Of a stretch of 42,448 nt of DNA, positions 1-42,448 are shown piece by piece. The notes beneath the pieces were generated by a model. That model had not been told where the DNA came from. It worked only from the letters and a program-made list of their open reading frames with translations, and did not search any database. This stretch comes from Alphaproteobacteria bacterium (GTDB lineage Bacteria > Pseudomonadota > Alphaproteobacteria > Micavibrionales > Micavibrionaceae), in NCBI GenBank assembly GCA_009995045.1, contig JAACQG010000005.1:1-42448 (forward strand). The letters are read 5' to 3'. How positions within the stretch are numbered: the stretch's first letter is position 1; each line of letters opens with the position of its first letter. A program made the position numbers and the translations under genes.

Positions 1-1107
1 AACGATGTTGTGACGCTGAACTTTGGTGTTAAAGCGGTTGATGCGGATGGCGATATTGGTAACGGCAAGATCATTATCAATGTGTTTGATGATGGTCCAG
101 ATGCGCGTGATGATAGTAATTCTGCGGCTGAAAGTAAGACTGTTAGCGGCAATGTGATCACTAATGATGTTGTTGGTGCGGATGCGCCAGGCAAAATTAC
201 CGAGATCAATGGTCAGGCGATTGGCAGTGGTGGTAAAACCATTTCCGGAAGCTATGGTACGCTAACGATTAATCAAAATGGATCATATAGCTACAAGGCC
301 AACAGCAATAATCCAAATGGCACTGATAAGTTCACCTATAAGCTGGTTGATTTTGATGGTGACACGGATACGGCGACACTCTCGATTGCAGTAACACCGC
401 AGAACGATGTTCCGGTTGTTACGAATGCAAGTAACAATGTTGATGAGACGAATGGCTTTGATAGTGTTACGGGTAATATCAGCGTGAATTATGGTACTGA
501 TGGACCAGGTGTAACAGCGTCGACAGGAGCGTTTAGCGCCTCTGATCCAACGCTTACGTCATTGGGTCAAACGATCAATATTTCACATTCTGGTAATACA
601 TATACCGGGACTGCAGGTGGTCGTGATGTGTTTAAGATGGTTATTAACTCTAACGGAACATACAAGTTCACGCAGATTGATCAAATTGACCATCCGAATG
701 CAGGCAATGCCAATGATATTGTTAAGCTAAACTTCGGTGTTAAGGCGACGGATGCGGATGGAAGCGTTGGTAAAGCCAATGTCTCTATCAATGTTTACGA
801 TGATGGCCCAGATGCGCGTAATGATAGTAATGCTGCGGCTGAAGGTAAAACTGTTAATGGCAATGTGATTAGCAATGATGTTGTTGGTGCGGATGCACCG
901 GGTAAGATCATAGAGATTAATGGCTTGGCGATTGGCGCAGGTGGTAGAACCATCACTGGTGACTATGGTAAGCTTACGATTAATCAGAATGGATCATACA
1001 GCTATAAGGCCAACAGCAATAATCCAAATGGTACTGATACGTTTACGTATAAGCTTGCTGATTTTGATGGTGATACGGATACAGCGACATTAAGCATCCG
1101 TACCACG
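1..1107 (+). repeat. 711-bp tandem coding repeat in adhesin
   Basis: The segment starting at 1 (NDVVTLNFGVK) recurs at 712 (NDIVKLNFGVK), a period of 711 bp or 237 aa. Unit 1 is complete (1-711); unit 2 matches until about 1107 and then the protein changes to a final, diverged Ig-like module (PVAVDDRIPGG). DNA identity is high across the Ig module (for example DGPDAR at about 95 and about 806), which suggests recent duplication or gene conversion. More units probably lie left of the window. Confidence 0.85.
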
Positions 1108-2172
1108 CCGATTGATTCGAAGCCTGTTGCGGTTGATGATCGTATTCCTGGTGGGAATAAGATTTATAATGGTAACGTTCTTAATAACGATGATTTCGGC
1201 GGTGATGGTCGAGGGTCTCCAGCAATTGTTGATGGCACGGGCACTTATAACTTCCCGCATGGAACAATTACATTGAGAGTTGATGGGTCTTATACCTTGA
1301 ACTTGAATGGTTCAGCGACTTATAACCATAACTACGAGCTGAAATACACAATTCAAGATTCTGACGGTGATACATCACAAGCTATTCTTCGCTTTAGTGT
1401 TACTCCGCTTGTCCTCGACCTTGATGGCGACGGTATTGAATTGACGAATGTCGACAACGGCGTGTTGTTTGATTATGACGTTGATGGTGATGTCGAGCAG
1501 ACAGCATGGGTTGAATCGGATGATGGTTTCTTGGTTATTGATAATAACGGCGATGGCATCATTAATGATCGTAGCGAGATGTTTGGTGATTTGTTCGGAT
1601 TTGCTGATGGGTTTGCGCATTTGAGCAGCTTTGACAGCAATAATGACAATGCCATTACATCAAGCGATGACCAATGGGCTGATCTTCAGGTTTGGCGTGA
1701 TCTTAACCAAGACGGTATTACCGATGAGGGTGAGCTTTATGGTTTGGATGATCTTGGTATTACCAGCATTGATTTGAATGCAGAGACAACAGACACAGAA
1801 GTTGCGGGTAACTATATCAGTGCGACGTCTACGTATACGACGGCGGATGGTGTTACGCATGAGATTGTGGATGCGCATTTGGATTATGAAGAGTTGACGC
1901 AGGAAGATCAGGATAAGTTGGATCTCAATACTTACGCTGTTGAAGAATCCAATGACAATTCTGAGATTGGCTTGGATGATGTTCTCTTCACAGGAGGTGA
2001 AGACAGTGTTGATGCGGCGATCCTTGATTTCGTTCACAGCACAGATGCTCAGGATAATGCAATCTCCGTGAATGCGGCGGCGAATGATACATATTCTGCA
2101 TCTTCACTATCGTCTGCTTTGCAAGATGTTGCGGGCGCAGCGTTGGCCACGAATGACGAAAATATAGTTTAA
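1..2172 (+). CDS. Type I secreted repeat adhesin, C-terminal part (5' end outside window)
   Basis: The reading frame is open from the first base, so the true start lies upstream; 723 codons are visible. It begins in a repeat module that resembles the T1SS-143 repeat (LNFGVKAVDADGD followed by DDGPDAR), alternating with cadherin/VCBS-like Ig modules (GNVITNDVVGAD, NGSYSYKANS, GTDKFTYKLVDFDGDTDTATL). About residues 470-600 are an Asp/Gly-rich calcium-binding region (LDLDGDGIELT, DNNGDGIINDRSEMFGD, DLNQDGITDEGEL) typical of the C-terminal part of RTX-type exported proteins. The last ~25 residues (SASSLSSALQDVAGAAL) suit an uncleaved C-terminal type I signal. Classic GGxGxDxLx nonapeptides are not seen in this part. 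The T1SS genes at 3500-8842 are its likely exporter. Role in surface attachment or biofilm is inferred from the family. Confidence 0.9.
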   Translation, partial: NDVVTLNFGVKAVDADGDIGNGKIIINVFDDGPDARDDSNSAAESKTVSGNVITNDVVGADAPGKITEINGQAIGSGGKTISGSYGTLTINQNGSYSYKANSNNPNGTDKFTYKLVDFDGDTDTATLSIAVTPQNDVPVVTNASNNVDETNGFDSVTGNISVNYGTDGPGVTASTGAFSASDPTLTSLGQTINISHSGNTYTGTAGGRDVFKMVINSNGTYKFTQIDQIDHPNAGNANDIVKLNFGVKATDADGSVGKANVSINVYDDGPDARNDSNAAAEGKTVNGNVISNDVVGADAPGKIIEINGLAIGAGGRTITGDYGKLTINQNGSYSYKANSNNPNGTDTFTYKLADFDGDTDTATLSIRTTPIDSKPVAVDDRIPGGNKIYNGNVLNNDDFGGDGRGSPAIVDGTGTYNFPHGTITLRVDGSYTLNLNGSATYNHNYELKYTIQDSDGDTSQAILRFSVTPLVLDLDGDGIELTNVDNGVLFDYDVDGDVEQTAWVESDDGFLVIDNNGDGIINDRSEMFGDLFGFADGFAHLSSFDSNNDNAITSSDDQWADLQVWRDLNQDGITDEGELYGLDDLGITSIDLNAETTDTEVAGNYISATSTYTTADGVTHEIVDAHLDYEELTQEDQDKLDLNTYAVEESNDNSEIGLDDVLFTGGEDSVDAAILDFVHSTDAQDNAISVNAAANDTYSASSLSSALQDVAGAALATNDENIV

Positions 2173-2196
2173 AATTATATTTTTCATAAAAAGTTT

Positions 2197-2227
2197 GCAA
2201 TACCTGACTGGTTGTGTTAGGTATTGC
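2197..2227 (+). other. Hairpin after adhesin gene
   Basis: A perfect 9-bp inverted repeat, GCAATACCT / AGGTATTGC, with a 13-nt loop lies 25 nt after the adhesin stop. No T-run follows, so it is not a standard intrinsic terminator. It may protect the mRNA 3' end or weaken read-through into the next gene. Confidence 0.5.
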
Positions 2228-2239
2228 CACGATTTAAAT

Positions 2240-2269
2240 TTAACATAATTTTACTGATTAGTTTATACT
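2240..2269 (+). promoter_or_regulatory. Possible sigma-70-type promoter for the 330-aa secreted protein
   Basis: TTAACA (2240-2245), 18-nt spacer, TATACT (2264-2269). The predicted transcription start (~2276) falls at the Shine-Dalgarno, so the real start may be shifted or the -10 may be another nearby TA-rich hexamer. Confidence 0.35.
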
Positions 2270-2283
2270 ATAGGAGAATAACA

Positions 2284-3276
2284 ATGGGTTCATTAAGACA
2301 AGCATTGGGGCAGGTATCTGGTTTAGCCGCAGCTGCAACGACAGCAGGTTTATTAACAGCAACAGCATCAAGCGCGCAGGATACTAGTATTGATCCTTCG
2401 TTTTTGACTAGAGGCGGTTATAATTGCGTTCAGGCGACAAGAACATTTGCACCGCGTGAGAGAGATACGCTTGGTAATAGTAATGTTGTAGAACGGGGCG
2501 GTTTTACACTTACGTTTCCGCGAGGTATTGATGCGACTTGGGTTAAAGGTGAAGATGCGGGGCAATATGCCACAGGATCCTATAGAAAACCTAATGGTGT
2601 TGTAGAACAGTTTGGTCCGGGTGATTTCCCAAACCATAACGGCCTTATTGAGCATGCATCTGTTTCCGGTGTTGGCGCTATTAACACTGCCATTGCGTAT
2701 GACGGTGAGTGGGGAGAAAGTAATAAGATCATTGATAGACAGACTAATGGCTATGTTGGTGATGGTACATATGCGTTGAGCTTTCGTTCGCCAAACGGTG
2801 ATGGTCAAGAATTGTTCATGGAATTTGGTGATATTGGCCCGGATGATATTGGTAAAGTATTTAATGTTAATATTGATGCCCCTAGCGTTTTCTTATCCAG
2901 CGCAATACAGAGACAATTTCAGATTGCTATTACGCCAGAATCTTATGACCCAAGAAGAGAAACGGCCACTCTTGGTATTCCGTTGACTGGTATTAATGCT
3001 CGCCCTGTACATGTTACATTTCACTCTCCTAATGCATCTCATGATATTGTTGGTGCGAAGGTTGGATTTGCATCATGTCGCCGTGAGGGTGGCAATGATA
3101 GAAACGATCGCGGACTTGGTAAAACAGAGGGCAGAACGGGTGGTGGCGAAGTTGATGGCGGCACAACAAGTTTGAACTTTAATATGACGGACCCTAATTG
3201 GCGCGCTGGTGAAGACCTTGCGCAACTTGGGCAGGATGCACGAAAAGCTGGTTGGACGACACCATCTTTCGGCTAA
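2284..3276 (+). CDS. Secreted protein of unknown function in the T1SS locus
   Basis: A 330-aa protein. ATG 2284 was chosen because AGGAG (2272-2276) lies 7 nt upstream and it gives a clean signal peptide: short polar start, Ala/Leu-rich core, then TATASSA|QD with cleavage expected near residue 31. The mature part is Gly/Asp/Asn-rich and probably beta-rich (GGFTLTFPRGIDATWVKGED). It has two Cys (YNCVQ near residue 48 and FASCRR near 265), so one disulfide is possible. A charged, Gly-rich linker (GGNDRNDRGLGKTEGRTGGG) precedes the C-terminal ~40 residues. I do not recognise a family. Because it has an N-terminal Sec-type signal it is probably not itself a type I substrate; its place between adhesin and exporter suggests an accessory role in adhesin display, which is inference only. 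Confidence 0.75.
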   Translation: MGSLRQALGQVSGLAAAATTAGLLTATASSAQDTSIDPSFLTRGGYNCVQATRTFAPRERDTLGNSNVVERGGFTLTFPRGIDATWVKGEDAGQYATGSYRKPNGVVEQFGPGDFPNHNGLIEHASVSGVGAINTAIAYDGEWGESNKIIDRQTNGYVGDGTYALSFRSPNGDGQELFMEFGDIGPDDIGKVFNVNIDAPSVFLSSAIQRQFQIAITPESYDPRRETATLGIPLTGINARPVHVTFHSPNASHDIVGAKVGFASCRREGGNDRNDRGLGKTEGRTGGGEVDGGTTSLNFNMTDPNWRAGEDLAQLGQDARKAGWTTPSFG

Positions 3277-3297
3277 AGCTATAAAAATTATAAATTC

Positions 3298-3336
3298 AAA
3301 AACCCCGTTTGGCTTTGTGCTTATGCGGGGTTTTTT
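3298..3336 (+). terminator. Intrinsic terminator
   Basis: Inverted repeat AAAAACCCCG (3298-3307) and CGGGGTTTTT (3326-3335), 18-nt loop, ending in a six-T run (3331-3336). It closes the transcript of the secreted protein, 22 nt after its stop. The remaining spacer to 3499 is AT-rich; I see no clear promoter hexamers for the tolC-like gene in it. Confidence 0.85.
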
Positions 3337-3499
3337 ATTATTGCTATAATTATGCGTTAAGGGCTTATTTTACTTGCATTGATTTGGTAAAGCGGGCATA
3401 AATGTGAATTATTATTTGGCTGTGGATAAAGACAGCGTGCTTATTAAAAGCGTAAAAGAATCAAAAATTTAGTAACTTATATCAAAGGATTTTAAACCG

Positions 3500-4909
3500 A
3501 TGACTTCTCGTAATATTCGTAAATTGTGTCTCACTGTCTCTGTCGCGGCGCTTGTTGGATTTGGCGCGCAAAGCGGTATGGCACAGGATGAAGCGTTGCA
3601 CCCATCACTGAGCATCACCCTGAAACAGGCTGTTGCCACAGGGATTGCAACCAATCCGGAATATGGCGTTGTCGCGGCGAGCCGTCGTGCGACAGATGAA
3701 GAGCTTAATCAAGGTGAAGCTTTGTTCCTTCCATCGGTTGATTTAAACGCGGATGCGGGTTGGGAATATAGCGAAGATCCAGCGACACGCGCGGGAACTG
3801 ATGACGATGATGATGAAACATTGTTCCGTTATGAAACTGGTTTGACATTAACGCAGATGTTGTTTGATGGTTGGAATGCTTCATACGAAGTTGATCGCCA
3901 GCAAGCGCGCGTTGTTTCATCGGCAAACCGTGTTCGTGAAACGGCGGAGCTTGTTGGTTTGGCGATTGTTGAAGCGTATCTTGAAGTGCTTCGTCAGCGC
4001 GAATTGCTTGTGATTGCGCGTAAGAACGTTGCCGATCACATCGACATTATGGATCAAATCGATCAAGGTGTTGACGGCGGCCGTTCAACGCAAGCTGACT
4101 CCGAGCAGGCAAAAGCGCGTTTAGCGCAAGCACGTGCGACCGAATCAAGCACACGTCAATCACTTCGCAATGCGGAAACAAATTACATCAAAGAAGTCGG
4201 CGATCAGCCAGGTCAATTGACTTTGCCAGCGACACCGTTTGATGTGTTGGCGGAAGATGTGAACCGCGAAGTTGAGAAAACTTTGGCGTATAGCCCGACT
4301 TTGGATATTTTTGAATCTGATATCGAAGTTGCTTATGCGGAAGCGCAACAGACAAAATCAACGATGTACCCACAAGTGGATCTTCAGTTGAATGCACGTC
4401 AGGGTCATAACCTTGGCGGCGTTGAAGGACGTGACCGTTCAGGGACAGCGCTTGTGACAATGAACTGGAATCTCTATCGCGGCGGCGCTGATGTAGCACG
4501 TGCGCGTGAGTTTATTCACCGTCACCAACAAACAAAAGAAGCCCGCGCGGAAGCGGCACGCTCAGTTGAGAGCGATGTGCGCCAAACTTGGGCGGCAATG
4601 GCATCCGCGGCAGAACGCGCAGCACAATTTGCGGCGCAAGCAGATGCAAACGTTGAAGTTGTGAAGGCCTATAACGATCAGTTTAGCCTTGACCGTCGTA
4701 CTTTGCTTGACGTTTTGGATGCGCAAAATGAACTTTTTGTATCACGTTCAAACACTGTGAACTCAGAGTATCTGGAGATGTTGGCTGTTTATCGTCTGTT
4801 GGCGTTAAAAGGAGCCTTGCTCCCGACCCTCGAAGTCGCGTATCCTAGAGAGAGTGACGTTGCTGCGAGTGATCTTTGGGATTATGAAGATAAAAACAAG
4901 GCACGTTAG
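3500..4909 (+). CDS. TolC-family outer membrane channel of type I secretion system
   Basis: A 469-aa outer membrane efflux protein that forms the outer membrane and periplasmic tunnel of the exporter. ATG 3500 follows AAAGGA with 9-nt spacing and gives a signal peptide (VSVAALVGFGAQSGMA|QDEAL). The body shows the two repeated OEP halves with long Ala/Gln/Arg-rich helices; landmark stretches are LTLTQMLFDGWNASYEVDRQ and VTMNWNLYRGGADVARAREF, matching the TolC/LapE pattern. A short acidic run (GTDDDDDETLF, near residue 105) lies in the first half. It is followed after 43 nt by the ABC transporter and then the adaptor, so all three T1SS parts are in one probable operon. The C-terminal tail is short and charged. 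Confidence 0.93.
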   Translation: MTSRNIRKLCLTVSVAALVGFGAQSGMAQDEALHPSLSITLKQAVATGIATNPEYGVVAASRRATDEELNQGEALFLPSVDLNADAGWEYSEDPATRAGTDDDDDETLFRYETGLTLTQMLFDGWNASYEVDRQQARVVSSANRVRETAELVGLAIVEAYLEVLRQRELLVIARKNVADHIDIMDQIDQGVDGGRSTQADSEQAKARLAQARATESSTRQSLRNAETNYIKEVGDQPGQLTLPATPFDVLAEDVNREVEKTLAYSPTLDIFESDIEVAYAEAQQTKSTMYPQVDLQLNARQGHNLGGVEGRDRSGTALVTMNWNLYRGGADVARAREFIHRHQQTKEARAEAARSVESDVRQTWAAMASAAERAAQFAAQADANVEVVKAYNDQFSLDRRTLLDVLDAQNELFVSRSNTVNSEYLEMLAVYRLLALKGALLPTLEVAYPRESDVAASDLWDYEDKNKAR

Positions 4910-4952
4910 TCCTTTAATTTTCTTCGGCTAGTTTTAGCCATCCAGGATCGAT

Positions 4953-7304
4953 GTGAGCAAAGAACAGGATAAGCCCCCTCAAAATAATGAAGACCAGCCC
5001 GGCTATAAGGCCGGGAAGGTTGAGAGTGAGTTTGATAAGGCCAGCATTGAAGGCGGCCAAAAAGCTGACTCTAGCGCCTCTACGAGTGATATTGGTTTGC
5101 GCGGTATTCAGGAATTGGCCAATAATGCCGATAGCTGGCCATTGCAGGCGGATCGCATTGCCATTCATCAACCTCTTATTGATTGTCTGCGCCTGCTCGC
5201 CGGATTTTATGGCAGACGTACAAGCAACGCGGCCTTGACTTCTGGCCTGCCCATTCCGAAAACTGGTATTACTCCTGCGATATTCCTGCGCGCCGCGATG
5301 CGCGCCGATATGGTTGCCAATTTAACCGAGCGTTCGTTGGAATCGCTTGCGATTGCGCCGAATTTACCGTGTATCTTATCTTTGAATGAAAATCAGGCCT
5401 GTACGCTTTGGGAGATCAAGACGGATGGTAAGGAGAAGCGCTTTGTTGTGCAATTTCCCGAAACGCCTGATGAAAAGCAAGTCCTGACACATGAGCAGCT
5501 TAAGGCGCTTTATGCGGGATATGCGTTTTTCGTGCGGCCCATAGCGCGTGTGGATGACCGCGCGGGGCCAGCCGAGATTGATACGGGTCGTAACTGGTTT
5601 TGGGCAGTGTTTTGGAAAAACCGTACGCTTTACGGCGAGGTCGCGATTTCGGCGATCATGATTAACCTGTTTGGTATCGCTAGTTCATTGTTTGTGATGA
5701 ATGTGTATGACCGCGTTGTGCCCAATAAAGCGTTTGAGACGTTGTGGGCGATGGCGGCGGGCATTCTCATTGTGTATGTCTCTGATTTTATCTTGAAAAA
5801 TTTACGTTCGCATTTCCTCGATTACGCGGGGCGTAAGGCGGATGTGGTTATTTCGGGGCAATTGTTTGAACAAATTCTTGGCATGACCATGACCTCTAGG
5901 CCACAGAGCGCAGGGGTTTTGGCGGCGAATATGAAAGAGTTTGAAACGCTGCGTGACTTTTTTACCTCCGCGACGATGGTGGCGTTGATTGATTTGCCGT
6001 TCGTGTTCTTGTTTATTTTCTTCATCTATATTCTTGGTGGGCCATATGTGGCTATCGTTCCATTGGCGGCGATCCCGTTGATTGTTGGGATGGGTTTGTT
6101 TTTGCAAAAGCCATTGTCGAAAGTGATTAAGGAATCTTTACATGAGAGCGCGCTTAAAAATGCCTTGTTGTTTGAGACGATTATTGGTCTTGAAACAATC
6201 AAGGTGCAGGCAGCCGAAGGGCATACGCAGCGTTCATGGGAAGAATTAACCGAGAAATCATCACGTACATCAGTGAAATCACGCCAGATTGCGGCATTTG
6301 CGCAGAACTGGGCGATGTTTATGCAACAATTGGTCAGCGTTTTAATCGTGATTGTTGGTGTGTATCAGATCAGTGAAGGCTTGCTCTCTATGGGTGGGTT
6401 GATTGCCTGTGTGATTTTGTCGGGCCGCGCGATGGCACCTTTGGCACAAGTCTCAGGTTTGATGACACGTATGAATCAATCGAAACAGGCGCTTGATCAG
6501 CTGGATGATTTGATGAAGAAGCCAGTTGAGCGCCCATTGGGTAAGCATTTTGTCACGATGCCGCATGTTAAAGGGCGGGTTGAATTTCGTGATGTTGTCT
6601 TTAATTATCCGGGGCAAGCCGTTCCGGCGCTTAATCAGCTTAGCTTTACGATTGAACCGGGTGAGCGCGTTGGTGTTATTGGCGCGGTTGGCTCTGGTAA
6701 GACGACGTTGGAACGGTTGTTGATTAATCTGTATGAGCCTACATCAGGGTCAGTGCAGATTGACGGGTCGGATGTACGCCAGATTGATCCGGGTGATTTG
6801 CGCCGCAATATTGGCGCGGTTCAGCAAAGCCCGCAATTGTTCTTTGGCTCGGTGCGTAAAAACATTACGATGGGACATGAAACTGCTCCTGACAGTGCGG
6901 TGATGCGTGCGGCGGAGCTTTCGGGTGTCATGGAATTTTTGCGCGATAGCGAGGCAGGTCTTGATACGCAAGTTGGTGAGCGCGGTGAAGCGCTATCGGG
7001 TGGACAGCGTCAAGCGGTGGCAATTGCACGCTCGCTTTTATATGATCCGCCGATTTTGATATTGGATGAACCGACGGCGTCTATGGACCCGGCTTCGGAA
7101 AACCGTTTGCGCAAACGCCTTGATGTGTTGTGTGAGGGCAAGACAACGATTTTGATCACGCATAAGGGCGCTATGTTGAGCCTTGTTGATAAATTGATTT
7201 TGATTGATCGCGGCAAGCTTGTTGCGTTCGGACCAAAAGATGAAGTGATCCGCAAATTACAGGCGCGTCAATATGGCTCTAGCGCGGAGAACACGCAGGT
7301 ATAA
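4953..7304 (+). CDS. Type I secretion ABC transporter (LapB/HlyB-like, degenerate C39 domain)
   Basis: A 783-aa inner membrane exporter ATPase. The start is GTG 4953: the ATG at 4951 is closed at once by TGA. About residues 55-205 are a C39 peptidase-like domain without a recognisable catalytic Cys-His pair, ending in LKALYAGYAFFVRP, the form seen in LapB-type transporters that export uncleaved adhesins. Transmembrane helices run from about 227 to 500 (VAISAIMINLFGIASSLFVM, FVFLFIFFIYILGG). The nucleotide-binding domain has Walker A GAVGSGKTT (~577-585), signature LSGGQRQ (~681), Walker B ILILDEP (~701-707) and H-loop THKG. A hydrophilic, low-complexity N-terminus (~50 aa) precedes the C39-like part. 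The likely substrate is the adhesin at 1-2172. Confidence 0.94.
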   Translation: MSKEQDKPPQNNEDQPGYKAGKVESEFDKASIEGGQKADSSASTSDIGLRGIQELANNADSWPLQADRIAIHQPLIDCLRLLAGFYGRRTSNAALTSGLPIPKTGITPAIFLRAAMRADMVANLTERSLESLAIAPNLPCILSLNENQACTLWEIKTDGKEKRFVVQFPETPDEKQVLTHEQLKALYAGYAFFVRPIARVDDRAGPAEIDTGRNWFWAVFWKNRTLYGEVAISAIMINLFGIASSLFVMNVYDRVVPNKAFETLWAMAAGILIVYVSDFILKNLRSHFLDYAGRKADVVISGQLFEQILGMTMTSRPQSAGVLAANMKEFETLRDFFTSATMVALIDLPFVFLFIFFIYILGGPYVAIVPLAAIPLIVGMGLFLQKPLSKVIKESLHESALKNALLFETIIGLETIKVQAAEGHTQRSWEELTEKSSRTSVKSRQIAAFAQNWAMFMQQLVSVLIVIVGVYQISEGLLSMGGLIACVILSGRAMAPLAQVSGLMTRMNQSKQALDQLDDLMKKPVERPLGKHFVTMPHVKGRVEFRDVVFNYPGQAVPALNQLSFTIEPGERVGVIGAVGSGKTTLERLLINLYEPTSGSVQIDGSDVRQIDPGDLRRNIGAVQQSPQLFFGSVRKNITMGHETAPDSAVMRAAELSGVMEFLRDSEAGLDTQVGERGEALSGGQRQAVAIARSLLYDPPILILDEPTASMDPASENRLRKRLDVLCEGKTTILITHKGAMLSLVDKLILIDRGKLVAFGPKDEVIRKLQARQYGSSAENTQV

Positions 7305-7306
7305 AT

Positions 7307-8842
7307 ATGGTTGATAAAGAGAACGATAAGCCGCGCAAGCGGCCAGCTAATCCAGACGCTAAAGCGCCAAATAATGCGCAGCGCCGTTCGGGTAAAAGAC
7401 CGCCAACGCAAAAAGGTAAAGATGCGCCGAAACAAGCGCAAAAGCCGAAGCAGCCTCCTGTTGATGATAATATCACCATCAACGATGCAGAGGAATGGCA
7501 AGCGGTACGCGATAATTGGGCGAAGGAGAAGGCCGGCAAGGTGAAGGCACATGCATTGCGTGCGTTTGATACGGATGATGATATGCCGTTATCGAAGCAT
7601 TTCTTGTTGGTGTTTATCATTGTGTTTTGGATCATGCTTGGCGTATGGGCTTGTTTTGCGCCGCTTGATGAGGTTACGCGCGGTGATGGGAAGGTTATTC
7701 CGTCATTAAGTGTGCAGGCTTTGCAGAGCCTTGAAGCGGGGATCATTGATGAGTTTTTCGTCAAGGAAGGTGATTCTGTTAAAAAAGGACAGACACTTGT
7801 TCGGTTGAACGCGATTGAGGCGGATTCCGATTTCGGGGCAAATGAATCGCGCTATCTTGGTCTATTGGCGTCGATTACACGCCTGCAGGCCGAAGCCGAA
7901 GGTAAGGGCACGGTGGACTTTCCGCCAGAGGTTATGGAGAAAGCGCCGCGCAGCGTGACAGAGGAATTAAACTCGTTTCGTGCGAACCGTCAATCGCTTG
8001 ATAATCAGCTCAATGTGTTGATGCAGCAACGAGCGCAGCGCGAGCAAGAGGTGCGTGAGCTTACGGGGCGTATTTCGGATACGCGCGGCGTTATTAATTT
8101 ACAACGCCAAGAAATGGAAATGGTACGCCCATTGGTAGAGCGTGGATCAGCGCCGCCGATGGAATTGCTACAATTGGAACGCGGGATCAAAGAACGCCAG
8201 ACAGAATTGAATGGTTATGCCTCAAGCTTGCCGCGTGCGCGATCAGCGGTGCGTGAGGCAGAGGCGCGGATGAATGAGATCAAGACGAATGCAAAAGCCC
8301 AGGCACAGACCGAGCTTTCTGCGAAAATGATCGAGATGAACGAGATTAAAGAGCGTTTATCGGCACTGACTGAGCGTCAATCACGGACAGAGATTAAATC
8401 ACCCGTGGATGGAACAATTCAGGAAATTACCGTCAATACGGTTGGCGGGGTTATTCGTCCGGGTGAGGATTTGATCAAGATTGTTCCCAAAGACGACAAG
8501 CTTGTGATTGAGGCGAAGGTGCGTCCGAAGGATCGTGCGTTTATCTTCCCGGGGCAAAAGGCAGTTGTGAAATTAACGGCGTATGATTTTTCGATCTATG
8601 GCGGGCTAGATGCGGAATTGGTTAGTATTTCTGCGGATACATTTGAAGATCAAGACGGCAATAGTTTTTATCAGGTGAAATTGCGCACCAATGACACGCA
8701 ATTGAAACGCAAAGGCGAGGTTTTACCAATCGAGATTGGTATGATCGCGAGCGTTGATATTTTGACGGGTAAGAAAACCGTGATGCAATATCTGCTCAAG
8801 CCTTTGATCAAAACCCTGCAAACCGCGTTCACAGAGCGATAA
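7307..8842 (+). CDS. HlyD/LapC-family periplasmic adaptor of type I secretion system
   Basis: A 511-aa membrane fusion protein that bridges the ABC transporter and the TolC-like channel. It starts 2 nt after the ABC gene's stop. Residues 1-~90 form an unusually long, Lys/Pro/Arg-rich cytoplasmic tail; one membrane helix follows at about 98-116 (LLVFIIVFWIMLGVWACF). Next come a lipoyl half (LEAGIIDEFFVKEGDSVKKGQ), a long coiled coil (about 190-355), the second lipoyl half (TEIKSPVDGTIQEITVNTVGG) and a beta-barrel ending in IEIGMIASVDILTGKKTVMQY, a hallmark of HlyD-type adaptors. The long basic tail could contact the ATPase or the substrate; that is inference. Confidence 0.94.
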   Translation: MVDKENDKPRKRPANPDAKAPNNAQRRSGKRPPTQKGKDAPKQAQKPKQPPVDDNITINDAEEWQAVRDNWAKEKAGKVKAHALRAFDTDDDMPLSKHFLLVFIIVFWIMLGVWACFAPLDEVTRGDGKVIPSLSVQALQSLEAGIIDEFFVKEGDSVKKGQTLVRLNAIEADSDFGANESRYLGLLASITRLQAEAEGKGTVDFPPEVMEKAPRSVTEELNSFRANRQSLDNQLNVLMQQRAQREQEVRELTGRISDTRGVINLQRQEMEMVRPLVERGSAPPMELLQLERGIKERQTELNGYASSLPRARSAVREAEARMNEIKTNAKAQAQTELSAKMIEMNEIKERLSALTERQSRTEIKSPVDGTIQEITVNTVGGVIRPGEDLIKIVPKDDKLVIEAKVRPKDRAFIFPGQKAVVKLTAYDFSIYGGLDAELVSISADTFEDQDGNSFYQVKLRTNDTQLKRKGEVLPIEIGMIASVDILTGKKTVMQYLLKPLIKTLQTAFTER

Positions 8843-8852
8843 GTGTTGTCTT

Positions 8853-8875
8853 CGGCTCCAGCCGCGCCGTTTTTT
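8853..8875 (+). terminator. Weak possible terminator after T1SS operon
   Basis: A 4-bp stem CGGC-TCCA-GCCG (8853-8864) with a CGCCG spacer and then six T (8870-8875). The stem is short, so termination here is uncertain. Confidence 0.3.
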
Positions 8876-8940
8876 CATTTTGTTTGTTTTGCCTTAAAAA
8901 CCCTCTATACGTCTTGTGATTGGTGGGTTAAAAAGAATGC

Positions 8941-10920
8941 ATGGAACAAAAAGCAGAACAACACATTACTATGACTCTCCCCGATGGTGCTAGCCGCGTT
9001 TATGACGCGGGTGTGACGGGGTTCGAGATTGCCAAAGATATATCGTCTTCGCTTGCTAAGATATCGATCGCTATCCGTATTAACGGGGAGCTTTGCGATT
9101 TGTCGCTGCCGATTACGCAGGATTCCGATATCGCGATTGTCACCCGTAAGGATGATGAGGCGTTGGAGATGATCCGCCATGATTGCGCGCATGTGATGGC
9201 GGAAGCGGTGCAGAATCTTTTCCCCGGCACGCAGGTGACCATTGGTCCGAATATCGAGAACGGGTTCTTTTATGATTTCGCACGCAATGAGCCGTTTTCA
9301 ACGGATGATTTTGAGGCCATCGAAAAAGAGATGCGTAAGATTGTCGAGCGTAATTCCCAGTTTGTGCGTGAGGTTTGGGATCGTGATGAGGCGATTGCTT
9401 ATTTCAGGGGTAAGGGCGAAAATTATAAAGCGGAGTTGATTGAGGATTTGCCCGAGAGTGAATCGATCAAAATCTATCGTCAGGGTGAATGGCTAGACCT
9501 TTGCCGTGGGCCACACATGCAATCAACCAAGCAAGTTGGAACAGCGTTTAAGTTGTTGAAGGTTGCGGGCGCGTATTGGCGCGGGGATTCATCTAAAGCA
9601 ATGCTTACGCGTATATACGGGACAGCGTGGCGCAGCGATGATGAGCTTAAAGAATATTTGCATCAATTGGATGAAGCGGAAAAACGTGATCATCGTAAAT
9701 TGGGCAACGAGATGGATTTGTACCATTTCCAACCTGAGGCGCAAGGCAGCGTGTTTTGGCACCCCAAGGGCTATGTGATTTACAACGCGTTGGAGCAATA
9801 TATTCGCCGCCGCGTTAATGACGCAGGGTATAAAGAGATTAAGACGCCGCAGCTTATTGATAACAAGCTTTGGGAGGCGTCCGGTCACTGGGGGAAATAT
9901 CGGGAGAATATGTTTGTTGTTCCTGATGAAATTCCATCCGTTGATGATGATGGCCCCGTTGTATCGGAGCATGCATTTGAAAAATTGATGGCGCTTAAGC
10001 CGATGAATTGCCCCGCACACGTACAGGTGTTTAAACAGGGCATTACCTCCTATCGTGATTTGCCGATCCGCCTTGCGGAGTTTGGCTGTTGTCACCGTAA
10101 CGAGGCCCATGGCGCGCTGCATGGTTTGATGCGTGTACGTCAAATGACGCAAGATGATGCGCATATTTTCTGCACGGAAGATCAGATCACCGATGAATCG
10201 GTCGCGTTTTGCGGCTTGATTAAGGATGTGTATTCGGATCTTGGGTTTGATGATGTCCGCATTGTGCTTGCCCTTCGTCCAGAAAGCCGCGCAGGCAGTG
10301 ATGAGGTTTGGGATAAAGCCGAAGACGGGCTTCGTCAGGCCTTGATCAAGGCAGGTCTTGAGTTTGAAGAAGAAGAAGGCGAAGGCGCGTTTTACGGGCC
10401 GAAGATTGAATATCACATCCGTGATGCGATTGGCCGTAGCTGGCAATGTGGAACGCTACAGCTTGATTTTGTCCTGCCCGAGCGCCTTGATGCGCATTAT
10501 ATCGGGGAAGATGGCAATAAACACCGTCCTGTGATGCTTCACCGTGCGATTTTAGGGACGCTGGAGCGGTTTATCGGCATTATGATCGAGAACTACGCGG
10601 GAAAACTTCCCTTGTGGCTTGCGCCCGTGCAATGCGTCGTGGCGACCATTACGGCATCGGCGGATGATTATGCGCGCGATATCTATGAGCAGCTTAAGGC
10701 GGCGGGGATTCGCGCGGAGCTTGATATTCGTAATGAGAAGATCAATTACAAAGTGCGTGAGCATTCTGTTGGCAAGGTGCCTAATCTTTTTGTTGTCGGC
10801 GCGCGTGAAGCGGAGGAAAAAACCGTGGCTATTCGCCGCCTTGGCTCACAAGCACAAGACGTGAAATCGTTCGATGAAGCTTTGGCTGAGATTGTCGATG
10901 AAGCGAAAGCACCGTTTTAG
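8941..10920 (+). CDS. thrS: Threonyl-tRNA synthetase
   Basis: A 659-aa class II synthetase charging tRNA-Thr. The N-terminal TGS domain (about 10-70) is followed by the editing domain with HxxxH (HDCAH) and DLCRGPH. The catalytic core has the zinc ligands in MNCPAH, DDAHIF and MLHRAI, motif 2 around [20 protein letters not shown] and motif 3 [13 protein letters not shown]. The C-terminal anticodon-binding domain spans about 555-655 ([18 protein letters not shown]). Length is normal for the family. ATG 8941 was chosen because an overlapping ATG at 8937 is out of frame; the Shine-Dalgarno is weak. tspO follows after 2 nt. In many bacteria thrS lies next to infC; here infC is 1.7 kb downstream. 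Confidence 0.97.
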
Positions 10921-10922
10921 AT

Positions 10923-11387
10923 ATGAAAAAATTTATTCCGCCGCTTCTATGGATTATCGGGTTTCAGGCGATATCGGGTTTGATTGGCTTTGCGACTGCG
11001 GCCAATATGGGGTGGTATAGAACGCTTGAGAAAGCGCCTCTCAACCCTCCTGACCTTGCGTTTCCTATTGTTTGGACGACGCTGTACGTATTGCTTGCGC
11101 TTGCGGGCTGGTTGGTTTGGACAAAACGTAATGATGATGGTTTTGCCCTCGCGTTTCGCTTGTATTGGGTGCAAATGTTGCTCAATTGGGGGTGGAGCTT
11201 TGTTTTCTTTGCGGCGCATCTTGTCGTGATCGGGTTCTTTTGGATTGTTGCGCTTGATCTTGCTATGATCGCGTTTATCATTGTTGCATGGAATAAGAGC
11301 CGTATTGCCGCGTTGTTGGTTTTGCCGACCGTGATTTGGGGCAGCTTTGCCGCCTATTTGAATGTCATGATCTGGATTTTGAATTAG
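10923..11387 (+). CDS. tspO: TspO/MBR family membrane protein
   Basis: A 154-aa tryptophan-rich sensory protein homolog with five predicted membrane helices. Family marks are GFATAANMGWYRTLEKAPLN near the start, PPDLAFPIVWTTLYVLLALAGWLVW, then LYWVQMLLNWGWSFVFFAAH and a final YLNVMIWILN. TspO proteins bind porphyrins and are tied to tetrapyrrole control and stress; the precise role here is unknown. It begins 2 nt after thrS, so it is probably co-transcribed and translationally coupled with it. Confidence 0.93.
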   Translation: MKKFIPPLLWIIGFQAISGLIGFATAANMGWYRTLEKAPLNPPDLAFPIVWTTLYVLLALAGWLVWTKRNDDGFALAFRLYWVQMLLNWGWSFVFFAAHLVVIGFFWIVALDLAMIAFIIVAWNKSRIAALLVLPTVIWGSFAAYLNVMIWILN

Positions 11388-11393
11388 GTTTAC

Positions 11394-11417
11394 AATATAG
11401 GAAAAATATCCTATATT
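11394..11417 (+). other. 9-bp inverted repeat after tspO
   Basis: AATATAGGA (11394-11402) and TCCTATATT (11409-11417) with a 6-nt spacer lie 6 nt after the tspO stop, followed by TTATG. With a short T-run it is a weak terminator candidate; alternatively it is an operator. The rest of the AT-rich spacer to 11559 shows no other convincing signal and no good Shine-Dalgarno before the pirin ATG. Confidence 0.5.
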
Positions 11418-11559
11418 TTATGTGGTTTAGATATGAAATTAAATGAGAATACGAATTTTGAAATGCAATGAAATTATCCAATATTTATAATGATTTCAGT
11501 GCGATAAAGCATAAATTCGTTATAAAAATTTTTTGCATAGAAAGTTATAGATAATAAAA

Positions 11560-12450
11560 ATGAGCATATTACAAAATGATCCGATAGAAACCATCATCAT
11601 CCCCCGCAGCGGGGATATTGGTGGTTTTGAGGTGCATCGTGCTTTGCCGAGCAAAGAGCGGCAGATGGTTGGGCCGTTTATATTTTGGGATCAAATGGGG
11701 CCGGGTGAATTTTTGACCGATCATGGGGTTGATGTGCGTCCGCACCCACATATTGGTTTATCAACGGTGACATATTTATTTAAAGGATCTTTGGACCATA
11801 AAGATTCGCTTGGCTATGATGAGCGGATTTTGCCGGGGGATGTGAATGTCATGACCGCAGGGAGTGGCATTGTTCATTCGGAACGTACAGGGATGGATAT
11901 CAGGCAGCAACCGTCAAATTTATTCGGTATTCAGAGCTGGCTTGCTCTCCCTAAGGCGCATGAAGAGGATAGCCCGACATTTGCGCATACGGATAAAGGC
12001 GCGTTGCCGGAGATGGAATATGATGGCATGCGTGCGCGTGTTATCATGGGAAATTTATGGGGAAAATCCGCACCTGTGCCGATTATGAGCGACACACTTT
12101 ATGTGGATGTTGAGCTAGAAGCGGGCGGTGTGTTTGAATTGCCCGTTGAGACGGAGGAGCGCGGTGTTTATGTGCTTAATGGTGAGGTGGAGATTGCAGG
12201 GATACGCCATGCACCCAATCAGCTTTTGGTGTTTCGTCCCGGCGATCAAGTTGTTGTAAAAGCAACGGAACTCAATCAATCGCCTGTTCGTATGATGGTT
12301 ATGGGCGGTGAGGCGATGGATGGGCCGCGCCACATTTTTTGGAATTTCGTGTCATCGGATCGCGAGCGCATTAACCAAGCCAAACGCGATTGGAAAGACG
12401 GGAAATTTGACAGGGTTGACGGTGATGATGAATTTATCCCATTACCCTAA
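11560..12450 (+). CDS. Pirin family protein
   Basis: A 296-aa bicupin. The N-terminal cupin carries the pirin metal ligands: His62 and His64 in RPHPHIGLSTVTY, His106 and Glu108 in GSGIVHSERT. The C-terminal cupin (about 185-290) has LNGEVEIAGIRHAPNQLL. Bacterial pirins are Fe(II) proteins; some degrade quercetin, others modulate enzymes or redox stress, and sequence alone does not tell which. The gene stands 172 nt after tspO and 135 nt before infC, and infC has its own promoter, so pirin is probably the end of a transcript. Confidence 0.93.
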   Translation: MSILQNDPIETIIIPRSGDIGGFEVHRALPSKERQMVGPFIFWDQMGPGEFLTDHGVDVRPHPHIGLSTVTYLFKGSLDHKDSLGYDERILPGDVNVMTAGSGIVHSERTGMDIRQQPSNLFGIQSWLALPKAHEEDSPTFAHTDKGALPEMEYDGMRARVIMGNLWGKSAPVPIMSDTLYVDVELEAGGVFELPVETEERGVYVLNGEVEIAGIRHAPNQLLVFRPGDQVVVKATELNQSPVRMMVMGGEAMDGPRHIFWNFVSSDRERINQAKRDWKDGKFDRVDGDDEFIPLP

Positions 12451-12514
12451 TATAACAAACGCTGCATCCCTTGATAGACAATGACTTGACATTGATAGAG
12501 GCCATGTTAATGAT

Positions 12515-12543
12515 TTCACAAGAATAGTGATTTATACTATAAT
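12515..12543 (+). promoter_or_regulatory. Sigma-70-type promoter for infC
   Basis: TTCACA (12515-12520), exactly 17 nt, TATAAT (12538-12543). The predicted transcript start is near 12550, giving a leader of about 35 nt before the infC start. This is the best promoter match I found in the window. Confidence 0.65.
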
Positions 12544-12571
12544 ACGCTAAAATAATTGATTGTAACAATAT

Positions 12572-12588
12572 AAGGAGACAAAACAATC
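12572..12588 (+). promoter_or_regulatory. Shine-Dalgarno and ATC start codon of infC
   Basis: AAGGAG (12572-12577) is followed after 8 nt by ATC (12586-12588). An in-frame TAA at 12571-12573 bounds the reading frame, and no ATG, GTG or TTG occurs in frame before 12694. The rare start is consistent with the known autoregulation of IF-3, which rejects non-canonical start codons. Confidence 0.8.
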
Positions 12589-13140
12589 GCCAGACCAGAT
12601 TATGACCCACGTGCGCCGCGCAAAAGTAAAGGCCCACGCATTAATTTAGATATTACAGCGGACGAAGTTCGCGTAGTCGGCGCCGATGGCGAGATGGCGG
12701 GCGTTATGTCCGTTGCCGAAGGTGTGAAATTGGCGGAAGAGGCTGGTTTGGATTTGGTTGAGGTTTCTCCCAATGCATCCCCGCCGGTTTGTAAGGTTCT
12801 TGACTATGGTAAGTATAAATACGAGCAGCAGAAAAAAGCGTCTGAAGCCCGTAAGAAGCAAAAAACCGTTGATGTTAAAGAAGTTAAAATTCGCCCCGGT
12901 ATCGAAGATCATGATTATCAGGTGAAAATGCGCAATGCGCGTAAATTCCTTGAAAATGGTGATAAAGTTAAAGTCACGATGCGTTTTCGCGGTCGAGAAA
13001 TGGCGCATCAAGATATCGGGTTTAACCTGCTTAAACGGATGATCGAAGAATTATCCGATGTTGGTAAAGTTGACCTTCATCCGAAAATGGAAGGACGCCA
13101 GATTATTATGGTTCTGTCTTCCGAAATCGAGAAGACCTAG
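12586..13140 (+). CDS. infC: Translation initiation factor IF-3, ATC start
   Basis: 184 aa when read from ATC 12586, matching the usual ~180 aa; starting at the first ATG (12694) would remove 36 residues including the conserved KGPRINLDI segment. The N-domain runs to about residue 80 ([25 protein letters not shown] split over 12740-12815), then a Lys-rich linker ([11 protein letters not shown]) and the C-domain ([26 protein letters not shown]). IF-3 binds the 30S subunit and checks initiator tRNA and start codon. The usual downstream partners rpmI and rplT are absent; a terminator and the convergent trxA follow. Confidence 0.96.
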
Positions 13141-13195
13141 GAATTATCGACTTTCGGCCTGCAAATTCTTCAATTCCCTGCTCTAGCAAAAAGAA

Positions 13196-13223
13196 AAAAG
13201 CCGCATCGTTTGACGCGGCTTTT
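13196..13223. terminator. Bidirectional intrinsic terminator between infC and trxA
   Basis: AAAAGCCGC (13196-13204) pairs with GCGGCTTTT (13215-13223), 10-nt loop. The A-run on one side and T-run on the other serve both the infC (+) and trxA (-) transcripts, which converge here. Confidence 0.9.
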
Positions 13224-13251
13224 GTTATTTTTTAAGTGGGAAATGTGTTGG

Positions 13252-13572
13252 TTAAACGTTGCCTTCAACCCATTCGGCAAGTTGTGATTTTGGCATGCCG
13301 CCGACTTTTGTGTCGACCAATTCGCCGCCTTTGAAAATCATCAATGTTGGAACGCCGCGCACACCGTATTTTGTGGGGGCTTCGGGGGCGTCTTCGATGT
13401 TGATTTTTACAACTTTGATTTTGCCTGCCATATCTTCGGCAAGTTTATCGACGATGGGGGTGAGTTGTTTACACGGCCCACACCATTCTGCCCAAAAATC
13501 TACGAGTACGGGTTCTTCGGATTTTAGAACCTCGGCTTCGAAGTTAGAATCTGTTACTGCGATGCTGCTCAT
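13252..13572 (-). CDS. trxA: Thioredoxin
   Basis: A 106-aa classical thioredoxin with the redox site WCGPCK (residues ~30-35), the conserved cis-Pro segment RGVPTLMIF and the Gly-rich end VGGMPKSQL. It reduces disulfides in cytosolic proteins. The Shine-Dalgarno AAAGGAC lies about 6 nt before ATG. It is 89 nt downstream of addA; folC-trxA-addA or addA-trxA neighbourhoods are common in alphaproteobacteria. Confidence 0.97.
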   Translation of the reverse strand: MSSIAVTDSNFEAEVLKSEEPVLVDFWAEWCGPCKQLTPIVDKLAEDMAGKIKVVKINIEDAPEAPTKYGVRGVPTLMIFKGGELVDTKVGGMPKSQLAEWVEGNV

Positions 13573-13605
13573 TTTAGTGTCCTTTCAGTACGCATGCTAA
13601 TTAGT

Positions 13606-13621
13606 ATTAACTATGGTTAAT
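13606..13621. promoter_or_regulatory. Palindrome upstream of trxA (possible operator)
   Basis: ATTAAC-TATG-GTTAAT, a perfect dyad with 6-bp arms and 4-nt spacer, lies 34 nt before the trxA start. A TTGACC -35-like hexamer (minus strand, 13632-13637) is just upstream, so the dyad would overlap a promoter spacer or -10. No matching -10 is convincing. Confidence 0.3.
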
Positions 13622-13661
13622 ATTTGTGTGAGGTCAAGGTTTGGTGTGGTTTTATTTTCGC

Positions 13662-16600
13662 TTAGACGTCGATTGGCATGAGGTTGGGGCCGTCAGTCCA
13701 TAACAGCGCGCATTTGATTTTACGCCCTGGATAAATGGATGTGAGGGTATCAGCGTATGATTTTAGCTGGTTGGCGTAGATTTTTGGCACATCTTTTACG
13801 TCAATTGGTGGTGGTCTGTTTGTTTTAAAATCGATGATGAGGATTTCATCATCGGTGATGAACAGGCGGTCGATTTGTCCGCTGATGAGGCGGCCATCGG
13901 GTAGCAGGCCTGTGATGGGGACTTCAGCGCGGGAATTAGGGCCGAAAATTGGGGCGAAATCGGGGTGGCTTAGGATTGTTTCGATTTCATCGGCGATATT
14001 GCCCCGCACAGATTCGGGCAGGTCGCTGGCATGAATATTCAAATATTGATGCATGGATTGGCGCTGCGTATCTTTTGGCAGGTCGGGGAGGAATTGTAGC
14101 AAGGTGTGGGTGACATTGCCGCGGCGGAAGCGGTAATTGTCGCTTGCGGTGAGCGGAGAGAGCGCGGCGGGTTCGCTTTCGCTTGGGCGTGATGGCATGA
14201 GAGGCGCGGGCGGATGTGGCTCTGTGGGGGCGGTTTGGGTGAGCCAGTCGGGAATGGGCGCTGGTTGATGGGTGTCTTCCTTGGTTTTTGGAGATCTGTC
14301 GGCGTCTTTTGTTTGGGGTGAGGTCAGACGGAGTGTTGTGTCTTCTTCTTCCGTTGCCTCGGGATGGGATTTCAGGCCGTTTCGGATAAGCGCGTACCAG
14401 CAATCATCCTTAATATCGTTTTTGCTTTTATAGCCAGTGACGTAGAGGCGGTCTTCGGCGCGGGTCATGGCGACGTAGAGGAGGCGGCGATATTCCTCGC
14501 TCATGCGTTCGAGGACTTTTTCTTTTGCGTGTGTGAAGATATCGGCTTCGTAATCTTTGCGCGGTGCCCATATGGGCAGGTCTTGGCCCGTTTGTGTGGG
14601 CCAGAGGAGGCGGCTTCCGGCTTGGGACGCGTTGATCCCTGCGACCGAAGTTGTGTCGGGCAGGAAGACGATGGGCGCTTGGAGGCCTTTTGAGCCGTGA
14701 ACGGTCATGATGCGGATATGGTCGGTTTGGTCATCATTTTGGCGTTTGATATCACCCGCGCTGGAGCGTTGCCATTGGATGAAGGATTGAAGCGATGGTG
14801 TGTGGTTATGCTCAAAGTTCAGGCAGGCGTTAAGGAGTTCGTCCAGAGAATCTTGCGCGTCATTGCCGAGGCGTTTTTGAAAGGCGCGGAGGCCGCTTAT
14901 TGTATCAGCGGGGCATGGGCTTTGAAGGAGGGCGGCGAAAAAGGCGTATGGCGTGAGTGTGCGCGCCTTATTGATGAGGGTTTTGAGATAGGTGGTGATT
15001 TCGGATTTGGCATGGTTACGCACAGATTTCCACAGGCTTGCTTTGCGGTTATGAGCGAGGGTGAAGAGTGTGTCTTCATCCATGCCAATAAGGGGAGATT
15101 TGAGGAGGCAGGCGAGGGTTAAATCGTCGCTTGGTAGGAGCGCAAAATCAGCGGCGGCGAGCATGTCCTGGACGGCGAGTTGGTCGTTGAGGACGATACG
15201 GTCGAGGCCGCCGACGGGGATATTGCGTGATTTAAGGCTGCGCATCAATTGGCCGACAAAGGCGTTTCTTGTGCGTACCAAAATCATGATGTCACGGGGT
15301 TGTATGGGACGGTTATAGGAGGGGAGGATTTCCTGATTTTTGATCCATGTCTCGATTGTGTCTGCGATGGCTTCGGCGCATTTGGTGCTGCCGCTTTTGT
15401 GGTCTTCGATATGGATCGGGGGTTGCCATGTCAGCGAGGTGTTATCGGTTTCATCGTTTTCGAAGAGGGGCCATTGCTCGACTATACCGGCCTGTCCGCG
15501 GCGGAAGGCTTCGTGATTGATGTCGCCTATGCCAAGGCCTTTGCGGATGTTTGGATCAGCGAATACGGCGTCCACGGCGGCGAGGACGGATTTGGTGGAG
15601 CGGAAGGAAATGTTGAGATCGACCTTTTCCCAGTTTGATTTTGCGGCGGTTATTTTTTCGGCGAAGGTGTTTCGCATGCGGTCAAACTCTTCGGGGGAGG
15701 CGCGTTGGAAGCTGTAGATGGATTGTTTTTCATCGCCGACGGTAAAGAGTGTGCGGTTGGTTTCGCTGAGTAATTCCGGTGCGCTGTGGCTTGCGAAAAA
15801 TTCGGAGCAGAGGGCTTCGATGATGCTCCATTGTTCAGGGTTGGTGTCTTGGGCTTCGTCGATCAGAATGTGGTCGATTCCCTGGTCGAGTTTGTAATGC
15901 ACCCATGCGCCGCGTGTTTGCATCAATGTGCGCGTTTTGAAGATCAGGTCTTCGTAATCGAGCATGTTATGCTGCGCTTTGATGGCGGTGTATTGGGTAA
16001 GAGTTTCGGTTGCGATGAGTAGGAGGTCGCGTGTGAGGGTTGCGATTTGTGCGGATTTTATGGCGTTGAGTGTTGCGTGGATGCGGCTGGCTTCTTCTTG
16101 CATGGTGTCACCGAGATGGGGGTTTTGGTCGGTGATTTTCTTGCCCATGAGTTTGGCGCGGATGTCTCCGTTTTGTGTGAGGAAGACATTGGCGTAGGCA
16201 TCGAAATTTTCGAGGCGTGTTTGGGTGTCTGCGGTAAGAAAGTCATAGATGAGGGCTGCTTTTTCACTGTCTGTTTTTGTGCTTTGCGCCATGGCGTCGG
16301 CGCAGCCTTTGATGGCGGCGCGTTCGAAATTCTTATCCTCGCAGGCGATTTTCAAGATGTCGTTTGGGGATTGGTTGGGCAGGATGTCGAGAGATTGGCA
16401 GAGCGCATTATAGAGGCCGTCTATGCCGAAATGTTTTTGTAAAATGTCTTCGGTTTGTCCGCGTTCGGAGGCGATTGCGCCGATGAGCTGGCTGATTTGG
16501 TCTTCGTTGATTGTGCGCGATAGGTTCTGGAGGGCGGTGTTTACTGGGCTGATTTTGTCTTTGACGGCGCGTGATATGATACGGGTTTTGGCTTGGTTGA

Positions 16601-17135
16601 GGTAATCACTGGCGGTGCGGTCATCTGCGACTTCGAAGCCGGGGATGAGGTTTGCCTCGAGCGGGAAGCGCGAGAGAATGGATTGACAAAATGCATGAAT
16701 GGTCATGATTTTGAGGCGACCCGGTGTGTCGATCACATCGGCGAATAATTTACGGGCGGTGGTGAGTTCATAGGGGCTTGGCGCGTGACCGAGTAGGTTT
16801 TGGAGTTTGGTGGTGAGGGTGTCTTCGGAGGCGATTGCCCATTCGGAGAGGGTTTCATTGATGCGCAGCGCCATCTCGTTTGCGGCGGCTTTGGTGAAGG
16901 TGAGGCCGAGGATTTTATGTGGTGCGCAGCCCGGTAGGATATTGCCGTTTGCATCTTTTTGCGGCAAGAGAAGGCGCAGCACGCGGTCGGTGAGGACTTT
17001 GGTTTTTCCTGTCCCCGCTGATGCGCTGACCCAGACCGACGCCATAGGATCAGAGGCGCGGCGTTGCAGGACATTGGGGTCGAGCGGGCGTGAAGATTGG
17101 GGGGGGGGCTGATGATCTAGGTTTTCAATGCTCAT
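13662..17135 (-). CDS. addA: Double-strand break repair helicase-nuclease AddA
   Basis: A 1157-aa subunit of the AddAB enzyme, which resects DNA ends for RecA-dependent repair. It is a UvrD/Rep-type SF1 helicase: Walker A SASAGTGKT (residues 38-45), Walker B DEAQDTNPEQW, motif III/IV region VGDEKQSIYSFQRA, motif V MTVHGSKGLQAPIV, motif VI LYVAMTRAEDRLYVTG. The C-terminal RecB-family nuclease has GQIDRLFI and ILIIDFKTNRPPP. ATG 17135 overlaps the addB stop by 4 nt (ATGA), showing coupling. A run of ten C in the coding strand at codons 10-13 (PPP) is odd and could slip. A Pro/Glu/Ser-rich linker separates helicase and nuclease. Confidence 0.96.
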   Translation of the reverse strand: MSIENLDHQPPPQSSRPLDPNVLQRRASDPMASVWVSASAGTGKTKVLTDRVLRLLLPQKDANGNILPGCAPHKILGLTFTKAAANEMALRINETLSEWAIASEDTLTTKLQNLLGHAPSPYELTTARKLFADVIDTPGRLKIMTIHAFCQSILSRFPLEANLIPGFEVADDRTASDYLNQAKTRIISRAVKDKISPVNTALQNLSRTINEDQISQLIGAIASERGQTEDILQKHFGIDGLYNALCQSLDILPNQSPNDILKIACEDKNFERAAIKGCADAMAQSTKTDSEKAALIYDFLTADTQTRLENFDAYANVFLTQNGDIRAKLMGKKITDQNPHLGDTMQEEASRIHATLNAIKSAQIATLTRDLLLIATETLTQYTAIKAQHNMLDYEDLIFKTRTLMQTRGAWVHYKLDQGIDHILIDEAQDTNPEQWSIIEALCSEFFASHSAPELLSETNRTLFTVGDEKQSIYSFQRASPEEFDRMRNTFAEKITAAKSNWEKVDLNISFRSTKSVLAAVDAVFADPNIRKGLGIGDINHEAFRRGQAGIVEQWPLFENDETDNTSLTWQPPIHIEDHKSGSTKCAEAIADTIETWIKNQEILPSYNRPIQPRDIMILVRTRNAFVGQLMRSLKSRNIPVGGLDRIVLNDQLAVQDMLAAADFALLPSDDLTLACLLKSPLIGMDEDTLFTLAHNRKASLWKSVRNHAKSEITTYLKTLINKARTLTPYAFFAALLQSPCPADTISGLRAFQKRLGNDAQDSLDELLNACLNFEHNHTPSLQSFIQWQRSSAGDIKRQNDDQTDHIRIMTVHGSKGLQAPIVFLPDTTSVAGINASQAGSRLLWPTQTGQDLPIWAPRKDYEADIFTHAKEKVLERMSEEYRRLLYVAMTRAEDRLYVTGYKSKNDIKDDCWYALIRNGLKSHPEATEEEDTTLRLTSPQTKDADRSPKTKEDTHQPAPIPDWLTQTAPTEPHPPAPLMPSRPSESEPAALSPLTASDNYRFRRGNVTHTLLQFLPDLPKDTQRQSMHQYLNIHASDLPESVRGNIADEIETILSHPDFAPIFGPNSRAEVPITGLLPDGRLISGQIDRLFITDDEILIIDFKTNRPPPIDVKDVPKIYANQLKSYADTLTSIYPGRKIKCALLWTDGPNLMPIDV
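17099..17108 (-). repeat. Homopolymer tract G10 (C10 in coding sense) within addA
   Basis: Ten consecutive G on the + strand encode part of the Gln-Pro-Pro-Pro-Gln stretch at addA residues 9-13. Slipped-strand mispairing here would shift the frame close to the start; a downstream in-frame ATG exists at residue 31. Confidence 0.9.
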
Positions 17136-20047
17136 GCTGCTGCCTCGCCATCTGAATCATCAAGGGCTGCCCATTCTTTGATGCGTGAGAGATGCTCGTA
17201 ATCATTAAAGCGTGGCAGTTTAGTTGCGCGGGGGATTGCGAAATAGGGGATGTTTTCATCGTTATATGTTTCGATGAGGGTGATGAGGGCGGCTTTTGTG
17301 TCGATGAGCATATCATGCGGGTCGTTTGCCTCTGTCGGTTTGCTGCCGTTTAACACCCAATAGCCGAGATAGGCGCAGGGCGTGGGCGCGATGCCTTCGA
17401 ACCCGCCGTCTTGAACGATGAGTGCCTCGATAGGGAGCTGCGGGTTATCGCCTGTTTCTAATGATTTTTTGGGATAGCTGCCGCCGGATTTATAATCGAT
17501 GATTGCTGCGCCATCTGGTGTTTTGTCGATGCGGTCGGCGCGGCCATAGACGGTGAAATCGGGGGCTGCGCTGGTGATGGTCATGCTGCCTTTGATTTCG
17601 GTTTTATAGGGGGCGGCGTTGTTACGCCACTGCGTTTCTTTATCGAGGAATTGCTGCGTTATTTTTTCAAATCTGGGCCAATAGAAATGCCAATCTTCGG
17701 CGGATTGATTTTCATTTTCGAGATGTGATTGGGCGGATTTTAGGATGATATCGCTTGCGTTGGGCGGGATGTGTTTTGGGTTTTGCGTGATGAAATCATC
17801 AAGGGAGTCGTGCAGAATTTGACCGCGTAGTGCCGCGTCTGCTTCTTTTTCTAGCGGGTCGAGGACGCGCAAGTTCAGAATGCTGTAGGCGTAAATGGAA
17901 TAAGGGTCTTTTAGCCATGTCTCGATTTTTGTGATGGAGAGTTTGGTTGGGCGCGCCGATAAGGGCGGTTTTGGTGCGGGGCGCGTGAATGGCTCTAGCT
18001 CTGTTGTGTGGTCAAGCTCATTTACCCAATATGCGATGTCGTTTTGGATGAGCGTTTTTGGGTTCATCTTTGCGGCGTTGAGCACTGTTTCCAAGCGGGC
18101 GAGCCAGCGGGCGGGGACGGTTGGCGCGCCGTCATTGAGTTTTGAGCGGGTGATGGCGACATTGGGGGCGCATAGCCCTTGGGTGAAGTCATGGGCGGAT
18201 AGGCCGATGCTGCGCTCGCTTCCGGGGAGGCCGAATTCGGCGCGCATGGGGCGTGACATCCATGGGTCGTGGCCGGGGTCGGGTGGCCATGTGCCTTCGT
18301 TAAGACCGCCGAGGATGACGAGGTCGGCGTCGATAAGGCGGGCTTCTAATTGGCCGAGGATTTGCAGGCGAGGATGCGTGCCATAAGTGGGGCGCAATGT
18401 TACGCCGTTTAGGAATTGTTGCAGGATTTGTGGGTATTCTTGCGGGGGTATTTCGGGGAAAGTATGAGCCTGATTGAGGAGTTCGGAGAGAATTGCGCTT
18501 GCCGCGTTTCCGTCTTCCGCCGCCCAGAGTTTATCACCTGCATGGAGGTTTTCGCAAAGGGTGATATGGGCGTTGAGCAGTGTTTTGAATTGTATTTTTT
18601 GATCGGTATTGAACATGCTTAGGAGCGGGGACATGTGCGCAGATATTGTATCGATGAGGGGTTTAAGGGTTTCGTCTTGCCCGTGTTTTTCCCATTGCAA
18701 ATAAAGGCCGTCGATCCCTTTTGGGGGTTTGAATCCGCGCAGCAAAGACGTTTCGAATTGTTTTAGATTTTGCTGCAAATTCGGGTTTGTGAGCGGGTGT
18801 TTCAGCAGGGCAAGCAGGGCGACAGGCGATAGGGATTGTGTGATGGTTTCGATGGACAGGGATAAAAAGCGCCCGACCGATGTTTGTGTTAGCGGTAGGC
18901 CAGCTGAGTCGTCGATTTCGATATTCCATCGGCGGCATGCCATGGCGACACGTTTGGCGAGGTTGCGGTCAGGGGTGATTAATGCGGCGGTTTTTTCGGG
19001 GTGCTGCAGGGTTTCGCGCATCAGGGCGGCGATGATTTGTGCTTCGTTTTGCGGGGTGTCGCAGTCAAAGCGTTTGAGGTTTTGTGTTGCGGTTTTGAAC
19101 GTGTCGGGCGCGAGGTCTTGCCATTGTTTTGTTGTTTGCGCAGTGCGCATCAATTCGCTTGTGAGGTGGCGGCGGTGTTTTGAGGTGTCGTGGTCGTTTA
19201 TATTTGATGGCCATAATGCAACATCTTCGCGGTTGATGTTCATGACAGCTAGGAGATGTTTAAAGCCGTATTGTGGGTGGGATTCGCTGAGTGCGTTCCA
19301 GCTTTCTTCGTCGATATGCTCATCCAAGCCGGGCAGGATGATTTGACCGTTTGGTAAGGTGTGGATCGTGTCAAGGAGGTTTGCGACCGATGGAATTGAG
19401 CCGGTTGTTCCGGCGGCGATGATGCGGCGTTTTGGCTTTGTCTCGCGCCAAAATGTGCTGAGCGCGTTGATGAGGCGGTTGCGGCGGTCGGCGGCGTCGA
19501 TGACATTCATGTCGTTTAAGATGGTCGGCCAGACTTCGCTAAGGATTTTTAGGAAATCGAGGGTGACTTGCCAGTGGGTTGCTAAATCTTCGGGGACGAG
19601 CGAGGCAAGATCTTTGATGTCCAGATTCTCGGTATAGATTTGGTCGAGCAAATGGCCGAGGGTTTTGGCGAGGTTGAGGGCCTGATCAAAGCCGTGGGGG
19701 AAATCTTCGTGTTTGACGATGGCGCGCGCAAGCAGGATTTGGCGCTGCATTCCCGGTAGGGTTGGCGGCAGGTTTAGCAATGTGTCGCTCGCGTTTTGTC
19801 CCGTGATGGACAGGGACAGCTCTTCTTCGTCGATATCGCCCAATGCCTGAAGCGCGGGGAGCATGATCGGTTTGCCGTTATTGAGTTGGAGGAAAGCGTC
19901 GCGCAAGGTTCGACATGCGCGGCGGGTTGGCAAGAGGATGAGGATATCGGGCAGCGATTCGGGTGTATCCTTATATTCGTCGAGAAGGCGGCTTGCGAGG
20001 GCTTTGGCGAAGGGAATGCCTGCGGGGATCGTGAATAGTCTTTGCAT
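17132..20047 (-). CDS. addB: Double-strand break repair protein AddB
   Basis: A 971-aa partner of AddA. The N-terminal inactivated helicase-like part begins LFTIPAGIPFAKALASRLL, and the centre has GLNEGTWPPDPGHDPWMSRPMR, typical of alphaproteobacterial AddB. The C-terminal RecB-like nuclease has GRADRIDKTPDGAAIIDYKSGG. ATG 20047 was chosen because AGGGG lies 5 nt upstream and the family begins here; extending to TTG 20125 would read into a repeat element, and ATG 20062 lacks a clear Shine-Dalgarno. The 12 bp around this ATG are duplicated at 20141-20152. Together with addA it forms the AddAB enzyme. Confidence 0.93.
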   Translation of the reverse strand: MQRLFTIPAGIPFAKALASRLLDEYKDTPESLPDILILLPTRRACRTLRDAFLQLNNGKPIMLPALQALGDIDEEELSLSITGQNASDTLLNLPPTLPGMQRQILLARAIVKHEDFPHGFDQALNLAKTLGHLLDQIYTENLDIKDLASLVPEDLATHWQVTLDFLKILSEVWPTILNDMNVIDAADRRNRLINALSTFWRETKPKRRIIAAGTTGSIPSVANLLDTIHTLPNGQIILPGLDEHIDEESWNALSESHPQYGFKHLLAVMNINREDVALWPSNINDHDTSKHRRHLTSELMRTAQTTKQWQDLAPDTFKTATQNLKRFDCDTPQNEAQIIAALMRETLQHPEKTAALITPDRNLAKRVAMACRRWNIEIDDSAGLPLTQTSVGRFLSLSIETITQSLSPVALLALLKHPLTNPNLQQNLKQFETSLLRGFKPPKGIDGLYLQWEKHGQDETLKPLIDTISAHMSPLLSMFNTDQKIQFKTLLNAHITLCENLHAGDKLWAAEDGNAASAILSELLNQAHTFPEIPPQEYPQILQQFLNGVTLRPTYGTHPRLQILGQLEARLIDADLVILGGLNEGTWPPDPGHDPWMSRPMRAEFGLPGSERSIGLSAHDFTQGLCAPNVAITRSKLNDGAPTVPARWLARLETVLNAAKMNPKTLIQNDIAYWVNELDHTTELEPFTRPAPKPPLSARPTKLSITKIETWLKDPYSIYAYSILNLRVLDPLEKEADAALRGQILHDSLDDFITQNPKHIPPNASDIILKSAQSHLENENQSAEDWHFYWPRFEKITQQFLDKETQWRNNAAPYKTEIKGSMTITSAAPDFTVYGRADRIDKTPDGAAIIDYKSGGSYPKKSLETGDNPQLPIEALIVQDGGFEGIAPTPCAYLGYWVLNGSKPTEANDPHDMLIDTKAALITLIETYNDENIPYFAIPRATKLPRFNDYEHLSRIKEWAALDDSDGEAAA

Positions 20048-20152
20048 TTTATCCCCTGACATCGTTACTACGCTTGAGACGTATTTCAATACGATTTGTC
20101 GCTTGTGCCTTGTCGGCGAATACAATGCTTTGACTGGCTTTTTGCATTTTAT
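20041..20152 (-). repeat. Dispersed palindromic element, copy A (between murU and addB)
   Basis: In gene sense the core reads AGGCACAAGCGAC, then the hairpin CGTATT-GA-AATACG (20093-20080), then AAGCGTAGTAACG; it matches the other two copies across about 60 bp. The interval is bounded by a 12-bp direct repeat, ATAAAATGCAAA in gene sense (20152-20141 and 20052-20041), 100 bp apart. Removing one repeat and the insert leaves the junction TAAAATG, in which the murU stop would almost touch the addB start. The duplicated ATG (20147) opens a 32-codon frame that stops at 20049, one base before the addB ATG. No clear terminal inverted repeats in this copy. Confidence 0.75.
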
Positions 20153-20895
20153 GTCTCCGACAGATCGATTTGTTTATAGGCCGCGTCTACTGCCTCTAAA
20201 TCTTTTGGTGTGCTGATGTGGTGCCACTCGCCGTGATGGATGATGGCGTGGAGGCGGCCTTCGGCCTCGGCTTTGTCCATAAGGGTGAGGTAGGAGAATG
20301 CGTCATCGGGCGCGTCATCGAAAATGCGGGGATGGTTGATGCGCATTGAGGTGAACATATATTCGCCGCTTTTATCAAGGGAGCGGATGGGCAGGCCGTT
20401 TTCGGAAAGGGTGTAGTCGCCTACGCCGTGGGTCAGGGTCATGGAGGCGACGGGTTGTAAGAGGATAAGGATATCCATTGTTTCATCATCCCATGTATCG
20501 CGCATGGCGTTGAGGGTGTTTTGCTGCGCAGGGTTTTGTGCGTTATCCCATAGGCCATCGCCACTTAAGACGTAAAAAGCATCATCAAAATGCTGCAACA
20601 TATTTTTGATTCCGCCGCCTGTATCGAGGAGGTTTTCTTCAAATGTTGTATGGGATTTGAATTCGGGGCGGGCGGATATGCATGCGTTGATTTGATCGGG
20701 CAGGTAATGCGTGTTGAGGGCGATTTCATTGATCCCAGCCACATGAAGATGGTCGAGGGTACGATCGAGCAGGGTTTTGTTGTTTACCGTTACGAGTGGT
20801 TTTGGAGTGTTGTTTGTGTAAGGGCGCAGGCGCGAGCCTAGTCCTGCGGCGAGGATGAATGCTTTGTTGGGAGTTTTGGCGGTATTGGGTGACAT
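20149..20895 (-). CDS. murU: Nucleotidyltransferase, MurU-like (N-acetylmuramate-1-phosphate uridylyltransferase)
   Basis: A 248-aa sugar-nucleotide transferase. The NTP-binding signature is ILAAGLGSRLRPYT with PKPLV; NTHYLPDQI, DTGGGIKNML and VLSGDGLW follow the MurU/RmlA-like pattern. MurU makes UDP-MurNAc in the peptidoglycan salvage route. ATG 20895 shares its A with the tsaE stop (TGATG), so I prefer it to a start 39 nt upstream inside tsaE. In many alphaproteobacteria a sugar kinase (AmgK) lies between tsaE and murU; it is missing here, which leaves the exact substrate less certain. Confidence 0.82.
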   Translation of the reverse strand: MSPNTAKTPNKAFILAAGLGSRLRPYTNNTPKPLVTVNNKTLLDRTLDHLHVAGINEIALNTHYLPDQINACISARPEFKSHTTFEENLLDTGGGIKNMLQHFDDAFYVLSGDGLWDNAQNPAQQNTLNAMRDTWDDETMDILILLQPVASMTLTHGVGDYTLSENGLPIRSLDKSGEYMFTSMRINHPRIFDDAPDDAFSYLTLMDKAEAEGRLHAIIHHGEWHHISTPKDLEAVDAAYKQIDLSET

Positions 20896-21323
20896 CAAAC
20901 CTGCTGTATGTGGATTTTTCTGTGTGTTTCGCAATTGTCGCTGTTTGAGAGGGTGATGTCCAGATATTCGCTGGGTTTATATGCGCCTAAACGCTCGGGC
21001 CATTCGATGATTGTGATGGCGTCGTAGCATGCTTCTTCCCAGCCGAGCTGCAGAATTTCGTCGGGTTCTTCGATGCGATAGAGGTCATAATGATAGATAG
21101 GCGCGGTGTCGCAGTCATAGGTTTGTAAGAGTGTGAAGGTCGGGCTTAGGACTTCGAGGTCGGGATCAGCGCTTAGAGCGCGGATGAGTGCGCGGGCGAA
21201 GACGGTTTTGCCCATACCGAGCGTGCCGTTGAGTAGGATTATTTTTGGTGCGGCGATGGTCGCGGCTAAATCTTGCGCCGCTTTGACCGTGTCGTTTTCG
21301 GATGTTGATGTGATGGTTGTCAT
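20895..21323 (-). CDS. tsaE: tRNA threonylcarbamoyladenosine biosynthesis ATPase TsaE
   Basis: A 142-aa P-loop ATPase that works with TsaB and TsaD in t6A modification of tRNAs reading ANN codons. Walker A is GTLGMGKT (residues ~33-40); the family segments SPTFTLLQTYD, IYHYDLYRI and ITIIEWPERL are all present. Start and stop overlap the neighbours: 4 nt with divL (ATGA) and 1 nt with murU (TGATG), so translation is coupled. Confidence 0.95.
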   Translation of the reverse strand: MTTITSTSENDTVKAAQDLAATIAAPKIILLNGTLGMGKTVFARALIRALSADPDLEVLSPTFTLLQTYDCDTAPIYHYDLYRIEEPDEILQLGWEEACYDAITIIEWPERLGAYKPSEYLDITLSNSDNCETHRKIHIQQV

Positions 21324-23695
21324 GATGCTTTTTTGATGGGCAATTTCAGCGGTGTTTCTTGCGCGGTGAGTGGGATAAACATGGTGACGGTAGTGCCTTT
21401 TTTGTTCTGGCTTTTGATATCAATGCTGCCGCCGTGAAGGGCGATGATGTTTTTCACAAGCGATAGGCCTAGCCCTGCGCCACTGCGGGAGAGGTGTTTG
21501 TCATTGGGGCCGTTTTGGGCGCGCTCGAATGGGGCGAAGACGCGGCTGCGGTCTTCTTTAGGGATGCCGACGCCGTTGTCGATGACTTTGATTTCGAGGC
21601 CGTCTTTTTTGCGTTTCGCGGTGAGTGCAATTTCGCCTTTTTCGGGGGTGAAATTGATGGCGTTGCGAATGACGTTGATGATTGCTTGTTTGAGGCGTTT
21701 TTCATCGGCGGAGATTTTGCCGATATTTTGGGCACAGGTGACTTTGATTTCGATATTCTTTTTGCGGGCCCAATCGCTGACGAGGTCGCTGATGGATTGG
21801 ATGAATGGAAGGACATCGACGTCTTCGTTGTTGAGGGTCATGTATCCAGCTTCGAGGCTTGAGAGGTCAAGGATATCGTTGATGAGGCCGAGGAGGCGTG
21901 TGCTGGCGTCATTGATGTCATGGGTGTATTCTTTTTGGCGGTCATTGAGCTTGCCGAAATATTCCTGATCCAGGATTTCGTTAAAGCCCATAATCGCGTT
22001 GAGCGGTGTGCGCAGTTGATAGGAGACATTGGCGAGGAAGTCGAGTTTAAGTTGTTCGGCGGCTTCAAGGGCTGCGTTTTTTTCGCGCAGGGCGTTTTCA
22101 ACACGCATGGTGTCTGTTACGTCGATATAGGTGATTAGCACGCCGCCATCGGGCAAGGGGACGGTGGAATAGTCGATGAGGCTGCCGTCGGCGCGTCTGA
22201 GGCGGCCTTCATGCATGATGCGGTCTAATCCCTTGGCGATGAGTTCTTCGCGCTTGGCGGGCCATTCTTTTTTGTTGAAGAAGTTTTGTTTTTTATCGAT
22301 TAGTTTCGAGATATGCGGCTCGCCGTTTAAATCTTCGGGGTTAAAGCCCCAGAGGCGACCAAAAGCGGGGTTCCAGAGTTTGAGGCGGCCATCACCCCCA
22401 TACACTGCGACGCCTTCGCCGAGGTTATCGAGTGTTTCTTTTTGCACCGCGATGAGGGTGTTATAGGACGATTCAAGTTCTAGGCGGCTGGTAACGTCTT
22501 CGAAGGTCATCATGAGCCCGCCGAGGGAATGCGGCACGACGAGCATGCGCAGCGCGCTTCCGTCGGGGAGATAGAGCATGTCTTCATGTGCTTTGATCAG
22601 GCCGGTGAACATATCAAGCCAGCTTTGTTTGAAGCGGCGGAAATCGGCTTGTTCAGGGAGGCGGCGGGTTTCGCGGAGTTTTTCCATGAGGTCGCCGAGT
22701 TTTGGTCGCTTGTTGAGCCAGCCTTCTTCGAGGCCCCAGAGTTGGGCGAAGGAGGAATTGTAGAATTCCAAGGATTGGTCGCTGCCGAAGATACCGATGG
22801 CGGATTGGAGTTGTTCCAATAATTCGCGGTTGGATGATTGGAAGCGTTTTAGCTCTTCGCCTACTGATTCGAGGCGGCTGATATCTTGTCCCATGCCGAG
22901 TGTCATTTCGGCAAGCGGGATTGGGGTTTCGCGAAGGCGCATGAAGATGCGTTTGCCACTGATGATGACATGGGCTTCGGATACTTGTTCGATGCCGCTG
23001 TCATGGGCTTTTTTGGCGAGTTCGGCGCCGATGATGGCTTTGTTTTTGATGCTGGCTGATTTTCGGGTTGCGCCGGTTAATTCTTTTTGCTGCTCAATGA
23101 TCACTTCTTCTTTTTCGCTGAGTGCGTTTGAATAGGCGTGGTTGACCCAGATGATTGTTTGGTTTTCATCGCGCAGCCAACAGGGGAAGGGGAAGTTATC
23201 GAGGGCTTCTCTGTATTTCTTTTGCTGGCTATCGGTTTCGCGTTTGTTGATTTCGAAATTTTTCTGTGCGAGGCATTCATCGGTGATGTCTTCGACCCAG
23301 ATGATGTCAAAGCGCTCGCGGGCATCCAAGTCATTGCCTTGGGAGCCTGAGAATTTGTAGTGCTTTGATTCGTCGAATCGTTGGGTTATGAGTGTGAAAT
23401 GCGTTGCCTTTTCCTGAAGACGGTCGAAATACCCTTCGAGGGCGGCAGAATCGCTGGGGGGGAGGACGCTTTGGATATCGCCGAGGGTTTTTATCGTCTC
23501 TAAGCCGAGGATGTCGCAGAACCCTTGGGAATAGACAACGGAACCATCATTGGCAAAGCCGCAATATTCGCCAGGGAATGCGGTGATGAATGCTTCCAGG
23601 CGGGCTTTTTCGCGCAGATATTTATCCTCACCAGACAGTTTGGTGAGGAGTTTTTTAAGCGGCGAATTGTTTGATGTCGAAACGGTTTTGCTCAC
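21320..23695 (-). CDS. divL: PAS-domain atypical histidine kinase DivL (Tyr in the H-box)
   Basis: A 791-aa kinase-like protein. Several PAS modules fill residues ~35-530 (for example VAVYGGDGRLKLWNPAFGRLWGF). The dimerisation segment reads FLANVSYQLRTPLNAIMGF, with Tyr559 (codon 22021-22019) where histidine kinases have His; this substitution defines Caulobacter DivL, which binds DivK and controls CckA rather than acting as a normal kinase. The ATPase domain follows, with IKVIDNGVGIPKEDRSRVF (N/G1 boxes) and GAGLGLSLVKNII (G2). No strong membrane helix is seen at the N-terminus. The start is GTG 23695, 12 nt after purU. It overlaps tsaE by 4 nt. Length is close to Caulobacter DivL (769 aa). 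Confidence 0.88.
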   Translation of the reverse strand: MSKTVSTSNNSPLKKLLTKLSGEDKYLREKARLEAFITAFPGEYCGFANDGSVVYSQGFCDILGLETIKTLGDIQSVLPPSDSAALEGYFDRLQEKATHFTLITQRFDESKHYKFSGSQGNDLDARERFDIIWVEDITDECLAQKNFEINKRETDSQQKKYREALDNFPFPCWLRDENQTIIWVNHAYSNALSEKEEVIIEQQKELTGATRKSASIKNKAIIGAELAKKAHDSGIEQVSEAHVIISGKRIFMRLRETPIPLAEMTLGMGQDISRLESVGEELKRFQSSNRELLEQLQSAIGIFGSDQSLEFYNSSFAQLWGLEEGWLNKRPKLGDLMEKLRETRRLPEQADFRRFKQSWLDMFTGLIKAHEDMLYLPDGSALRMLVVPHSLGGLMMTFEDVTSRLELESSYNTLIAVQKETLDNLGEGVAVYGGDGRLKLWNPAFGRLWGFNPEDLNGEPHISKLIDKKQNFFNKKEWPAKREELIAKGLDRIMHEGRLRRADGSLIDYSTVPLPDGGVLITYIDVTDTMRVENALREKNAALEAAEQLKLDFLANVSYQLRTPLNAIMGFNEILDQEYFGKLNDRQKEYTHDINDASTRLLGLINDILDLSSLEAGYMTLNNEDVDVLPFIQSISDLVSDWARKKNIEIKVTCAQNIGKISADEKRLKQAIINVIRNAINFTPEKGEIALTAKRKKDGLEIKVIDNGVGIPKEDRSRVFAPFERAQNGPNDKHLSRSGAGLGLSLVKNIIALHGGSIDIKSQNKKGTTVTMFIPLTAQETPLKLPIKKAS

Positions 23696-23707
23696 AATGA
23701 ATTGAGC

Positions 23708-24547
23708 TTACAAAATTACGGTGCGTGCGTCATGTAAAAATATGCGTCTTTCTGCAAGCATATTGATGGCGCGGGCTAAAACGCGTGATTCGATGTCGCG
23801 TCCGGCGGCTTGCATTTTCTTAGGAGTATAGGCATGGGTGATGCGCATGATCTCCTGTTCGATGATTGGGCCTTCATCCAAATCAGACGATGCGAAATGA
23901 GCGGTTGCGCCGATGATTTTGACGCCGCGCTCATAGGCTTGATGATAGGGTTTTGCCCCTTTGAAACCGGGCAGGAAAGAATGGTGGATATTGATGATGC
24001 GCCCTTCGAATGCGTTAGAGAATTCTGTGCTGAGGATTTGCATGTAGCGGGCAAGAGCGATGAGCTCGCTGCCTGTTTCTTCGATGATCTTTTTAACGGC
24101 GGCTTCTTGTTGCGGTTTTGTCTCTTTTGTAACGGGGAGATGGTGGAAGGGAATGTTGTGATGCTCCGCGATGTCACGGCATGTATCGTGGTTTGAGACG
24201 ATGGCGGTGATTTCGATGGGCAGGAGTTTGCTTTTTTGGCGATAGAGGAGGTCGTTGAGGCAATGGTCTTCTTTTGACACCATGATCAGGGTTTTGAGCG
24301 GTTTGGAGAGGTCTTTGACTTCCCATGTCATGGCGAAGCTATCGGCGGTTTGGGTGAAACGTTCGGTGAAACGATCTGCGGATCCGTCCTGTAGGGGGGA
24401 GAAGACGACGCGCATGAAAAATTGTCCTGAAAGCGGGTCGTTGAACTGCGCGGATTCCTCGATGTTGCATTCGTTGTTGGCAAGGCATGTTGCAACGGCG
24501 GCAACGATGCCGGGTTTATCGTCGCAATGGAGGCGGAGTACGTTCAT
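23708..24547 (-). CDS. purU: Formyltetrahydrofolate deformylase
   Basis: A 279-aa enzyme hydrolysing 10-formyl-THF to THF and formate, balancing one-carbon pools. The N-terminal ACT domain spans ~1-80 (LRLHCDDKPGIVAAVATCLA). The C-terminal formyltransferase-like domain holds NIHHSFLPGFKGAKPYHQA, IGATAHFASSDLDEGPIIEQ and the terminal SRVLARAINMLAERRIFLHD. ATG 24547 directly abuts a palindromic element (copy B), whose end provides the AAAAGAAAG stretch before the start. divL follows after 12 nt, so the cell-cycle gene may be transcribed from the purU promoter. Confidence 0.95.
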   Translation of the reverse strand: MNVLRLHCDDKPGIVAAVATCLANNECNIEESAQFNDPLSGQFFMRVVFSPLQDGSADRFTERFTQTADSFAMTWEVKDLSKPLKTLIMVSKEDHCLNDLLYRQKSKLLPIEITAIVSNHDTCRDIAEHHNIPFHHLPVTKETKPQQEAAVKKIIEETGSELIALARYMQILSTEFSNAFEGRIINIHHSFLPGFKGAKPYHQAYERGVKIIGATAHFASSDLDEGPIIEQEIMRITHAYTPKKMQAAGRDIESRVLARAINMLAERRIFLHDARTVIL

Positions 24548-24649
24548 AAGTCGCTTTCTTTTGCTTTTTTCACATTGGTGCGTGCTACGCGTATTTTTAA
24601 TACGAGCCGCCGCTTGTGCCTAGTGAAAAAACAAAATTATGTGACTTAA
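24546..24649 (-). repeat. Dispersed palindromic element, copy B (before purU)
   Basis: 104 bp with imperfect terminal inverted repeats of about 27 bp: 24546-24573 and 24623-24649. The inner 9 bp of each arm (TTTTTTCAC / GTGAAAAAA) match exactly, as do AAGTC / GACTT at the ends. The centre in gene sense is GGCACAAGCGGC, then hairpin CGTATT-AAA-AATACG (24604-24590), then CGTAGCACGCAC. It fills most of the 126-nt gap between the FMN reductase stop and the purU start, and its left arm overlaps the last bases of the purU start codon. About 8 bp are deleted right of the hairpin relative to copies A and C. Confidence 0.78.
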
Positions 24650-24673
24650 TATGCTGAAAGTGAAGTCAATGTT

Positions 24674-25246
24674 TTATGATTTTAAGCTCTTTGCCGTATC
24701 AACAAACTGCTCTACGCAGGCATTGAACATTTGATTGTCGTCTTTTAGGTTTCCCGCATCGTCGAAGGCATTGCCCGCATTTCCTAATGAGAATTGTTTG
24801 GGAATGACGTGGGTTCCGTGCATGGCGATGTTGGTGAGTAGGTTGCGCAGTTCGGGGAGCATGCGCATGCCGCCCATTCCACCGGGGGATGCGGCCATGA
24901 TGGCGGTGATTTTGCCTTGGAAACAGTTTGTATTGTCTTCGCCGGGGCGTGACATCCAGTCGAGCGTGTTTTTCAAAAGCGGTGTCAGGCTGGAGTTATA
25001 TTCGGGGCATGATACGAGAAAGCCATCATGTTCCATGAATAGTTTTTTGAGTTTTTTGGCGTTTTCAGGAAGACCGTGTTCGGCTTCGTAATCTTCGCAC
25101 ACAATCGGCATGTCGTAATCGGCGAGGTCGATGAAGGTGACGGTCGCGCCAAGTTCTTTGGCTTTTTCGGATGCGGCTTTGGCCAGTTTTTTATTGAGTG
25201 ACCCTTTGCGGGCGCTTCCGGCGAAAAAAATGAGCTTGGCTGACAT
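24674..25246 (-). CDS. NADPH-dependent FMN reductase family protein
   Basis: A 190-aa flavodoxin-fold oxidoreductase. The FMN-phosphate loop is GSARKGSLNKKLA (residues ~10-22), and SCPEYNSSLTPLLKNTLDWMSRP is the second flavin and NADPH contact of the family; MAASPGGMGGMRML follows. Members reduce FMN, quinones, azo dyes or chromate; the natural substrate is not evident. It starts 13 nt after ahcY, so they probably form an operon. Confidence 0.9.
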   Translation of the reverse strand: MSAKLIFFAGSARKGSLNKKLAKAASEKAKELGATVTFIDLADYDMPIVCEDYEAEHGLPENAKKLKKLFMEHDGFLVSCPEYNSSLTPLLKNTLDWMSRPGEDNTNCFQGKITAIMAASPGGMGGMRMLPELRNLLTNIAMHGTHVIPKQFSLGNAGNAFDDAGNLKDDNQMFNACVEQFVDTAKSLKS

Positions 25247-25259
25247 ATGTGTTTATTCC

Positions 25260-26570
25260 TTAATATCTGTAATCGTCTTTTTTGAACGGTCCTTTTACAT
25301 CGACGTCGATGTATTTGGCTTGTTCTTCAGATAGAGAGCTAAGTTTCGCGCCAACCTTTTCAAGGTGGAGGGCGGCAACTTTTTCATCGAGGTGTTTAGG
25401 AAGCACGTAAACTTTGTTTTCGTAGTTATCGGCGTTTTTCCAAAGCTCGATCTGTGCCAATGTTTGGTTGGTGAAAGATGCGCTCATCACGAAGGATGGG
25501 TGACCCGTTGCACAACCGAGATTGACGAGGCGTCCTTCGGCGAGGAGCAAGATGCGCTTGCCGCTTGGGAATTCGATTTGGTCGACTTGTGGTTTGATGT
25601 TTGTCCATTTCATGTTGCGAAGTGGCTCGACCTGAATTTCGTTATCGAAGTGACCGATGTTACATACGATTGCGTTGTCTTTCATCTCGCGCATGTGGTC
25701 AACGGTGATGATGTCTTTGTTTCCGGTTGTTGTGATGAAGATATCGGCGCGGGGTGCGGCGTCTTCCATTGTGACAACTTCGAACCCTTCCATTGCGGCC
25801 TGAAGGGCGCAGATTGGATCGACTTCGGAAACCAGAACGCGACAACCAGCAGAGCGAAGGGATTCGGCGGTGCCTTTACCAACATCACCGAAACCGGCAA
25901 CCATGGCGACTTTACCGGACATCATGACGTCCGTTGCGCGGCGGATCGCATCCACAGCGGATTCGCGACAGCCATATTTATTGTCGAATTTAGATTTTGT
26001 AACGGAATCGTTCACGTTAATGGCGGGACATTTTAATGTGCCCGCTTTCGCCATTTCATAGAGACGGTGAACGCCAGTTGTTGTTTCTTCGGATAGCCCT
26101 TTGATATCTTTCATCAATTCGGGAAATTTTTCATGCATGCGAACGGTGAGGTCAGCGCCATCATCAAGGATCATGTTGGGTGTCCAGCCATTGGGGCCAG
26201 TGATTGTTTGGTCGATTGCCCAGATAAACTCTTCTTCGCTCATGCCTTTTTTGGCGAAGACGGGGGTGCCAGCGGCGGCAACGGCGGCTGCGGCGTGGTC
26301 TTGGGTGGAGAAGATGTTACATGAGCTCCAGCGAACAGTTGCGCCAAGCTCTTGTAATGTTTCGATGAGAACGGCGGTTTGGATGGTCATATGAAGACAG
26401 CCAACGATGCGTGCGCCTTCTAATGGTTTTTTGCCTTTATATTCTTCACGGGTGGCCATGAGACCCGGCATTTCAATCTCTGCCATCTCAATTTCTTTGC
26501 GCCCCCACTCGGCTAGGTTTATATCTGTGATCCAGTAATCATTTTCTAAGCTTTGTGGTAGTGCAGACAT
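25260..26570 (-). CDS. ahcY: Adenosylhomocysteinase (SAH hydrolase)
   Basis: A 436-aa NAD-dependent enzyme splitting S-adenosylhomocysteine into adenosine and homocysteine, relieving product inhibition of methyltransferases. Substrate-site segments are [29 protein letters not shown] and the conserved HFDNEIQV. The NAD-binding Rossmann motif is [18 protein letters not shown]. The family C-terminus (PFKKDDYRY) is intact. The Shine-Dalgarno GGAG lies about 9 nt before ATG 26570. The 5' leader contains a stable hairpin (26601-26625). Confidence 0.97.
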
Positions 26571-26600
26571 TTTGCTTTTCTCCGTAAAATTAAGTACAAT

Positions 26601-26625
26601 GGCATAGTTGGTGTTTTTCTATGCC
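26601..26625 (-). other. Hairpin in ahcY leader
   Basis: GGCATAG (26601-26607) and CTATGCC (26619-26625) form a 7-bp stem with an 11-nt loop, 31 nt before the ahcY start on the minus strand. It does not match an SAH or SAM riboswitch that I recognise. It may be an operator or an mRNA-stabilising stem. Confidence 0.4.
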
Positions 26626-26688
26626 AAATCAAGTATGAATACACAAAGTTTTTATCTAAAATTAATCTTTTGTTAACTAAGCAGAGAG

Positions 26689-26694
26689 TATAAT
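26689..26694 (+). promoter_or_regulatory. -10 box for a probably leaderless gene
   Basis: TATAAT ends 7 nt before the ATG at 26702, placing the predicted transcription start at or next to that ATG. No good -35 is seen (nearest TTGTTA is too close). AGGG (26695-26698) is only 3 nt from the ATG, too near for a normal ribosome site. Confidence 0.5.
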
Positions 26695-26701
26695 AGGGTC
26701 A

Positions 26702-27121
26702 ATGGTTAAAGGATTTAACGCAGAAAGCGAAAAACCGCAGTTTATTTATAAGCAAACGGTTAAAAGCGAAAATGTTTACGAAATCCTTATGTTTCGCTCT
26801 AAAGGCGGGCCAGGACAGGGAAAATACGAAATTGTCGGTGATTATACAGTCATAGACGAAGACGAAAATTTAGAACTGTCTGAGCAGAAAGTAAAAAATG
26901 TCATCAGCCTGTTAAATGGCAAAGACGATTTAAAGGAATTGGGTAACTTAACCAAAACAAGGGTTTTATTTACGATAGTTCCAAAGAAGTCTGAAGATGA
27001 TCCCACAAAAATAATTTTCCGCAATCATGACGGAAAGGGGACATCAGAAGAAAATGCGGTGTTAACAATAGAAAAAGGTGTTTTAAATGAATCCCAGATC
27101 AGAATTCCAGAATCGGAGTAA
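26702..27121 (+). CDS. Small hypothetical protein (139 aa), probably leaderless
   Basis: An acidic, Lys/Glu-rich soluble protein with no signal peptide or membrane helix and no Cys. Visible segments: KSENVYEILMFRSKGGPGQGKYEIVGDYTVIDED and, near the end, KIIFRNHDGKGTSEENAVLTI, suggestive of a small beta-rich fold. I recognise no family. It is the first of three small same-strand genes; its end overlaps the next gene by 35 nt in another frame. It is divergent from ahcY (131-nt gap). A consensus -10 and its isolation support it being real. Confidence 0.6.
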   Translation: MVKGFNAESEKPQFIYKQTVKSENVYEILMFRSKGGPGQGKYEIVGDYTVIDEDENLELSEQKVKNVISLLNGKDDLKELGNLTKTRVLFTIVPKKSEDDPTKIIFRNHDGKGTSEENAVLTIEKGVLNESQIRIPESE

Positions 27122-27269
27122 TCCAGAACAGCGCCTTGCAGCTTTAGTTGGTGCTACCTTATCAGCATATAACTCGGTTGGAGGTCCTCCTCCAGGTCTT
27201 AAGCTTGGTGCTGAAAGACATGCTACAATTGAAACTAGTGGCCCAAGCCCAATGGATGGAAAATTCTAA
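27087..27269 (+). CDS. Small hypothetical peptide (60 aa)
   Basis: AAGG (27075-27078) is 8 nt before ATG 27087. The peptide is Pro/Gly/Ser-rich, with EQRLAALVGATLSAYNSVGG followed by PPPGLKLGAERHAT, and no membrane helix. It overlaps the preceding gene by 35 nt. Its leader is nearly the same as that of the next gene, 240 bp downstream, which supports translation of both. No family recognised; a Gly-Gly after a helical stretch could be a double-glycine leader, but this is weak. Confidence 0.5.
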   Translation: MNPRSEFQNRSNPEQRLAALVGATLSAYNSVGGPPPGLKLGAERHATIETSGPSPMDGKF

Positions 27270-27326
27270 TGTAATGTTTCAATCTGCGTAAAAAAATAAA
27301 AAATTTAAAAAATAGAGGTGTTATAA

Positions 27327-27548
27327 ATGAAACCATTAATTCAAAGCTTTAGTACTGTTCCCATGTTTAACCCAACTCGTGCGCCTGCGCATGAGGGATT
27401 GGGCGGCAGTTTCGCAAACGGTAATTCTTCAATTGTTCAAGATGTTGACCCTGCAGCTGTTGATGCGGCTATTCCTACGCGGAGTGTTGACGCTGTTAAC
27501 AGTTTTGCGCCAGTTTTACCTGCGTATGAAGCGGCTCAACCTGCTTAA
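27327..27548 (+). CDS. Small hypothetical peptide (73 aa)
   Basis: A strong Shine-Dalgarno GAGGTG (27315-27320) precedes ATG 27327. The peptide is Ala/Pro/Val-rich with no Cys, and includes APAHEGLGGSFANG and DPAAVDAAIPTRSVDAVN; the C-terminus is low-complexity (LPAYEAAQPA). Its TAA stop interlocks with the rapZ stop on the other strand through TTAA (27545-27548). Unknown function. Confidence 0.5.
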   Translation: MKPLIQSFSTVPMFNPTRAPAHEGLGGSFANGNSSIVQDVDPAAVDAAIPTRSVDAVNSFAPVLPAYEAAQPA

Positions 27549-28384
27549 TCTTTTAAATCGCGATGCTCGATATGGGTTTGGAGGCTTTGGCCTTTGAGCC
27601 ACTGTCCGAGTGTTTCCACTGTAAAAACTGATCTATGGCGGCCACCGGTGCAGCCGATGGCTATTGTGAGGTAGCTTTTCCCTTCGTGAGCATATCGGGG
27701 GATGAGCGGCTCTAATAGCGATTTAAAGTTTTCGATGAATGTTTCGAAATCTTTATCCCCCTTTATATAATCTCCAACATCCTTATCTTTGCCCGTTTTG
27801 GGCTTTAAATCTTTTACCCAATGCGGGTTTTGGAGGAAGCGGACATCCATGACGATGTCGGCTTCGCGCGGTATGCCGCCCCGAAAGCCAAAGGACATGA
27901 GGGATATGATGAGGTCTTTTTGGTTGTCGGGTTTGAAATGTCCTTCGAGGATATGGCGTAGATCGTGGATGCTGAGTTGTGATGTGTCGATGACGATGTC
28001 GGCGTTTTCGCGCAATGGATCCATGATGGCGCGTTCCTCGGCGATGCCCAAAGCGACCGGACGATCGGCGGCGAGTGGATGGCGACGGCGGGTTTCGGTG
28101 AAGCGTTTATGCAATACCGTGTTATCGCATGTCACAAAGAGCAATTTAGCGTCGTGATGTTTTGCGGTGTCGAGCAGGGTTTGCACGTCGAATTCCCGGC
28201 TTCTTGTGTCTATGCCGATTGCGATGGGAGTGTTTGGGGCGTGGCTTGATTTTAGGAGATTAGGCAAGAGGGAGAGGGGCAGATTATCGAATGCTTCGAA
28301 GCCGAAATCTTCGAGCGTTTTTAAAACGGTTGCTAACCCTGCGCCAGATAAGCCGGTGACGATGAGAAGCGGGTTTTTATGCAT
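27545..28384 (-). CDS. rapZ: RNase adapter protein RapZ with degenerate P-loop
   Basis: A 279-aa RapZ/YvcJ-type protein. The N-terminal kinase-like domain starts LLIVTGLSGAGLATVLKTLE: the Walker A site reads G11-L-S-G-A-G-L17-A18, where relatives have Gly-Lys-Ser/Thr, so the nucleotide-phosphate Lys is missing. EDFGFEAFDNLPLSLLPNL is conserved. The C-terminal RNA/sensor domain is intact (FGFRGGIPREADIVMDVRFLQNP and IGCTGGRHRSVFTVE). RapZ guides RNase E to GlmZ in enterics and binds GlcN6P; in alphaproteobacteria its role is less clear. It starts 1 nt after chvG. The usual hprK between chvG and rapZ, and ptsN/hpr genes beyond, are absent. Confidence 0.92.
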   Translation of the reverse strand: MHKNPLLIVTGLSGAGLATVLKTLEDFGFEAFDNLPLSLLPNLLKSSHAPNTPIAIGIDTRSREFDVQTLLDTAKHHDAKLLFVTCDNTVLHKRFTETRRRHPLAADRPVALGIAEERAIMDPLRENADIVIDTSQLSIHDLRHILEGHFKPDNQKDLIISLMSFGFRGGIPREADIVMDVRFLQNPHWVKDLKPKTGKDKDVGDYIKGDKDFETFIENFKSLLEPLIPRYAHEGKSYLTIAIGCTGGRHRSVFTVETLGQWLKGQSLQTHIEHRDLKD

Positions 28385-28385
28385 C

Positions 28386-30119
28386 TTATTTAGCCTTTAA
28401 TATGACGTTAAAACGGGCGCCGATGATGTTGCCGTCTGCGTCTCTGCGGTTTTCGGCGAAGATTTCACCGCGATGTGATTCAATGATTTGTTTGGAGATA
28501 GAGAGGCCGAGGCCTGAATTTTGGCCGTAAAATTCGTCCGGGCGCTGGGTGTAGAAGCGATCAAATATGGTTTCTAGTTTGTTTTCCGGTATGCCTTGTC
28601 CTTCATCATCGATGTGGATTGCGATGAGGTTTTCACCGCGGTTGATTGTAATTGTGACGGTGTCCCCTTCTTTTGAAAAGGAAAGTGCGTTGTCGATGAG
28701 GTTTTGGAAGACTTGGAGTAATCGCGTTTTTGCGCCTCTTGTGATGCTATTTTGCCCCTTGTTTGTTACGAGGCGAATTGTTTTTCCGTTGGTTGTTTTA
28801 AATGTCTCTTCATTTTCTTTGGTGGTGGTTTTACGCTGTATTGGATCTTTATAGCTTTCCAATAGCTGACATATAATGTCGTTGATTTTGATTGTGCTGA
28901 AGGCTTCGCGTGATAATTCAGCGTCAAGGCGGGAGGCGGATGAGATGTCTGTTATAAGCCTGTCCATGCGCTGGATATCGTGATTGATAATCGCCATTAG
29001 CTTTTCGCGGTCTTCTTGTTTGCTCACGCGTTGCAGTGTTTCAATCGCGCTTTTGAGAGAGGTTAGAGGGTTTTTTAGCTCATGTGAGACATCGGCGGCA
29101 AAACTCTCAATTGAATCCATTTTTGCCCATAATGCATCGGTCATTGAACGCAATACGACAGAGAGGTCACCGATTTCATCATAACGTTGGCTGAGGTCTG
29201 GGATGTCGTCACCTGTTGCACGTCCTGTTCGAACGGCTTCGGCGGCTTTGGCGAGTTTTTTTAATGGGTTTGCGATGGCATTGGCTAAGAAAATGGACAG
29301 GAATAGTGTGATGAGTAATGTCGCGAGAAAGATTTTTATAATGCCGCTCCATACTTCGCCAATGGCGGCTTTTATATCACGCCCTTCGCGCAGGATTATA
29401 ATCGCGCCAATTGTCTCGTCATTTTGAATGATAGGCAGGCCAGCCGATAGCAGGATTTCATCGTCGGCATCTTGCCATGCAGACAGGCTTGGTAAGCCAG
29501 AGAGTGCGTTGTCTAGGTCGGGCACGTTTAAGCCGTTGTCAGTGTTTTCAGGATATTTTGGGATTGCTTTGGTATCCGGGAGCAAGTTTGTAATGATGCC
29601 TGCTGTGTTTTTTAAGATTTTAATAGATTGCAATTCTTCGCGGCGGGAGGATTTGTTAGAGGATGCTTTTTGGCTGAAAACCAGATTGGCATTTTTGTCG
29701 TAAACTTGAACGTGTTGATCTGTTCCCTTTATGATTTGTGCGATTTTGTCTTTGGTTGTTTGAGCATTTATATCTGATCCACTGATGGCAATGGCGATGA
29801 TATCGGCTTCGCGCTCAAAATTTTCGAGTTTTGTTTCAATGATGTTGTTTTGATATTGTCCAAGATAGAGCACACCAAATAAGAGTGTAATCAAAGCGAT
29901 CATATTGACAGATATGATTTTTAGGGTGAGGCTTGTGATCCTGCGTTCCGGGCCTCCCCAATATAGATCGAAGATATGATCAAGTTCGGGCAGTTCGGGT
30001 TGTTTGGGGACGTAGCGGAACCAGCGGGCTTTACTCTTCCGAGAATCTGTAGCCTGCGCCGTAGACTGCTTCGATACGGTCGAAATCTGGATCGGTTTTT
30101 TTGAATTTTTGTCGGACAC
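28386..30119 (-). CDS. chvG: Sensor histidine kinase, ChvG-like
   Basis: A 577-aa membrane kinase. TM1 is at ~68-88 (VNMIALITLLFGVLYLGQYQ), then a periplasmic domain (~90-255), TM2 at ~260-285 (IFLATLLITLFLSIFLANAI), HAMP (NPLKKLAKAAEAVRTG), the H-box FAADVSHELKNPLTSLKSA with His346, and ATPase motifs IHIDDEGQGIPENKLE and GLGLSISKQII. ChvG proteins sense acid or envelope stress and phosphorylate ChvI. The start is uncertain: the only canonical codon ahead of TM1 is GTG 30119, which lies 89 nt inside chvI and lacks a Shine-Dalgarno. The SLTLKIISVN and YLGQY signatures support ChvG over other kinases. Confidence 0.88.
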   Translation of the reverse strand: MSDKNSKKPIQISTVSKQSTAQATDSRKSKARWFRYVPKQPELPELDHIFDLYWGGPERRITSLTLKIISVNMIALITLLFGVLYLGQYQNNIIETKLENFEREADIIAIAISGSDINAQTTKDKIAQIIKGTDQHVQVYDKNANLVFSQKASSNKSSRREELQSIKILKNTAGIITNLLPDTKAIPKYPENTDNGLNVPDLDNALSGLPSLSAWQDADDEILLSAGLPIIQNDETIGAIIILREGRDIKAAIGEVWSGIIKIFLATLLITLFLSIFLANAIANPLKKLAKAAEAVRTGRATGDDIPDLSQRYDEIGDLSVVLRSMTDALWAKMDSIESFAADVSHELKNPLTSLKSAIETLQRVSKQEDREKLMAIINHDIQRMDRLITDISSASRLDAELSREAFSTIKINDIICQLLESYKDPIQRKTTTKENEETFKTTNGKTIRLVTNKGQNSITRGAKTRLLQVFQNLIDNALSFSKEGDTVTITINRGENLIAIHIDDEGQGIPENKLETIFDRFYTQRPDEFYGQNSGLGLSISKQIIESHRGEIFAENRRDADGNIIGARFNVILKAK

Positions 30120-30726
30120 GTTTTATATGCGAATCTATTGTTCTGTCATCGACATAAATTGTCTCACCATATGCCGCTTCAATCAACTGGTCTCTGCTTT
30201 TTACGTGTCCTGGATTTGCGGTGAGTGTTTTAAGAAGGAGGTATTCGGTGACGGTAAGCGGGACTGGCTCGCCTTTCCATGCGCATAAATAGCGGTCGTC
30301 ATCGAGGATCATATCACCAAGACGAATGGTTTTTTCTTCGTTTTGTGCTTCGTTTTGAAGTTTTTGGCGTCTTAACAATGTGCGGATGCGTTCGATGAGC
30401 AGGCGTTGGGAGAATGGTTTGGTGATGTAATCATCCGCGCCCATGCGAAGACCAAGGACTTGGTCGACTTCGTCATCTTTTGAAGTGAGAAATATGATTG
30501 GAAGGGTTTGGTTGGTTTTGCGGATGTTTTCGAGGAGCTCTAAGCCGTCCATGCGCGGCATTTTTACATCCAGCACAGCTAGGTTTGGTTTTTCTTCTTG
30601 AATGCCCTGAAGTCCAGCTTCGCCATCGTTGAATGTTTTGACGATAAAGCCTTCAGATTCCAACGCCATGGATACTGAGGTTGTGATATTTCTATCGTCA
30701 TCGACTAGGACTATTTTTTCGCTCAT
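30031..30726 (-). CDS. chvI: OmpR-family response regulator, ChvI-like
   Basis: A 231-aa regulator. The receiver domain has the acidic pocket VDDD (residues 8-11), phosphoacceptor Asp53 (VLDVKMPRMDG), LTSKDD and KPF. The winged-helix DNA-binding domain is at ~130-228 (VTEYLLLKTLTANPG, DRTIDSHIKRVRQKFK). Alphaproteobacterial ChvI/ExoS-ChvI type regulators control envelope, acid response and exopolysaccharide. It begins 2 nt after folC and runs into chvG, so it may be transcribed with the trpB-accD-folC genes. Confidence 0.92.
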   Translation of the reverse strand: MSEKIVLVDDDRNITTSVSMALESEGFIVKTFNDGEAGLQGIQEEKPNLAVLDVKMPRMDGLELLENIRKTNQTLPIIFLTSKDDEVDQVLGLRMGADDYITKPFSQRLLIERIRTLLRRQKLQNEAQNEEKTIRLGDMILDDDRYLCAWKGEPVPLTVTEYLLLKTLTANPGHVKSRDQLIEAAYGETIYVDDRTIDSHIKRVRQKFKKTDPDFDRIEAVYGAGYRFSEE

Positions 30727-30728
30727 TC

Positions 30729-32006
30729 TTAATTATGCCCTGAATTCTCCAAATCATGCAAGACATGTCCCGCAAGGTAGAGTGAGCCAGTGATGAGGAT
30801 ATGCGCTGGAGGGTCTGATTTTAGAAGGGTTAGCGCGTCTTTGAATGAATTTGCGGTTAAATGCGGTGTTGCGGTGATCGCGTTGCTGAGCTCGCTTGTT
30901 TTTAATGCGAGTGGTTCGTTGGGCAATTGTGTTGCGATGAGGGTGTCGCATTGATCAATGAATGTTCTTACGAAATTTTTAGGGTCTTTGTGTTTCATCA
31001 TGCATAGGATGATTGCGATTTTGCCGTCTTTTTTTAGTGATTTGAGATGTTCGGCGATTGCTTTTCCCGCGTCTTCGTTATGACCGCCATCGAGCCAGAT
31101 TGAAGTGGTGTCGGGAAGGTCATAGGCTTTTGAAGGGAGTTTTTGCATGCGTGCGGGCCAGTGGATGGATTGGAGGCCTTGGTTGATTTGCTCGCGTGTT
31201 ACGGGGAATTGATCCTGCAGGGTATCAATGGTGGTGAGCGCGGTGTTTATATTGCCGATCTGATGCTGGCCTTTGAGGGCGGGCGGGTCGTATTGATCGA
31301 GATGTGGTGCGCTTTGCACCAATGTTGCACCAACTTTTTTGGCTTGTCTTTCAAAGACTTCGTATACGTCTTCGTTGTTTTGTGCGCCGATAATGCAAGG
31401 CGTGTGATCCTTCATGATCCCTGCTTTTTCGGAGGCGACGAATTCATATGTATCGCCTAAAAACTCAGTATGGTCGAGGCCGATTGTATTAATGATTGTG
31501 GCTGAGGCTGCGGCGGCTGGGATGATATTTGTGCAATCAAGGCGCCCGCCCATGCCTACTTCCAAGAGGCATATATCAGCGGGGGTGCGGGCGAAAGCGG
31601 CGAAGGCGATCGCGGTTGTGATTTCAAAGAATGTGCAGCTATCGCCGCCGTTTTTGTCCAAGGCTTCGTCGATGAGGGATTCGAGGCTTTCATTGTCGAT
31701 CTGTTTCCCGTTTAAAACGATCCTTTCGTTGAAGCGGATGAGGTGTGGGGATGTGTATGTGTGGACTTTATATCCTGCTGCTTCGTATATGCTTTTTAGG
31801 GTGGCGATGATTGAGCCCTTGCCGTTTGTTCCTGCGACGTGGATGACGGGGGGGAGTTTGATGTGTGGATTGTCGAATGCGTTTAGCAGGTTGAGAAAAG
31901 GCGGTCGAAAGGACAGGTCGATCGTTTTGTCACGATTGAGAGTGTAGAGCGTGTAGAGCTTTTCTTCTAATGTTTTTGACGGGTGTTTGAGGTCGCTTTC
32001 GTACAT
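30729..32006 (-). CDS. folC: Bifunctional dihydrofolate/folylpolyglutamate synthase
   Basis: A 425-aa Mur-ligase-like enzyme adding Glu to dihydropteroate and to folates. ATP-binding loop HVAGTNGKGS (residues ~58-67); TSPHLIRFNERI and LLEVGMGGRLDCTNI are family hallmarks; the C-terminal domain carries WLDGGHNEDAGKAIAEHL. It starts 17 nt after accD, matching the common accD-folC pair. Confidence 0.96.
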   Translation of the reverse strand: MYESDLKHPSKTLEEKLYTLYTLNRDKTIDLSFRPPFLNLLNAFDNPHIKLPPVIHVAGTNGKGSIIATLKSIYEAAGYKVHTYTSPHLIRFNERIVLNGKQIDNESLESLIDEALDKNGGDSCTFFEITTAIAFAAFARTPADICLLEVGMGGRLDCTNIIPAAAASATIINTIGLDHTEFLGDTYEFVASEKAGIMKDHTPCIIGAQNNEDVYEVFERQAKKVGATLVQSAPHLDQYDPPALKGQHQIGNINTALTTIDTLQDQFPVTREQINQGLQSIHWPARMQKLPSKAYDLPDTTSIWLDGGHNEDAGKAIAEHLKSLKKDGKIAIILCMMKHKDPKNFVRTFIDQCDTLIATQLPNEPLALKTSELSNAITATPHLTANSFKDALTLLKSDPPAHILITGSLYLAGHVLHDLENSGHN

Positions 32007-32023
32007 TTTTGCTATGTACTTTT

Positions 32024-32890
32024 CTATGCGGCTTTTTTGATGGGTTGCATGAGGAGGCTTAGCATGCGGCCTAATGTTTCATGCAACTCACTGCGCTGTA
32101 CGACCTGATCAACGATTCCGTGTTCGCGTAGGTATTCCGCCGTTTGGAAATCATCGGGGAGGGTTTCGCGGACGGTTTCTTCGATCACGCGGCGTCCGGC
32201 AAAGCCAATTGTCGCGCCTGGTTCGGCGATGTGGATATCACCAACCATTGCAAATGAGGCGCTTACGCCGCCTGTTGTCGGATCGGTGAGAAGGACGATA
32301 TATGGAAGTTTTGCGTCTTTGACCATTTCCACGGCAATGATGGAGCGCGGCATTTGGATAAGCGAGAGCATGCCTTCTTGCATGCGTGCGCCGCCGGATG
32401 CGGGAATGACGATGAGGGCGGATTTTGTTTTGACCGCTTCTTCTGCGGCCTTGACGATGCTTTCGCCCACGCGTGCGCCCATAGAGCCGCCCATGAAGCT
32501 GAAATTAAAGGCGGCGATGACGGTTTTATTGCCGCCAATTGTGCCTGTTGCGATTGTGATGGCGTCTTTGAGGCCTGTTTTGTTTTGGGTCTCTTTGAGG
32601 CGGTCGGCGTATTTTTTGCGATCTTTGAATTTGAGCGGGTCATGCGCGACTTCGGGGAGGTCGAGGGTTTTGTAGTCGCCTTTATCGAACATGAGTTTGA
32701 GACGTTCAGGGACGGTAATTCGAAGGTGATGGCCGCAGTGATAGCAAACTTTGTCATTGGCTTCGAGGTCGCGGTTGAAAAGCATACCTTCGCATTTGGG
32801 GCATTTGTCCCATAGATTGTCGGGGATGTCCTTTTGATCGCTCACGATTGAGCGGATTTTTGGGGGCAGTATGTCAGAGAGCCAGTTCAT
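32024..32890 (-). CDS. accD: Acetyl-CoA carboxylase carboxyltransferase subunit beta
   Basis: A 288-aa subunit that, with AccA, transfers the carboxyl group from biotin to acetyl-CoA, the first step of fatty acid synthesis. The N-terminal zinc ribbon is CPKC (residues ~30-33) and CYHCGHHL (~49-56). The crotonase-like domain has GSMGARVGESIVKAAE and ASGGARMQEGMLSLIQM, the oxyanion region. ATG 32890 overlaps the end of palindromic element C, which supplies the AAAGGA Shine-Dalgarno. Confidence 0.97.
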   Translation of the reverse strand: MNWLSDILPPKIRSIVSDQKDIPDNLWDKCPKCEGMLFNRDLEANDKVCYHCGHHLRITVPERLKLMFDKGDYKTLDLPEVAHDPLKFKDRKKYADRLKETQNKTGLKDAITIATGTIGGNKTVIAAFNFSFMGGSMGARVGESIVKAAEEAVKTKSALIVIPASGGARMQEGMLSLIQMPRSIIAVEMVKDAKLPYIVLLTDPTTGGVSASFAMVGDIHIAEPGATIGFAGRRVIEETVRETLPDDFQTAEYLREHGIVDQVVQRSELHETLGRMLSLLMQPIKKAA

Positions 32891-32993
32891 TTGTCATTTC
32901 CTTTTGCTTTTTCAGTGCGTTGCTGCACTTCTAAAGTATTAAAATACTCGTCGTCGTTTGCGCCTGCTGGAAAACCAAAATTAAACGACAAAA
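32889..32993 (-). repeat. Dispersed palindromic element, copy C (before accD)
   Basis: 105 bp with terminal inverted repeats of 27 bp, 21 of 27 matching (32889-32915 and 32967-32993). In gene sense the core is AGGCGCAAACGAC, hairpin AGTATT-TT-AATACT (32948-32935), then AAGTGCAGCAACGCAC, which adds a second stem AGTGC/GCACT (32914-32929). The hairpin differs from copies A and B (CGTATT/AATACG) by a compensating base pair. A 10-bp direct repeat with one mismatch (TTCATTTGTC at 32886-32895, TTCATTTATC at 32999-33008) flanks it and contains the start codon. The upstream ATG (33003) opens a 38-codon frame whose TGA overlaps the accD ATG. Confidence 0.8.
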
Positions 32994-33037
32994 CTATCTT
33001 CATTTATCGGTGTTTATGAGGTTTTTGAGGCTATAAG

Positions 33038-33829
33038 TCAAGCTTTGAGGGCATCGCTTAGGGCTTTGACCTGTGTAGAGACTTTCTCGGCGAGTTTGGG
33101 GTCGTTGCCGTTATCGGCGATTGTTTGCACGATGGATGATCCAACGACAACCGCGTCACCAATGGCGCCCATTTGCGCCGCATCTTCGGGGGTTTTAATG
33201 CCGAAGCCGATAGCGACAGGCATGTTTGATTGCTTTTTGATGGCGGCAATGTGGGGGGTGATGGACGATAGATCAGCCTTTTTTGAGCCAGTGACGCCGG
33301 TGATTGAGACGTAATAGAGGAAGCCGCTTGCGCCGCGAAGAAGCTTATCGAGGCGGGCTTTGTCGGTTGTAGGGGTGACGAGGCGGATGAGGTTTAGATT
33401 TGTGTCTTTGGCAGCAGTTTCGAGCTCGCTTGATTCTTCGGGCGGGAGGTCGACGATGATGAGGCCGTCTACGCCCGCGTTTTGCGCGTCTTTACAAAAT
33501 TTTTCAATGCCATATGCGTGGATTGGATTGATATAGCCCATGAGGATAATGGGCGTGTTGTCGTTACCTGTGCGGAATTCGCGGACCATGTCGAGGGTTT
33601 TGATCATGTTTGCGCCGCCTTTAAGTGCGCGCTGGCTTGCGAGATCAATGACGGGGCCATCGGCCATGGGGTCCGTGAAGGGCATGCCGAGTTCGATGAT
33701 ATCCGCGCCAGCATCGGGCAGGGCTTTTAGCACGCTGAGGCTTTGGTCATGGTTTGGGTCGCCAGCGGTGATGAATGTCACGAGGGCGGGGCGGGTAAGG
33801 GCGGTGAGTGTTTTATCGATTCTAGTCAT
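33038..33829 (-). CDS. trpA: Tryptophan synthase alpha subunit
   Basis: A 263-aa TIM barrel converting indole-3-glycerol phosphate to indole. The catalytic Glu and Asp lie in IIELGMPFTDPMADGPVI; FITAGDPN, GLIIVDLPPEE and FLYYVSITGVTGSK are conserved phosphate and substrate loops. It overlaps the upstream GyrI-like gene by 8 nt. Element C separates it from accD. Confidence 0.97.
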   Translation of the reverse strand: MTRIDKTLTALTRPALVTFITAGDPNHDQSLSVLKALPDAGADIIELGMPFTDPMADGPVIDLASQRALKGGANMIKTLDMVREFRTGNDNTPIILMGYINPIHAYGIEKFCKDAQNAGVDGLIIVDLPPEESSELETAAKDTNLNLIRLVTPTTDKARLDKLLRGASGFLYYVSITGVTGSKKADLSSITPHIAAIKKQSNMPVAIGFGIKTPEDAAQMGAIGDAVVVGSSIVQTIADNGNDPKLAEKVSTQVKALSDALKA

Positions 33830-34301
33830 TATTAATTCCTATATGGACGAGGACTTCGTTGATGCCGTCTTCAAAGAAGCGGGGGCCGTAGACTTCGAAA
33901 TCGGTGGCGTAGGAGCGGGGGAGGTCTTCGCTGCTCCAGATGGCTTTCCATGTTTCGATGAGGGCGTCTGGCTGTTTTCCTGCGGCGCTCATAACGGCGT
34001 ATTCTTGGGATTTTACGCCTACGTGGTGCATGGTGTCTGGGGTTTTGACTTCTGATACGCGGTAGCCGATGGTGAGGCGGTATGGTTTTTCGTGGTCGCC
34101 TTGGTAGTCGCTATAGACGGCGTAGATGACGTCATCGGTTTTACCCGGGACGAATTGGCCGATGCTTTCTTTGAAGAAGCGTTCCCATAGGGCGTTGATA
34201 TCATCGGTGGCTTTTTCGTTGTCGGTGATGATGGATACGCCGACGACGTCAAATGATTCGACTTCGGCAAGGCCTGCTTTGACTTCGTAATTATCTGCCA
34301 T
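33822..34301 (-). CDS. GyrI-like / effector-binding domain protein
   Basis: A 159-aa stand-alone protein resembling the small-molecule-binding domain of AraC-type effector (SOUL/GyrI-like) proteins: VESFDVVGVSIITDN near the start, ALWERFFKE, IYAVYSDYQGDHEKPYRLTIGYRVSE in the centre, and ATDFEVYGPRF at the end. No DNA-binding helix-turn-helix is seen. Its place between trpB and trpA, with an 11-nt gap to trpB and 8-nt overlap with trpA, means it is co-translated with tryptophan synthase. Whether it binds indole, tryptophan or something else is unknown. Confidence 0.78.
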   Translation of the reverse strand: MADNYEVKAGLAEVESFDVVGVSIITDNEKATDDINALWERFFKESIGQFVPGKTDDVIYAVYSDYQGDHEKPYRLTIGYRVSEVKTPDTMHHVGVKSQEYAVMSAAGKQPDALIETWKAIWSSEDLPRSYATDFEVYGPRFFEDGINEVLVHIGINND

Positions 34302-34312
34302 CTTATCTGCCT

Positions 34313-35533
34313 TTATATTTCAACGCCGAGTTTTTCTGCGATTGTGAAGATGTCTTTGTCGCCGCGGCCGCATAGGTTCATCACAAGGATATGATCTTTG
34401 TCGTAGTCGCCAGCGATTTTGATGACGTGGGCGAGGGCGTGCGCGGGTTCTAACGCGGGCAGGATGCCTTCGAATTTGGCGCAGGTTTGGAACGCGCTGA
34501 GGGCTTCGTCGTCAGTGACGCTCACATATTGGACGCGTTTTTGATCAAAGAGCCATGCATGTTCAGGGCCGATGCCGGGGTAATCGAGACCAGCGGAGAT
34601 TGAATGCGCCTCTGTGATTTGACCGTCTGCATCTTGGAGGAAATAGCTTTGCATGCCGTGGAGGATGCCCGGTGTGCCGCCTGTTAGGCTGGCTGCGTGT
34701 TGATCGGTGTCGGTGCCCATACCGCCGGCTTCGACGCCGATGAGGTTCACTTCAGGGTCATCGAGGAACGGATGCATCAGGCCGAGGGCATTTGACCCGC
34801 CGCCGATACATGCCACGAGTGTGTCGGGGAGGCGGCCTTCGCGTTCCATCATTTGTTCGCGCAGTTCGGTTCCGATGACAGATTGGAAATCTCGGATCAT
34901 GGCGGGGAATGGATGTGGGCCAGCGACAGTGCCGATGAGGTAATATGTGTCATGAACATTTGTGACCCAATCACGCATCGCATCATTCATGGCATCTTTT
35001 AGCGTGCCGGAGCCGGATGTAACGGGGCGTATATCCGCGCCGAGGAGCTTCATGCGGAATACATTGGGCGCTTGGCGTTCGATGTCGGTTGCGCCCATGA
35101 AAACGGTGCATGGAATGTCAAATAGGGCGCAGACGGTTGCGGTTGCAACGCCGTGCTGACCCGCGCCTGTTTCAGCGATGATGCGGGTTTTTCCCATGCG
35201 TTTGGCGAGGAGAACCTGTCCGATGCAGTGGTTGATTTTATGTGCGCCTGTATGATTTAGCTCATCACGTTTGAAATATATTTTCGCGCCGCCAAGCTCT
35301 TCGGTTAGGCGTTTGGCGAAGTATAAGGGGGATGGACGGCCAATATAATGTTTGGCGAGGTCTTCAAATTCTTCCCAGAATGCGGGGTCGGCTTTGGCCT
35401 CGTTCCATGCTTGTTCCACCGATAGGATAAGCGGCATGAGGGTTTCAGCAACGTAGCGACCGCCATAGGCACCGAAATGCCCTTTGTCGTCAGGTTGGTT
35501 TTTAAAAGAATTGGCTTTGTTTTTAACTGTCAT
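34313..35533 (-). CDS. trpB: Tryptophan synthase beta subunit
   Basis: A 406-aa PLP enzyme joining indole and serine. The PLP Lys is Lys99 in [13 protein letters not shown]; the Gly-rich phosphate loop is [13 protein letters not shown] 35533 gives the family N-terminus ([23 protein letters not shown] in two parts around residue 8-30); a longer frame to 35653 would add 40 low-complexity residues. There is no clear Shine-Dalgarno, and a TATAAA (minus strand, 35545-35540) lies 6 nt before the start, so a leaderless transcript is possible. trpF, its usual neighbour, is separated by the inverted MFS gene. Confidence 0.96.
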
Positions 35534-35587
35534 GGGCGGTTTATAGCGCTTTTTTTGACAGGATGCGAGATGATTTTGGTTTTTGTT

Positions 35588-35615
35588 TTGTCTTTGATGG
35601 TTAAAAGCATATATC
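35588..35615 (+). promoter_or_regulatory. Possible promoter for MFS gene
   Basis: TTGTCT (35588-35593), 16-nt spacer, TATATC (35610-35615), about 29 nt before the MFS start. GAGGA (35633-35637) is a good Shine-Dalgarno 6 nt from ATG 35644. Confidence 0.35.
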
Positions 35616-35643
35616 GTGTTTTGATATTTTTTGAGGACATTAT

Positions 35644-36879
35644 ATGCATTCATCCGATACCCCCCTTCCTGATCAACCCTATGGCACGCAAAAGATTAGT
35701 TTTTTAGAGTTTGTTGCCTTGCTTGCGATGACCATGTCTTTGGTGGCGTTGTCGATTGATGCGATGTTGCCCGCGTTGCCCAATATTGCCGAGGAATTTG
35801 GTGTTGTGGGGGCGAATACGACGCAGTTTGTGATTACGCTTTTATTTGCAGGGTTGTCGATCGGGCAGTTGGTGGCGGGCCCGCTATCGGATCGGATAGG
35901 GCGAAAGACATGTATTTATATCGGATTTTTCTTTTTCTTTTTGGGATCTTTGCTTTGTTATTTTGCGCCGTCTTTTGAAGTGATGCTAGCAGGGCGTTTT
36001 ATTCAGGGAATCGGTGCGGGTGCGCCGCGTATTGTGAGCATTGCGATTGTTCGTGATCGATATTCGGGGCGCGATATGGCGCGGGTGATGTCTTATATTA
36101 TGGGGGTTTTTATCTTTGTGCCTGCGCTTGCGCCATCGATTGGTCAGGCCATCATGCTGGTTAGTGATTGGCGTACGATTTTCATGGTTTTTGTTGCGAT
36201 GGTGACCGGATTGTCTCTATGGATTTCCTTTCGGTTAAACGAAACGTTGCGTCCTGAAGATGTTCGCTCTTTCACGTTTCCTGTCCTGTGGAGCGGTGTT
36301 AAGACGGTTTGTAGCAACCGCATGACGCTTTGTTATATGATTGCTGCGGGTTGCGTTTTTGGGGCATTTATCGGGTATTTGAATTCCTCACAATTGATCT
36401 TTCAAGATTATTACGATGTCGGTGATTTGTTTCCGATTTATTTCGGATTGACGGCTTTGGCGCTTGGCGCGGCGTTTTTTGCGAATGCGCAGCTTGTGCG
36501 GGTGTTTGGGATGCGGGTTGTTATCTTTTGGGCTTTGATCGTTATGGCGGGGCTTGCGGTGGTGTTTTCGCTTTATGAGTTCTGGGTGCATGGCGTTGTG
36601 CCATTGCCTGTGTTTATGGTTTTTATCATGAGCAGTGCGTTTTGTATGGGGATGTTGTTTGGTAATTTCAATGCGCTTGCGATGGAGCCAATGGGGCATT
36701 TGGCGGGGATGGCATCGGCGGTGATCGGGTGTGTTTCTTTAATTATATCAGTGACGGCGGGCGGCATTATTGGCCAGCTTTATAGCGGGACATTGCTTCC
36801 CGTGACATTGGGGTTTTTGATTTTGTCTCTTTTGTCGCTGTTGATGATGCGTTTGGTGGAAAAGAAGCTGCCCGTATAG
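35644..36879 (+). CDS. MFS multidrug exporter, Bcr/CflA-like
   Basis: A 411-aa inner membrane transporter with 12 predicted helices. The opening [20 protein letters not shown] is typical of the Bcr/CflA drug-resistance group; motif A is [11 protein letters not shown] after helix 2, and the helix 4 region has [21 protein letters not shown]. Drug or metabolite export is inferred from the family. It stands in opposite orientation between trpF and trpB; its stop is 1 nt from the trpF stop. No sign of flanking mobile DNA was seen. Confidence 0.9.
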
Positions 36880-36880
36880 G

Positions 36881-37516
36881 TTAGGCAGCTTTTACAGCGT
36901 CGATAAAGCTTTTGATTTTGGCCGTGTCTTTGATGCCGGGTGCGGATTCAACGCCGCTGGAGATGTCTAGCGAGTTTGGTTTTAGAATGTTGAGGGCGTC
37001 TTTTACGTTGCTTGCGTCGAGGCCGCCAGAAAGCATCCATGGCTTTTTGAAATCTCTGTCTTTGAGGATGTTCCAATCAAAGCTTTCACCTGTGCCGCCA
37101 GGAAGTTTCGCACCAGCAGGTTTGGCGTCGAAGAGGAGCCAGTCGGCGGCGCTCTCATAGCCTTCAACATCGGAGAGGTCATCTTCGCTTGCGACGCGGA
37201 TGGCTTTGATGACAGGCATTGAAAAGCGTTCTTTGATTTCGTTGATGCGCCCCGGGCTTTCGTCGCCGTGGAGTTGAACCATGTCGAGCTGTATTCCTGT
37301 GAGGATGCGCTCTAGTTCTTCGTCCGATGGGTTTACGAAGAGTCCGACGGAGCGCACGCCAGTGGGAACGGCACGGGCGAGGTTCCATGCGATATCGAAT
37401 GACACGTTACGTGGTGAAGGCGGATAAAATACGAAGCCGACATAGCGTGCGCCAGATGAGACAGCGCATGCCAGCGTTTCAGGGGTAGAGAGGCCGCATA
37501 TTTTAACGCTCGTCAT
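36881..37516 (-). CDS. trpF: Phosphoribosylanthranilate isomerase
   Basis: A 211-aa TIM barrel for the third step of tryptophan synthesis. SVKICGLSTPETL holds the catalytic Cys, GFVFYPPSPRNVS and VQLHGDESPG follow, and WLLFDAKPAGAKLPGGTGESFDW carries the catalytic Asp and phosphate loop; WMLSGGLDASNV and DISSGVESAPGIKD close the barrel. It overlaps the upstream membrane protein by 14 nt. Confidence 0.96.
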   Translation of the reverse strand: MTSVKICGLSTPETLACAVSSGARYVGFVFYPPSPRNVSFDIAWNLARAVPTGVRSVGLFVNPSDEELERILTGIQLDMVQLHGDESPGRINEIKERFSMPVIKAIRVASEDDLSDVEGYESAADWLLFDAKPAGAKLPGGTGESFDWNILKDRDFKKPWMLSGGLDASNVKDALNILKPNSLDISSGVESAPGIKDTAKIKSFIDAVKAA

Positions 37517-38333
37517 AGTCGCTTTTTACTCCGTTTTGCAGGACATATTGGTAGTAGTTAGACAGCACAGTGACCCATATGATCGTGAATATTGGTTGGA
37601 AGAACACAGTGAGTGGTATTACAAACATAGTTTGCACAACACTCATGGTAAGAGATTCGTTTAACCCCAGTTTTGCTGATGCGAACCCCAAGGCTGCTAC
37701 GGCCATTCCCATTACGATTACGAGACCAATCAAAATTAGAAATAATTTTATAAAAGCCACAATATAAGCGGCATACATTTTCCACATATACCCTTTTGTC
37801 ATTTCAAATGATTGTTTTAGCGTGATTGTATTTCCCGTGGCTTTTGATGGGAAATAGAACATGCATTTTAACCACGCATATGTTGCGAAAAATATGAATG
37901 GGATTATCAAGATGAGAAGGAACGGGTTTATGATGGCAGCTAAAAGACCAAAAATAAAGCCCCCCACGAATATACCGGCGAACAAAGCAATTCCCATTCC
38001 TATAAAAGCCAATTCGCTTTTCTTTGGTTTAAATGGGTTCATGGGTGTGAAGTTATCGGGGCCATGGATAACAACGCGGTGCCATGTGATGGCAAGGCAA
38101 GTATAGAAATATCCGGCAATGAGGCCGCCAAGAGTGAAATCTATTCTTTCGCCTGATTTTGCGTCTATTGGCATGAAGAAATTTGTGATGACGATATCGA
38201 AAAGATGCAGCGCGACGATATAAGGAATCAGCGGTTTAAAAACGTCCCAAAACACTTCCATGTTTTCTTTGATGAAATGATTGACGTTTTTGGCAGTGTC
38301 TTTGATGCCTAAAGTCGGTGTGAAGTGGATCAT
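37503..38333 (-). CDS. Multi-pass membrane protein of unknown function
   Basis: 276 aa with about six hydrophobic helices, for example LIPYIVALHLFDIVITNFF, LAFIGMGIALFAGIFVGGF, NPFLLILIIPFIFFATYAWL, FIKLFLILIGLVIVMGMAV and VVQTMFVIPLTVFFQPIFTI. No catalytic motif is evident. The pattern of an N-terminal soluble stretch then paired helices with a charged loop (FEMTKGYMWKMYA) resembles small integral membrane families with no assigned role. It overlaps pyrF by 4 nt and trpF by 14 nt, so it is firmly embedded in the operon. Confidence 0.8.
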   Translation of the reverse strand: MIHFTPTLGIKDTAKNVNHFIKENMEVFWDVFKPLIPYIVALHLFDIVITNFFMPIDAKSGERIDFTLGGLIAGYFYTCLAITWHRVVIHGPDNFTPMNPFKPKKSELAFIGMGIALFAGIFVGGFIFGLLAAIINPFLLILIIPFIFFATYAWLKCMFYFPSKATGNTITLKQSFEMTKGYMWKMYAAYIVAFIKLFLILIGLVIVMGMAVAALGFASAKLGLNESLTMSVVQTMFVIPLTVFFQPIFTIIWVTVLSNYYQYVLQNGVKSDYDER

Positions 38334-39043
38334 GCGGCTTTTTCCTTGTTCAGGGATTGGATGATGGTTTGTGCGGCGGCGGCGGGGTCTGGCGCGCCTG
38401 TGATGGGGCGGCCAATGACGAGGTTTGTAGCGCCGAGCGTGGCGGCTTCAGATGGCGTCATGATGCGTTTTTGATCGCCGATGTCACTGCCCGCGGGGCG
38501 TATGCCGGGGACCATGGTTTCAAAGCTTGCGCCGCAATGCTCACGGATCAAGGTGATTTCTTGTGACGAGCAGACAACGCCGTCGAGACCGCTATCTTTG
38601 GTGAGTTGGGCGAGGCGTTTGACGGAGGTTGCCACGTCTTGTCCTTCATATCCAATCGCGGTGAGTTCATCATGTGATAGGGAGGTTAGGATTGTGACGG
38701 CGAGGAGTTTTGTTTGCGCGCTGCATGCGTCTTTTGCGGCTTGCATCATAGTTTTCCCCCCTGCGGCGTGGACATTGAGGTAGGCGGGGGAAAAGCGCGC
38801 GCATGTTGTGCGCACTGCGCCGGCGACTGTGTTAGGGATGTCATGGAATTTTAGATCTATGAAGAGTGCGGCTTGTGGGCAGGATTCTTGGACTGCTTCG
38901 ATGCCTTGGGGGCCAAAGGAATTGACAAATTCCATGCCTACTTTTAGGCCTTTTGTTATAGGGCCGATGGTTTTGGCCCAGTGTTTTGCTTGATCTAAAT
39001 CGGAGGTGTCGAGGGCGCAAAAAATTGTCGGTGTGGAAGTCAT
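38330..39043 (-). CDS. pyrF: Orotidine 5'-phosphate decarboxylase
   Basis: A 237-aa TIM barrel making UMP from OMP. The catalytic Asp-Lys-Asp array is DLKFHDIPNTVAG (residues ~63-75); LKVGMEFVNSFG and MVPGIRPAGSDIGDQKR (phosphate loop) are conserved, ending with VIGRPITGAPDP. A 124-nt spacer separates it from lapA; its leader (GGCAAAAGAGAGC before ATG) faintly resembles the ends of elements B and C. Confidence 0.97.
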   Translation of the reverse strand: MTSTPTIFCALDTSDLDQAKHWAKTIGPITKGLKVGMEFVNSFGPQGIEAVQESCPQAALFIDLKFHDIPNTVAGAVRTTCARFSPAYLNVHAAGGKTMMQAAKDACSAQTKLLAVTILTSLSHDELTAIGYEGQDVATSVKRLAQLTKDSGLDGVVCSSQEITLIREHCGASFETMVPGIRPAGSDIGDQKRIMTPSEAATLGATNLVIGRPITGAPDPAAAAQTIIQSLNKEKAA

Positions 39044-39167
39044 GTTTTTGCTCTCTTTTGCCTATATCTCAGCGTTCATGCGCTTAACTGGCGTATGTAT
39101 TTTCGCGTCTTTCTTCTTTTTTATGACGGAATTCGTAAAATAAATCAAGGCGTAAGCCAATTGGCGT

Positions 39168-39506
39168 TTATGATTCTATTTTCTTGGGGAGGGCGGGGAA
39201 GAAGTCGCTCGGTGGTTTTTGAGTGTTGGTGTTGGCGGAGGATTTGGATAATTCTTTTTCCAGTGTCTTGATTTGCTTTTTTTGTTGGCGCTTTTCTTTG
39301 CGTAAATAAGCGCTATTGATCCAGAGCGCGCATGCGCCGAGCAGAAAGCCGACGATGAGTGAGCCGAGGATAATCGCGTATAAGGGCAAGGTTATGTCGT
39401 CGTGGAGCGGGCTCCATGTGACGTTGATGCTTTGTGCATTTAAGATGCAGAACCCGGCGATGGTTAGCATGAGGATGAGGGTGAAGATGCTTTTTATGAG
39501 TGACAT
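39168..39506 (-). CDS. lapA: LapA-domain (lipopolysaccharide assembly) membrane protein
   Basis: A 112-aa protein with two membrane helices (IFTLILMLTIAGFCILNAQ and PLYAIILGSLIVGFLLGACAL) and a basic coiled-coil tail (KEKRQQKKQIKTLEKELSK), the layout of the LapA/DUF1049 family. In enterics LapA works with LapB to tune LpxC and LPS synthesis. This LapA is unrelated to the LapA adhesin. It is 5 nt after ihfB, a conserved alphaproteobacterial linkage. Confidence 0.88.
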   Translation of the reverse strand: MSLIKSIFTLILMLTIAGFCILNAQSINVTWSPLHDDITLPLYAIILGSLIVGFLLGACALWINSAYLRKEKRQQKKQIKTLEKELSKSSANTNTQKPPSDFFPALPKKIES

Positions 39507-39511
39507 GCCGA

Positions 39512-39793
39512 TTATTCGTCGTTGAGGCGTTCGCGTAGAGCTTTTCCCGTTTTGAAAAAGGGCAGGCGTTTTGCTTCGACTTGGACGGCTTCGCCAGTGC
39601 GTGGGTTACGGCCAACGCGGGCTTCGCGATGTTTCACGGAAAATGCGCCAAAACCGCGCAGCTCGACGCGGTCGCCTTCGGCAAGGGCGTCTGTGATTTC
39701 ATCAAAGATTGTTTCGACGATTTTTTCAACATCCCGTAGATAGAGATGTGGGTTGCGTTCAGCCAGTCTTTGAATGAGTTCCGATTTTGTCAT
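39512..39793 (-). CDS. ihfB: Integration host factor subunit beta
   Basis: A 93-aa DNA-bending protein of the HU/IHF family. [10 protein letters not shown] at the start, [14 protein letters not shown] and [12 protein letters not shown] (the DNA-intercalating beta arm with its Pro) are diagnostic; the arm's ...[19 protein letters not shown] tail identifies the beta subunit. It shapes nucleoid and promoter architecture. A promoter and a dyad lie in its leader. Confidence 0.96.
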
Positions 39794-39843
39794 CTTATCT
39801 ATCCTTTTGCACTTTACGTTTATCGTGCGTGTTTCGGGCTATG

Positions 39844-39857
39844 TGAACTTTTGTTCA
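39844..39857. promoter_or_regulatory. TGAAC-N4-GTTCA dyad in ihfB leader
   Basis: A perfect 5+5 bp dyad with TTTT spacer, between the predicted ihfB transcription start and its ATG. The pattern GAAC-N4-GTTC resembles Gram-positive-type LexA boxes but not the GTTC-N7-GTTC box usual in alphaproteobacteria. Could also act simply as an RNA hairpin. Confidence 0.35.
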
Positions 39858-39869
39858 AGCTTAAATATA

Positions 39870-39898
39870 ATTTTATAACGAATATCAATAGCTTGCAA
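39870..39898 (-). promoter_or_regulatory. Possible promoter for ihfB
   Basis: On the minus strand: TTGCAA (39898-39893), 17-nt spacer, TAAAAT (39875-39870). Transcription would start near 39863, about 70 nt before the ihfB ATG. The other 140 nt towards the rpsA terminator hold nothing else I can support. Confidence 0.4.
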
Positions 39899-40000
39899 CA
39901 TATCTGAGGCATTCGTCAAGTAAAACTATGTTCATCTTTGTGTGAGCGGGGCAAGCATGGTGGTGTATGGGCGGTGTATGCGCAGCGCGGGTGGGGCATG

Positions 40001-40033
40001 AAAAAAGCCGACCTCAGTTTTGAGATCGGCTTT
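40001..40033 (-). terminator. Intrinsic terminator after rpsA
   Basis: On the minus strand AAAGCCGATCTCA pairs with TGAGGTCGGCTTT (one G-T pair), short AAAC loop, then a T6 run (40006-40001). It lies 31 nt beyond the rpsA stop. Confidence 0.9.
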
Positions 40034-40063
40034 GTATTCTTATATTTGATGAAAGCAGGCGGT

Positions 40064-41848
40064 TTACGCTTCGTCTTTTTTCTCATCTTTTTTAGCTGCA
40101 GCCTTTTTCGCTGGTGCTTTTTTGGGCTTTTCTTCTTTTGCGTCTGCTTTAGATCCGTCCAAAGCTGCGCCAAGAATATCACCAAGAGATGCGCCTGATT
40201 CGGTTGAACCGAATTCTTTCATTGCTTGCTTATCTTCGTCGATTTCGCGTGCTTTGATTGATAGGCTCAATTTGCGTGACTTTTTGTCCATGCCAGTGAT
40301 TTTGGCATCGATTTTCTCGCCAACAGCAAAGCGGTCAGGGCGTTGCTCTGAACGTTCGCGGGAGAGGTCAGCTTTCTTGATGAAGCCAGTGACACCTTCA
40401 TTGACTTCGACTTCAACGCCGCCGTCTTTGATTTCGGTGATTGTACCGGTTACGACTGCACCTTTTGCGAGGCCTTTCATAGAGCCTTCAAATGGGTCAT
40501 CAGTCAATTGCTTGATACCAAGGGCAACACGCTCTTTTTCTGCATCGATGTCGAGGATTTTAACCTTAACGTTTTGGCCTTTTTCAAAGCCTTTCAAAGC
40601 GTCTTCAGTTTCATCTTCCCAAGAGATGTCAGAAAGGTGAACCATGCCGTCGATGTCGCCATCAACGCCGATGAATAGACCGAATTCAGTGATGTTACGG
40701 ACTTCACCTTCAAGCTCTTCATCCACTTTGTGGTTTTTCGCGAATGCTTCCCATGGGTTTTCTTGACACTGTTTAAGGCCAAGAGAGATGCGGCGTTTTT
40801 CTTCGTCCACTTCAAGAACAACCACTTCAACTTCTTCAGATGTTGAAACGATTTTACCTGGGTGTACGTTTTTCTTTGTCCATGACATTTCTGACACGTG
40901 AACAAGACCTTCGATACCGTCTTCGAGTTCGACGAATGCACCGTAGTCAGCAATGTTCGTTACGCGGCCTTTGAATTTAGTGCCAGGTACGAATTTGCCT
41001 TGGATGTCTGTCCATGGGTCGTTTTCAAGTTGTTTCATGCCCAATGAGATACGTTGTGTTTCTTCATTGAAGCGGATGACTTGAACGTCGATTGTTTGAC
41101 CAACTTGAAGGGCTTCTGATGGGTGGTTTACGCGTTTCCATGAAATGTCGGTCACGTGCAAGAGACCATCCACACCGCCAAGGTCAACGAATGCGCCGTA
41201 GTCAGTGATGTTTTTAACAACGCCCTGAAGAACTGCGCCTTCTGCGAGGTTGTCCATCAAGTCTGAGCGTGCTTCTTCGCGTGACTCTTCGAGAATTGCG
41301 CGGCGAGATACAACGATGTTGCCACGGGCGCGGTCCATTTTGAGGATTTGGAATGGTTGTGGTGTGCCCATAAGCGGTGTTACATCGCGTACAGGGCGGA
41401 TGTCCACTTGTGAGCCTGGCAAGAACGCAACAGCGCCGCCAAGGTCAACGGTGAAGCCACCTTTAACACGACCGAAGATAACGCCAGTAACGCGCTCTTC
41501 TTTCTTATGAGAGATTTCAAGCTCAACCCATGCTTCTTCGCGGCGTGCTTTTTCACGAGAGAGAACAGATTCTCCTTCGCGGTTTTCCATGCGCTCAACG
41601 AATACTTCAACGATGTCGCCAACTTTAAGCTCTGGGTCTTCGCCTGGTTTTGCGAATTCTTGGAGTGGAATGCGTCCTTCGGATTTGAGGCCGACATCAA
41701 CGATGGCATGATCGCCGCTTAATGCGATGATTGTACCTTCGACAACGCTTCCGGTGAAATTTTCTTGTCCTTTGAGGGATCCTTCGAGAAGTTTAGCGAA
41801 ATCTTTGCTGTCTTCTCTGTCTTGTAGTCTTGCTGCGGCTGAAGCCAT
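40064..41848 (-). CDS. rpsA: 30S ribosomal protein S1
   Basis: A 594-aa mRNA-binding ribosomal protein with six S1 (OB-fold) repeats; landmark repeat ends include GAFVDLGGVDGLLHVTDISW, GAFVELEDGIEGLVHVSEMSW and LFIGVDGDIDGMVHLSDISW. The first repeat begins VEGTIIALSGDHAIVDVG. The C-terminal ~25 residues are an Ala/Lys tail (KKAPAKKAAAKK), making it a little longer than usual. AAGGA lies about 9 nt before ATG 41848. It sits directly after cmk (134-nt gap), the widely conserved order. Confidence 0.97.
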   Translation of the reverse strand: MASAAARLQDREDSKDFAKLLEGSLKGQENFTGSVVEGTIIALSGDHAIVDVGLKSEGRIPLQEFAKPGEDPELKVGDIVEVFVERMENREGESVLSREKARREEAWVELEISHKKEERVTGVIFGRVKGGFTVDLGGAVAFLPGSQVDIRPVRDVTPLMGTPQPFQILKMDRARGNIVVSRRAILEESREEARSDLMDNLAEGAVLQGVVKNITDYGAFVDLGGVDGLLHVTDISWKRVNHPSEALQVGQTIDVQVIRFNEETQRISLGMKQLENDPWTDIQGKFVPGTKFKGRVTNIADYGAFVELEDGIEGLVHVSEMSWTKKNVHPGKIVSTSEEVEVVVLEVDEEKRRISLGLKQCQENPWEAFAKNHKVDEELEGEVRNITEFGLFIGVDGDIDGMVHLSDISWEDETEDALKGFEKGQNVKVKILDIDAEKERVALGIKQLTDDPFEGSMKGLAKGAVVTGTITEIKDGGVEVEVNEGVTGFIKKADLSRERSEQRPDRFAVGEKIDAKITGMDKKSRKLSLSIKAREIDEDKQAMKEFGSTESGASLGDILGAALDGSKADAKEEKPKKAPAKKAAAKKDEKKDEA

Positions 41849-41867
41849 AGTCTTGGTTCCTTATTTT

Positions 41868-41889
41868 GCATTATCACAATGGGTAATGC
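41868..41889 (-). other. Hairpin in rpsA leader
   Basis: GCATTA (41868-41873) and TAATGC (41884-41889) with a 10-nt loop, immediately upstream of the AAGGA Shine-Dalgarno. S1 represses its own translation through leader structure in E. coli, so this stem is a candidate regulatory element; I cannot show homology. Confidence 0.35.
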
Positions 41890-41982
41890 GGGTTAGGGTT
41901 AGCTGCACATCGCATGATTGCCTTTTTCCTTTTATGGCGTTTCATGTGTGCGTTTCGATTGATATACGGGAGGTTGAGGCGT

Positions 41983-42448
41983 TTAGAGGTTTAGACGCTC
42001 TTTTGTATATTTAAGCGCCAATTCTAAAGTCTCGTCTGCGTCTAGGGTGCTATTATCAATGATAATGGCATCTTCTGCGCGGGTCATGGGGGCGTCATTT
42101 CTTTCGCTGTCCCGTTTGTCCCGCTCACGCATGTCATCCAAAACGGTGCCATATGTAGCGTCAATCCCCTTGGATTGCAACTCTTTTACGCGTCTTTTGG
42201 CGCGAATCGTGGTTTCTGCGGTTATGAATAGCTTTAAATCGGCGTTAGGGCAGATGATTGTGCCGATATCGCGGCCATCTAAAACTGCGCCATCGTATTG
42301 GTCGCCGGGGTTTTTGGCGAAATCTTTTTGCAGATCATTCAGGATTTCACGCAGTTTTGGTAATGCGGCAATTTTTGAGGCTGCGTTACCGATGTCATCA
42401 TCGCGTAGGCGTGGGTTTTCGAGGATTGTTTTTGTGTTGATTGCGTTT
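41983..42448 (-). CDS. cmk: Cytidylate kinase, C-terminal part (5' end outside window)
   Basis: The frame runs in from the right edge without a start, giving about 154 residues. It contains the CMP-kinase core VLDGRDIGTIICPNADLKLF, the lid KRRVKELQSKG, and RDKRDSERNDAPMTRAEDA followed by IIDNSTLDADETLE near the end. The enzyme phosphorylates CMP and dCMP. The missing N-terminus should carry the P-loop. It lies upstream of rpsA, as in most bacteria. Confidence 0.95.
   Translation of the reverse strand, partial: NAINTKTILENPRLRDDDIGNAASKIAALPKLREILNDLQKDFAKNPGDQYDGAVLDGRDIGTIICPNADLKLFITAETTIRAKRRVKELQSKGIDATYGTVLDDMRERDKRDSERNDAPMTRAEDAIIIDNSTLDADETLELALKYTKERLNL

Follow-up and report, generated by a model that had tools for sequence, protein, structure and literature searches.

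The window analysed here, a stretch of 42,448 nucleotides from a Micavibrio-related alphaproteobacterium, carries three copies of a hairpin element, each followed on the same strand by a protein-coding gene:

20037..20135, minus strand: copy A of the hairpin element, flanked by a nucleotidyltransferase-like gene and the addB-like gene, with ends AGTC...GACT
17132..20047, minus strand: addB-like gene downstream of copy A, encoding a PD-(D/E)XK nuclease protein (PF12705); start chosen by us
24546..24649, minus strand: copy B, before purU; 3′ arm AAAAGAAAGCGACTT, then ATG 24547-24545
23708..24547, minus strand: purU, downstream of copy B (ACT and formyl transferase domains)
32889..32993, minus strand: copy C, before accD; 3′ arm AAAAGGAAATGACAAA, then ATG 32890-32888
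32959..32965, minus strand: core box AGGCGCA on the 5′ side of copy C, where the family has its AAGGC box
32936..32947, minus strand: apical stem GTATT/AATAC of copy C, helix 4 of the family model
32024..32890, minus strand: accD (AccD match), downstream of copy C

An earlier note, made from the sequence alone, had placed the three copies directly before addB, purU and accD in the same orientation, and the domain matches listed above agree with these gene assignments. Direct placement before the start codon holds for copies B and C but not for copy A, where the presumed addB start (ATG 20047-20045) lies inside the 3′ arm, the longest open reading frame opening at a TTG further upstream. When re-read in letters, the GGC(A/G)CAA(G/A)CG(A/G)C box was common to the three copies with agreeing coordinates and orientation, and the GTATT/AATAC stem with its C-G/A-T compensating change was verified. 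The described homology of about 60 bp is real but too short, since the whole hairpin measures about 105 nt. Likewise, the terminal inverted repeats reported for B and C are present, but copy A, which had been left out, also shows AGTC...GACT complementarity.

The R2 covariance model recovered copy C (E 2e-33), copy B (4e-14) and copy A (5e-11); copy C was in its seed, so that independent support comes from A and B only. Copy C was also in the seed of the R3 model (E 2.8e-20) and copy A in neither seed; R3 matched copy A at 20033-20143 with E 2.7e-9. Further down, R2 matched within the window only C and B on their antisense sides, plus three places at E 0.5 or worse. A strict motif occurred five times in the 1.89 Mb own assembly (94% complete) and its reversed control pattern not at all, while R3 found 17 places at E <= 0.005 in this genome. 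Matches were present in 40 of the 95 genomes searched, the own genome counted. The search suggested by the earlier note, recording copies, orientation and distance to start codons, thus returned many copies with covarying stems and sharp ends. This supports its idea of a mobile or regulatory palindromic family, with mobility shown by sequence and regulation as a plausible extension. No Rfam family matched the element, either with the window at gathering scores or with 6 + 12 loci at E <= 1, the one sub-threshold match lying away from it.

The sense strand can fold into a hairpin with a 10-pair outer stem, a small internal loop, a 13-pair stem, a purine-rich core of isolated pairs and G/A mismatches, and an apical stem. 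The core carries the boxes AAGGC (5′) and CAACGC (3′). Arm letters change between copies with complementarity kept, double changes being seen in 33 of 34 pairs. Paired cells amounted to 90.9% in native alignments against 72.5% in shuffled ones, and double-change cells numbered 470, compared with 133 after shuffling and 49-101 in slid controls; helix 4 was paired in 95.4% of cells over 76 copies. Similarly, the arm pairing energy was -27.6 kcal/mol in native copies and -12.8 with swapped arms (146 copies). G.U exceeded A.C in the arms by 84 to 28 cells, yet only by 13 to 8 columns.

Similar copies within a genome are about 0.75-1.0 identical inside the element and about 0.3 outside, and 185 within-genome pairs (81 copies) reach at least 78% identity. 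The drop falls at TAGTC...GACTA, which indicates that the element is or was mobile, dispersed as a unit with approximately these ends. TAGT...ACTA ends were found in 57 of 150 copies. With terminal inverted repeats, dispersed sharp-ended copies and no conserved reading frame (none of the six frames is open in more than 26 of 146 copies), the family has the properties of a MITE. The sole transposase family searched, Y1 (PF01797), was matched in 14 of 58 genomes. These included one match each in G036 and G008, both with copies, and the own genome (G000) had a broken sub-cut-off match. No Y1 was found by this search in the copy-rich G034, G016, G003, G006 and G032; a Y1/RAYT transposase is thus not a consistent partner, and no mover emerged from this one family.

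In 68/150 copies the 3′ end has a sense start codon at -4..+3, compared with 2/150 on the antisense side; the wider span -12..+4 takes in 77/150, about half, and 39 of these 77 start-proximal copies contain AAAGGA. A sense start within -15..+60 is absent in 52/150. Neighbouring genes show the pattern +,+ in 54/102 cases and -,- in 5/102, in keeping with a sense orientation.

We favour, with a probability of about two in three, a non-autonomous MITE-like palindrome of about 105 nt, belonging to a phylum-wide superfamily that includes Correia/NEMIS. Its sense transcript would fold and serve as a leader or processing element. Structure and mobility are borne out by the sequence comparisons, whereas RNase III processing and regulation are putative functions. 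Because its 3′ arm brings a ribosome-binding site, an element inserted before a gene would be tolerated and in some cases retained. Once co-transcribed, the hairpin may set processing or stability (through RNase III, as for NEMIS) and also how far the start region is exposed. The core and ends would be read by a factor acting in trans, either a transposase or an RNA-binding protein, which could be why they are conserved and the arm letters free.

The element might instead be a purely selfish hairpin MITE, with a fold that serves transposition only (e.g. from single-stranded DNA) and start-proximal sense copies tolerated for their ribosome-binding site; we consider this unlikely, if well worth weighing. 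Groups of similar, sharp-ended copies are what it predicts, as is TA just outside TAGT...ACTA ends (35/57 at the 5′ and 38/57 at the 3′ side), although this TA may be part of the palindrome. It also accommodates the 20/102 copies between convergent genes and the patchy occupancy before accD: besides copy C, accD has the element in front of it in G006 (same genus) and in G032 (another genus), and only 2 of 30 accD loci inspected, plus G032, carry it. However, the element lies before the same genes in different genera about five times as often as sampled neighbouring genes recur (16 pairs, against a control mean of 3.3 and maximum of 8). Moreover, the accD copies of the own genome and G006 have a common CAAACGACGA box and keep their pairing despite differing arms, which fits retention. 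AccD proteins even within the genus are only 77-80% identical.

A domesticated translational switch, in which the arms keep the Shine-Dalgarno sequence buried and open in response to temperature, a protein or an upstream ribosome, and in which the 5′ box could alternatively pair with the internal CAAGCGAC box, appears improbable. The Shine-Dalgarno sequence does sit in the 3′ arm, but in the consensus its GG falls in an internal loop. Its predicted exposure is lower than that of control genes (0.33 versus 0.49), but strong burial occurs about as often in controls (15% in the element versus 14%) and predicted start-codon exposure does not differ (0.44 versus 0.46); therefore simple sequestration is unsupported. 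The alternative pairing is slightly better in native copies (-8.5 versus -7.5 kcal/mol; 103/146 beat the mean of swaps), yet the effect is weak and confounded by subfamily structure, with -7.9 for swaps within a genome. Finally, a promoter donor whose terminal TATAGT is a -10 box, the hairpin being incidental, is very improbable: many copies have Correia-like TATAGT ends, and the ends of Correia elements (CREE) carry promoters (PMC2649163), but TATAGT is absent from all three copies in the window, ends vary while pairing stays (TTTTGTC, CGTC, GTTG) and the core covariation would be left without explanation.

Beyond the order, a covariance model whose copies all come from the Micavibrio order matched further hairpins in the phylum, including the Neisseria Correia element. 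The matched element L293 contains a published Correia repeat (PMC5039591) and aligns to its best N. gonorrhoeae site with 96.4% identity. The model favours any palindrome of about 110 nt, and the raw 28/385 and 54/398 are model counts, 45 of the matches behind them having been inspected as letters. The AAGGC/CAACGC box score exceeded that of the matches' own shuffles in 20/20 non-alphaproteobacterial matches inspected (reverse complements 0/20), and 14/25 other alphaproteobacterial matches passed their own 99th percentile of shuffles. These matches were picked by a model that itself contains the boxes, and the top box score lies within reach of random hairpins, whose 99.9th percentile was 14.8 and highest value 19.5 in 20,000 trials. 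TATAG(T) termini were seen in L293-L296 and several alphaproteobacterial matches but were not visible in many other non-alphaproteobacterial ones.

It is possible, at somewhat less than even odds, that all these hairpins form one ancient phylum-wide family with Correia as one branch. What is conserved would then be the core rather than the arms: a purine-rich fold that contains non-canonical G/A pairs and occurs in two versions, one being the module of the other turned by 180 degrees. A putative factor would read it in trans, moving the element and/or processing its transcript, and hosts would repeatedly take up the element as a leader, ribosome-binding site included, in front of the same housekeeping genes. 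With relatives of Correia in many further lineages, and the well over 100 covarying copies collected here, comparative genomics should be able to find the mover and the core reader, which could then be tested in harmless hosts. The family may also offer a natural collection of exchangeable 5′ leaders with a constant core and freely changing paired arms.

The literature searched held no account of the element family in Micavibrio nor of a Correia superfamily. CGTC-tagged REPs are likewise palindromic and common in Alphaproteobacteria, with a CGTC-1 family in Micavibrio aeruginosavorus and, according to the source, no known dedicated transposase. They measure 20-40 bp with an unpaired CGTC motif and an 8-9 bp stem (PMC3733652), whereas our element has paired ends and about 105 bp, and it was not assigned to them. 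Rickettsia palindromic elements, also alphaproteobacterial, are palindromes of about 95-146 bp (PMC2229807, PMC2267715). RPE1, the only such family examined, was rejected, as its protein model TIGR01045 passed the cut-off in 0/38 genomes and NCBIfam gave no match for 10 translated frames of the element. By description, ERIC and other hairpin MITEs of about 100-200 bp are small repeats whose transcripts fold into long stem-loops, ERIC altering mRNA stability (PMC2229807). Also by description, the MITE in the Thiomargarita dsrA intron has TATAG ends and a long hairpin, and its authors liken it to Correia (PMC4853749).

The earlier note had not recognised the family, which is best placed with Correia/NEMIS-type hairpin MITEs. 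A 2009 paper calls the Correia repeat Neisseria-only, leaves its mobilizing mechanism undetermined, gives CREE a length of 104-108 bp and reports that RNase III binds or cleaves the stem once transcribed (PMC2649163). Our element differs from Correia/NEMIS/CREE in that about half of its copies lie at start codons, several inner core pairs of the Micavibrio-order model are non-standard pairs in L293, and arm letters are unrelated (TATAGTGGATTAA... in Correia, TATAGTCGYTTGA... here). It is thus not Correia/NEMIS in the strict sense: instead of the 26-bp repeat it has arms TATAGTCGYTTGATTTT and variants, with only the TATAGT end in common. Nevertheless, both have the same size class (PMC2649163), inverted repeats on the 26-bp scale and, in many of our copies, TATAGT...ACTATA ends, and both carry AAGGC and CAACGC in a hairpin of about 105-130 nt, with ACAAGGCG and GGCAACGC at matching places.

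The three stretches described in the earlier note are real; read directly, each lies in gene sense ahead of an addB-like gene, purU or accD:

20037-20135, minus strand: copy A, preceding the addB-like gene
24546-24649, minus strand: copy B, preceding purU
32889-32993, minus strand: copy C, preceding accD

A strict motif was found at five places in the assembly, three of them inside the window, and its reversed control pattern at none. By RNA folding, five copies formed long hairpins (z-scores of -2.1 to -5.7 against dinucleotide shuffles). The earlier note had proposed a covariance-model search, and this uncovered further copies. At E <= 0.01, model R2, derived from a seed alignment (A4) of copy C, two more own-genome copies and two from another genus, had matches in 40 of 95 genomes, counting the own one, and in 28 of 54 genera; up to 40 candidates were scored per genome, so that G034 has at least 40 matches. 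The successive model R3, built from 76 Micavibrio-order copies chosen by hand among 150, located 17 own-genome places at E <= 0.005 (of 21 rows listed, a weak one and three for antisense sides were set aside). To assemble the final set of 150 copies from 25 genomes, we took 128 and 67 model matches, removed antisense duplicates (26 and 4) and swapped copies first met in short loci for refetched versions. When one genome of each GTDB species was scanned with a strict type I core pattern, the 30 stretches obtained all came from MAGs titled Micavibrio sp. or Alphaproteobacteria bacterium. The hairpin element is real, mobile and structured; its role at genes is what we infer.

The consensus reads TATAGTCG(Y)TT, GA, TTTTATTTTTGCAC, AAGGC and RC..GC.GACGA up to the apical stem, followed by AGGA.GC.GAA.GY, AACGC and a 3′ arm ending like AAAAGGAARYGACTATA. 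Pairing is indeed kept through compensating changes, as claimed earlier for the stem: across the family, 33 of 34 consensus pairs had changes on both sides. Paired cells amounted to 90.9% in the native alignment, against 72.5% when shuffled and 33-46% in slid controls. Core pairs covaried also (G-C 43/A-U 26 and C-G 57/U-A 12, both adjoining the AAGGC/AACGC loop). By our own reading of the sequences, GACGA faces RAGGA in type I copies, which could form a C-G pair with G/A mismatches on either side. Read likewise, type II copies (for instance in G034, G017, G053, G072 and at locus L213 in the own genome) have the loop strands swapped, GAGGA 5′ and GACGA 3′, as if by a 180-degree rotation of the module. 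Of the two strands, only the sense strand can form such G/A pairs. In the arms (146 of the 150 copies, lengths 100-120), G.U exceeded A.C by 203 to 44 cells. Leaving out one ancestral G.U column gave 84 versus 28 cells, yet 13 versus 8 columns, so that this excess is a moderate argument for RNA rather than single-stranded DNA.

Some copies depart from this plan. In L086:2219-2384 (G003), ahead of a sense ORF, the apical part is about 55 bases longer, the added stretch containing a smaller palindrome (CAACGCCTTTGGCGTTG). The divergent L105:2794-2905 (G017) is about 90 bases from another copy and just ahead of a putative tRNA gene, judged by eye. Two genera share a variant (L085:1796-1906 and L065:3611-3725), marked by TTCAT in its 5′ arm and by ATGARYGAC in its core, ahead of one and the same gene (MADxFxEVDxxxxQER); in both loci the 5′ box and core box appear complementary.

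Within genomes, 185 copy pairs were at least 78% identical (best 96%, 81 copies involved), half of these pairs being in G034 and one in the own genome. Among similar copies, identity was about 0.75-1.0 inside the element and about 0.3 past TAGTC and GACTA. TA directly flanked TAGT...ACTA-class ends in 35 of 57 cases at 5′ and 38 of 57 at 3′, compatible with TA duplication without proving it. A Y1 transposase, the one transposase sought, was not found in the copy-rich G034, G016, G003, G006 and G032; it was present in G036 and G008. In G532 (L307), six scattered places of 130 bases each matched R3 with equal scores, suggesting a recent burst.

We then considered placement. Counting from the 3′ boundary of the model match, a sense ORF began at -15 to +60 in 98 of 150 copies, 68 of them at -4 to +3, compared with 36 and 2 on the antisense side. 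For the first 102 copies, neighbour orientations, resting on simple ORF calls of our own making, were (+,+) 54, (+,-) 20, (-,+) 19, (-,-) 5 and incomplete 4. A start codon lay at -12 to +4 in 77 of 150 copies, with AAAGGA in 39 of these. The downstream proteins formed 15 clusters covering 32 of the 98; N-terminus reading gave accD, fabF, ruvC, der, obgE, pheT, purB, gpsA, tal and others. Cross-genus pairs with the same gene downstream numbered 16, against a mean of 3.3 and a maximum of 8 in 15 control samples drawn from the remaining ORFs of these loci. With R3, the element preceded accD in two of 30 loci fetched out of 56 matches (the own genome and G006); it does so too in G032, read separately, and in G001 a copy is placed roughly 1 kb past accD. 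The own-genome and G006 accD copies have CAAACGACGA in common, and both arms differ with pairing kept. Copies are gained and lost, yet the same genes are repeatedly hit or kept.

Its fold, together with its sense-strand position, suggests that the element is co-transcribed as a leader. In 55 copies the Shine-Dalgarno was less exposed than in 212 control genes, at unpaired probabilities of 0.33 and 0.49, respectively. Strong burial was not commoner (15% versus 14%) and start-codon exposure did not differ from control genes; a plain off-switch is therefore not supported. By analogy with CREE, the Correia element of Neisseria, RNase III may act on the transcript, for which a long stem that stops at the ribosome-binding site would be a suitable substrate. 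The function at genes is open to experiment.

With up to 9 candidates scored per genome, R3 matched (E <= 1e-4) at least 28 of 385 genomes in the class, 24 of them beyond the order, and at least 54 of 398 in the phylum, 48 of them beyond the class. Since R3 also rewards unrelated palindromes, we read as sequence 45 hits picked among the best listed: 25 from 14 other alphaproteobacterial genomes and 20 from 14 non-class genomes, with four duplicate, partial or second hits left out. Two boxes that lie outside the arms, AAGGC and CAACGCT, were scored on a scale with a maximum of 19.5. They reached 17.7 in the non-class hits (reverse complements, -2.8) and 12.0 in the other alphaproteobacterial hits (-4.7), exceeding the 99th percentile of their own shuffles in 20/20 and 14/25, respectively. 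In 20,000 trials with random hairpins, scores peaked at 19.5, and their 99.9th percentile was 14.8. The box enrichment is strong evidence of a superfamily, and not independent evidence, because the hits were picked by R3, which contains the boxes. In the non-class G481 (L301-L303), the copies agree past the hairpin in their flanks as well (TTGATCTTTCAGGAT...GGGTTCATCTAAACGC). One of these copies directly adjoins another match to the model, L301:1050-1161; the unit is thus longer there than the hairpin.

Four fetched loci, L293-L296, contain TATAGTGGATTAAATTTAAATCAGGACAA, a Correia repeat given in sections of PMC5039591 and PMC9778887. Among the matches listed, the best place of L293 in two N. 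gonorrhoeae records had 96.4% identity. Its core is ACAAGGCG...GGCAACGCCGT, and aligned to R3 it scored 62.9 bits. RNase III processing is reported for CREE, whereas for the Micavibrio-order element we infer it. For M. aeruginosavorus, parts of PMC3733652 describe CGTC-1 REPs, and a passage of PMC3189940 states that this genome lacks mobile elements. A portion of PMC4853749 notes a likeness to Correia in a MITE of Thiomargarita whose ends are TATAG; the 2024 review of prokaryotic MITEs (PMC10969869), in the parts covered, does not join Correia with elements elsewhere. The element is a new branch of the Correia-like kind, which seems far wider than described.
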